Assembly: GCA_963995525.1 (NCBI GenBank)
Contig: OZ023206.1
Coordinates: 67,293,823-67,357,822, forward strand
DNA from: Escarpia spicata
Taxonomy: Eukaryota > Annelida > Polychaeta > Sabellida > Siboglinidae
Reading direction: 5' to 3'
DNA length: 64,000 nucleotides
Below are positions 1 to 64,000 of the stretch, piece by piece. Positions within the stretch are counted from its first letter, which is position 1; every line of letters begins with the position of its first letter. The translations under genes were made by a program, and so were the position numbers. The notes under the pieces were generated by a model, which made no database searches, was not told the DNA's origin, and was given only the letters and a program-made list of their open reading frames with translations.

Positions 1-1
1 G

Positions 2-181
2 ACGGTGGCTGAGAACGGCAAGATGTCAGCCATTGTGAGTGTTCTTTTCCACGAGGTGGCACCCCAGCTTGTGGGGCGCTCTAGTGCCGGGGAGGAGGGC
101 GTCTCAGAGCATGGCTCAACCCCCGGCTCTTCTCCTCGCAAACATGGGGATGGACGCGACACACTGAGGGAGAGACGCGTC
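2..181 (+). CDS. SH3 protein, exon 1 in window (5' end outside)
   Basis: The frame is open from the window edge to the GTAAGT donor at 182-187. It encodes a polar linker rich in Gly, Ser, Glu and Arg, ending in RERRV, and has no recognisable fold. An internal Met exists, but the downstream splice phase and family architecture suggest this is an internal exon. Confidence 0.55.
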
Positions 182-3100
182 GTAAGTAACAACATGCACA
201 TACAGTGACACATATACACACACAAATGCACACACAAGAACACATACATGCATGCAAACACATACTCGCATGCACACATGCATGCAAACACGCACACGCA
301 CACGCACACACACTCATGTACACTCACACACATACATGCATGCACGCACGCATATAGTGACACACATGCGTGTGCACGCACACTCACATAGTGACACACA
401 CACAAACACATACATACAGTGACACACATACACAGTGACATATTCATGCATGCACATAGACGCACGCATACACACACACACACACATGCATAATATTTAT
501 ACAGTCATGTATATATACATATACGGAATATGAAGCAGACTGTCTTAGTCAGTGTCATATGATGCAGTCTGCATTAACCCTTTCTGTGCCCACAGTTCAT
601 GGCTGTGTATGACTACACGCCGTGCAAGCTGTCTACTCTGACACGGCCACGTCAGGAGCTGAGTTTTCGTACAGGAGATATCATCATAACCTATGGACCT
701 CCGGGCACAGATGGGTTCTACTACGGAAAGGTACGCACTGTCTCGTCCCCTCCCTCCCTCCCTCCCTCCCTCCCTCCCTCCCTCCTTCACAGTAAAACTA
801 TTGATTCTTGAATTAACAGCAGTGGTGCCGATTTCCTCAGAGGAAACAGTTTGTATTTGTTTCTCATACTTTTGGCAGCTGTCGTGTCAATATGAGTACG
901 ACACAATGAGTGAGTCACTGTGAGTGAATCACAATGAGTGAGTTTCTAATCACAACAAATGAGTCAAAATAGTTGGAAAGATTACAAAAAGCTTCCTGAG
1001 AGGTAACTCCCAAAACCATGTGAAGTATCACATTCCAAGAAACCAGACCGTCTGTCGAATCATGGAATAGTAGTGTTGTTATTGTACCTGAATGATTATA
1101 AAGAGGGTAGTTGATGTGATACATCCCCTATGTAATCACCCCTACATCTTCCTTCATCCCTTGTGTTTTCTTTCATCCCCATCTTCTTCCATCCTCTACT
1201 TCCACTACATCTTCCTTCTTCTCCTACTTCATCTCTTGTGTCTTCATTCATCCCCATGTCATCATCACCTACATCTTCCTTCATCCCCTGTGTTTTCTTT
1301 CATCCCCATCTTCTTTCATCCTCTACTTCCTCTACATCTTCCTTCTTCTCCTACTTCATCTCTTGTGTCTTCATTCATCCCCATGTCTTCATCCCCTGTG
1401 CCTTCCTTCATCCCAATGTCTTCCCTGCAGGTTCACGGCAAGAAGGGATACATCCCTGCCAGCTTCATTGAGGAGGTTGCTCTGCTGAAGTCAAAGAGTC
1501 GAAGGGTAGGTGTTTCACTTGTACTTTGATACACCAAACCAACAGAGGGTAGGTGTTTCACTTGTACTTTGATACACCAAGCCAACAGAGGATAGGTGTT
1601 TCACTTGTACTTTGATACACCAAGCCAACAGAGGGTAGGTGTTTCACTTGTGCTTTGATACACCAAGCCAACAGAGGGTAGGTGTTTCACTTGTACTTTG
1701 ATACACCAAGCCAACAGAGGGTAGGTGTTTCACTTGTACTTTGATACACCAAGCCAACAGAGGGTAGGTGTTTCACTTGTACTTTGATACAACAAGCCAA
1801 CAGAGGGTAGGTGTTTCACTTGTACTTTGATACACCAAGCCAACAGAGGGTAGGTGTTTCACTTGTACTTTGATACACCAAGCCAACAGAGGGTAGGTGT
1901 CTCACTTGTACTTTGATACACCAAGCCAACAGAGGGTAGGTGTCTCACTTGTACTTTGATACACCAAACCAACAGAGGGTAGGTGTCTCACTTGTACTTT
2001 GATACACCAAACCAACAGAGGGTAGGTGTCTCACTTGTACTTTGATACACCAAACCAACAGAGGGTAGGTGTCTCACTTGTACTTTGATACACCAAACCA
2101 ACAGAGGGTAGGTGTCTCACTTGCACTTTGATACACCAAACCAACAGAGGGTAGGTGTCTCACTTGCACTTTGATACACCAAGCCAACAGAGGGTAGGTG
2201 TCTCACTTGCACTTTGATACACCAAGCCAACAGAGGGTAGGTGTCTCACTTGTACTTTGATACACCAAACCAACAGAGGGTAGGTGTCTCACTTGTACTT
2301 TGATGCACCAAACCAACAGAGGGTAGGTGTCTCACTTGTACTTTGATGCACCAAACCAACAGAGGGTAGGTGTCTCACTTGTACTTTGATACACCAAACC
2401 AACAGAGGGTAGGTGTCTCACTTGCACTTTGATACACCAAACCAACAGAGGGTAGGTGTCTCACTTGCACTTTGATACACCAAACCAACAGAGGGTAGGT
2501 GTCTCACTTGCACTTTGATACACCAAACCAACAGAGGGTAGGTGTCTCACTTGTACTTTGATACACCAAACCAACAGAGGGTAGGTGTCTCACTTGTACT
2601 TTGATACACCAAACCAACAGAGGGTAGGTGTCTCACTTGTACTTTGATACACCAAACCAACAGAGGGTAGGTGTCTCACTTGTACTTTGATACACCAAAC
2701 CAACAGAGGGTAGGTGTCTCACTTGTACTTTGATACACCAAACCAACAGAGGGTAGGTGTCTCACTTGTACTTTGATACACCAAACCAACAGAGGGTAGG
2801 TGTCTCACTTGTACTTTGATACACCAAACCAACAGAGGGTAGGTGTCTCACTTGTACTTTGATACACCAAACCAACAGAGGGTAGGTGTCTCACTTGTAT
2901 TTTGATACACCAAGCCAACAGAGGGTAGGTGTCTCACTTGTACTTTGATACACCAAACCAACAGAGGGTAGGTGTCTCACTTGTACTTTGATACACCAAA
3001 CCAACAGAGGGTAGGTGTCTCACTTGTACTTTGATACACCAAACCAACAGAGGGTAGGTGTCTCACTTGTACTTTGATACACCAAACCAACAGAGGGTAG

Positions 3101-5669
3101 GTGTCTCACTTGTACTTTGATACACCAAACCAACAGAGGGTAGGTGTCTCACTTGTACTTTGATACACCAAACCAACAGAGGGTAGGTGTCTCACTTGTA
3201 CTTTGATACACCAAACCAACAGAGGGTAGGTGTCTCACTTGTACTTTGATACACCAAACCAACAGAGGGTAGGTGTCTCACTTGTACTTTGATACACCAA
3301 ACCAACAGAGGGTAGGTGTTGACTGTTGTAACTCCCTCCAAAACACCATTGATATCTTAAAATTAATTTAGCTAAATTCCAGTGTGTACAGAATTGCTCA
3401 GCTTGTATTGTCACTATTACATCTCACCAGTATGTGTCAGTTACTCTCACGCAATTCAGATAGTCTACCTCACAATTACTTGTATTTCAAGAAATCAATC
3501 CTTCCTCTAGTGTTATTGTTGTCTATAACAGGACAAATGCTTTAATGATTTATTTATGTGTTTTATGCTGCTATAAGAGGAGTGTGCGATGGTAGGTGAG
3601 AGGTGAGAGGTCGGAGTGGCGGTAAGCCACTGGCTAATTAGGTTGTGTTTAGTGTTATGTTGCTTATATTTTTGGTAGATGTGTTCTTTGGGGTCATTAA
3701 AAAATTACGAAACTTCAACGGCAGTTTCACATCCTCACACCATGTATCTTGGCGTATTGCTGAACATAACACACACACACACACATGCACGCACGCATGC
3801 ACGCACACACACCACCTCTGCAGTTATGTAACACTCAACAAGGACCTGACATGATGAAGCCACTGGTCCAGTGTCACTGTTAGGCTGAGAACAGAAAGTG
3901 TCCACTGTGTGAATGAACCTGTGCTACTGTCACCTGTGCACAGAGTAGAATAAACCTGTGCTACTGTCACCTGTGCACAGAGTAGCATGAACCTGTGCTA
4001 CTGTCACCTGTGCATAGAGTAGCATGAACCTGTGCATAGAGTAGCATGCCATAACAAGTTACAAGTTAGCATTCAGTTTTTATTTCAGCATTTCATAAAT
4101 ACTTTGCACACCGATATTGAGAAATTTCTTACTAATTTATGTACCAATAAAAATAGTGCTTTGAGCTTGTGAAGTGAAACTCATACCTCAGAAGGGTTAC
4201 AACCCGTTTTCTAGTTAGTGCTCGGTAATGTTTAGGCATTTGTTAATAGCCCCTGTGCAAATGCACAGTGTCATCACTGGTCACAGAAACAAAGTGCAAT
4301 TGCAGTTTCAGAAGTGAATTGTGGACATTGCATGCATCACTGTAGCAGGTGATTGTGATGTAATGCACCTAGTAGCAGGCGGCTGTGACTTAATGCACCT
4401 AGTAGCAGGCGGCTGTGACTTAATGCACCTAGTAGCAGGCGGTGTGACTTAATGCATCTAGTAGCAGGCACCTGTGACTTATTGCACCTAGTAGCAGGCG
4501 GTGTGACTTAATGCATCTAGTAGCAGGCACCTGTGACTTATTGCACCTAGTAGCAGGCTCCTTTGATTTAATGCACCTAGTAGCAGGCGGTGTGACTTAA
4601 TACACCTAGTAGCAGGCGGCTGTGACTTAATGCACCTAGTAGCAGGCGGCTGTGACTTAATGCACCTAGTAGCAGGCGGTGTGACTTAATGCATCTAGTA
4701 GCAGGCACCTGTGACTTATTGCACCTAGTAGCAGGCTCCTGTGACTTAATGCACCTAGTAGCAGGCTCCTTTGATTTAATGCACCTAGTAGCAGGCGTCT
4801 GTGACTTAATGCACCTAGTAGCAGGCTCCTGTGACTTAATGCACCTAGTAGCAGACGTCTGTGACTTAATGCACCTAGTAGCAGGCGTCTGTGACTTAAT
4901 GCACCTAGTAGCAGGCTCCTGTGACTTAAGGCACCTAGTACCAGACGTCTGTGACTTAATGCACCTAGTAACAGGCTCCTGTGACTTAATGCACCTAGTA
5001 GCAGACGTCTGTGACTTAATGCACCTAGTAGCAGACGTCTGAGACTTATTGCACCTAGTAGCAGGCGTCTGTGACTTAATGCACCTAGTAGCAGACACCT
5101 GTAACTTAAGGCACCTAGTAGCAGACGTTTGTGACTTAATGCACCTAGTAGCAGGCGTCTGTGACTTAATGCACCTAGTAGCAGACGTCTGTGACTTAAT
5201 GCACCTAGTAGCAGGCTCCTGTGACTTAATGCACCTAGTAGCAGGCGTCTGTGACTTAATACACCTAGTAGCAGGCTCCTGTGACTTAATGCACCTAGTA
5301 GCAGACGTCTGTGATTTAATGCACCTAGTAGCAGGCGTCTGTGACTTAATGCACCTAGTAGCAGGCGTCTGTGACTTAATGCACCTAGTAGCAGGTTCCT
5401 GTGACTTAATGCACCTAGTAGCAGACGTCTGTGACTTAATGCACCTAGTAGCAGGCGTCTGTGACTTAATGCACCTAGTAGCAGGTTCCTGTGACTTAAT
5501 GTATCTAGTAGCACGCGTCTGTGACATGGGCTACATCTCATAATGGGTGGATTTGTTTCTCCAGAGCGTGTCGACCAACAGTCTTGCGTCCCAACATTCT
5601 GCATCATCTGTTGCCTCGGCAACCAAGAGGTCGCGACCTTTGAACCTTGGTATCTCAACCGATGTGTAA
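2..5669 (+). CDS. C-terminal exons of an SH3-domain protein, RIM-binding protein-like (partial, 4 exons)
   Basis: Four plus-strand exons join in one frame: 2-181 (open at the window edge), 596-730, 1431-1505 and 5565-5669 (stop TAA 5667-5669). Every junction is phase 0, with GT donors at 182 (GTAAGT), 731 (GTACGC) and 1506 (GTAGGT) and AG acceptors ending at 595, 1430 and 5564. The first exon encodes a low-complexity Ser/Gly/Glu/Arg linker. Exons 2 and 3 together form an SH3 domain: VYDYTP (ALYDY equivalent), ELSFRTGDII (diverging-turn Glu and Gly-Asp), then GFYYGK and GYIPASFIEEV, where a conserved Trp is replaced as in RIMBP SH3 domains. The last exon adds a Ser-rich 34-residue tail. In the RIMBP family such SH3 domains bind proline motifs of RIM and voltage-gated calcium channels at presynaptic active zones. 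Here that role is inferred from similarity only; another SH3 scaffold protein is possible. Confidence 0.72.
190..500. repeat. CA/CACG-rich microsatellite in intron
   Basis: An imperfect run of CACA, CACG and CATG dinucleotide blocks starts right after the exon 1 donor at 182. Confidence 0.85.
596..730 (+). CDS. SH3 protein, exon 2 (N-terminal two thirds of the SH3 domain)
   Basis: The acceptor is TTTCTGTGCCCACAG ending at 595 and the donor is GTACGC at 731. The exon is exactly 45 codons, phase 0/0. It encodes FMAVYDYTP, the RT loop, ELSFRTGDII and GFYYGK, a clear SH3 signature. Confidence 0.82.
747..785 (+). repeat. (CCCT)n microsatellite
   Basis: Roughly nine CCCT units begin about 16 nt downstream of the exon 2 donor. 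Confidence 0.9.
1131..1430 (+). repeat. Pyrimidine-rich tandem repeat ending at the exon 3 acceptor
   Basis: Two diverged copies of a unit of about 125 bp built from CTTCATCCC and TCTTCCTTC motifs, then a partial copy that runs into the acceptor TTCCCTGCAG. The repeat supplies the polypyrimidine tract. Confidence 0.8.
1431..1505 (+). CDS. SH3 protein, exon 3 (C-terminal third of the SH3 domain)
   Basis: The acceptor ends in TTCCCTGCAG at 1430 after a long pyrimidine-rich repeat. The donor is GTAGGT at 1506. The exon has 25 codons and encodes VHGKKGYIPASFIEEV (the SH3 ALYDY-to-PSNYV closing strand region) and a basic tail. The donor is the first unit of a 43-bp minisatellite. Confidence 0.82.
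1506..3318 (+). repeat. 43-bp minisatellite, about 42 copies, starting at the exon 3 splice donor
   Basis: The unit begins GGGTAGGTGTCTCACTTG and ends CCAACAGA. Copy 1 starts at the authentic donor (AGG|GTAGGT), and each later copy repeats GAGGGTAGGT, so each carries a donor-like motif. Early copies have GTGTTTCAC and later ones GTGTCTCAC, and variants are regionally clustered, consistent with local homogenisation. Confidence 0.95.
3319..4339 (+). other. Intron remainder between two minisatellites
   Basis: No gene signal. It holds a CA/GCACG microsatellite (about 3768-3812) and four copies of a repeat of about 44 bp with CTGTGCTACTGTCACCTG (3893-4050). Confidence 0.6.
4340..5520 (+). repeat. 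30-bp minisatellite, about 39 copies
   Basis: The unit is CTTAATGCACCTAGTAGCAG plus GCGTCTGTGA or the variant GCTCCTGTGA. It ends about 45 bp before the terminal exon acceptor. Because 30 is a multiple of three, long decapeptide-repeat reading frames open on both strands; they lie inside an intron and are not considered genes. Confidence 0.93.
5565..5669 (+). CDS. SH3 protein, terminal coding exon
   Basis: The acceptor is TTTGTTTCTCCAG ending at 5564. The exon has 34 codons, Ser/Ala-rich and ending NLGISTDV, then TAA. The phase matches exon 3. The frame and strong polypyrimidine tract support it, but the tail is not family-diagnostic. Confidence 0.65.
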   Translation, partial: SVSTNSLASQHSASSVASATKRSRPLNLGISTDV

Positions 5670-7804
5670 CAGTGAGGTCTGTGTTGATTATGCCAACTTT
5701 GTGAGGACAGACAGAAGATGACAATTGACACCTCACATGTGCTGCTCTGGATAGAAGATGACAAGTTGACATTTAAAAACGTGTTGCTCTGGGTAGATGC
5801 CCACATTCATTGTCTCATAGTGTTGCCAAACTTACATGACTAATGTTGATGTATTTAGTTCCGCCCGGCCCTGGTTCACCGAATGATTTGCGCCAGTTGT
5901 CAGGGACGGAACTGTAAAATGAATCACACTGTTAATGATAACATTTTTAAATGATGAGAAGTTGAATTTAAGAAGTTGTTAAACAGCCTGCTTATGCTTC
6001 GGAACACGAGGGAAACACATTGCCATCGTGTAACAGGCTGCACAGGAATTGTTTGTGAACATTAATTTGTGCCATATGACTGTTGATACTGCCAACAGAC
6101 AGGTCAGTGCGGTTTGCAAGGTGCAAGGGTTGCAGCTGACAAGTTGCATATTTAGTTGCCCAGAATAAGTGGTCAGTGTAGGCACTGTTGTGTCATCATT
6201 TAGTCACACTGTTTATTGTTGATGTTTTACCTGTGGAATAATGTTTTTGCATAAATCCCAGCTCATATGGTTTATTTATTGTCAATGTGTTTATCAGTGA
6301 CAAATCAACACTTTGTATGCTTAAATGGGGATCTGTTGATACCCCATCCAACCCCCCCCCGGTGAAAATTTGTGCAGGTGGAAAACCGAAGCTGCAGCAG
6401 CAGTCGTGTTTATTGTTTCTAATATTACATAAGAGCTCCATAACCAAACATGTTACTACATAATGAAATGTTACTTGTTTTAGAACAATTTTGAATATTA
6501 TCATGTTGCACTACTCACACATACTATAAGAGTATACAGTTTTTTTTACATGCATTATTAATATATTTATCTGGCTTTGCTTGAAACTTCTGAAATCTGC
6601 ACTAGGTTTTCATGTATCCAATTGTGCGTAGTTGCGAGTGATGTGTATGAAAATACTCATTTACTATTTTATTGAGGTTTGATATTTGCACAGTCACCCT
6701 ACCAAACAGCACATTCTAATGCAATCACCCTACCAAACAGCACATTCTAATGCAATCACCCTACCAAACAGCACATTCTAATGCAATCACCCTACCAAAC
6801 ACCACATTCTAATGCAATCACCCTACCAAACACCACATTCTATCAAATGTTTCTGTCCGATATATTGTTATATTGTCTACGTAGGCTACTCCATTTTTAT
6901 GAATGTTTATTTATTATAATACAAGTATTTATTTTGTTCTGGGTAACTAGACATGTAGCAGCTTGTGAACTGTTTTATGCAGCTTGTGGCAGACTTAAGT
7001 TCAATTAATTAAGGCAGTGTATTAAATCTGTTGATTGTGACATGTCACTTTAGTTTGTCTTGACAAGTAAACGTTGAACATGAATACATTCAGTTGGGAT
7101 GATTTTTGTCAGAGAATAGAACCATTGTTTCCACTGTACAGTAGCAGAGCCGGGATCCTGAAGAACAAATGTCACAGACACATTTATTGAGTGTGAATAG
7201 TAACTGTTACAACACCTTGAAGTTGTATCAAGCTCTGAGCACATCAGTGAAATCATCCCGACTGATTGAGTTGTCAGTCTCAACTAATTCTCTGCAAGTC
7301 ACCTGACAGCACGTGTATCAACAATCCGACTAATTTATTTCACACTGCATTTATTAACATTTTGTTTTTCTCACAAATGTTGTTACACATCTAACCAATC
7401 AATCAGTGTATACCAAATATTTAATTTTTACCACATTTGACACAACATGGATAATTTTCATACTGTTGTTTCTCCTAAATATAGCAGTAGTAAGCATGTT
7501 TTGATGTTCTTGGAAAGGAAAGATGGGCACATAACAGATGGTCTTGGTTCTCTAATCCATCTCAGGTTATTGACAAGAAACAACTTGTTTATATAGTATT
7601 CTGCAACACAGAAGATGCTATTTAGCTATGATGGCTACTGTAGCATCAATGGTTACTGTAGCAATGATTGCTACTGTAGCAACAGTGGCTACTGTATCCA
7701 TGATGGTTATAATAGCAATGATAGCTACTGTATTTCAGGGTTGCAATTATTTATTTATGAAACTGGAATGATATTAGTAGTTGTGATAATTTTGTAGAAA
7801 TAAA
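5670..7804 (+). other. Probable 3' UTR of the SH3 gene, with candidate poly(A) signal
   Basis: No coding signal follows the TAA. A canonical AATAAA lies at 7799-7804, followed by a GT-rich stretch (TTGTATGTGTTA), the best poly(A) candidate. An ATTAAA near 7021 is an alternative. The stretch holds a five-copy 31-bp repeat (6690-6842) and a short, diverged repeat of about 18-24 bp with GGCTACTGTAGCAATGAT-type units (7620-7730). Confidence 0.4.
6690..6842 (+). repeat. 31-bp tandem repeat, 5 copies
   Basis: The unit is TGCAATCACCCTACCAAACA followed by GCACATTCTAA, nearly identical between copies, inside the presumed 3' UTR. Confidence 0.9.
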
Positions 7805-7864
7805 ACTTTTGTATGTGTTATTTATATGCTTAAGTTTGTTGTTCTCATTTGAATATAACAAAAC

Positions 7865-9340
7865 ATAGGACCATTCTGATGTGTAAATGAGAACCTAGTA
7901 CAGGACACTTCTGATGTGTAAATGAGAGGACCTAATACAGGACCCTTCTGATGTGTAAAAGACAGGACCTAGTACATGACCATTCAGATGTGTAAATGAA
8001 AGGACCTAGTACCAGACCATTCTGTTGTGTAAATGAGGACCTAGTACAGGACTCTTCTGATGTGTAAATGACAAGACCTAGTACAGGACCATTATGATGT
8101 GTAAATGAGAGGACCTAGTATACAACCATTCTGATGTGCAAATGGCAGGTCCTAGTACAAGACCATTCTGATGTGTGAATGAAGACCTAGTACAGGACCT
8201 GTCTGATGTGTAAATGACAGGATCTAGTACAGAACCATTCTAATGTATAAATGAGGACCTAGTACAGGACCATTCTGATGTGTAAATGAGATGACCTAAT
8301 ACTGGACCATTCTGACGTGTAAATGAGAGGACCTAGTACAGGACCATTATGATGTGTAAATGAAGACCTAGTACAGGTCCCTTCTGATGAGTAAATGACA
8401 GGACCCTCCTGACATGTAAATGACAGGACCTAGTATACGACCATTCTGATGAGTAAATGAGGACCTAGTACCTAACCCTTCTGATGTGTAAATGACAAGA
8501 ACTAGTACAGGACCATTCCGACATGTAAATGAGATCTAGTACAGAACCTTCTGATGTGTAAATGACAGGACCATTCTGATGTGTAAATGAAGACCTAGTG
8601 CAGGACCCTTCTGATGCGTAAAGGAGGACCTAATACAGGACCATCCTGACGTGTAAATGAGAGGACCTAGTACAGGACTATTAAGTGTAAATGAGGACCT
8701 AGTACAGGTCCCTTCTGATGTGTAAATGAGAGGACCTAGTACAGGACCATTCTGATGTGTAAATGAGAGGACCTAGTACCAGACCATTATGTGTAAATGA
8801 GAGGACCTAGTAAGGCCATTCTGACATGTAAATGAGAGGACCTAACCTGACATAAATAAGATGATCTAGTGCAGGACCCTTCTGATGTGTAAATGACAAG
8901 ACCTAGTACAGGACCATTCTGACGTGTAAATGACAAGAACTAGTACATGACCATTCTGACATGTAAATGAGATCTAGTACAGGACCTTCTGATGTGTAAA
9001 TGACAAGACCTAGTACAGGACCCTTCTGAAGTGTAAACGGCAAGACCTAGTATAGGACCCTTCTGATGTGTAAATGAAAACCTTGTACAGGCCACTTTTG
9101 ATGTGTAAATGAGATCTAGTACAGGACCCTTCTGATGTGTAAATGACAGGACCTAGTACGGGACCCTTCTGATGTGTAAATGAGAGGACCTAGTACAGGA
9201 CCCTTCTAATGTGTAAATGAGGACTTTGTACACGATCTTACTGATGAGTAAATGAGAACCTAGTACAGGTCCCTTCTAATATATAAATGAGAAGATCTAG
9301 TAAAGGTCCCTTCTGATGTATAAATGACAGGACCTAGCAA
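7865..9340 (+). repeat. Degenerate minisatellite of about 38-40 bp between the convergent genes
   Basis: Around 38 diverged units built from GACCTAGTACAGGACC and TTCTGATGTGTAAATGA, with many indels. It starts about 60 bp after the SH3-gene poly(A) candidate. Confidence 0.88.
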
Positions 9341-9861
9341 ATTGCAGACCAAACTAACTCTTGTAAAATAGAAGATATACAGGTTTACAGCATTCTATAA
9401 TCACATCTATATAGAATTGCATAAATCCTTGGAAACTGAAGCTTTTCGGTGTATCAAAGCAAACGCTCAAAATCAGGATACAATAGCAGATATTTTATGT
9501 ACGATCATAACAATTGAAATATTGCACAACTGACACAAATTCAATAACACATGCGACACATTGCAACAGGTCAAACCTTAAGGTACATTTTGGTGGTATG
9601 GAGTTAAAAGTATAATGCAAAAGACCAGCATTTCAATGTTACAATGGTACCAGAGTCATCTGTGTGAGTGAGTTTTTTTACAGAATGGGTGGCTGAACTG
9701 GACCACCGGAAGAACATTTTTTTTTAGATGAACAACCGATATCGAAGTTAGGTCTATGTTTCAAGTACATGCCATTCCATCATAAAACGCACATCAAATT
9801 GATAAAAAACATTTTTCAGTTAATAATTCCAAATTGAATTATTCAAATTGGTAGTAAATTG

Positions 9862-9867
9862 TTTATT
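9862..9867 (-). terminator. Candidate OAT poly(A) signal
   Basis: AATAAA on the minus strand, about 610 nt past the OAT stop. It is the first canonical hexamer I noticed in that direction. Support is positional only. Confidence 0.3.
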
Positions 9868-10184
9868 TCTAAAAATGTTTAAAAAACAAAACTTACTATA
9901 TCCACCAATGCAAATGTATTTTTGGTTTTTCTCATTGTTGTGAAATGTACCATACGGTCTGAACCATTGCGGCCTGCCACATATTTGGTTAAAAACAAAG
10001 TTTTTGCATTACGATTTCAGATCATGCCCTTCCACCCTTTACTCAGAAACTGCAGTAGTTAATCTTTTGAATGTACATTACATCACGTTTACAACCTCCA
10101 GAGATTGATGCCATTGATAAAATTATTCCCACATCCCACTCTGTCTCCATCCCTTCGCAACACTCCTGCATATCCCTGACTTGT

Positions 10185-10475
10185 TGCACAACTTTAATGA
10201 CAGTGACACTACAGCTGTGAGTGTCAGTGATATCACGGCTGTCAATGTTAGTGACACTACAGCTGTCAATGTCAGTGACACTATAGCCATCAATGTCAGT
10301 GACACTGCAGCGACCAATGTCTGCGACACCACAGCTGTCAATGACACTATAGCAGTCAATGCCAGCGACACCACAGCTGTCAATGTCAGTGACACTACAA
10401 CTGTCAATGGCAATAACACTACTTATATCAATGACATTACAGCTGTCAATCCCAGTGACACTACTTATGTCAGCT
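10185..10475 (-). repeat. 24-bp tandem repeat abutting the OAT stop codon
   Basis: About 12 units of GTCAATGTCAGTGACACTAC plus AGCT (plus-strand phase), starting two bases beyond the OAT TAA and so in its 3' UTR. Confidence 0.85.
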
Positions 10476-10476
10476 G

Positions 10477-10640
10477 TTAGGCCAGCTCCTCAAGGGACTT
10501 GCGGATGATGTCTATGCACTGCCAGAGCTGTTCCTCTGTGATCACAAGGGGTGGTGCGAAGCGGATCTTATCTCCGTGAGTTGGCTTTGCCAGGAGTCCG
10601 TTGTCACGCATACGAAGACAAACTTCCCACGCATCCAATG
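10477..10640 (-). CDS. OAT: OAT coding exon 8 (C-terminus)
   Basis: It encodes [34 protein letters not shown] and the C-terminal helix ending LEELA, then TAA at 10479-10477. The acceptor is TTTGTTTTTCAG ending at 10641. The sequence matches the OAT C-terminus to the last few residues. Confidence 0.95.
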
Positions 10641-13600
10641 CTGAAAAACAAACAAACTCCTTACAGCACTTCAACATGTCAATAATAAGGACACCAGCAT
10701 TATTACCTTCAAATATGTATCACTCGTGGTCAATCGTGTGCCATGCTTTGTGCTGCCAACCGCTGATCATTTGTCAGTATTGTTACTTTATAGTGACACT
10801 GAGATATAATGACATTGGGCACAATTACTGCTGCTTTTTGCAAGATTAAATATACAACTTACACCGAACATACACCAACAGATTCAACACTGTATTGTTT
10901 TTGATCAAATGCTGCCTAATCGCAGTTTGCAATAATAAACATTATATGTGCTGTCTGCCACAATTGATTCTCCCCTTTCCAAATCGAACAAATATCGTGA
11001 GATATAATTAACTGCGCTATCATGACATATTCGATGGGTAAAGGTCAGTTCTGATACAGCGAAATATCCAGTCCTTGGCAAACCTGCTCATTTGAACATC
11101 ATCTGGATTTAGATGGGAGCCATTCAGCCATGTAGAAATTACAAATAGTTCACAAACATCCCTCTCTGTCTACGGCCAGGTATCGTTTATATAACCATGT
11201 AAACCACAGCAACGTGGAGTAAACAAAGTCCTTGAACAAGTTTCAAAATGACATCAAAAGGATTCAACAACTGATTCTCTCGGTTGAGAATGCGTTGTGT
11301 CTCCCCACCATGCTACCAACCTCACTTCTTTTCTTTTGAGTGAAATTATAATTACCGATCGATTTCATTTGAAGATAAAAACCTTAGTATACTGGTTGGG
11401 GCACTAACACTGCATCCTATTGTTTTGGTAATTTTAACAAAAACCTGATCAAACTGTTTCGTAATATACCTATATGCTAAATCTCTGACACACATTCCAT
11501 AAAATTTCTGCCAACAAACTGTTTGAAAAGTTGCTTTGAGTGAACTAATGAAAATAGACTGAGTGAAATCCATATCTTGTATAAGATGCCTGCGTAAAAA
11601 ATCGTGCATACGTAATCTGTACTGTAGAAATCGCTCTAAGGCCAGAACGTGCAAGGTCAGGCAGGGTATTAAAATATCAATATGTTTTCAGTGACTCTAT
11701 TTTTGACCTGGCATGAACTTTCCAGTCGCGAGTATGCTGTTTGCCAAACGTGAAGTCGACTCTAGCTAGTACCCTATCGTAAGGCAGTCTGTACTCATAC
11801 AGCAGTATGTAACAACTACTTTTTTAGAAATTCTAAAGTTTATAGCAGCAATTTAATATCTCTATAAATGCTGAAAGTGTCAAAATGTTGATAAAATAAG
11901 CACTGAGTTGTGACTGACGTGGCTTGATGACAATGGCGTTGAAGAGGCCCATGCCACGGACCAGTGTCACGAGATCCTTCGAGATCTTGTTGAGTTCCTC
12001 TCGCAGGATCACGCCCAGACGCTCCGAGTTCTCTGCCAGACGCTCCTCCTCACACACCTACAGACCACACAGATCACACACCTGCAGATCACACAGATCA
12101 CACACCTGCAGATCACACAGATCACACACCTATAGATCAAACAGATCACACACCTGCAGATCACACACAGCTATAGATCACACATATCACATACCTACAG
12201 ATCACAAAGACCAAACACCTACAGATCACACACCTGCAGACAACACACCTATAGATTATTACTATAGGTGTGTTGCTAGCATTTCCATAGCGCCTTTCCG
12301 CGTACACACATTATAAATCGTACATGGAAAATATAAAAATATATATGTCCCTCAGTCGAAGTACGCCTGCTTAAATAGATACGATTTACGGCAAGTTTTG
12401 AATTTATTCAAAGCCTCTATTTGACGAACGTTTATTGGCAGAGCGTTCCAGAGCGTAGGTCCAGACACGGAGAAAGCTTGTCTGCCGTAGCCCTCTAAGT
12501 TGTAGCGCGGGACTACAAGCAGATCGGAGGTTGCGGGTGGGCGTATACGGTATTATGAGATCTTGGATATACGCTGGAGCAAGACCATGTAAAGCCGTGG
12601 AAACAAGGACCAGCAGTTTGTACTGGATACGCCAGCGATCTGGAAGCCAATGCAGTTCGACCAGCACAGGTGTTATGTGCTGGTGCTTTCGGTGTCTTGA
12701 AATAAGTCTTGCTGCCGAGTTATGTACCATCTGCAATTTGTTCATAAGTGTCTCGGTGATGCCGTACTCATATCGAGCAGCACTGCCAGCACACCGTTCC
12801 TTTTGTCAAGGGAATGGAGATGGTCATTCTGAATGCGCACCAGTGCTGTCTCAGTGCTGTGATGTTGTCTGTACGCACTTTGGAAAATGTCCATCAAATT
12901 GTTGTCGTCTAGATGCTGGCGAAGTTGGACTGCTACGTGACGCTCCAGTAACTTTGAAACAAATGACAAGTTCGATATAGGCCGGTAGTTGTTCATCGAG
13001 TCTGAATCAAGGTTTGGTTTCTTTAATAGAGGTGTGATCACAGCATGTTTGAAGTTGGCCGGCACGGACCCCGACTCGAGCAACATGTTGATGATTGTAG
13101 CTAATGTCGGCGCAAGAATGTCAATGTTGGTTTTCACGAGTGAGGTAGGAAGTGGATCGAGCGTGCTTGATTTTGTTGGACACTGCCTCACCAAAGAGAG
13201 AACACCGTCTGTGGTGATGCCATAAAACGCATTGACTGTGCAAGACTGTTCACAATGCACGTACTCAGCGTTGACAGTTTGCAGGCGTCTACTCGCTAAC
13301 TGGCTGGGAATGTTTAACACGGCGTGTGAAGTCATCTGCCAGTTGTGCTATACCAGACACAGGACTGGGCAGTTTTGGAGTAGTTTTTCTCTTCATCAAG
13401 TCATCCATGATCCTGAACAGTGCTTTGTTGTTACGTGCACATTCATCAATTTTCGTTGTGTAGAATTTGGCTTTCACAGACTGTATTTGCTATTTGTAAG
13501 TTTCACACTGTGCAGTGTAGATGTCTCTGTGAATCTGCAGCTTTGTCAGTCTCCATTTCCGCTCTGCTTGTCGGAGCTTTCGCTTAGCAAGTGATAATTC

Positions 13601-16600
13601 CATTGTGTGCCATGGTGTGTTGGGGCACACAGTAATTGACCGTGTGATCAACGGAGCGTGGCTGTCTAACAGTTCTTGCAAGGAAGTGTCATACTGTTGT
13701 GACAGGTCTGCAATGTTGTTACACGGGCTTGTTGCCAGGTGTGAAAGTTCGAAATCTGATCTGAAATTTGTGGGATTAATTGCAGCATATTTTCGATAAG
13801 AAACCTGCTACTTTGTTCGGTTCGGCTTTGGTGCTTGGAGCAGCCAGTATACAGCGTGGTGATCGGTGAGCAGGGATCCCACCGTCACTGATGTCAGAAC
13901 GCTTCCTGACGATGGTGAAATTACGAGGTCCAGAATATTGCCGATGGTGTGTGTCAGATCACGAACATGTTGCTGCAAGTTGGTGACGTGCACGAGATCA
14001 GAGAAATCGTTTGAGTCTTTATTTCCAGCCTTTCCATAGTGAATGTTAAAATCGCCCACAATAATTAGTCCAGTCAACTGTGCTGTGAAAAGTTCCAGGA
14101 GATTGGTGAACTCGGCCATAAACGTTTTGAAAGAAACACCGCCTCAGCCTGTGGATGGAGGTCTGTAAACGAGTAATAACCTGATAACACTTGATGGTGT
14201 AGCAAACACCACCTCGGCCTGTGGATGAAGGTCTGTAAACGAGTAATAACCTGATAACTCTTGATGGTGTAGCAAACACCACCTCGGCCTGTGGATGGAG
14301 GTCTGTAAACGAGTAATAACCTGATAACACTTGATGATGTAACAAACACCACCTCGGCCTGTGGATGGAGGTCTGTAAACAAGTAATAACCTGATAACAC
14401 TTGATGGTGTAGCAAACACCACCTCGGCCTGTGGATGGAGGTCTGTAAACGAGTAATAACCTGATAACTCTTGATGGTGTAGCAAACACCACCTCGGCCT
14501 GTGGACGGAGGTCTGTAAACGAGTAATAACCTGATAACACTTGATGGTGTAGCAAACACCACCTCGGCCTGTGGATGGAGGTCTGTAAACGAGTAATAAC
14601 CTGATAACACTTGATGGTGTAGCAAACACCACCTCGGCCTGTGGATGGAGGTCTGTAAACGAGTAATAACCTGATAACTCTTGATGGTGTAGCAAACACC
14701 ACCTCGGCCTGTGGATGGAGGTCTGTAAACGAGTAATAACCTGATAACACTTGATGGTGTAGCAAACACCGCCTCAGCCTGTGGATGAAGGTCTGTAAAC
14801 GAGTAATAACCTGATAACTCTTGATGGTGTAGCAAACACCACCTCGGCCTGTGGATGGAGGTCTGTAAACGAGTAATAACCTGATAACACTTGATGGTGT
14901 AGCAAACACCACCTCGGCCTGTGGATGGAGGTCTGTAAACGAGTAATAACCTGATAACTCTTGATGGTGTAGCAAACACCACCTCGGCCTGTGGATGGAG
15001 GTCTGTAAACGAGTAATAACCTGATAACACTTGATGGTGTAGCAAACACCACCTCGAGGCACTGGAAAGACAATGCTGGCCAGCGTCGCGATAGGATCAT
15101 GTTGATACACGACTTGTATAAAACACCGATTCCCCCATCCCGTCGATCGGACCGAGGTTGGTGGACGATGTTGTATCCATCCGGGATCAACTTGCTGGTG
15201 TTTGGGATGTCCTTGGGGTCACCTGTCAGCCACGTCTCTGTAAGAGTGATGATGTCAAGATCATGTTCGTGGATATAATCGGTAATGAAATCAGTTTTGT
15301 TCCTCGCGGATCTTGCATTGAGCAGAGCAAGGTTTGTGCCGTTGCAAGGATTGTATGGTAATGTCAGAGTAATTAAGTTGTCAAGTCGAGGTACAGGCTT
15401 AATGGGAGTTGTTGGTCGCGCTAACACAAGTACACGTATTGGTCGTTGTTTGCGCGCACCCCCATGACAACCTCGATGGGTGTGGGTGGGCTGATGGAAT
15501 GTCATCCCCGCTTCCCAAGCAGCTCTCCAGGCAGCATTGTTGAGCGGAATGTGACTGTGACCACTGGGCCGTAACTGATACAGACAGTCTTGGGTCATGC
15601 TGGGCCTGTAAACAATGTTCTCTTTGTCAGGGTTACACATGACCAATCACCAGGTTGTCAATGTCACACAGGTGCAATCGCAAATGTAAAATGTAAGTCG
15701 GTTAAAATAGTAAAAAGTCACAAAACACTTGATAAAACCACTTAGTCCAGTGTCCTCTTGGTGTAGTCATAAAATATATACACAAACTTGAGTGCTGTAG
15801 ATTGGCTAGAACTTATAAAATCCTCAATATATCCAGATCAGACATATCACATACCTACAGATCATAAAGACCAAACACCTACAGATCACACCTACAGATC
15901 AAACAGATAACACACCTACAGATCACACACCTGCAGATCTAACATATATATCACACACCTACAAATCACACAGATCACACACCTACAGATCACACACCTG
16001 CAGATCACACATCTATAGATCACACACCTGCACATGACATAGATCTCACACTTGTAGATCAAACAGATCACACACCAACAGATCATACCTGCAGATCACA
16101 CACATCGCACACCTACAGATCACACACTTGCAGATGACAAACATCACACACCTGCAGATCACACAAATTACATATCTGCAGACCACACACCTACATATAA
16201 TTCAGATCACACACCTACAAACAACACACCTATAGATAACACACATATACACAGGTCACTTATAGACGGGGGAACAAACAATGGGATCACACACATACAG
16301 TACATACTGCCAGTAGTAGATCACACACTAGCAGAATAGATCACACACTTATAGACGAGATCACACAAAGTGAATCAAACACAGAGTAGATCACAAACTT
16401 ACCAGGGGACAGTTATACATTTTAATTCACTCATACAGTAAAGTCAGTAATGTATTACCACTAACACAATTAAAGCTTCTACAAACACTCAATGAAGCAT
16501 TAAGAATGTAAACAATGAGTGAGCCTCACCTTGAGGGCTTCAATCGCTACGCGTGAACCCAGCGCATTACCTCCGTAGGTTGAGCCGTGCTCACCGGGCA

Positions 16601-19600
16601 AGATCGTCAACATCACGTCATCATCTGCCAGCACTGCTGACACCTGCCACACCACTCCAGGTGATTACACCACTCCAACACACTGACCCCACTCCAGATG
16701 ATTACACCACTCCAACCACTTCTACATACACCACTCCAACACATTCACACCACTCCAACACTCAAACCACTTCAACACACTCATACCACTTCAACACTCA
16801 CACCACTGCAACACACCCATACCACTCACTCCAACCACTGCAACACACCCATACCACTCACTCCAACCCACTCACACCAACCATTGCAACACACCCATAC
16901 CACTCACTCCAACCCATTCACACCAACCACTGCAACACACCCATACCACTCACTCCAACCCACTCACACCAACCACTGCAACACACCCATACCACTCACT
17001 CCATACCACTCACTCCAACCACTGCAACTCACCCATACCACTCACTCCAACCCACTCACACCAACCACTGCAACACACCCATACCACTGCAACACACCCA
17101 TACCACTCACTCCAACCCACTCACACCAACCACTGCAACACACCCATACCACTCACTCCAACCCACTCACACCAACCACTGCAACACACCCATACCACTC
17201 ACACCAACCACTGCAACACACCCATACCACTCACTCCAACCCACTCACACCAACCACTGCAACACACCCATACCACTCACTCCAACCCACTCACACTAAC
17301 CACTGCAACACACCCATACCACTCACTCCAACCCACTCACACCAACCACTGCAACACACCCATACCACTCACTCCAACCCACTCACACCAACCCACTCAC
17401 ACCAACCACTGCAACACACCCATACCACTCACACCAACCACTGCAACACACCCATACCACTCACTCCAACCCACTCACACCAACCACTGCAACACACCCA
17501 TACCACTCACTCCAACCCACTCACACCAACCACTGCAACACACCCATACCACTCACACCAACCACTGCAACACACCCATACCACTCACACCAACCACTGC
17601 AACACACCCATACTACTCACTCCAACCCACTCACACCAACCACTGCAACACACCATACCACTCACTCCAACCCACTCACACCAACCACTGCAACACACCC
17701 ATACCACTCACTCCAACCCACTGCAACACACCCATACCACTCACTCCAACCCACTCACAACAACCACTGCAACACACCCATACCACTCACTCCAACCCAC
17801 TCACACCAACCACTGCTACACACCCATACCACTCACTCCAAACCACTCACACCAACCACTGCAACACACCCATACCACTCACTCCAACCCACTCACATCA
17901 ACCACTGTAACACACCCATACCACTGCAACACACCCATACCACTCACACCAACCACTGCAACACACCCATACCACTCACTCCAAACCACTCACACCAACC
18001 ACTGCAACACACCCATACCACTCACTCCAACCCACTCACACCAACCACTGCAACACACCCATATCACTCACTCCAACCCACTCACATCAACCACTGCAAC
18101 ACACCATTGCAACACACTCGCACCACTTGAACATACTGACACCATTGCAATATACACACATAACTCACTCCAAACCACTCACCACTGCAACACACCACTG
18201 CAACACACACCACTCCAACACACATCACTCCAACACATACACATCACTCCAACACACCCACACCACTCCAACACACTCACACCACTGCAACACACTCACA
18301 CAACTCCAGCATGCAGCACTAACACACTCACACCACATTATTAATGTATGAAACATTATTCATTATAAAGCAGGAACATAACCTTCGTGTGAACCAACAG
18401 ACACACCAATGTTACACCAACATACCTTTAAATGTGACACCAACATACCCCAAATGTTACGCCACCATTCCAGTTTACGTAAATTCAAAATAAGTGATCA
18501 AATCCAAAATTTCATAAGAAAGTTGTTTATGCCCAAACTGCCTTGATCCTGGTGTTAACGTTGGCTGGACTCACCGGATAAAGTCCACCGGACAGCGCCT
18601 TACCCAGCAACACCATGTCTGGCCTGACTCCCTCATGGTCAACACACAACCGTCTACAACAGACACACCGGTAGTAGCGACATTGACAGAGACACGTTGA
18701 TAGAGACACGTTGATAGACACACATTGACAGAGACACAATGATAGATACACAGTGACAGAGACACACTGACAGGGACACACTGACAGATCCACACTGATA
18801 GAGACACACTGACAGATACACACTGACAGGGACACACTGATAGAGACACACTGATAGAGACACACTGAAATGGACACACTGACAGAGACACACTGACACA
18901 GACACACTGACAGAGACACACTGACACGGACACACTGACAGATACACACTGACAGGGACACACTGATAGAGACACTGATAGAGACACTGACAGAGACACA
19001 CTGACAGAGACACACTGACACAGACACACTGACACAGACACACTGACAGAGACACACTGACAGAGACACATTGATAGAGACACAATGATAGAGACACATT
19101 GATAGAGACACATTTACAGAGACACACTGACAGAGACACACTGACAGAGACACAATGATAGAGACACATTGATAGAGACACACTGACAGAGACACACTGA
19201 TAGTTACACATTGATAGAGACACGTTGATAGAGACACACTAACAGAGACACCTTGATAGAGACACACTGACAGAGACACACTGATAGAGACACATTGATA
19301 GAGACACACTGACAGAGACACATTGATAGAGACACACTGACAGAGACACATTGATAGAGACGTATTGACAGAGACACATTGATAGAGACACACTGACAGA
19401 GACACACTGACAGAGACACACTGTCAGAGACACACTGACAGAGACACATTGATAGAGACACACTGATAGAGACACACTGACAGAGACACATTGATAGAGA
19501 CATATTGACAGAGACACATTGATAGAGACATATTGATGGAGACATACCGATAGAGACACATTGACAGAGCCACATTGATAGACACATTGACAGAGCCACA

Positions 19601-22600
19601 CCGATAGATGTAGACACACTGACAAAGACACACTGATAGAGACACATTGATAGGGACATAATGATAGCTGTAGACACACTGACAAAGACACAATGATAGC
19701 TGTAGACACATTGATTGAGACACATTGACAGAGACACATTGATAGCTGTAGACACACTGACAGAGACACATTGCTAGAGACACACGCATTAACCTATTTG
19801 TGTTGTGTTGCCATAGTAGCAATGACCTACATATGTTGTTACTATGGTAGCAGTGACCTATTCGTGCTATGTTGCCATGGTAACAGTGACCTGCTGGTGT
19901 TGTGTTGCCATGGTAACAGTGACCTATTTGTGATGTATTCCCATGGTAGTAGTGACCTATTTATGTTGTGTTGCCATGGTAGCAGTGACCTACTTTCCCG
20001 TCCTGCCTAGTCCTGTCTGTACTTCATCAGCAATAAAGAGGACGTTGTTCTTAGTGCAGATGTCTCGGACCCCACGCATGTAGCCATTGTCAGGGACAAC
20101 GACCCCCGCCTCACCCTGCACTGGCTCCACCATGAAGGAACAAACAGTCGGGTCCTGAGTCGCTTTCTGTCAATCACAACCACAACATACAACTAGAATC
20201 TATTCAATCACAACATTCATTAACTTACACTATATCTAAATATTTTAGATTTCATATATTTTACACCTAAAACACTCTACATATTCAACCCTGACAGGAC
20301 GTAATAAGTGAAAAAATTTAATTGTGACTAATAGAATTTTGATTAAAAGCATTTTGCATGAAATAAGTCGTTTCGATGCAACAAAACTAAAAATATCTGC
20401 TGTGAGAGACGTAACACAGCATATTGGTAAACAAGTAACCAAGAAGACAGCGTTATGGTCATTGAAAGGTACATTGACTTTCATCACGAGCATCAAGGTC
20501 ATTGAATGGTAAGATGACTTACATCAAGGGTCTAGAGGTTATCGAAGGGTATATGATTACTTACATCAAGGTCATTGGATGGTATGATGATTTACATCAA
20601 GGGTCTACAGGTTATCGAAGGGTATATGATTACTTACATCAAGGGTTTAGAGGTTATCAAAGGGTATATGATTACTTACATCAAGGGCTGACTTACATCA
20701 AGGGTTTAGAGGTTATCAAAGGGTATATGATTACTTACATCAAGAGCATTAAGGTCATTGAATGGTATGACGACTTATATCAAGGGTCTACAGGTTATCG
20801 AAGGGTATATGATTACTTACATCAAGAGTATCAAGGTCATTGGATGGTATGACGACTTACATCAAGGGTCTACAGGTTACCGAAGGGTATATGATTACTT
20901 ACATCAAGAGTATCAAGGTCATTGAATGGCATGATGACTTACATCAAGGGTCTACAGGTTATCGAAGGGTATATGATTACTTACATCAAGAGTATCAAGG
21001 TCATTGAATGGCATGATGACTTACATCAAGGGTCTACAGGTTATCGAAGGGTATATGATTACTTCAGGGATGAGAGTGACATTCAGAGAAAAAACCGGAA
21101 ATTTTGCTGTGGCCCAATTTCAGCCCGAGAGGACTTTCTCATCTAATGGAGGGGAGGGGGGGACTCCTCAGAGATATTTTGTAATTGTAGACGACATATG
21201 GTGTATTTTGAGCAATATTAAATAGAAAATCTCAACATTTCCAATAGCAAAAAAAGCACACGGACTCACGCACACATTGTCATAGTACTAACTCATTTGT
21301 TAATGATATTTTCTGGGCTGAACCCGAGTTGGCTGACGGGCAGCTGTCTCCTTGGCAAGCTTTGTCAAAACAGCCTGTTGATGGGCCATTCTAGCTTTTT
21401 TCGTTGCCAGCTCAACTGCTTCCTTAGCTTTTTACTTGGTGGCTGCCTTCGTCTATGACATGTTCAGCTCAGTTTTCTTCTACTCCTTCATCTTTCCTTC
21501 CTCGGCAAGATGGATGGAGTACATTTTGTATGCACCCCTCGTGTTGTGAACGAGGCGACCAGTTCTGTTTGTGGAAGTCCTGTATAGCTTGCCATGAGTG
21601 AGTACATCACTGCCTGGATAGTGTCGAATGTACTAACATTCTTTCTGGCAGTGGCAGTATTCATGATGCTAGACATGTGACTAAAACACCCTTCCACTTG
21701 AGGACCATGAAAGCAGCTCATCATTGCAGCCACCAGCTCTGACAAGGATGGGAACTTGCCAGTAGAGAATATGGTAGCCCACCACGAGTCCAATCTGGAA
21801 CTTGTGGAAGTGTGTTGTCTACATGAAATCGGCGAACTTCTATGTGATACGTCCTCTGTTCAGGTTCTAATAGAATATTGGTGACCAGTGTGTGTACTTC
21901 AATGCCTTCGGTTCCCCTCTGACTGGAGCTTGTAGGATCCAATCCGCATAGTTGACATCGGCCTCGCACCACAAACAGTATACTGATGAATATATCCAAC
22001 ATAGTGTTTCGTGTACTACTCTACTCGGTACCCCCCCCCCCCCCTATTCCCGGTGTATCCGTGTTATGTTCATGCAGCCCTTTCTCTGTTTGTACTGAAT
22101 TTACGCCAACTATAGGGTAGGTTGGTATTGGGCAATCAAATTTATTAACACAGGGATTGCCACTGTGCACATATAATATATACAATAGTCACATCTTGTG
22201 CACAGCCAGGTACATCGAGATTACAGAGTGATGGACCACACATGTTATGTACGACACATTTTGTACATTTAGAATAATCATACTAGACATTTACCAAAAA
22301 ACCCTTGATTGCTGTTATATTAATTACAGCATACCGACTGTAATATGCTTACAGTATATAGAACACAAGGGAAAAAGATACCTGGTGTGCAGACTGCACA
22401 CCTTTCTATAGTACTAGCCCATTGAATGGTATGATGACTTACATCAAGGGTCTACAGGTTATCGAAGGGTATATGATTATTTACATCAAGGGCATCGAGA
22501 TCATTAAAGGATATGATTTCATTTAAATCATCATATCCTGAAGGGTATGACTTAAGTCAGTCATTGAAGGGTACAATGATTTACATCAAGGGTGTCTAGG

Positions 22601-25600
22601 TCATCAAAGGGCACAATGACTTACATCAATGGATTATAACTCATCAAAGGTTACGATGACTTACATTAAGGTCATTCAAGAACATGACTTACATCAAGGT
22701 CACTGAAGTGTATGACTTACATCAAGGTCACTGAAGGGTATGACTTACATCAAGGGCATCAAGGTCACTGAAGGGTATGACTCACATTAAGGTAATTGAC
22801 GGTATGACTTACATCAACAGCGTCGAGGTCATTGAAGGGTATGACTTACGTCAAGGTAATTGTAGGGTATTATGACTTACATCAAAGGCGACAAGGTCAT
22901 CAAAGGGCACAGTGACATACATCAATGGTCTAGAGGTCACTGAAGGGCACGATGACTTACATTAAGGTCATTCAAGGACATGACTTACATCAAGGTCACT
23001 GAAGTGTATGACTTACATCAAGGTCACTGAAGGGTATGACTTACATCAAGGGCATCAAGGTCACTGAAGGGTATGACTCACATTAAGGTAATTGACGGTA
23101 TGACTTACATCAACAGCGTCGAGGTCATTGAAGGGTATGACTTATGTCAAGGTAATTGTAGGGTATTATGACTTACATCAAAGGCGACAAGGTCATCAAA
23201 GGGCACAGTGACATACATCAATGGTCTAGAGGTCACTGAAGGGCACGATGACTTACATTAAGGTCATTCAAGGACATGACTTACATCAAGGTCACTGAAG
23301 TGTATGACTTACATCAAGGTCACTGAAGGGTATGACTTACATCAAGGGCATCAAGGTCACTGAAGGGTATGACTCACATTAAGGTAATTGACGGTATGAC
23401 TTACATCAACAGCGTCGAGGTCATTGAAGGGTATGACTTACGTCAAGGTAATTGTAGGATATTATGACTTACATCAAAGGCGACAAGGTCATCAAAGGGC
23501 ACAGTGACATACATCAATGGTCTAGAGGTCACTGAAGGGCACGATGACTTACATCAAGGGCGTCGAGGTCATTGAAGGGTATGATGACGTAGCCAGGGAC
23601 GTAGGGTGCATAGTCGTTGTAGGCGATGGGGTCAGTGGAGGCGGACACAGCCGCGATGGTTCGCCCCCAGAAGTTGTTCTCACAGAAGACGTGCTTTGCC
23701 TGACCCTGGGGCACGCCTTTTACCTTGTACCCCCACTTACGAGCCAGCTTCAAGGACGACTCTCCAGTCTCAACACCTGATGACATGTCACATAACTGGT
23801 CACATGATACACGTGGAAATTTGTAGGTGTCGAATTTTGCTCAGAAATCATTGTAATGCTATATTTCAGGGGCTAAGAACGTTCTTAACGCTAAAATGAT
23901 TGATAAGCAAAGGCAGGAGTTTATGCAAACATGTGATACTAAGTAATTGCATAACTTTAAGCATGCTTCATGAATCTGGCCCCAGCTCACTACTTTATTT
24001 CTGTCATTTATATACAAGAAGCTTAGTAAAATGGCAATTACTTCTAAAGTACTCGCAATATAGTGCCCAAACTTCAGATTTGTCCATGAAGATGACTGTG
24101 GAATGTCTGGTAAAAATGTCAAGTGACCATGAGAACAAAGCTTGTGGGGCTTGGCCGAGTTGATAAGGGTTTGGTTGGTTGAGTTGATATTTAGCTCTAA
24201 TCTTATGACTATACCTTTATCATGACACAGAAAAAAACCAAATTGCATGGTTGCAACTTCAGTACAGCCTTTTGAAATGTCAGACCCTATGATCCCCATT
24301 CCACCAGGGTCAACTAGGTGAAATAAAAAACTAAACATCTGTGAACTAGCAATCAAAACCTCAGCTACATACATGTGAAACCAACAAAGATGTTAAGACA
24401 GACAATTAAACATGCATACTTTTTATAATAGATATTAAATATATATTTCATAAGGTAGATGGGAATAATTGTTTTATAATGTATTACAGTACACAAATTA
24501 AGAGCACCTCAAATCATTCAGTTTTCATAAAAAAAACACTAATTTTCTTTTTAAAATAATGTCTACTTCTGTATATCTTCAGTAACAGAGTGCAAGCTTA
24601 ATAGCATCAATCGAATGACCACATACTCATATTTATGAGCAGTACATTGTCACTGACTCACCACTCGCACGTATTCATGGGCAGGACTTTATCACAGACT
24701 CACCAGTATTCATGGGCAGTACTTTATCACCAACTCACCCATATTCATGGGCAGTACTTCGTCACTGTCTCACCACTCACCCGTATTCATGGGCAGGACT
24801 TTGTCGTAGCCAAACAGTTTGGTGATGTACTCTTCGTACTCGCCAAGGACATCGCTGTAGAAGGCGCGTGAGGTCAAGGTCAATCTCTCGGCCTGTTGCT
24901 GCAAGACCCGCACAAGACGCGGGTGACAGTGGCCTTGGTTGACCGCACTGTAGGCACTGAGGAAGTCAAAGTAGCGCTTTCCCTCCATGTCCCACACAAA
25001 TACACCTGAAACATGCACAACTCTGCACTTACTTGCCTGAAACACAGGCAACTCTAGCACTTACACGCCTGAAACACAGGCAACTCTAGCACATAACACA
25101 CATGCCTGAAACACACCCAACCGTAGCACATAACATACATGCCTGAAACACACGCAACTCTAACATTTACAATAAGTTACACACTTGTAACACAGGCAAC
25201 TCTAGCACTTGCACATACACGCCTGAAACACACCCAACTGTAGCACATAACATACATGCCTGAAACACATGCAACTCTAACATTTACAATAAGTTACACA
25301 CTTGTAACACAGGCAACTCTAGCACTTGCACATACACGCCTGAAACACACCCAACTGTAGCACATAACACACATGCCTGAAACACACCCAACCGTAGCAC
25401 ATAACATACATGCCTGAAACACACGCAACTCTAACATTTACAATAAGTTACACACTTGTAACACAGGCAACTCTAGCACTTGCACATACACGCCTGAAAC
25501 ACACCCAACTGTAGCACATAACATACATGCCTGACACACACACAACTCTAACATTTACAATAAGTTACACACTTGTAACACAGGCAACTCTAGCACTTGC

Positions 25601-28075
25601 ACATACACGCCTGAAACACACCCAACTGTAGCACATAACATACATGCCTGACACACACGCAACTCTAACATTTACAATAAGTTACACACTTGTAACACAG
25701 GCAACTCTAGCACTTGCACATACACGCCTGAAACACACCCAACTGTAGCACATAACATACATGCCTGAAACACACGCAACTCTAACATTTACAATAAGTT
25801 ACACACTTGTAACACAGGCAACTCTAGCACTTGCACATACACGCCTGAAACACACCCAACTGTAGCACATAACATACATGCCTGAAACACACGCAACTCT
25901 AACATTTACAATAAGTTACACACTTGTAACACAGGCAACTCTAGCACTTGCACATACACGCCTGAAACACACCCAACTGTAGCACATAACATACATGCCT
26001 GAAACACACGCAACTTTAACATTTACAATAAGTTACACACTTGTAACACAGGCAACTCTAGCACTTGCACATACACGCCTGAAACACACCCAACTGTAGC
26101 ACATAACATACATGCCTGAAACACACGCAACTCTAACATTTACAATAAGTTACACACTTGTAACACAGGCAACTCTAGCACTTGCACATACACGCCTGAA
26201 ACACACCCAACTGTAGCACATAACATACATGCCTGAAACACACACAACTTTAACATTTACAATAAGTTACACACTTGTAACACAGGCAACTCTAGCACTT
26301 GCACATACACGCCTGAAACACACCCAACTGTAGCACATAACATACATGCCTGAAACACACGCAACTCTAACATTTACAATAAGTTACACACTTGTAACAC
26401 AGGCAACTCTAGCACTTGCACATACACGCCTGAAACACACCCAACTGTAGCACATAACATACATGCCTGAAACACACGCAACTTTAACATTTACAATAAG
26501 TTACACACTTGTAACACAGGCAACTCTAGCACTAACATGCCTGAAACATAGGAACTCTAACACCTACAATAAGTTACACACTTGAAACACAGGCAACTAT
26601 AGCACTAACACGCCTGAAACATAGGAACTCTAACACTTACACATTTAAAACACGGGCAACTCTAGCACTGACACATTTGAAATATAGGAAACTCTACACT
26701 TACCATAAATTTCCGTGTATAATACGCATTTTTTCCTTCACTTTTTACTCAAAAGTCAAGGTGTGTATTATACATGGTGCTAAGGCTAAAAAAAAATTAT
26801 CTGACAATTTATTAATATTTGCAGACCAGGAAAATGCTGCTGGAAACTAGTAATATTATCAAAGTTGACGTTATGTCACAATCACGTAAACCACCGCAGC
26901 AACGCAAACGAAAGGCAAGAATCGTACTCCCGTAACCGCCTCTCTAGCCCTAAACTAGCAGCGAGAAATTACAAAGACGAGAGTCCGTATGTCTGACATC
27001 GCGAATAACACCAATGAGCGAGATGCGTACGAGATTGGGAAGCGCAGCCCGGGAAGAACACGTGTTTCTCCCTAGGCGCCAAGGTATTATGATTGGCTTT
27101 CCCGAATCATGTGAATGATGCCCGCGTCACGGGTCGAGTGTCAACAAATGTGACTCTATGTTTAAAGTTGTAAATACAAGTGTTGTGAATGTAAATAAAA
27201 ACGAATGTAGCGTATGTTTGCTTCAAAGTTGAAAGTACCAGGTTTGCATGTAGCATTTTAGAATAGAACTTGGTGTTAATTTAAAAGTGAAATCAGAACG
27301 ACATAATGTAAGTTCTAGCAAGCGCTGATTTAATCAGTTGTGCAATTGTCATTCTACAACACAAGTTGCGTAGCGAGCGACAAGCCGGCAGCAATGCCGT
27401 AACTTGTGGTGAGGTGACATGTTTACGATTCTGAGATGGATTCATCGGTTCAACCAAAATGTTAGAAGCAGAGAAATCCGGGATTGATGTCAAAAGTCGG
27501 GTGCGTATTATACATGGTGTTATAGAAATTCTATCAAAATTTAACAAAAGTCATGGTGCGTATTATACATGGGGGCGTATTATACATGGAAATTTACGGT
27601 ACATGCCTGAAACACACCACACTCCAGCACTTATATGCCTGAAACACACAACACTCCAGCACTTATATGCCTGAAACACACAACACTCCAGCACATATAT
27701 GCCTGAAACACACAACACTCCAGCACTTATATGCCTGAAACACACAACACTCCAGCACTTATATGCCTGAAACACACAACACTCCAGCACTTATATGCCT
27801 GAAACACACAACACTCCAACACTTATATGCCTGAAACCCAGGAAACTCACCTGAAAGTGAGAACCACTGGGGCATACTTATGCCTGTTACACGACAACAC
27901 TTCACTTACCCTCTGCCCTAGTGAGAGCTACTGGGACTGGGGCGTAGTTATGCGCCCCAAATTTGTCTTCCCGGTTGAATACTTTCTGTGATGCAGAGCT
28001 GTTCTGACGCGAGAAGACATGTGTCACACGACGCGTCACTTGACGTAATTGGTGAATAGAGTGTCGTGACAACAT
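10477..28075 (-). CDS. OAT: Ornithine aminotransferase, mitochondrial (8 coding exons, complete)
   Basis: This class-III PLP aminotransferase transfers the delta-amino group of ornithine to 2-oxoglutarate, giving glutamate semialdehyde and glutamate in the mitochondrial matrix. Coding exons on the complement are 28075-27910, 25005-24781, 23776-23553, 20166-19994, 18653-18575, 16643-16530, 12057-11919 and 10640-10477. They sum to 1284 nt (427 aa; human OAT is 439). All junctions are GT-AG with matching phases. The N-terminus ([10 protein letters not shown], Arg-rich, no acidic residue before residue 36) looks like a mitochondrial presequence. Key residues sit at a constant offset of 11 from human OAT: Y44 and Y74 (substrate pocket), R169, E224, D252 (pyridine nitrogen) and K281 in GKALSGG (Schiff base). 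No frameshift or in-frame stop is seen, so the gene looks functional. Introns are crowded with tandem repeats and transposons. The gene converges on the SH3 gene. Confidence 0.95.
10641..11918 (-). other. OAT intron 7, no recognised content
   Basis: The only OAT intron without a tandem array. A 100-codon minus-strand frame at 11654-11352 matches nothing I know. Confidence 0.5.
11919..12057 (-). CDS. OAT: OAT coding exon 7
   Basis: It encodes [15 protein letters not shown] through [16 protein letters not shown]. The acceptor is GGTCTGTAG ending at 12058. The donor is a non-optimal GTCAGT from 11918, phase 1. The exon end is set by phase agreement with exon 8. Confidence 0.88.
12058..12262 (-). 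repeat. Repeat of about 17-27 bp abutting the OAT exon 7 acceptor
   Basis: In the OAT sense direction the units read GTGTGATCTGCAGGTGTGTG. The real junction reads GTGTGGTCTGTAG|GTGTGTGAGG, so each unit copies the acceptor and the first exon bases. The same family resumes at 15838-16240, beyond the LINE. Confidence 0.85.
12262..15830 (-). mobile_element. L2/CR1-like LINE, degenerate, inside OAT intron 6
   Basis: Endonuclease pieces: [12 protein letters not shown] and ITLTETWL (about 15.3-15.2 kb), then [12 protein letters not shown] and [10 protein letters not shown] (14.0-13.85 kb). A linker region at 13.68-13.29 kb is followed by the reverse-transcriptase N-part at 13335-12742 ([24 protein letters not shown]). 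The RT breaks off after motif A and is joined directly to the C-terminal [12 protein letters not shown] region at 12745, so motifs B and C (including the catalytic ADD) are deleted. A 13-copy 70-bp expansion splits the endonuclease. The 3' tail has GGAAAGGCGCTATGGAAATG, typical of L2-like tails. Boundaries are approximate. Confidence 0.85.
14141..15050 (-). repeat. 70-bp minisatellite, 13 copies, within the LINE endonuclease
   Basis: Units start at exact 70-bp spacing from 14141 to 15051. The unit encodes [20 protein letters not shown] in the endonuclease frame, and unique endonuclease sequence flanks both ends. Because 70 is not a multiple of three, the reading frame rotates; all three frames are mostly open. 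An AACACT/AACTCT variant alternates along much of the array. Confidence 0.95.
15838..16260 (-). repeat. Second half of the exon 7 acceptor-derived array
   Basis: Diverged GATCACACACCTACA units. The first 57 bp nearly match 12173-12230 on the other side of the LINE. Confidence 0.8.
16530..16643 (-). CDS. OAT: OAT coding exon 6
   Basis: It encodes [14 protein letters not shown], then [19 protein letters not shown], the strongly conserved [10 protein letters not shown] block of OAT that contacts the cofactor phosphate across the dimer. Thirty-eight codons, phase 0/0. The acceptor is GTGTGGCAG ending at 16644 and the donor is GTGAGG from 16529. Confidence 0.95.
16644..18345 (-). repeat. 46-bp and 28-bp minisatellite starting at the OAT exon 6 acceptor
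   Basis: The main plus-strand unit runs CCACTGCAACACACCCATAC to CACTCACTCCAACC to CACTCACACCAA, with shorter variants lacking one block. In OAT sense each unit contains GTGTGTTGCAG|TGG, a YAG acceptor-like motif. The array runs up to the real acceptor GTGTGGCAG. Confidence 0.93.
18575..18653 (-). CDS. OAT: OAT coding exon 5 (catalytic lysine)
   Basis: This 79-nt exon encodes [26 protein letters not shown] split over two motifs; K281 of GKALSGG forms the internal aldimine with PLP. The acceptor is TCTGTTGTAG ending at 18654 and the donor is GTGAGT from 18574. Confidence 0.95.
18660..19790 (-). repeat. Short-unit (13-14 bp) minisatellite upstream of the OAT exon 5 acceptor
   Basis: GACAGAGACACACT and GATAGAGACACATT units alternate. 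In the sense direction they give TGTGTCTCTGTCAG, resembling the exon 5 acceptor tract TGTGTCTGTTGTAG. About 80 units. Confidence 0.92.
19795..19993 (-). repeat. Repeat of about 36 bp starting at the OAT exon 4 donor
   Basis: Five or six units of AGGTCACTGTTACCATGGCA. The real junction is GGGAAA|GTAGGTCACTG; most copies read AAATAGGTCAC, lacking the donor G. Confidence 0.88.
19994..20166 (-). CDS. OAT: OAT coding exon 4 (PLP-binding Glu/Asp)
   Basis: It encodes [24 protein letters not shown] (E224) and [15 protein letters not shown] (D252). The acceptor is TTGACAG ending at 20167. The donor GTAGGT begins at 19993 in phase 2; the split Lys codon is completed by exon 5. Confidence 0.95.
20485..21063 (-). 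repeat. Exon 3-donor-derived minisatellite, distal block
   Basis: Units of 30-41 bp carry TTGATGTAAGTAATCATA (sense), the same family as 22425-23590. A 1.35 kb insertion (21064-22424) separates the two blocks. Confidence 0.9.
21064..22424 (-). mobile_element. Insertion holding a transposase-like relic and a dispersed 330-bp element
   Basis: It interrupts the exon 3-derived array. A minus-strand frame at 21793-21488 reads [40 protein letters not shown] and [17 protein letters not shown]. This resembles the C-terminal dimerisation-like region of hAT-type transposases, from memory and without alignment. Stops end the frame, so it is a relic. The right end (22092-22421) is a 330-bp sequence repeated inverted at 52492-52822. 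Element class is uncertain. Confidence 0.5.
22425..23590 (-). repeat. Exon 3-donor-derived minisatellite with 296-bp higher-order repeat
   Basis: The basic unit is about 27-40 bp and contains CTTGATGTAAGTCATACC (sense). Some units also copy CCTTCAATGACCTCGACG from the last coding bases of OAT exon 3. The landmark GATGACTTACAT(T/C)AAGG recurs at 22655, 22951, 23247 and 23543, exactly 296 bp apart; the last is at the exon's own donor. Confidence 0.95.
23553..23776 (-). CDS. OAT: OAT coding exon 3
   Basis: It encodes [23 protein letters not shown] (R169) and the segment ending [10 protein letters not shown]. The donor is GTAAGT from 23552, phase 0. The last 30 coding bases and this donor recur many times in the adjacent intronic array. 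Confidence 0.95.
23777..24609 (-). other. OAT intron 2 interior
   Basis: Non-repetitive AT-rich intron sequence. No gene or element recognised. Confidence 0.5.
24610..24781 (-). repeat. Repeat of 35-42 bp copying the 3' end of OAT exon 2 and its donor
   Basis: In the sense direction the real junction AAAGTCCTGCCCATGAATAC-GG|GTGAGT is followed by three close copies and a more diverged fourth (e.g. AAGTACTGCCCATGAATATG-G|GTGAGT). Twenty-two coding nucleotides (KVLPMNTG) are thus duplicated inside the intron. Confidence 0.92.
24781..25005 (-). CDS. OAT: OAT coding exon 2
   Basis: It encodes [28 protein letters not shown] through KVLPMNTG, closely matching OAT in sequence and length; Y74 is the specificity tyrosine of OAT. 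The acceptor is TGTTTCAG ending at 25006 and the donor is GTGAGT from 24780, phase 1. Tandem arrays flank both ends. Confidence 0.95.
25006..26703 (-). repeat. OAT exon 2 acceptor-derived minisatellite with 117-bp higher-order repeat
   Basis: Basic units of about 30-45 bp contain GTGTGTTTCAGGC (sense), matching the exon 2 acceptor GCATGTTTCAG|GTG. From about 25.15 to 26.52 kb a 117-bp three-unit block repeats about 11 times (e.g. starts at 25491, 25608, 25725). Confidence 0.94.
26704..27599. mobile_element. Non-autonomous TA-flanked DNA transposon (Tc1/mariner-pogo type)
   Basis: The left end CCATAAATTTCCGTGTATAA is the near-perfect inverse of the right end TTATACATGGAAATTTACGG, with TA on each outer side. 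Subterminal copies of GCGTATTATACATGG occur at about 26760, 27502 and 27557. No transposase frame. It splits the exon 2 acceptor array, whose units resume at 27600. Confidence 0.85.
27600..27840 (-). repeat. Continuation of the exon 2 acceptor-type array
   Basis: About seven units of 33 bp: ATGCCTGAAACACACAACAC then TCCAGCACTTAT. Same family as 25006-26703. Confidence 0.9.
27910..28075 (-). CDS. OAT: OAT coding exon 1 (transit peptide, substrate-binding Tyr)
   Basis: I chose the ATG at 28075-28073 because it starts an Arg/Ser-rich presequence and gives the length expected for OAT. A CAG acceptor ends at 28078, three bases from the ATG, so a separate 5' UTR exon is likely upstream. The exon ends with KFGAHNY (Y44) and [10 protein letters not shown]. 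Donor GTAAGT starts at 27909, phase 1. Confidence 0.88.
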
Positions 28076-28079
28076 CTCT

Positions 28080-30690
28080 GCTGGCAACACAGGCAAACAG
28101 TAGATAAGACATCTTGTTCTCTCAAAGGTGTGTAGATATTAGATAAGACATCAAGTTCTCCAATGGAGTGCAGTGTTTCCCCTGGGTAAAATGATGGGCT
28201 AGGTGGCATGGGTGGGCTACGCGAGCGCCACAAGCGCGATGTGCTGCTAAGGGGGCATGCTCCTCCGGAGATTTTTTTAAACTAGCGTAAAAATGGTGCA
28301 TTCTGTTTTAACCTTTCACTCTTGAATATAGAAGGGAAAATATAAAACAACAAGACTCTACTTGTAAATGTAGTAATCATGATTGATAAAAGTCAGTAAT
28401 CACGATTGTTTCATCGTGTTGAGGTGTGATTTCAACTTGACCACTGGTACTTGGTTGTGGTGATGTTTTTCTTGCCCTAACCCTAGGCCTTGTTACCACG
28501 CTGATAGATTCAGTAAAAAATGTAAAAGGTAAGTTCTTATGTAGCGCAGGATCCAGTCCTTAGGATTGCTCAAAGCACTTTACACTTTACTCCCTGGCCG
28601 ACCTGTTCAGTCGAACACCATCTCGACTTCTCTGGGAAGCATCCAGTGGTATCATCTAGAATCTTTCATCATCACCTTTAAATGAAATTTAATCTAAAAT
28701 TGTGTTTTTAATAAAACAGTATAAGTTGTTTAATATATCCAATTTTTGTGCAAACATATAATTGTCAAGCCAAAGTTATTGATAACCCATTAGTATACAC
28801 GGTTTTGGGCAATAGGCATCTTTTATGAGATGTGAACTTCGGTGGTTTATATTCGTAAGTACTTCACTCAAATTAACTTTCCCAAAAGTTTGTTTGCACA
28901 ACTTCGTCGAAATATGTATTATATATTTAGCACAAAGATATCTTACGAATCACATAGCTACGAAACGGCAATTTCGGCATATTTGGAACGGAAACAAGGA
29001 AGAATCTCAGCAATATATAAAAAAGGAAGCCATAAAAAGCCATGGGAAATTCCATGCAAATGCATGGAACAAAGCATTAAAGATCAAACTGTTAATCATA
29101 TGACATTTTCAGTAAACAACAATACGGTTTTATTAAAGGTCGTTCGACAGTACTACAACGGTTAAAGGTGACATGAACAGGTTGAGATAATTGCTATAGT
29201 AAACAGAATATATATAAAATAAGATAATCATGTAGTCCAAAAAAAATATAGAAATTTAGTTTTAATAAAATCACGCAAATAAGAATGCTTCCTCACACAC
29301 CGCCTATGAAATGTTGCCTTCGGGAGTTTCCGTGAGTGTGACGTCACATGTGCCATAGAAGCTGGCGGCTGATCGAAGTTGGCCATTTTATTCAGCAGTT
29401 GTCGCACTGTTGTCTTCGAATAATGACAACCAGTCATTGTATATTGGATGATAGCTATGGAAATGCTTCGGCGAAGAGTTGTTTGTTTTTGATCGAACGC
29501 CAATGACAAGAAATTAGTGGATTATAAACAGATAAATCGACTGAATTTGATAACCATCTCATCGCCATCACAACTTGAAAGTTGGACTCGCATCTGCTAT
29601 GCCTTTGTCAATGTGATCATGTTGACAGTAGTTGTTTCATGAAGGAGACAGTGGTTTGTGAATTCGAATAATACAAGTACCAGTGACATTACCCATCATC
29701 CTGACTATTGTCAAGAAAACCACCAAAAAGAGACAAAGTTGGACGTCCCCAAAACAACGAAGCGAGCTGCAAAGCCGAAGCAACTTACTTGGTCTTGGTT
29801 TTGAGAAATCCAAGAAGATTAACAAAACGTAGGCATGGCTGCGATTTATTTGCTACACCTTATTTGTATTATCAGTTTTACTTCATATAGATATGTTATG
29901 CATTGTTAACCGTGTACAAAATTACTGAATATTTCAATACCAGCAATGAACTCTCAGTTTTTGGAGCGCATATCTACGAATGGAAAGGGACCGTTCGTTA
30001 ACTGAAGCTGAGCACTTCGCTTCAAAGAATGTCGTTCAATTCCTCGGCTCGACTGTTGTTAATTACTGGCTTGGCAGTTCGCGAACATTTTTTTCTAGTG
30101 CGTATACAATATAACAATTGGCAACGTTGTTGGATATTTAAATTTTCTATAACATGGACTGTTACTTCTTGTTTGTTTGATATTTGGAGTGTGGGTATAT
30201 TATAAATGTGTAGAACTCTGCGTGTCATAACATCGCGTCCAATGGCAATGCTTAATTCCGTGGCACCTTTGTATTGTGTCGTTTTTTCTTCCATCTGACT
30301 CCTTCGGTAAATGTCTATGTTGAACTGACAGCTACCATTCTTAATAAACCTGGTTGGCATGTCATCATTCAGTCATCATTCAGTGTAAAAGTGTTATGGG
30401 AATATGTGTTTTGACTATATTCACTACATCTTCGTAATTACATAAATAATAAGGTGCAAGTGAACTGTACACTGAATAGTTATTTTCTGCGCTGCAATTA
30501 AACTATCAAATAATATTAAGTTAAATTTATTTTAATTATGTATTTTTTGACTGCAACATAGTACGGTAAGGGGAACTTATTTCAATCCAACAACAGTTAT
30601 TATGTAGTATACCTCTGTGTGCTCAGATTTTAGTACCGGGTAATCAATGTATATAAGTTACTGTGTACATAAAACAGTAAGCAATGAGCG
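28080..30690. other. 5' flank of OAT, no confirmed gene
   Basis: The promoter and any 5' UTR exon of OAT should lie here, but no TATA box or CpG cluster stands out. Short frames at 28842-29165 (+), 29509-29228 (-) and 30360-30022 (-) match no family I know. A SINE-like repeat lies at 28519-28650. Confidence 0.4.
28519..28650 (-). mobile_element. SINE-like or LINE-tail dispersed repeat, copy 1
   Basis: It shares about 120 bp (roughly 80% identity by eye) with 40127-40270, including AAGGTAAGTTCTTAT, TAGCGCAG and GAACACCATCTCGACTT. On the minus strand it has a GTGTTCGA B-box-like motif and a GCGCTATATAAG-type tail. Confidence 0.6.
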
Positions 30691-30693
30691 CAG

Positions 30694-33600
30694 CTAGTCA
30701 ATGGCTAAAAAAGAAGAGCTACCCACATTATTTATATTATGTAATACATCTTTTGCAAATGAGACTCTACATACCAGTTCATCATCCAGCCCCTCCTGGT
30801 AGTGGTCTTGAATCATACCATAAAACTGATTAGACTTCATTCGAAAGAATGTCATGGCATCAAGTTTGAATTTGGACATGATATAGTTAAAACTTTTAGA
30901 CATATATGACCCACTACCTTGAAAGGCTAGATGAGAGAGCATTTTCAAACTGGAGTTACTGCATTTCAAGCAACTCTGCATAAATCGTACCATTCGATTC
31001 ATAATTTGAATTTGAATCGGTAAACAGTCTGCTAAAAGTGGCACCATATTACAGTCGCGCCTCGTTATAACGCGGTAGTCGGGGTCCACGAAATGAATCC
31101 GCGTTATAAACGAGGCGCGTTATAAACGTGGCGCGTTCCCATATCTGCCGTCAGGGGCGCTAAGACGACGACCGACACCGCTGCTGCACGAAGAACACCA
31201 TCAAAGCGAACCAAAGTGTGCACGTCGCGCAGTCTTTATGCAGTTTATGAAGCTTATTAAACTGCCAGTCAATGTCAGTGTGTATTCTGTTTAAATGTCG
31301 TACACTGTTGGACACTGTTGAACTGAATACAATTGATGAATTGTGTACCGTTTTTAAATAAACAACGGACCAACAAGCCACGGTCAACTGTACGATAATA
31401 TGGTACCGCTGACGTAAGATCTAAAATAATGACCTGGCACTCAGCAGCTGAATACGCAAATTATTTGAGAAACGCAGTGTTAGAGTTGATTAAGGATTTA
31501 AAGCTATAAGTACGCTCACAATTGGCTTAACTTCGTCTTTCAATCAATATCAAAATACCAATTTAGAAAGCACATTTACCGTGCCGAACAATATTACGAT
31601 TCACCAATTCATGTGCGGTTGACGAATTAATATTTTGGCGCACCAGTACAGGCAGTAGCTTTGCGTTCATCGCAGCGAAAAGCTAATATTTGTTACGCAA
31701 TGTTAGCTTACTGATCTTGCCTACTAAGCTGTATTAAAACGTATTTAACCCATTCTTAAGCAAGGCGTATTTGTGAATTTCAATTGCACTTTACAAGCCG
31801 CCCTGCACCGAAACCTGGCGATCCGCGGAAGCCATGAGCATGACTAGCAGATTGGAAACGATTCGTTTGATGTCAGCGCAAAAACAAACAATACCTCGCT
31901 CCACATTTACTGTTCCTAAAGTTAAAACTGACCATAATTATAGTCAAAGAAACTTTGATAGCATTGGCAGTGCAGAATAAACAACGGCAACGTAGTGACG
32001 CGCCTCACACTTGATTCGTTGCAGTTGTACGTCAACGTTAAATTTCTTGTCCGCCAACTAGCCTTTCAATATACACATGCCGTGGACAAAGACGGGGATA
32101 ACTTCACACAAAACAATTGACAGTCATTACCGTGTTAATATAGTTTGTCATAGCGCCCATTTTCCCCCTGGCGGCAGAAATTCGGGGTCCACGACCGACC
32201 GCGTTATAACCGAATCCGCGTTATAACGGGGCGCGTTATAACGAGGCGCGACTGTACAATGCATGCAAACTGGTAGATTAAACAGTTTTCTGATACCTTT
32301 GCACCATGTAGTATAAAACATATCAAGATGTTTGTTTTGCAAGTTCCACCGACATACACCATAGAAAGATGTACAGTACGACATATATAATTGACGTTTT
32401 ATGTTTATATTACAAAACCCAAAATTAGCAGATAATGCATTTACACGCCATATAAAATCATGACACATATCTTTTACCATAGCCTGGTGAGCGTCAGGAC
32501 CAATAACGTGGCCTAAATGCAACCCTTTTTTACTATGTTTCACTTTTAAACCATCAAAGTAAAATGGGCAGTCGGTACCACTGCCATATTTAATAAGTTG
32601 ACATTTTGCCGGGTTGAATTGTAAATCATATTCATATGCAAATTTTAGACATATATCACACATTTTGTTCAATGCATATATCGATGGAGCTACCAAAGAT
32701 ATATCATCAGCATGGCCAACAGCACCATAGTACTTATGACCGATCATACAGCCAAAACCAGACATGCAGAGTCTTGTTAACATTTCATCAATGTAGATAG
32801 AAAATAAAATGGGGGACAACACCCCACCCTGCTTCACACCATTGGCAGTGGAGAAATGCAATGACATGGAATTGTTCCATGATACATTTAAATGTTGATT
32901 AGTGTACATATAAAGTAAACATCTGATTAAAAGGGGATTCATTCCTCTATCCATCAGTAAGTTAAAAAGTAATTTACTTTATCGAATGCTTTAGTCGCAT
33001 CTAGTAATAACACGTAAACATCCGATTTATTCTGCTGGAAATAGTTCACAGTCTCCATTAACGCAAATGTACATTTAGCTGTAGAGCTTTGAGGTTTGAA
33101 ACCAAACTGTAGATCACTTGTTTTAAGAGCATCAGAACTTTTTATCATTATAACCCAATCAAATATTTTCGACAGAGGGCTACTAAGAGCAATGGCTCGA
33201 TAGTTGTCAGAATTATTTGCTGATTTCCTCTTGTTTTTTACTAGAGGTTGAATTGTTGATATATTAAAACCATCCGGGGTATATCCGTGATATACCATTG
33301 CTGTGAATAGCAAAGAAAGAAAAACATGTAATTTGGTAGGTGCATGAATAAAGTGGTCGGTATATATAACGCCGTATCTATCACATTTGTTAATCTTAAC
33401 ATGATTAATGCCATTCAAAACATCATGCACCGTAATAGTATTTTCACCTTCGTTACAATGTGCATCTACTTTACTATGTATGTTTTGTAGCAATGACGTC
33501 ATGTCTGCATCATTATAGGCTACTGAATTATATAAGTCCTCATACTTAGTAGCAAAGTGTTTAGAAATATTTTCATCTCCTGTCACTTCATCAACCATGT

Positions 33601-34888
33601 TGGGTAGCATATTATTGTTCTTTGTAACTTTACCTACTTCTTTCCAGAAGTCCTTACTTTTATTTCCAAGTAACGCTGTCGCCATACTTTCTTTTTTAAC
33701 ATTATTTTGATTACGTTTAACAAAACGAACTGCTCTGTGATATTGAGAGCGTGATCTACGCATGACGTCAGCAATAACAGCATTGCGAGGAGAGCCACAA
33801 TCTTTCCATACATTATGCCAAAACAGTGACGCTTCTCTGTATGGTTTAACGTGTTCATTCCAACCCGCTATTACCTTCGAATTTCCCTCTTTTGAAGTAT
33901 GTGGAATGGAGTTTTGACAAGCTCTTATACAACAATCCATTATTGAATCATGAAATATCTGAATATCATGACAATGCGTTAACCTGCTAGGACAATGTTT
34001 ATCGCGGCATTCTAGAGAATGCCATGGTATAGATATTTCGTCAATCATTCTTTCTGAAACCTTGCTGTACTGACTTAAGTTACAGTCTGACGCTTCTTGC
34101 CATTTAGGTCTAGATATGTACCTTCTAGAAGAAGGTGAACAATAATTAACATCTAAACTCAAGGTAAGAACCAGTGGCGAATGGAATGATAAATTTGCAC
34201 CATCGTGCATAGTATAATATTCTAACATATGGTCAAAGAGTCCATTGTTTAACAAAAAATTATCAATGACATGAGTACCATTGTCCACAGGACTAGTAAA
34301 TGTATAACAAACATTATGTCCTTCAAAATCAATACATGGCTTGATTGTTTCACGTTCACATATGTAATTGAAATGTTTCGTAAAGTTAGAAGACACACGA
34401 TTGAAAGACGTGTTCATATCACCTCCAATAATGAAATTGGAACAGTTCATTATATTACATGTACTCATAATTTCAGTCCAAATATTGCAGTACAGATCAT
34501 CATTACATCTGGTATCACATGGCATGTACACATTAAAAAGTAATAATGACATGCTTTGCCTAGTTATATTAACTGCACATATTCTATTATAGTTCATGAT
34601 GACTGGGGAGACAATACAATTCAAGGAATTTTTCCACAGAATGGAACATCCACCATACCCTCTGCCATTTAAAAACATAGTATTATCTATTCCAGAAACA
34701 TCATGAGATAAAATGCTAACATTGTTATCACATGGTATGTTTTTAATCCTGTGAAACTGAGATTCCATTAACCAATGTTCCTGGAGTAAAACAAAATCAT
34801 GTGCTTTGATGAGCTCTGAGACATATTCAGGCTTACCTGGACCAAAGCCAGTACAATTATAACTTGAAATAGTAAGGTTACTAGCCAT
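30694..34888 (-). mobile_element. LINE retrotransposon, near full-length ORF2, interrupted
   Basis: From 34888 the frame gives an apurinic-type endonuclease (SSYNCTGFG, LLQEHWL, IIGGDMNTSF, HSPLVLTLSL). RT follows (LDATKAFDKVNYF near 32970; VKQGGVLSPILFSIYIDE; GHADDISLVAPS as the catalytic motif). A frameshift near 32950 separates fingers from palm. The C-terminal region stops at 32254, where a DNA transposon is inserted, and resumes in frame at about 31050 down to a stop at 30694. The H-ADD motif in place of Y/F-ADD is notable. Clade not assigned. One frameshift and one insertion suggest a fairly young but dead copy. Confidence 0.9.
31052..32254. mobile_element. Pogo/Tigger-like non-autonomous DNA transposon nested in a LINE
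   Basis: The ends CAGTCGCGCCTCGTTATAAC and GTTATAACGAGGCGCGACTG are perfect inverse complements, flanked by TA on both sides (31050-31051, 32255-32256). CAGT ends with a TA duplication are typical of pogo/Tigger. Subterminal GCGTTATAA repeats occur at both ends. 1203 bp, no transposase frame. Removing it with one TA restores the LINE frame. Confidence 0.92.
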
Positions 34889-35029
34889 ATTAAAAATCGT
34901 AGATTATGTCGGAAGATAATGAAATCAGAACGTGTTACGCGCATTCTTAAAGCGGAATATACGAATGCTGATGCCTTCTGGCCACACACCGCTGTCAAAC
35001 AGCTTATCACATTCTGTGAAAGGTACTGT

Positions 35030-35750
35030 TAATTTGAACGAACTGTGTTTAGCCTCATTATCGACTCAAAGCTAGAATTTGACAAGCATATCAACCAAAA
35101 GATTAATAAAGCAAACAGTATCATGTCAATTATTAGAAGGTAGTTTACAACCTTAAATGAAAATAGTTTTATACCACTATATAGTATATAAAACTTCAGT
35201 AATGAGTCATTTAGATTATGCAGTAAGTATATGGTCCCCTTATAAACAAAAATATAAGGATGCAATAGAAAATGTGCAGAGACATGCAACTAAGCAACTC
35301 CCAGGAATGAAGGATATTCCTTACCAGGAAAGACTTAAGAGGTTGAAACTCCCTACATTAGCATATAGAAGAACACGCGGAGAAATTATAGAAGTATATA
35401 AACTGTTAAAAGGCAAGTATGATATTAATGTACCTTCTAACATTGTCATGTTATGCAAAGAATGTGAAATAAAGGAAGGAACAAGGGGTCGTAGTTTGAA
35501 ATTATTCCAAGAACGTTCACATATAAATACAAGAAAGGAGTTTTTTAATCTGAGTTACAAAATTGTGGAGCAATTTACCAGAACAGGTAGTAGTATCAAC
35601 TCATTTAAAAACCACCTAGATAACCACTGGAGAACAGAAGAATTCCTTTACGACTACAAAGCCCCCTTGCCAGGAAGCCGTAGAGCTTTTACAGAAACAG
35701 ACGTAGATCTACGGTCAGGAACAACCTAAGTAAACCTAAGTAAGTAATAG
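35030..35750 (+). mobile_element. 5'-truncated LINE 3' end
   Basis: Frame 35157-35729 reads SHLDYAVSIWSPY, IENVQRHATKQLPGMKDIPY, LKLPTLAYRRTRGEIIEVYK and FKNHLDNHW, the C-terminal region of CR1/Rex-like LINE RTs. Upstream residues (IIDSKLEFDKHINQKI) lie before a stop. It ends in a TAAGTAAG tail. Confidence 0.88.
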
Positions 35751-38700
35751 TCAATGCCACATAACTTGGTGGATTATATTACAGTCTAATTAAACCACAT
35801 TGCTCTAATGCTGCTTGGTGGACAGTTAATTATTGGCTCAAGTACAAATACATCAGGATGTTTTTCACACCTGCTCAATTCTGTGCACCATCTTACCTGA
35901 AAAGGGTAGTTGGCACCTTGACACTTGGCAGAATTGGCTTCAAAGCAGTGAAAGCCCAGTTTAATCCCTTTAGTCAATGCAGCAGTTGCACTGTACCAGT
36001 GTCTCTTGCTATGTAAACATTCATAAAAGTCTAAGATAAAACTTCTTGAGGGCCATGCTGAAGTTGATAAGGGGGAGCAATCATAAAACCTGGAGAAACT
36101 AGTGGAATCTACAACCTAATCAAATGCAATTGTTATGTAGTTGAAATTTTATTGAAATGTCCAATAGTAATAGGTCAATTACTATTACATTGCTTCCTAT
36201 TACTATTATATTGAGTTTTTGCTAAACTTATTACTATTACTTCAATTATTTGTAATCGTTATTATTACTATTACCCCAGGCCTGGTTACAAACAAGACAT
36301 GAAACTTGTTAATCTGTTCGGTGAATCTGTCTGACATACAATTTCAATGTGAGCTGGTGACAATAAATTACCACAGCTCGCGCAAGAGACAAAAACCATG
36401 ATAATGTGTCCGCCGGCATTTAGCATGTTCTCATATTTCAGAGACTGCTTCATGTTACACAGGTAACATGATGCAATCTCTGAAATATGAGAACACGAAG
36501 CACACAAAAAAAGCATGGCGAAAAGAGTGAGTCATGTTAATTGCAAACGTGTGTATTTTTGGAGACTAACAATGTCATAGGAAAACATTTTAAAAAAATG
36601 AAAAAGTTGAAGTCCTTCTAAGATGAGCCACATGTCCGTATGATTACACAAAACACTCCAAGTTCACACCGTATAGATTAACCCACAAAATATAATTGAA
36701 TACATCGTCAAAAACATGTAACATTTGTTTTTTTTTAAACTTCTATCAAGTTTATATGTATATATATAAATATTATGGACAAGTGTGAAGGTACACAACA
36801 TATCACGACATATTTCCACAAGGTGTCTGAAACCATATCAGCATGACAGTATCTGTGCACTTTTACTTATTTCTTTAACTAGAAATGACACTGATTAAAT
36901 TTATGGTAACTATTTTATTCTCACAATTACTGTGACTTTAAAGATCAACCATTATTTTAATAACAACTTACTAAGTGTTACCATTGGAACTGCCGGTGCT
37001 TGGAGTGCCACATATCTCAGGCCTCTATGTATATAAATAAAAAGGTCAAGTGTGAATGATGAAATCTCTCTTGGTAGAGATGATGAAATGTTGTAAGTGA
37101 TAGCCCCAGCAGGCCTAGTATGGCTATTTGATACAGAGAAATTGACATAACAAAATAATGTGATTATTTCTGCTACAAAGTTTCCCTCCCATCAAGGCTC
37201 AGGCGTCGTATGGTACAAACTCAATACACGGCTAGTACTAGTAGTAGTACTTAATTCAATGCCACAGTGGCTGCAGCTGTAAATGTAATCAGGTGCCTAC
37301 TCAATGAAACAAACAGGCCTTCTTTGCAGCAACTGTACCAGTGGTAGTGTACATCAGACAGTGATAACTGATATGCCGCTTGGAGACCGGTTCACCAGCA
37401 TTTTTAGTTCTTTATACCTGACCTACTCACCTAGCGCATTTACTGAATTATTTGTCACTGTCAGTGTCAGCTTTCCTACACAAATTTGACTGTCACAATT
37501 ATTATAAGAAACATAAAATCGATGGCATTAAAAGAGTAAACGTATGGAGACCAGATCGAGCACTGTAGCTGTATTGCAAATACTCACCTGTTAAATTATA
37601 GCCTAAAATGGTCTTTGTAAAATGAATTGATACAAGCTATGGCCTGGCTGCTTCGCCTTCGGCAGAACCGGTCAGTTGTCCGGGTTCACGTGTTTGCCGC
37701 CCTCAGCTGCGACAAGGTTGTCGATGCGCCGTTAAGATCACAGTCCGCGTGGTCGACAGCTGGATCGTACTACTGTCACAATGCACATTGTCAACACGGT
37801 TCCCAGCGGGACAGCACGTGGCAGAGTATGCAGTGACCCGACACCACTCAATCTATTTTTGCAAACAAACAACGACAACTTAATCCTTGGCTTGGCGGAG
37901 ATGTTGGCCATCTAGCGGATAGTATAAATGACTGTGTTGGTTTCGTCGCTTACCGCTAGGTGAACTAGCATGGGTTACCTATGCACCGTGAGGTGGCGGC
38001 ACTTTTGGTGCCCTTCACATTTACAGTGCTTAGCGAGGCGTGCAATAGACTGACATAAATAAATCTCTTAATCATTCCATATTCCAGTTAGTTACTTGAC
38101 AACAATTTATAATAGTCCACACATACTAAAAGGAATTTTTTATTGATCATAACTGGCTACCGACTGGAGGGCACGTTGTAACAAACCTGCAGTAGCTAAT
38201 TTAGTTAATTAATATTATTATTAGTTATCAGAGAAAGACTAGAACAGAAAATCCAGATTCACATCATATAAAGCATTATATAAAAGAATGCTGCACAAAG
38301 CATATGGTCGCCGTCACTGCGGGCGCGTTTCTAAAGCAACAAGGTTTGAACGATTTGTTTATTTTCGCGTCCGTAGGCGTAGTTCTTGTTGTCTACCGGA
38401 ACTGAACGTAGTTGACAGATAAGAGTCATGACTGGAATTTGGTGCAGACATTGGCCTGACCTTAGATTCACTTCGTGACCATGTCCTGGTTTTAAGATCG
38501 AACCGGAAAGATGAAATTATGCAAATAAATGCAGACCCCCTCACGTGAGTGAGCCACCTCATCCCCATAGTATGACGACATAAAACACGCATGCGTAGAG
38601 CCATACTTCTACAAATTTCATACTATGCGTTTCGGTCCCTTACGGTTTAAAGACAATTCTCGGATTTGGCTTGAGTCCAAGCCAGTATGTTTAAAAGGGA

Positions 38701-38934
38701 ACTATTTTTGGAATTACGGGGAGGGCGGCAATGAACACAGACGAAGAGACACGTTGATGCTCTCCACGGGAAACTAGGAAAATGTTTCCCACAGTTTAGA
38801 CTTATCAAAATTTCGGCAAATATAAACCACGGTGGTTTATATATTGCTTTATCTTTCGATCTTCAAAAACGGCTTGGCGAGCGACATACCCGATGTAAGG
38901 CTCCGGTCTTCTTAATAACACCGATTAACACCGA
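35751..38934. other. No gene recognised
   Basis: AT-rich sequence with TTACTATTA-type simple repeats (36165-36280), a 33-bp-arm hairpin (36426-36495) and a poly-T tract. No coding signal found. Confidence 0.5.
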
Positions 38935-39460
38935 TAGCATGGCAGCTCCACCAACAACCAAGGAATCATCGATCATGAACTTAACTGCAGAGTGGGGAAA
39001 TCGTCGGCAGCCTTCAACCAGCTAAGGACAATTTTGAACAACAAGAAATATACCTTGAAATCTAAACTCCCCTTTTATAACTCAAACATTATACCAACCC
39101 TCCTTACACCAACCCTCCTATATGGATGTGAAACATGACCATGTGACGAGCATAGATGTCCGGATACGACCAGGAAACCTCTGGCATCATCTACTATCTG
39201 CAGAAGACGAATGAGCTGGCTCGGCCATGTCACATGGCTCCCACCTACTAGACCTGCCCAACAAGCGCTACGGTGGATACCAGCTGGCCAGAGAAAGAGG
39301 GGACGACCAAAAATGAACCGGCGCCAAACAATCGACCGCGACCTACGGCTGATCAACAAAAGTTGGAGCGACGTCAGAACACTAGCAAGCGACATATCTG
39401 GATGGCGTGGTTTGACTGCCTCATGCATCTCTAGACGCGGGAGCCGCTAAGTCTAAGTAA
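38935..39460 (+). mobile_element. LINE 3' fragment
   Basis: Frames give LNCRVGKSSAAFNQLRTIL, then after a frame change MSWLGHVTWLPPTRPAQQAL, GQRKRGRPKMNRR and DISGWRGLTASC. WLGH...RGRPK...W is the standard C-terminal pattern of several LINE clades. It ends with TAAGTCTAAGTAAG. Confidence 0.88.
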
Positions 39461-40033
39461 GTCATGGTCAAGGAATTATTTATAACAATGTTTCTGTGAA
39501 AGTGAGAAATGTACAGCCCAAACTTCCATTCGGCTAAAGACAAAAACAAATTTGCGAATATCTTGACCAACACAGGCATTCGATTTTCAGATCATTACCA
39601 TAGAAAAGGAGTGTTAATTTTCTGATGCAACTTCTTTAGACATGCGCATTTGTTGTTTTTGACAACCTACAATGTCGGGAAACTTACTACACAAAGGTTT
39701 GTTGTTGAATAAAGGTAACAACACACAACACATCAACGGTATAGGCCAACGATCACAGATGGTTGACAAGGCATTTTTGAACTACACCACCAGATGCTGC
39801 AGAGGAATTTCAAGTATTACATAGTGCGGTCACTCCTGACATCTCTCAATTCGCCTCGCTTCTTCAGAGGCAGTTAATTGGCTGGTGTTTTATTGACGAA
39901 ACAAAAGTATCAATTCCCCAGTTTAACAGCTCTGAGTTGGTCGGATCGTAGCTAGTAAAGATCTATGTACCTAACTTTAGTGGGAGGTGGTCAGTTCGTT
40001 TTTAGGGTACAATCACGTTGTACAGTATAACAC

Positions 40034-40085
<52 letters not shown>

Positions 40086-40789
40086 TATAACATACCGACC
40101 GTCCTAACGTGTTTTAAGGAAAACAGGTAAAGGTAAGTTCTTATATAGCGCAGTATCCAGTCCTCAGGACAGTTCAAAGCGCTATACACTTCACTTCCCG
40201 GCAGGCCTGCTCAATCGAACACCATCTCGACTTATCTGAGAAGTATTCAGCCACGCTGCAATTAATGCGCGAAGACTATTTTGTTGTTGACATTTAAGTG
40301 CTTCGGGAGGAAACAGTTTGTTTACATGGCAGCATTGCGTGGTCTCGGGTCCGACTGCTAACGAGGTGAATATAAGTGCATCGCGTCATACGTTACACGT
40401 TTAGTTGACATCTCGGCAGCCCGATACCGCCCCGGAACAAGCTAATCAGATGTCGGGAATCGGGCCAAAAACTGTCGATCGATAATTTTGATGTGTAAAG
40501 AGTTCCCGATTCCAATTATCTGACTGCCAACTCTATGTAAAAAAAAATGAATCGGGAATTGGAGGAAGGAGCGGGGGTCAGAGCCGTGCGTCGACGGGTC
40601 GGTCGGGTTGATGGCTCACCCCCTGTCGGGTTATCACCGACTGTGTGGGGTGTGGAGAGGGCAGCACCGACTACCTCTAGTTCCCTTCAAGTGCCGACGG
40701 TTCGTAGTTCGGTCTGGTGTTTATATAGCATTCGTCTCTAGCATACCGTCCTAGAGACACATTCTATATTTTTGTTTATCATTGTTTGG
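39461..40789. other. Intergenic, with (TA)n and a SINE-like copy
   Basis: A TA microsatellite sits at 40044-40086. The second copy of the SINE-like repeat is at 40127-40270. No gene seen. Confidence 0.55.
40127..40270 (-). mobile_element. SINE-like or LINE-tail dispersed repeat, copy 2
   Basis: Homologous to 28519-28650. On the minus strand it contains AAGCGCT(T/A)T...GCGCTATATAAGAACTT. Confidence 0.6.
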
Positions 40790-40932
40790 AAATCTGGCAC
40801 GAGATTCCGTCTCCGTGCCTGAGATCCACATCACAGCCACTGACAGACGGGAAATGAGAAACATCGTAGCTACAGCCTCCCTTATGTCCTCCCGCGACTA
40901 AGTCGGTCAAGGGACTGAGTAAGTAAGTTTGA
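40790..40932 (+). mobile_element. Very short LINE 3' end
   Basis: It encodes TDRREMRNIVATASLMSSRD then stop, a typical LINE C-terminus, ending with TGAGTAAGTAAGT. Only about 140 bp. Confidence 0.5.
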
Positions 40933-43426
40933 AAATAAACATACATTTGGAATTAGAAATGTGATTAAGTCAAGTGGCCCTCACCACTTGACTTAATGTA
41001 AATACAATTAATAGTGATCTCAGAAAAAAATGTGTTTCTGACTGAAACATAGATACAATCCATGCATGTAATAGGGATACTTGTTTTTTCATCAACTTGA
41101 AAAGGATAATGTATTGGCCAAATCGTAAAATGTGACTTTATCCCTGGGAGAGGGTGTATATTTTTACCCGTTCAAATTGATCAGGGTGGAGGGAGAAGTT
41201 GGATAAATAATGAAGTTGTATAAAGAGAAAAAGATAGTATTTACATAAGATGTCACCAGCGGGTAACGTTTTCTGTATCTAGGCAGAGCTTAGGCCAAAC
41301 GTATATTTTACACGGTTGACTGCTTCAGGATAGATGTTTTCTCGAATGTACTACGGTCACGTGTGAAGTGGGTCACTGTCGCATACGCTAACAGTACGAT
41401 ACACCAATGTTAGATTGTGGCTCGCTAAACGAATACGTTTGGCCAGCCAACTCATCCAATAGGTATTTCTACATCGGCTGCGGCTTGAGATCAAGTAAAA
41501 CCTTTGAAACCTTACACCCGGATCAACGACGTTCACGATCAGAAGATTTGACCAGATTTAAAAGTCGATCCCCTTCCTGTACGGCAAGTTGACACCTGTG
41601 TAACTGTGGTACTTCAAGAACCACCGCAGAGTGGCTATTCTGTAGTAACGGTCCCCTTTGTTTATCGATAGTACTGTATTCTAGTTTAGTTTTACTGAAA
41701 AATGTAGATAACAAAAACTTATTGAAGCTGAGAAACATTCAATAATGAAACCATTTTATTTGCACCATAAATCTAACTGCTATTTCCATAAGCAGTATAA
41801 ATACAACATTCTACATCACACGAAACGATGTACACTATTAAAATATCATAGGTAGTTATATACTTACCTATGTAGGTAGGGTTTAATTATAGTTAGAAAA
41901 AATGTACATTTATAAAGAGTATAATAACATTGTAATAACATTATATTAAAATATATTGCATCAGTGTAACAGTATACCTCAGCTAGATACATGTTTTATT
42001 TTGCATTGGGAGTGCAATTTGTTCTGCCCATCATGTAGAGTATTGGATTTATTTCTGTCGAACTCCTGTCTCGATGACAACAAATAAAATGGCCATAGTA
42101 TGATGGAAATAAAGTTATAAAATAATAAAAAAATTAAAGTAAAGCATATTTTAAAAAAACTTTTTTCAGTCATCATTGGTGTATTTAACTAAAAAAGTCC
42201 TAAAACATTTAGAATGTTGTGGAACATTTATATTTTATGAATTTTCTAAATTATTGTAAAAGCAACTTTGTCGACACCTTTTTATACACAACTCCCGTTA
42301 TAGTTCATATAACACAAACATGTTTAAACAAAATTGAAGAATATGCTGTAGAACACAATCCAAACATGATGAGCATAAGAAAGCATACATTTTATTATGT
42401 ATTCCTATTTTGCAACATAATGACGGGATGATGTGCATTTGGATGAACAAAGCGATCGATTGCACAAATCCATTTGAAACATGTAGTGATGTACATATTC
42501 CCAGCAGAAGCCACACGGAATTAGTGTGGCAGAACAAAGTCAGACACCTTCACTACTGTGTCAGCTAACACATTAATAGCACTCTTATGCATTTTGATAC
42601 ACAAAGCTATCAGATGCACAGATCCATTTGAAACACGAAGTGATGTACAACTTCCCAGTAGATGTCGCACAGACCAGAATGGGGCAAAACAAAGTTAGGC
42701 ACCATCTTATGTCAGGTGACCCATTGTCCAATTAATGGCACTGTTGAGTAGAGTTCTTCAATTTCCTCCTTCCTTCAGCTCGGCTATTTTCAAACTGTTG
42801 ATGTTCAAAATGTTCCTGCAAATAAACAAAGTTGAATTTAGGAAACTAAGCATAAATATGAGTTAACTAATTCAAAACTGTACAGATTAATTCAGTTTAG
42901 ATATTATATTATGGGACTTATCACCAAGTGTACAGCTGGCTAAATAGAAAAGAAATACGAGATAGCCTTGTTATGCTGTTTCAGTCAGACTAAAATCCCA
43001 ATCCATTACTTTGGCCAACTTTTAATTTGCCCACTCAATGTAAATACTACAATCCAGCACAATGTTCAACCAACTTTAGCAATGCTGACAAAAAACAGCC
43101 AAACAAACTGAGTATGATACACTTTTGCACGGATTTTAAAAGCTAACTTACCCAATATTAAAGACATTATCCAAAGCATGGAGTATACATTTCGTATAAT
43201 TGCTGTATCAGAAACGTGGCTTAAAGGGGTGATGAAATAGCATCGAACAAAATCGTTTTTTTAAGTTTATCTTATAAATGAGTACGTTTCTGTTACCATT
43301 AATGTATACGTATATAGTATATATTTAAATATGTAGCACGAAACAGCTGCATTTCATTTCCCCTTTAAAGGAAACAGTTTGGACGGAAATGAAGTAGATT
43401 GTCACGATGTCGTATTTTTGGGTTAC

Positions 43427-43430
<4 letters not shown>
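40933..43430. other. No gene recognised
   Basis: AT-rich. A 14-bp-arm hairpin lies at about 40963-40996. Two diverged copies of about 110 bp lie at 42440-42560 and 42595-42720 (ATTTGAAACA, GATGTACA, GCACAG). No coding evidence. Confidence 0.5.
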
Positions 43431-43465
<35 letters not shown>

Positions 43466-44840
43466 TGTGCAGCCGGAGTCTCCCGTGGTTGGGCGAAGGC
43501 CTCAGCATGTCTTTTCCAAATCTGCCTGTCTTGCGCTATCCTCTGCCAGATTGTGCACTTCCAGTACTCGTTGAGTTCGTCTCTCCACCGTCTCGCCGGT
43601 CTTCCTCTAGATCGTTTCCCTTCGTAAGGTCTAATCTGCTCTGCCCAGGTCCACTTTTTTTTCTGATTTGTTCTATCACGTCTATGACCTTTGTCTTCTG
43701 CCTTACCCATATGTTTGTTTTTCTCTCCCGATATATGATGTTTAACATACTTCTTTCCATCTTTGTTTGTAGGGCTGCTAGCTTGTTCTTTGCCTGGATG
43801 GTGAGTGCCCATGTTTCCGCGCCGCATGTCATCGCTGGAAGTATACGTTTGAGTTGAAGACTTGTCTCTTCTAGCAGGTTCCACAGTTACCCTTGAAGGT
43901 GTCGCGGTGTTTGTCGAATGCTGTCCAACCGGCAGTGATCCTTCTTTGAATCACCTTGTCTTGGTTTTTGTCTCTGGTACTGTATCGCTGTCCCAGATAG
44001 ACGTTCTCTATATATACGTCATGTTGATATATATTGGTGTGTCATTTTCTAGCATCACTTTTGTCTTCGATATGAGACCTTGTTTTTCACTTTCATAAGC
44101 TAGCTCATGCAGCATGTTTTGTAGTTCTTGCGGTGTAGTAACGCTTATGAGTATGCCGTCGATATTCTCCGTCTATCATCAAGCCTCTGGTTTCCCAGGT
44201 CAGTCTTCGGAATATGCTTTCGAGCGTTGCCGTGGTTGGTTTTCGTCCAGTGTCTTCTTTAGTCTATTCGTTAGTATCTTTGTGAGTAATTTGTAGATGT
44301 TTGATAACAGACATATTGGTCTGTAGTTCTTTAAGTCTTTCTTATTTCCCTTCTTGAGGATTATCACCATCTTTGCGTTCTTCCAAGCGGTGGGTATTCG
44401 TCTTTCTGATAAGCCCTTAGTATACAGCTTAGCCAGTGTCTTCGAGATGATATCTTCTCCTGCTTTTAATGTTTCAATGTGTACACGGTCGTTGCCCGAT
44501 GTCTTCCCATTCTTCATATCTCTTGGCGCTGCTTCCACTTCCCATGGTGTTATCTCTGGTACCTCTTTCGGGTCGGTGTGAATTATGGTACTATGTTTAC
44601 TGTCATACAGCTCGGTATAGAATTCCTCTATTCATTCAATGATCACATCTTGGTCTTGTATTTCTCTACCCTGCTTGTCTAGAAGTGTAATCAGTCTGAC
44701 TCGGCCTAGTGCCTGCGTTCTTCTTGCTTTCTTCAGGCTCTTTGATGACATAATCGTTTCTCGTATGATCTTTCGTATGATGTAGTTTCTGATGTCCTCC
44801 TTCGCTTACTTTTTGATGGTCTTGCATATTTCAGCGTACT
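43431..44840 (-). mobile_element. 5'-truncated LINE with (GAT)n tail
   Basis: Minus strand: RDMKNGKTSGNDRVHIETLK, KKGNKKDLKNYRPICLLSN and TLDENQPRQ (RT fingers, 44538-44200), then after decayed sequence KKKWTWAEQIRPYEGKRSRG, RPARRWRDELNEYW and IWKRHAEAF (43680-43470). It ends in about 12 ATC units (43430-43466), a 3' simple-repeat tail. The RT palm is decayed. Confidence 0.88.
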
Positions 44841-44849
44841 GAAAAGAAA

Positions 44850-46560
44850 ATCTGATACGACATATTTGAACAAGTTTCATGTTGGTAAAAACATAGTAGT
44901 ATTAGAAAATAAAGAAATAGCTAAGCATTTTAACAATTTCTTTGCTGACATAAGTACCAAATTATCCAACCTCATAGAACCCTGCCCAGGAACAAAGCCA
45001 ACCGACTTTGTAAAACGTACTGTATCAAAATCAATGTGTATGTCCCCCGTTACTGAGCAAGAAGCACTCGACATTGTGTATGGGTGCAAAAGTAAAACTT
45101 CATACGGACACGATGAAATCAGCATGAAAAGAGTTAAGCATGTAATAAAGCAAATTGTACAACCGCTAACCCACATTTTTAACAGATCTTTGATCAGCGG
45201 ATTATTTCCAAATGATATGAAATTAGCAAAATGTATTCTTATATTTAAGTCGGGAGATCGTTTTCAATTGTCTAATTATATACCTATATCTCTCTTATCC
45301 CATTTTCGAAATTAGTTGAACAAATATTCAACAAAAGGCTAATGTCTTTCATTGAAACACAACGCATATTGACAGATGGGCAGTATGGCTTCAGAAGTAA
45401 TCATTCAACTTCACTAGCTTTAACAGAGTTTGTCGAAAACGTTACTTCCACAATGGATAACTGGCAAAACACAATTGGTGTCTTTATCGACCTAAAACAG
45501 CCTTTGACAGTGTTGACCACAACGTACTGCTAAGTAAATTGCATTGCTTCGGAATAAGGAGTCTGGCTCTGGACTGGATAAAAAGCTACTTAACCAATCG
45601 TAGGCGATATGTATGCTATAACAACAGTAACTCAGAACAAAAGGAAATCAAGTGTGGAGTCCCGCAAGGTTCACTCCATGGCCCATTATTATTTATTCTG
45701 TACATAAATGACATGTGTGAAGTCTAAAAATTGCTTGATATTATTCTGTTTGCTGATGATACAAACATTTTTTTATTCCGCTAGTAACACAGATGATGTA
45801 AGCACTGTTATTAACAACGAACTAAAAAACTAGACCTGTGGTTCCGAGCGAACAAATTATCGCTCAATTTGAACAAAACACAATAAAAAACAATCTAGAA
45901 CAGATGTGAATATAGTTTTGAATGGAACAAACATTGAGCAGGTATCTTATACAAAATTCCTTGGAGTAACCAATGATGAAAACTTAACATGGCGAGAACA
46001 CATAAACATTGTTGAATCAAAGGTATCAAAAAGCATAGCAGTTTTGTATAAAACTAGGCATGTTCTTGATTGTCAAGCGTTACACACATTATATAATTCA
46101 TTTGTTGAACCACATATTGCTGTGAGATCTGGGGAAATACTTATCAATATAGACTCAGAAAACTATCTCTGTTACAGAAAAAAGCTATACGGATTATTTA
46201 TAAGCTTAATTACCATGATCATACATCTGTATTTTCCATCTCCCAAACATGCTTAAAATTCATGATTTAGTTAAATACAAGACTACGATTATACTTTATA
46301 AAGGAAACAACCATTCTTTAAATGAACTAACAGCAGCTATACACAAGCATGATACCAGACAAAGCAAACTGTTCTATGTTAGAAAGACAAACACCACCCT
46401 CCGACTGCTGTTACTCACAGTCAAGGGTATAAAAACGTGGAACTATTTACCAAATAAATTGACTCAGCTTCCAAGTTTAACACAATTTAAAAAAACACTC
46501 ACGTTGTCATTGCTTTCTACATATTTGTGAATTGTTAATTGAAGATGTTTAGTTAAACCC
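44850..46560 (+). mobile_element. 5'-truncated CR1/jockey-like LINE
   Basis: Successive frames: ALDIVYGCKSKTSYGHDEIS, LTDGQYGFRSNHSTSLALTE, IKCGVPQGSLHGPLLFILYI (RT block 4), a decayed FADDT segment near 45755, YTKFLGVTNDENLTWREHIN, and IKTWNYLPNKLTQLPSLTQF at the C-terminus. At least four frameshifts or stops. Confidence 0.9.
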
Positions 46561-46639
46561 ATGTATTAATGACACAAGCACTATGGTACTAAGTTTATAT
46601 ATGAGTTGTGAATGTCGTTTTGTAATTTATTTAGGGGGT

Positions 46640-49600
46640 GTAGGGTAGAACCTGGAGGGATAGTCCCTTTGGTGATGGGCAGCCGCTCCACTTCTGTGGA
46701 GGCTCTAACCACTGGTTCCCACAGTCTATCTAGCTCATGTATGGCTCCTAGGAACTGCTAGTGTACGGCAGTGGCCACACCCCGGGCAATGGTCTCGGCT
46801 GACCAGCAAAACTACATGAATAAGGCTTGTAGGCTAATGCCTATTGAGTCGAGGGACGTCTGTCCTCAGTACACAAAGACTGTCTCGGAGGAGTGGGCGG
46901 CCAGCCGATTGGCTACACCCCCGGCTACAAATACGAAACAGCAAGAGCCTTTCACCAGGCTGCGAGGTACCAAGACGCATGTGGAAGGACCGGCGACCCG
47001 CTGTCCTCCTGCCAGCGGAAAGCAATGGGCAACTACCGCTGTATTAGCTCAAGAAACCTTGATGGAGAATACAGACAGTAGGAGAGTTCCTAGTGGTGAG
47101 TCCCCCAGGCTGGATAGGACGACACATACTGGGGAAGAGCTTGGAAATGTTGGAAGTAACGCCAGAGCTGATGACGGCAGTATGCCCGACTGTGCGGGAG
47201 GTAAAACCAGCAACAAAAAGCTAAAAGGGAAAATCCGTGTGGCAACATGGAACATCAGAAAAACGAGTCATGGAACACTACAAATGGTAACATCGGAAGC
47301 AGAAAGATATGGGGTAGATATATTAGGGATTGTGGAACACAGGTTGGCCGGACAAGGACACTTTCGCCCGGATTCAGGAGGAAAGTTTGTATATTCAGGA
47401 GCAACTAAGCCAGGGTTGAGTGGTGTTGCGTTCTATCTGTCAAAGAAAACTGAAAATGCATTATTAGGATACAATCCGGTCAATGACAGAATTATTACCA
47501 TACGAATACGAACAAAACCCACGAATATAACATGTATTCAAATTGATGCATCAACGATTACTGCAGACGACGATGTAATAGAAACGTTTTATGATACACT
47601 GCAACGAACAGGAGAGACATGGTAGAACTGATGGGCGATTTCAATGCAAAACATGGCAGTTGTCAAAACGAAGAAGAAAATGGAAATATCGGGAAATATG
47701 GACTAGGCGAGAGAAATGGGAGAGGAGATAGACTTGTTGAGTTTATCATAGAGAATGAACTGATGATCACCAATACTTTCTTCAAACAACATCAAAGAAG
47801 ACTGTACACTTGGACTACACCAGATGGTCGGAACAGAAATCAAATAGACTTTATACTGATACCAAAACGATGGAGGACGTCTGTGTTTAATGCAAAGACA
47901 TTACCGGGAGCCGATTGTGGCTCTGACCATGAATTGCTAAGCGCCAAGATTGCGATAAAATTAAGAAAGATAAAGAGAGGAAAAGAGACAGTGAGGTATG
48001 ACGTCAGTGATATCACAGAAGGATACCGAGTAGAGGTTATGAACCGTTTCGGAGTATTACAGACAGTGGCTGACGAGAAGGAACCAGAGGAGTTGGCAGT
48101 AGAAATCAGGAACATCATTATGGAATCAGCTGACAAACACTTCACTAAAAAGAGGAGGCAAAAACAACCATGGATAAGCAAAGACACACTGCAGATGATT
48201 GACGAAAGGAAAGAGTTAAAGAAGAACAAAGAAATGAGTGAGAATTATCATGAGAAATACAGAGAGAAGTGCAAGATGATTAAACGAATGTGTAAGGAAG
48301 ACAACAAGAAATATCTAGAGAAGAAATGCGAAAAGATAGAACTATGTATGAGAAGGAACGATAGACGCAGTATGTTCGAGGAAATCAAGTCTATGACACA
48401 GTCGTTCAAACCTAGACTTGGCGTTATTAAAGATGAAACGGGAATGACTCTGACAGAAAGCGAGGACATACTGTACTTGAAAGATGGAAGCAATATTGTG
48501 AAAGCATGTTTAAGAAAGAAGAAACAGAAAAGGTAGACATGGATGAAGGCAGAGAGAGGACAGAACCAGAAGATGAACGTGAGCCTTTGCGTTCAGAGGT
48601 GGAGTGGGCAATAAAAAGTCTAAAAGACGGAAAATCACCTGGCACTGATAACATCACTGCAGAGCTAATAAGAGCAAGTGGCGAAGCAGGCGTGGATATC
48701 TATCACACATTATGCAAGAAAATATGGACACGAGCCATCCTTATACCAATACCGAAAAAGGTGACATACAAGAATGCTCAAACCACAGGACTATATCCCT
48801 CATCAGCCATGCGAACAAAATTATGCTAAAAATCATAATGAAGAGAATCACAACACAATTAGAATGTGAAGTCAACAGAACACAAGCTGGTTTCCGGAAT
48901 GGAAGAGGAACAAGAGATCACATTTTCAACTTAAAGATGTTAATTCAGAAATGCAGATAATTCAACCATGACCTTAGGATCTGTTGCATAGATTATTCGA
49001 AAGCTTTTGATAATGTTAGTCATCAATAACTCTGGAAAACCTTGATACACATGGGATTTGACCAGAAAATTACATCACTTATCCAAAATTTATATGTTGA
49101 ACAGCAGTCTGCAGTGAGATTAGAGTGTGGTACCACAGATTGGTTCCCAGTCGGCAAGGGAGTGAGACAGGGATGCATTTTGTCCTCCCACCTATTCAGT
49201 CTATACACAGAGAATATCATGAGAGATGTCGAGACTGACACGAGAAGCAAGTTTTTTAATGGACAGAAAGTGAATGGACAGGAGCTATATGAATTGAGTT
49301 ATGCCGATGACACAGCATTAATATCCGATACAAAAGAAGGATTGACTAAACTGATAACTACTATTAAAGAGCACAGCGAGATGAAAGGATTGAAACTAAA
49401 CGTAAAGAAGACTAAGATTATGGATGTGAAGGGATGTCGAAAACCATCAGAAGTCACAGTAGATGGCGAGGAAATAGAACGAGTGTACATTTTTGAATAT
49501 CTGGTGTCACTGATAGAAGCGGATGGAGATGGGACGAAAGAGATCAAGCGGAGGTTGGCAATGGCGAGTAAAAAGTTGATGGAGATGAAGAAGCTGTGGA

Positions 49601-50142
49601 AAGCAACGAACAAAGATAGTCTGCACATTTCCAACGGCTACGTATGGATGCGAAACCTGGACTCTTAATAAGAACATTACTAAACGTATAAATGCATTTG
49701 AAAACAAGTGTTATAGAAAGATATTACGAGTTTCGTGGACTGAACGTAAAACTAACGAATCCATCGCATACTTTATTGAACTTTGTAAAGAAACAGAAAC
49801 TAAAAGTTATTTCGGCCATGTGAAACGGCATCAGTCTCTAGAGAGACTAATAATGGAAGGAAAGGTGGAAGGCAACAGAAGCAGAGGAAGACCTAGGAGA
49901 CAATGGGAGAAGGACATAGAGGAATGGATGGGAGCCGACATCTGGCGAGTGGGGAGACTGGCAAACGAAAGAGCTGTCTATAGACAATCCATCAAGGCTG
50001 CAACGTCCGGAAATGGATAAGCAAACCCAACGAGAATTTATTTATAATTCGTGTTGTATTTATTTAGTTTGTTTAGTTTGAGAAGGGCATAGCAACATAT
50101 AAGTATATGACATCAGCTATGTCCTTTCAGCATCAGCATCAG

Positions 50143-50179
<37 letters not shown>

Positions 50180-50222
50180 TGTGCATGTATTATGTTGTTG
50201 TTGTTGTTGTTGTTGTTGAATA
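46640..50222 (+). mobile_element. RTE-clade (BovB-like) LINE, nearly full length, inactive
   Basis: A 5' leader (46640-46770) with CCTTTGGTGATGGGCAGCCG is followed by an ORF from 46771 with a linker and the endonuclease start IRVATWNIRK (47235). After a frameshift near 47620: GDFNAKHG, RRLYTWTTPDGRNRNQIDFI, LPGADCGSDHELL. RT follows in pieces: LKDGKSPGTDNITAELIRAS, NRTQAGFRNGRGTRDHIFNL, GKGVRQGCILS, LSYADDTALISDT (YADD intact near 49300). The C-terminus has YFGHVKRH and RGRPRRQWEKDIEEWMG, with a stop at 50018-50020. The tail is CAG-rich then (TTG)n and AATAAA. Order and motifs match BovB-type RTEs. At least five frameshifts. Confidence 0.92.
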
Positions 50223-51798
50223 AACTTTCATTCATGCATTCATTCATCCATTCAAGCATTCAGTATCACTCGTACTTTATTCATCTATCATAAATGCGGA
50301 AGGTAAACAGTAATCAATTCCAAAATGTGTCTTGCAAGTGTAGTTTCTCTTCTCCCACGTTTCCAATCCTCTTTCTATGTTAGAACAAGTACGTGCTTTC
50401 CTCCGAGTCCCTTGCAGGATTGGAAACACGCCATGTCCAGTCAGCAACTAGCCTCCTCGAACAACCGACGGCAAATTAATCGAGGCAAAAACGTTATTAC
50501 AGCGTCAGTCATTAACACGAGTCGTGGTGAGTCAGGGTATCGTGTGTCAACAATAATCAGTTATTGACGTTGTGTGACGTATGCATCAGTTTCGTGTGTC
50601 TCAATGTGTCGTGTAGCAATCATCAGCCCATGACACGAGGTGTTGTGTGTCACCAATCATTGACACATGTTGCCATGTGTCACAATCATCACTTTTCGCG
50701 GCGACGTTCAATATTTTTTATGCTCACCGGAAATCTCGATTTGCACCCACCCCCGCAGAGGCTCGCCAAAACCCCACCTTCAGGCTCTCCGAAAACCTTG
50801 ATTTGCAACCCGCGAGGCTCGCCAAAACCCGTATTCAGGCTCTCCAAAAACCTCGATTTGCAACCCTCCAGGCTCTCCAAAACCCACCTTCAGGCTCTCA
50901 GAAAAGCTCGATTTGCACCATCCCTTGAGGCTCGCTCAGTCCCCATGCCCTCGTTTCCGGCGCCTATGCCGTATAAAGTTTCGTCTTCTCGGGTTCTAGA
51001 GTTTCGTCACCATTCACTCCGCTACGGCGTCCCATGTTTGTGTAGCGGCATTTTTTCGTTGACACAGTATTATCCTCCAGAGGGCGACTCGTTGCGCTGT
51101 CGCTCAGTCCACAAATCGGAATGTTAAGAATATATTATCCAGGCGCCGTTAGGTGGCAGCACAACGACTCTTCACCGGCCTAGAGTCCTAGACAAAGCAC
51201 GACTTGCAGATGTTCTCCGGTAGGTGACATTAGTAACATTACCCCAAACCCGGGTAGAGATAACGATTGGCTCTCAGTCTAAGGCAAAACATCAAATAAA
51301 AGTAAACTCGTATCAGTTAATACGAGGCTTTAAAAATATCACATATTTAATATAGTGGATATAGTGATAGATGATATGCACATAGATAAGTAAACCACAA
51401 TAAATAAGTAAATAAGTAACAGGTAAACAAGTAAACCACAGGAGGAGAATGTCTATCATACAAATAGTACTGTAAACAATCAGGCTAATACATGGGGTCA
51501 GAGTAAATACATTATAAAATAGTAAACATTATAAAAATGGTCAGCATACTATCACAGATTGTAATTATTCAATTAAACACATATATATTGCAATAGATTA
51601 TTATGAAGTCATAGTCATGCCTAAAATTGGTAAGAAACAAATCACACGAAAAGGTAAACCGAAATTAAAAAGTGTTCATTGTTAGTGTTTCTACAATAAC
51701 ACCCGCTCAGTTATTAGGTGGCGTATCGAACACTTATTTTTTGGTTTTAATTCGTATCGGCTATGTCTTGCTAGCAGTGGTCCCAAACAGAAACGACA
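50223..51798. other. No gene recognised; short minisatellite
   Basis: A degenerate repeat of 50-60 bp at 50730-50930 (CTCGATTTGCAACCC, AGGCTC(G/T)CCAAAACCC), about 3.5 copies. A few CATTCA and TTG repeats at the start. No coding evidence. Confidence 0.5.
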
Positions 51799-51986
51799 CG
51801 CTTAGTAAATGGAATATAAATACCTAGCAAGAAATAATTCAACTAAACGACGTGTACATAATTGATGTCAAGCTCAACGGTCGAGTTGAGAACCAATATA
51901 TATATATACATACTTGACATCAATTATGTACACGTCGTTTAGTTGAATTATTTCTTGCTAGGTATTTATATTCCGTTTACTAAGCG
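51799..51986. repeat. Hairpin (fold-back) element, 74-bp arms
   Basis: The arms 51799-51872 and 51913-51986 are inverse complements with one mismatch, separated by 40 bp that itself holds a 6-bp stem (CTCAAC/GTTGAG). Possibly a fold-back MITE. Confidence 0.92.
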
Positions 51987-52491
51987 ATGCGTAGCAACCA
52001 AAATACATCGAAACGCAAGTGATATGTGCGCCTAGCGGATATGAATTTTTGGCCTTCAGGATGAAAAGCTTTTTTGTGTAACAACGTAGCGAGCACCTAG
52101 CGGATAAGCTAGGTGGTAAAAACAACCTGTTTCCCCTCTAATGCTGCACACCCCTTTAATTAGCCCCAGCGCTTAATTAAGCTGGCCCAGAATGCTAATT
52201 AAACCGCGTCACCTGAGCGGCACGCGATTGGCCAGCAGCGCGTGCGCGGGAAAATGTTTGCAGTAGGAACAGAGAATCGTGGTTCTCGTTCAGTTCGATT
52301 CGCATTGCCGTACAGAACACTTCGCCTTCAGTTATCACCAACATTTTTATTCCCTCCCACCCTCCCAGTGTGTCTTTGGTGTACATGTATTGTTTTTCAT
52401 ATAATGTCTGCAATTTAGCATGGTCAGTATCAGATCACTAAGGGGGTTTGAGCCCCCCACTTTTGTATATAGCAAATTGCGGTAAATAATC
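51987..52491. other. No gene recognised
   Basis: Contains CTAGCGGAT repeated twice and a TTAATTA-rich patch. No coding signal. Confidence 0.45.
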
Positions 52492-52822
52492 TAGCTAGTA
52501 ATATAGAAGATGTGCAGTCTGCACACAGGTATCTTTTCCCTTGAATTATATATTGTAAATATGTGACAGTTCGTGTGCTGTAAATATGTCTAACAGCATT
52601 CAAGGGTTTTTTCAGTCACTATCTAGCTAGAATTGAAAATTATTATATATATATGTACAAATTGTAGTACATAGCATATGCGGTACATAGATCAGTAATC
52701 TTTATGTACCTGTCTGTGCACAGGATGCGAAATACACTGTATAGATTGTCTGTGCACAGTGGCAAACCCTGTGAATTAATAAATTTGGATTGCCCATTAC
52801 CAACCTACGCAATAGTTGGTGT
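52492..52822. mobile_element. Dispersed 330-bp element, inverse copy of 22092-22421
   Basis: Shares GTGCAGTCTGCACAC, AGGTATCTTTTCCCTTG, GCTGT, ATTCAAGGGTTTTTT and the right end GATTGCCCA(T)TACCAACCTA with the 22.1-22.4 kb sequence in opposite orientation. A mobile family; no coding capacity seen. Confidence 0.75.
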
Positions 52823-53099
52823 AACATACGCAGTGTGTCGAGAGAGAAGATGCTGACACATCCAGTGCTGTATACTGCTCAAGTGGGTCGCAATCTAGAT
52901 ATTCCATGTTCAAATCCTATTGCTACCATATCGAACCTTTAATAGAAATAAATAATAAGATAACTTCTACTGCGCCTAAATCCTTGGAAACCAAGCTCGG
53001 AGGCGCATCAAAACAAAAGGATTGGTCAATCTCAAAATCCATAAGTAGTATTCCAGTTGTCAACAGATGGGTCAAGGCGCTAGGGAGCTACGGTGGATA

Positions 53100-53440
53100 A
53101 GCAAGGTTGTAAAGATAAGTGTTTAAATGATGACGGAATTTTTTTTTATTTTCGACTGATCTAACACTAAGAGGGAGCATATTCCAAAGAGTTGGTGCAG
53201 CAACAGAAAAAGCCCTAGTTCCAATGTTAGTGTTGACTCTAGGAACAACAAGTAGGTCAGAACTAGATGATCGAAGCTGGATAGGTTTTCTCACAGGTGT
53301 AAGTAATGAATGCAAATAAGATGGTTGCTCACTGGACCTGTGTATAGACAGTGGTGTGTATTTTTGTAGGAATAGTTTTCGCGCACTAATTGCAGCGTGG
53401 CTGAATGCTTTCAATAGAAGTATCGATGGTGTTCGATTGA
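53100..53440 (-). mobile_element. LINE 3' fragment (L2/CR1-like)
   Basis: The minus frame reads [40 protein letters not shown] and FRHHLNTYLYNLAYP, the typical C-terminus of L2-like LINEs (F-A-APTLWN-LP). An AGCGCTTTGG...ATACCGCGCTATAC tail motif in plus orientation adjoins it at 53465-53512. Confidence 0.88.
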
Positions 53441-53519
53441 AGAGGTCTGCTAGGGAATAAAGTGTTAGCGCTTTGGACAATCCCAAGCACTGGATACCGC
53501 GCTATACAATTTGTTTTTC

Positions 53520-56500
53520 TTCTGCTAACTGGTAAATGCGGTTACAAACCTGTATCGTTTCGTCATAATGAAACACGTGTTAGAGAACATGTCAATCTTG
53601 CTACAATATGGTGTGCACAAAGTAACGATTTTGATTTATTAAAAACTATAAATTTTTATGTGTGTGTTATCATAGACCTGCGCTGATATTTTCGTGAACC
53701 CACCCAATGACAATGTGTTTTATAGGTCGCCACAGTAGATCTTGTCTGGCGTTTGTTGCCCCAAACAAACCAGATTCTGACTTTGTAACAGTGTATTCTA
53801 TCATCAATGACACGTGCACAGGCGGCCAAATAGCCAGTAGAATAATCAGACGGCGCAACAGAACTCGTCGCGAAATTTGCGAAAATGGTCTTTCACCTTT
53901 CTTTCATAATTTCCTTTATCCAGGTGTGGGGCAATGCAAAAGGTGGTAGCGTCAAAAGGTTCTGACATAATATTTACCTACGACGCGGAACTGAAACGAT
54001 AATAGTGATAATGATGACGACCAGCAGAATGTGGTGTTTTGAAACAAATCGAGTACTCTACCAATTTCTCAAACACAGAAACATTTATGTTATGGAACTA
54101 TCGCAACAATTTAGTTTACGATGTCCATTCTTGTACAATCACTCGCCACAGAAACGGCTTAAAAGAGTCGTGGACAGTTACATTTATAATTCACAATCTT
54201 CGTACAAATGTTTATCATACGTAAGTTATGGTAGGAAGTACAATGCTTATATTGCACTGTTGTTAGCAGATCCGTGAATTTTCCGAGTTATGAATTAATC
54301 GTGAAACGCGTATCAATGTCATATCATCGCTCGGTACAGATTCTTCACTACGCCGAGCCCATGCTAGCAGCAGACTGAACTGTGATCGGGTTTACAAAGA
54401 ACAAGGTGTTGGACGGAACTAAGATATGGAGAACGCATTGTCTTTTTCTTGGAATAATATGAAACTGGTAAAGGACAAACAGTTTCCTACAAGTTTAAAA
54501 ACATCAACAGACACGTCCCATGGTTACGCAGCTAATTACTAAGATCAAGCGAGAATTATGACAAATGTATTTGTAATTGCGTTGAAGAACTTGTTACCGA
54601 TCATTTGATGAAGTAAGTAACAACGTGCCAACAATGTGAATAATTATTATTATTTCAATTTCACACAGACACACGCGCACGCACACGCGCACGCACGCAC
54701 ACACACAGTTAGTTGAGTGCATGCCCCATCTCTGGAAACAATTATCCGCTTGTCCCATGGGCGTTCGTACAAGTAATTACTGCCGACTGTAGACCAGGCA
54801 CGCGCAAGCAAATGGACCGGATCGAGATAGAGCGAGTGAAATCGGCTACGGACAATTGCCATACCAATTGCCACTAGCAGATTTGTTCTTTCACCTCGGG
54901 GCATTTACTGCAAATTGTGTGTTTCTCATCACCAATATTCAAACGGATCCATTAGACAGTGCGACTAAGGGAGATCAGATAAAAGTCTTTAATCTATTGA
55001 ATGAATATGCATATATTGATAAAATAGCTAAGAAAGATAGCTAAACTTGACGTTACGAAGCAACGTTAGTGAAGGAACAACGTGGATTAGATACAGGTGT
55101 ATAAGAAAGCATTATTTTTCACAATGAACTGCACACGAATGGAAATTTATGTGGATTTGAGATTCAATGTGCCATTTGGAAATGTTGGTTCGAAAGTAAA
55201 CAACCGTAGTATTCTTTATGTTTTTTCGCAGTTACAAATACCAATGCTACAGTCAGTGCACTGTGTACGTTGTTCAAAATGGCGTTTGAACATTAAAGCG
55301 ACCTTATCTGTTCTGTTTGATACCATGGACAAGTGGTCCGCTGATTCAGTTGTGCATCGTCCCACTAAGGGTTTGGAGAGTAGGAACCAGCGAACGCCAA
55401 AGGTACATGACAACACAAAACTGTCACCGAAATAACTCTTGTTTACAATCCGAAAGTTTTCTTTTGCAAACTGAACGTTTCGGATTCGCAACATTCGCAT
55501 TGCGAGCGATGCCTCTAGGTTATTAAACGCATTTTGGCGAACATCATAACTTGTTCATGTTTATTCTAATAGTTAGAATATTATATATAAAAGGTCGCTA
55601 TAATAACATGCAATGTCAACTTGTTAAAGATCCTCCTCTGAACCGTGTGAAATAGGACCATTGTGACATTAAATTAGTTGTCACGTTCTTATTGTCACGC
55701 ACGTCTGATACGGCACAGCGCAGTTGCGTTAATCTCTTCATGTTGTGTTCAAGATTCTCTGATTAGAGTCAAACTTAAAAGAATAAAAATAAGTATTGAG
55801 TCTGGCTTAAAGTAAACTTATCATACAAATTATAGAAAATAACTACTGTATATAGATATTAAGGCGATACATATCTATATATCAGGGACTTTTAGCTGTA
55901 TTTGTTCAATGCCGAACAAACAAACAAAACGAGGTGGAAAGGTATGTTATTATACAGCAGCCAGTCTTCATAATAATTATAGTATTCAATCTAGTTGTTT
56001 TTGTTTCCAGTCCTTATCACCATGGCACTCAAAACACTGTATACGCCCCACCCACATGTGCACGCGCACACGCGCACACGCGCACACACGCTCACACGTA
56101 CACACGCACGTACGCACACTGGTACATGCCCACAGCACAGAAATTCTACCAAGTGTCGAAAGGAGAAGACGAGAAACGTGAAATCTAGTCAGGCCTTCGT
56201 TCGTTGGGTGATGTCGAGTTCATAGCGTCAATTCACGCTGGCCTCCACACGTGCTTAGAGCAAATAGGCGTGACCTCAATAAATGTTTAATTTTCCACTA
56301 GTTGAATGTAATAACGTTCTCTTTGATTTTCGTTAGTGCTTTCCTCGAGTCAACTGGCGTCGTGCTTTGAAGGTGTCGTTAACGATTTCACGAACACGAC
56401 TATACTGCGAGGCGCCGTTCTCTCCTTTACCACACATCTCGCTTCAGATTAGTGTCAAATGGCACGGGACGTGACAGTTTTCAAGAGGTCGTCATCTAGT

Positions 56501-56700
56501 CCTGCGTTCACACTTACACTTTAAAACGGTTTAGTTAAACCGTTTTAACAAATCCAGTCAGAAAACATACGTGTGAACGCGATTTAGCGCTAAAACGTGT
56601 TAGCTAAAAACGGTTTAACTAGTCCGCTTCAGTAGGTCGACCACGTGTTCTTGCTCCAAAGACGTCGAAGCTGAGAAGATATATTTGAAGTTGCATTTGG
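53520..56700. other. No gene recognised; scattered microsatellites
   Basis: CACG-type microsatellites lie at 54660-54710 and 56055-56120. A 60-bp segment (54543-54602) recurs at 59704-59763. Short reading frames show no family resemblance. Confidence 0.5.
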
Positions 56701-56705
56701 AGAAT

Positions 56706-56787
56706 GTATGTGTGTGTGTGTGTGTGTGTGCGTGTGCGTGTGCGTGTGCGTGTGCGTGTGCGTGTGCGTGTGCGTGTGCGTGTGCGT

Positions 56788-56873
<86 letters not shown>

Positions 56874-56935
56874 TGTGTATGTGTGTATGTGTGTGCGTGC
56901 ATGCGTGTGTGCGTGCGTGTATGTGTGATATGCAT
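56706..56935 (+). repeat. (TG)n and (GTGTGC)n microsatellite
   Basis: A TG run, then about 13 GTGTGC/TGCGTG hexamers, then a long pure TG run with a few interruptions. Confidence 0.98.
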
Positions 56936-56958
56936 ATGTATGGGGCATTTTGAAATAT

Positions 56959-57537
<579 letters not shown>

Positions 57538-57838
57538 TTTCAAATTAGAAACTTTCATTTTTCATATCCAAGAATCATGTTAAATTACCTGGTAGAGGCT
57601 TTCGTTGACGTGTCACGCCGACTTCATCAGTACCTATGACGCTGAATGACGTCATCGTACACGTGAGGCAGTTCGTAATTGCCCTCGTCTCTGTTGATTA
57701 CGAACTGCCTCACGTGTACGATGACGTCATTCAGCGTCATAGGTACTGATGAAGTCGGCGTGACACGTCAACGAAAGCCTCTACCAGGTAATTTAACATG
57801 ATTCTTGGATATGAAAAATGAAAGTTTCTAATTTGAAA
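57538..57838. repeat. Near-perfect palindrome, 142-bp arms, 17-bp spacer
   Basis: 57538-57679 and 57697-57838 are inverse complements; I read no mismatch. The spacer is TGCCCTCGTCTCTGTTG. The right arm includes CTGATGAAGTCGG followed by ACGTCAACGAAAGCC. Confidence 0.95.
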
Positions 57839-58269
57839 ACGAACTATCCTGAAGAATGTTCAGTTATCTAAAACTGTGTTCCCGTTCAGCACAACACATA
57901 TGCTCAAACACTACGACTAAAAATAATGCATAAATTTTACTTACGATAACAACAAAAAACTATATTACGTTTGCGCAAATACAAAACTGATACACAAATA
58001 GTACGCGTCATGTAAAATTGAATTGCGCATATTAACACAATTACTACGTTCAGTCATGCACAAAGCCACAAACAGTACTATTACGACAATACACACATAA
58101 TTACGCTTACACAAATGCAATGCTTATACAGATATAGAATGCACTCATACAAAAGTGCACTTACACGCATGTGGGGGTTTATATGTACACGCACGAAAAC
58201 ACTAACACATAAACACATTATCTCACACGCACCTACATGCACACGCATACGCACTAGCACATATACGTG
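57839..58269. other. No gene recognised
   Basis: AT-rich sequence leading into a CACGCA-rich microsatellite at about 58180-58325. Confidence 0.5.
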
Positions 58270-58403
58270 CACATGCACACGCACACGAGCATGCGCACGC
58301 GATCGCGCGCGCACACACACACACAATTACAGTATTCGAATACTATATAATGTTATTACTAGTATCTATAAACTGTCAACCAAATTAAATAACCAATATA
58401 CTA

Positions 58404-58728
58404 TACCACGCTATGCTATGCTATGCTATGCTATGCTATGCTATGCTATGCTATGCTATGCTATGCTATGCTTTGTTACGCTTTGCTATGCTATGCTATG
58501 CTATGCTATACTGAACTGTACTGTACTGTACTGTACTGTACTGTACTGTACTGTACTGTACTGTACTGTACTGTACTGTACTGTACTGTACTGTACTGTA
58601 CTGTACTGTACTGTACTGTACTGTGCTATACTGTACTGTACTGTACTATACTATACTATACTATACTATACTATACTATACTATACTATACTATACTATA
58701 CTATACTATACTATACTATACTATACTA
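58404..58728 (+). repeat. Three consecutive pentanucleotide arrays: CTATG, CTGTA, CTATA
   Basis: (CTATG)n at about 58404-58510 with a few CTTTG/TTACG variants, (CTGTA)n at 58514-58640, then (CTATA)n at 58641-58726. Each differs from its neighbour by one or two bases and keeps the 5-bp period. Confidence 0.97.
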
Positions 58729-58889
58729 AACTACACCGATGTGCATCATGTCAATTGTTTCCTATTCAACACATTATTTACTTACATACTTTCTTACTTA
58801 TTACTTAACGTGGTGACATGATGAGTTTGTTAACTGTGCTCTGTCTGTCATTGTGACAGCCAGCCAAGTCCCACTGAGGCCGGTGTCTC

Positions 58890-59230
58890 TCTCAATGGTG
58901 TCTCTCTGTCATGTTAGGGCGACTTCTGCTCCGAGGGCCTACGGGTTTCCAAAGAAGAACTCGGTTTGCAATTTCATCGTGGCGCATCACATGCCGTGCC
59001 AGACGTAGACGTCGATGCCTCGCGGTGTTTGAGATCCATAATAAAGCTCCAGGTTGGTGTCGTGGTCGTGCCAGGACACACTGGAGATTTCACGTATAGT
59101 CGTGTATATCAGGATCGGTTCAACCGTGGTTCTAAAAATGTTCAGATTGGTGTGTCAGCGTGTATTAGCGATCGCCATAACTACTGCCCAAACATGGGCC
59201 ATTCTACACCGAATGTCATGTGGAGAATTG
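58890..59230 (-). mobile_element. LINE C-terminal fragment
   Basis: The minus frame around 59040-58915 reads ARHRRLRLARHVMRHDEIAN, RVLLWKPVGPRSRSRPN. L-A-GHV-R...RGRP is a LINE C-terminal signature. Upstream part decayed. Confidence 0.72.
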
Positions 59231-59765
59231 GTGTCTGAGCCAATATATCAACATTTTAGGAAGACAGTTAGAAAACAAGGTTAGGGTTCCACGGTATTAA
59301 TTCTTGGTTATCCCTGTGTGTCTAAGTAAAATATCTTTGATCGCGTGGACAGACCGTTGGGGCTTTTACTGAATTTTTTCGACATGGTTAATCGCAATAA
59401 ACATCTAGTCGAATAATGTTCTGACTGCTATACGATTATTTTGTTTAGATATAAAAAGGTTATATGACATTGAGAACATTAATTAGGGTATTTCAATAGT
59501 TATTAGGAAATTATTGCTGCGATTGAAAATTGTATAGGTATATTTTGACCTATCCGTCTATATATTCTTGTGACACAAATATTACCGACAACAACGTTGA
59601 TTTCCGTGATAGCACATTAACGCCAAACGCCAAACTTTTAAGCGGAATAAGTATTGTAATTTTCCAATGCTTACATCGACAGGGTTACATAGCAAACTAT
59701 TGAAATCAAGCGAGAATTATGACAATTTTATTTGTAATTGCGTTGAAAAACTTGTTACCGTTCGT
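59231..59765. other. No gene recognised; end of region is a duplicated 60-bp segment
   Basis: The segment at 59704-59763 repeats 54543-54602. Confidence 0.5.
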
Positions 59766-59769
59766 AACA

Positions 59770-60100
59770 AGCACATACGCACACGCGTACACGCGCACAC
59801 GCGCACACTCGCACGCGCGCACGCACACGCACACGCACGCGCACACACGCACACACGCACACACGCACACACGCACACACGCACACACGCACACACGCAC
59901 ACACGCACGCACGCACGCACGCACGCACGCACACACACACGCACACACACACGCACACACGCACACACGCACACACGCACACACGCACACACGCACACAC
60001 GCACACACGCACACACGCACACACGCACACACGCACACACGCACACACGCACACACGCACGCACGCACGCACGCACACACGCACGCACACACGCACACAA
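59770..60100 (+). repeat. CACACG/CACG microsatellite
   Basis: About 330 bp of ACACGC hexamers with GCAC tetramer blocks. Confidence 0.98.
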
Positions 60101-60361
60101 TTATGATACCAAATAGTTATCCTAACAGGTAACGCAAGCACGAACGCATGATATCAACAGTACACATCGTTTATATACATTGAATGAGACAATGCAATGG
60201 AGCGCATTAGTTTATATAAATTTTGACATACAATATTCACATCATATTCATTAAGATATAAACAATATTTTCAATTTATTACACACACACAATTATGATA
60301 CCGAATAGTTATTAGCATGTTGTTTCGCACTATCAAGAAACTAATAATTATTGTATCACAC

Positions 60362-60370
60362 ACATACACA

Positions 60371-60438
<68 letters not shown>
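60362..60438 (+). repeat. (GCAC)n then (CA)n microsatellite
   Basis: About eight GCAC units followed by about 18 CA units. Confidence 0.95.
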
Positions 60439-60439
<1 letters not shown>

Positions 60440-60719
60440 CTAACCTAAGTTCTCGCATAGTTATGACTTTGAATACAATCTAAACTTTACATATTTCATG
60501 ACTAACACAACAAAAACCAGCATTTTATAACGTTTAAAATGCTATGACAGTCGGTGCAAACAACGACGAGAAAATGCAAGTCCATAGCAACTGCCACTGA
60601 TACTATCAGTAAGTAACAGGAGCTGTAATGATATGTATATATAGAGCCTAAATTCTTAAACAAAAAATGTTAAAAATATACTGCGTTCTTTGCCGAGAAA
60701 TAATTGGTTGAAGATTAGC

Positions 60720-61580
60720 TAGCATTTACCTAATGAATGCAAAGCTGTCGGTAACATTCCCCTCTTCGAACGAAATCAATGACCTAACAAGCCAATCATT
60801 CGATCGTTTTTTGTTGACACCGATATCGGTTAGACTCGAGTCTAAATGGCGAACGCGCGCTCGGTTAGCGCTCAGCGAGTATCGCATTTCCGTGTCGTTG
60901 AATATCTTTTCTCTAGGCGCCCCCAACAGAGTAATACCGACCCACCCGCCGCGGCCCCGAAATTGATTCTCTTTTGCGCGATCGACGAAAACCAATTTAA
61001 AAGCATTTAACACACCACGACATATGAATAAATAACGGCGCACGCGCGCAGCCTTGATCGATCGATAACGCGGTAAAACGCGATTAATTCCGAAGCACTT
61101 AACGCGTTCATAAAGAGGATCACTTTTAACTGTTCCTGCGGCGAGCCCTCTTGAACGCTGACATTAAAAAGTCAAATCGCTGTTTTCGGCGATCGCGTGA
61201 CTTCCAGCGGGCCGGCGTGAGGTCGCATTACCGCACGGTCGGCTTTTTTTCGGCCCGCTCGGTAGATTAAACTACTATTAATCTGCACCGTGTGTGTTTA
61301 ACAACCGGCGACGTTTTTGTTGCTCGGCTGCGTCTTTGAAGAGCTGCCAACTCGCACGAGACATTCTTCCGGAGATCGGCGTGCGTCGACAAGCGTTTTG
61401 TCTCGCAGCGGAAGTCGTCCATTTTTGGCGGCAAAAAGCGCTCGTGGATGAATTATGCAACGCAATCGGAGTGAGCGATTCGTTCGGCAAGCGTTGTTGT
61501 ATTGCTGTATTGCCCAACGGACAGCAAGTGTGGCGGATTCGTTTGTCATACTTTCGTGACAATACCATTTCTCATTAAGA
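60720..61580. promoter_or_regulatory. CpG-rich block, possible regulatory region or unrecognised exon
   Basis: CpG density is clearly above the surroundings (many GCGCGC, CGATCG and GGCGCC-like sites). An overlapping reading frame (61294-61578, +) and an antisense one exist, but neither resembles a known family. May be an unmethylated island near a gene outside the window. Confidence 0.3.
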
Positions 61581-61873
61581 ATGATTGATATGATTATGTG
61601 CATTAGGCAATAATGAATGTACATTTAGTCGGTATAATGTGTTTACGAACATTACCTCCGCTGCTGAATCGAAGTATAGTATGAATACATGCTTATGTTG
61701 GATACCCAACTGAAGCTTGTAAACTCCTCACGAATTTGTCAATATCGTGTGATAGTTTAACCAAAATTGAAATGTAATTTTGTTAAATCTGATCCGGGTG
61801 ACGCATTAATAGATTACTAGATGGATAGTCATCAGACAAAAACACGAGGAATACCAAACCAACTATTTCATTG

Positions 61874-62340
61874 AGTGAGTGAGTGAGTGAGTGAGTGAGT
61901 GAGTGAGTGAGTGAGTGAGTGAGTGAGTGAGTGAGTGAGTGAGTGAGTGAGTGAGTGAGTGAGTGAGTGAGTGAGTGAGTGAGTGAGTGAGTGAGTGAGT
62001 GAGTGAGTGAGTGAGTGAGTGAGTGAGTGAGTGAGTGAGTGAGTGAGTGAGTGAGTGAGTGAGTGAGTGAGTGAGTGAGTGAGTGAGTGAGTGAGTGAGT
62101 GAGTGAGTGAGTGAGTGAGTGAGTGAGTGAGTGAGTGAGTGAGTGAGTGAGTGAGTGAGTGAGTGAGTGAGTGAGTGAGTGAGTGAGTGAGTGAGTGAGT
62201 GAGTGAGTGAGTGAGTGAGTGAGTGAGTGAGTGAGTGAGTGAGTGAGTGAGTGAGTGAGTGAGTGAGTGAGTGAGTGAGTGAGTGAGTGAGTGAGTGAGT
62301 GAGTGAGTGAGTGAGTGAGTGAGTGAGTGAGTGAGTGAGT
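61874..62340 (+). repeat. (GAGT)n tetranucleotide array, about 117 copies, uninterrupted
   Basis: I see no interruption over roughly 467 bp. Open reading frames over it (THSL repeats on the minus strand) are artefacts of the repeat. Confidence 0.99.
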
Positions 62341-62980
62341 CATGTCAATTATCAAAATGCATTTCATTCCACAGGACTTTGATAAGTTTCCTTGTTTGAT
62401 CTATTCAATAAATAGCTTACTCTAATATAATAGCATGTGTTTTTATATTTCTATAGGACAATCACGTTTTTAAATATATTTAGGAGAGACAATAAAGTAT
62501 TTTTGGTTTGATAGATTTGAAAGTAATCACGAAAGTCTTATGAAACATGAATGAGGTTGTCCTAGAGTATGTTGCGACAAATAAAGTCGATCATGTTTTC
62601 TTAAATGGACCCAACACACTTAAGTGGTTCACAGTGCTGCCACATTGCGGCAACCAACTGAGTATTATCTATATTATGTTATTTTTGTGGTTGCAGGTTG
62701 ATCGTGTGAAATGTACGCCAATTATACAATTGTTCTTCTACGGCCGTCTACTGTCTCTTTTTAAAATCTCAGTTTGCTCCCAACACAAGTGTATCGACAT
62801 ATCTTTCTGCACCTCACAAACCTGTCGCCCATTGAACATGTTTTCGTTAAACTTTCCTATAATACTACAACCGATCTGCTACTGTATATTTTAGCATTGA
62901 AATTTAATGGGTGACTAAGTTTTGTTCCCCCAATGGGCTGAACGCTTCATGAAATCCTAGATACGCCACTGTGTATACAC
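62341..62980. other. No gene recognised
   Basis: A 115-codon plus frame at 62547-62894 shows no family resemblance. Confidence 0.4.
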
Positions 62981-62983
62981 GCC

Positions 62984-62985
62984 AT

Positions 62986-63046
<61 letters not shown>

Positions 63047-63050
63047 GCGG
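62984..63050 (+). repeat. (TA)n-(GA)n-(G)n composite
   Basis: TA repeats change to GA repeats, then a run of about 11 G. Confidence 0.95.
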
Positions 63051-63314
63051 TGATTCGATTCCACCTGCAGCCGTTTCTAAACTTAGGCAATTTCATTTTA
63101 TCTGGTGTCTATGCCAGGGGAAGTAAAAGATCCCACACAGGGGGTAAATGTGTAACGTGTCTTGGATCACAGCGCGGTGGTCTCTGTCTCAAACCCACGG
63201 GATCTTGCTCCCAGCGGCCGGGGCTGCTTCCCAGTCGGGCGTGTGACAGACACAGAGTAGGCAGTGTATTCACTGTATCATTGGACCCACTGGGTCCTAT
63301 ATGAAAGTGCATAC

Positions 63315-63545
<231 letters not shown>

Positions 63546-64000
63546 GCTAAACTGTACAAATGTAATGTAAATGTAAAATCAATATATGTGTGTACGTTAG
63601 CATGCATGCATGCGTGTTTGTGGTAATTATCACATGCTAATTAACGACTCCAAATACCAAATAACAAAAATCATTATCCATTTCTCACCATTCTTGCAAA
63701 CAGTCGCAGGTTTCTAGAATCACACAGTTGTGTGTGTTTTCCCTAAACACCGTTACCTAGTCAGCGTAAGCAGAGATACTTTTTTACGATTTAGGCGGCG
63801 TTCGCGTGCATTCGTGCCGTCTCCGCCAAGAATTATTATGCATAATTAAGTGCCTAATAATTTGAACCTAATAGAAACGCCATTAAAACCTGTGCGCAGA
63901 AAAAAATCAAGTCGTTGCTCAAATAAATGGAGTCGATACGACGGCTTAATGTGCACCTCACGTGCCGCGCAGCGGTCGGTCATGTGATAATGGCGAAAAC

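Follow-up and report, generated by a model that had tools for sequence, protein, structure and literature searches.

Tandem arrays lying on or beside exon–intron junctions of the ornithine aminotransferase (OAT) gene of the tubeworm Escarpia spicata, and of a RIMBP-like gene at the same locus, are probably minisatellites of the mirage type, in which a junction segment was duplicated and then multiplied intronward as a tolerated by-product and not as a regulatory device. The two genes form a hot spot, with arrays much denser than in a sample of chaperonin (CCT) genes.

Gene models and junction arrays at the OAT locus

The window, the whole stretch of 64,000 nucleotides that was analysed, corresponds to C2:67293823–67357822 of an assembly of 1.06 Gb in 1097 contigs. 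Reading frame, protein homology and GT–AG ends served to predict the splice sites of the OAT, RIMBP and CCT genes. The OAT gene was modelled on the minus strand with eight exons, from 28075 down to 10477, encoding 427 residues in a reading frame of 1284 nt that lacked internal stops, with GT–AG ends in all seven introns. Exons were placed at 27910..28075 (exon 1, from the ATG, with donor GTAAGT), 24781..25005 (exon 2, for which alignment with the Ridgeia protein was also used), 23553..23776 (exon 3), 19994..20166 (exon 4), 18575..18653 (exon 5), 16530..16643 (exon 6), 11919..12057 (exon 7) and 10477..10640 (exon 8, including the stop codon). The closest solved structures to the product were ornithine aminotransferases, and its best match was a protein from the siboglinid annelid Ridgeia piscesae, with 90–91% identity (120 matches listed after scoring of 8000 word-sharing candidates); amphioxus OATs were 68–71% identical among the matches listed. 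Alignment with the Ridgeia protein was continuous, with no insertion or deletion where exons meet. Exons 2, 3, 6 and 7 (starting at 25005, 23776, 16643 and 12057) open with GTGT directly after the AG, so that four of the seven acceptor-bearing exons carry AG/GT composite sites at the acceptors themselves (here and below, the slash marks a splice border).

On the plus strand, exons at 596..730 and 1431..1505 were recognised by domain match as the first and second parts of an SH3 domain. Since a joined exon pair in the 10 kb upstream of the window, on the same strand, matched a Pfam RIMBP2-type domain (E = 5.8e-14), the gene was called RIMBP-like; we infer that the upstream exons and the SH3 exons belong to one gene. 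Neither an Rfam family at the gathering threshold nor a tRNA was detected in the window.

Minisatellites with a period of at least 10 occupied 50% of positions 1–28075, versus 1.4% of positions 28076–64000; a (TGAG)n tract of 117 copies with 100% matches was located at 61872–62340. The original prediction had placed arrays directly on seven OAT junctions. Six of these were confirmed within 5 bp, with distances of 0 bp at the exon 2 acceptor and the exon 3 and exon 4 donors, 5 bp at the exon 2 donor, 4 bp at the exon 6 acceptor and 0 bp at the exon 7 acceptor, while the array at the exon 5 acceptor proved to stop 26 bp short. The remaining seven junctions were 72–188 bp away from the nearest array.

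All OAT arrays are given on the minus strand. At three junctions, the repeat unit spanned the border itself. The exon 2 donor array (24649..24805) consisted of a 35-bp unit that combined, in its best copies, about 25 nt of exon (KVLPMNTG codons) with the GTGAGT region, and included three intronic junction-spanning copies. At the exon 3 donor (22420..23588), a unit of about 40 bp held up to 38 nt of exon followed by GTAAGT, with a higher-order period of 296 bp and 19 intronic junction-spanning copies. The same unit family continued past an inserted mobile repeat sequence (21067..22419, no strand assigned) with 14 more spanning copies (20491..21066), giving 33 copies that were 75.6–95.1% identical. 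The exon 7 acceptor array (12050..12255) had a 24-bp unit, CTGCAG/GTGTGTGA..., with 8 nt of exon; 11 copies were counted for this junction, and the unit family recurred at the opposite end of intron 6 (15842..16249).

At the exon 4 donor and the exon 2, 5 and 6 acceptors, only 0–2 exon nucleotides fell within the arrays, as delimited by Tandem Repeats Finder (TRF). The array adjoining the exon 2 acceptor (25005..26703) had periods of 37 and 117 bp and units holding TTTCAGG, and a related unit family was present at the opposite end of intron 1 (27603..27837). A 33-bp unit with (G)TAGGT and two exon nucleotides made up the exon 4 donor array (19792..19995), which together with a 14-bp-unit array near the exon 5 acceptor (18680..19785) covered 98% of intron 4. 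Intron 5 was 90% covered, most of it by the array that ended 4 bp from the exon 6 acceptor (16648..18308). The expectation that most units would contain the junction was thus too strong, as at least 8 exon nucleotides were found at three of the seven junctions. A putative further case at the exon 1 donor was rejected as too weak, as it comprised a single diverged 18-nt copy scoring 26, when the best of 100 shuffles already reached 24. Beyond the coding sequence, in what is presumably the 3' UTR, a minisatellite at 10196–10472 starts 4 bp past the stop codon of OAT, so that this array too sits at an edge of coding sequence.

In the RIMBP-like gene, SH3 exon 1431–1505 was flanked on both sides, as had been proposed: a pyrimidine-rich array (1122..1423, plus strand) ended 7 bp before its acceptor, and a second array (1503..3319, plus strand) began 3 nt inside its donor end. 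The latter comprised 42 copies, 98% alike, of a 43-bp unit AGG/GTAGGT...CCAACAG, which with 3 exon nucleotides does not span the border in the above sense. The upstream 10-kb stretch was 33% minisatellite and contained the strongest mirage, which lies outside the window. There, the exon at 806–933 of that stretch, ending ...CGCCAG/GTGAGT, was followed by 16 further units spaced 65–71 bp apart, each with CCAG/GTGAGT, so that the last ~61 nt of the exon plus GTGAGT were repeated 16 times with 85–90% identity to the exon. The arrays were head-to-tail, many of their copies carried AG or GT, and the unit families were local to one gene within the sequence compared below.

Origin and direction of the units

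Where a unit holds exon sequence, the conserved coding exon stands out from the letters as the template and the intronic copies as its products. Exon codons reappear in intronic copies with the donor attached, and the copied exon segments are the older sequence because they are coding and alignable between annelids and amphioxus. An in-frame TAG in the first of the exon 3 copies within the intron shows that they are noncoding there. We propose that a segment straddling, or right at, the exon–intron junction would duplicate in tandem, and that slippage or unequal exchange would then multiply the intron-side copies, which would come to fill a portion of the intron or almost its whole length. The outermost copy, joined to the true exon, would keep a working splice site, and spread of the ignored decoys would be tolerated, so that the arrays may be a side effect of the fast turnover of minisatellites in the tubeworm. 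Slippage or unequal exchange, already suggested by the original prediction, fits the head-to-tail copies, the 296-bp higher-order period and the restriction of units to one intron. Against this reading, four of the seven OAT cases have at most two exon nucleotides, and a plain intronic minisatellite could do likewise.

In a comparison of 20 window arrays of more than 100 bp with 242,506 bases (low-complexity filter on), six had matches at another place, in each case inside the same intron, and OAT introns 1, 3 and 6 each contained one private unit family at two places. For the 117-bp part of the intron 1 array, the sole match in 1.06 Gb was its own place, with simple repeats and very common words skipped. 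A dispersed transposon was considered as the unit source and is not supported by these two comparisons. The mobile repeat at 21067–22419 was 89% identical over 890 bp to the upstream 10-kb stretch, 96% over 380 bp to the CCT7 gene region and 77% to window positions 52494–52824. It sits in the gap of the exon 3 array, which therefore probably predates the insertion. In intron 6, the gap between the array parts contained a reverse-transcriptase fragment and a 70-bp array; the fragment (12745–13347, Pfam PF00078) belongs to a probable LINE. Differences in copy identity suggest that the arrays differ in age and that the process may be ongoing.

Junction preference and the fate of decoy sites

The comparison sample consisted of genes of the chaperonin family, which were not chosen for repeats. 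It used 43 of 46 hits in nine gene regions, and its 81 junctions were positioned from the reading frame together with a splice score. The other three hits, C974, C1:65826590 and C9, each a long single frame, were set aside as intronless, and about ten further possible CCT exons found by tblastn were left out of the counts. An uninterrupted chaperonin frame of 549 residues spans 1501–3009 of the stretch taken from C974, a 107-kb contig, and may represent a symbiont GroEL in the assembly. The genes that we take to be CCT7 and CCT3 encode the eta and gamma subunits, respectively, as identified from solved-structure matches.

Among 46 arrays in this sample, three were clear mirages with border-spanning units, at a CCT7 donor, the CCT7 last-exon acceptor and a CCT3 acceptor. 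The CCT7 donor array contained 11 GTAAGT units, including the exon's own, at 78-bp spacing, with the exon part 92–100% identical; the CCT3 acceptor array had 10 intronic copies at 54-bp spacing that were 84–92% identical. As CCT7 is on C2 and CCT3 on C13, mirages extend to genes of two or more further chromosomes or regions. The density of the arrays had originally been described as seemingly extreme, and for OAT this holds against the CCT genes: arrays and the 10 bp around them took up 52% of intronic positions in OAT versus 17% in CCT.

For OAT, six of 14 junctions had a minisatellite no more than 5 bp away, whereas 20,000 within-intron placements gave a mean of 0.85 (P ≤ 5e-5); at 30 bp, seven of 14 junctions compared with a mean of 2.94 (P = 2e-4). 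A plain test of array ends likewise gave 5 versus 0.35 at 10 bp and 6 versus 0.97 at 30 bp for OAT. A unit-aware test was also applied, in which arrays were re-placed at random with exon overlap allowed up to one unit. It found anchored 6 of 13 OAT arrays (1.28 expected, P = 0.0005) and 3 of 12 RIMBP arrays (0.58 expected, P = 0.012); OAT had been picked by eye as striking, a bias carried by its P value, and RIMBP is part of the same locus. For CCT, the result was borderline, with 4 of 46 arrays against 1.73 (P = 0.07–0.09), one of the four, C10, depending on a weak donor call; at a tolerance of 30 bp, 6 of 46 were anchored against 2.3 (P = 0.02). Across six parameter settings, P ranged over 0.001–0.003 for OAT, 0.011–0.097 for RIMBP (0.01–0.02 at 10 bp and 0.06–0.10 at 5 bp) and 0.020–0.092 for CCT.

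Two other counts weigh against the preferred reading. In the nine unselected CCT genes with their 81 junctions, array ends fell within 10 bp of a junction once against 1.17 expected, and within 30 bp four times against 3.19. Arrays holding at least 8 exon nucleotides within TRF limits were not significantly above chance in any group, with 2 versus 0.90 for OAT (P = 0.21, the exon 2 donor being treated as abutting), 1 versus 0.35 for RIMBP (P = 0.31) and 3 versus 1.15 for CCT (P = 0.10). Only 4 of 81 CCT junctions lay in an array or no more than 10 bp from one, versus 13.8 expected from intronic positions, a deficit that is natural because at most one unit per array can touch an exon. Strong local clustering is therefore shown, systematic genome-wide anchoring is not, and the counts hint at, but do not establish, a general preference of arrays for junctions. 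The predicted enrichment of array ends beyond the OAT and SH3 genes was not supported by the plain end test of the 81 CCT junctions.

Chance seeding, whereby duplications start anywhere, exonic ones are purged and junction-crossing ones survive without any preference, is a reading that may well be correct, if somewhat short of an even chance. It would make OAT a lucky cluster and accords with the CCT end counts and with the exon-holding arrays, but has to contend with the anchored arrays of OAT and RIMBP and with the CCT excess at 30 bp. It concerns preference only and is compatible with a junction-derived origin of single arrays. Junction-targeted birth, in which transcription- or splicing-coupled breaks, R-loops or AG/GT microhomology at intron ends favour duplication, would explain the excess at the OAT/RIMBP locus, the weak excess in CCT genes and the involvement of both donors and acceptors; with the excess borderline in unselected genes, we consider it possible but rather doubtful. 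An equally tentative extension is that junctions are preferred birthplaces of minisatellites in the tubeworm lineage through transcription- or splicing-coupled duplication, still active genome-wide, of an origin independent of amphioxus and a main route of intron growth and of spare splice sites.

That the introns themselves arose by tandem duplication of an AGGT-bearing exon segment, leaving the arrays as a birth scar, is improbable. Such an origin was proposed for amphioxus globins in the available text of PMC3087553, novel introns from tandem repeats at exon–intron boundaries are described for human duplicated genes in that of PMC2812944, and the CCT7 units consist of a 39-nt exon copy with CAG before and GTAAGT after it. 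However, exon-bearing copies resemble just one of the two intron borders, which is the pattern that enlargement of a pre-existing intron would give.

The original prediction also envisaged dozens of decoy sites behind the authentic ones. Splice scores were computed with human-type weight matrices. With these, 36 GT in intron 3 scored at least as high as the true donor, and 41 AG and 23 AG in introns 6 and 1, respectively, at least as high as the true acceptor, in keeping with that view, but introns 2, 5 and 6 had no decoy GT as good as the true donor. In arrays with exon content, the true site was the copy adjoining the exon, and the cell presumably uses this outermost copy, for which exon definition is the likely reason. 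Unit lengths of 24, 33, 54, 78 and 117 are divisible by 3, and those of 14, 35, 40, 43, 46, 70 and 296 are not; splicing at a decoy would thus cause a frameshift in roughly every second array. Selection on decoy sites was examined and not supported: splice-signal columns deviated less than other columns in 8 of 8 arrays, yet not beyond circular shifts in any (nine rows, shift fraction 0.125–0.667), and the removal of mismatched unit ends by local alignment favours apparent conservation of splice signals. A function of the repeated sites in regulating splicing, be it by recursive splicing, factor sequestration or delayed processing, could invoke the intact donors of 16/16 RIMBP and 10/10 CCT7 intronic units, the 20 AG/GT composite sites of intron 6 against 0–1 in each of the other six OAT introns, and a C. 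elegans minisatellite linked to alternative splicing (PMC4039745, from the part available), but is very unlikely, as the absence of significant extra conservation of decoy signals in any array gives no sign of function.

Relation to known systems

Occurrence of mirage minisatellites in an annelid, a phylum distant from amphioxus, allows them to be studied as a general process, and such arrays are natural experiments on intron lengthening. The upstream RIMBP array, with 17 CAG/GTGAGT donors in a row of which the first is the exon's own, is likewise a natural experiment on spliceosomal choice where many sites are identical. Junction arrays also endanger gene annotation, as predictors can call copies as exons, which they did for lancelet PGBD5 according to the accessible text of PMC3902484.

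No report of mirage minisatellites in annelids was found among the literature matches listed, which largely excluded subscription journals and were available in part, and the Ridgeia genome paper (PMC9921365), which covers intron sizes and tandem-repeat prediction, did not contain the word "minisatellite" in its available portion. Long tandem repeats in annelid introns are shared with earthworm metallothionein genes. There, per the available sections of PMC12783039, monomers of ~180 bp lie in intron 1 and exon duplications are absent from the transcript in one clone; junction-spanning is not stated in them, in contrast to the spanning units of the tubeworm. Intron gain in the potato RdRp gene (PMC4974935, partial text) resembles the tubeworm case in that tandem duplication supplies extra splice sites, but a single duplication becomes an intron in potato, whereas many copies lie inside introns in the tubeworm. 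Human segmental-duplication genes carry variable internal tandem repeats with units of ~30 bp at exon–intron boundaries, so that minisatellites at junctions occur outside cephalochordates as well and are of a kind already known, as judged from the excerpt of PMC2812944. According to the same excerpt, the human repeats, with ~4 units each, alter splicing and make novel introns from exonic repeats, whereas in the tubeworm the exon border seems to have stayed the same, with long arrays running into the intron next to it.

The closest parallel is amphioxus, in which mirage minisatellites were defined (PMC3087553) and later extended to PGBD5 (PMC3902484), the reported genes in the available text of both papers being Adh3, the globins BflGb6 and BflGb9, PGBD5 and troponin C. 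The likeness noted originally is correct in structure, as far as the available part of PMC3087553 goes: tandem units cross exon–intron borders on the donor or acceptor side, and many retain an intact AG or GT. According to those portions of PMC3087553 and PMC3902484, the flanking gene is apparently spliced normally in amphioxus, as is also predicted for the tubeworm. Unlike the amphioxus cases, the tubeworm OAT is nearest to an annelid protein and 6 of 13 arrays of a single gene are anchored; moreover, up to 33 spanning copies occur in one of its introns, versus 3–6 units in the BflGb6 gene as described in the available text.
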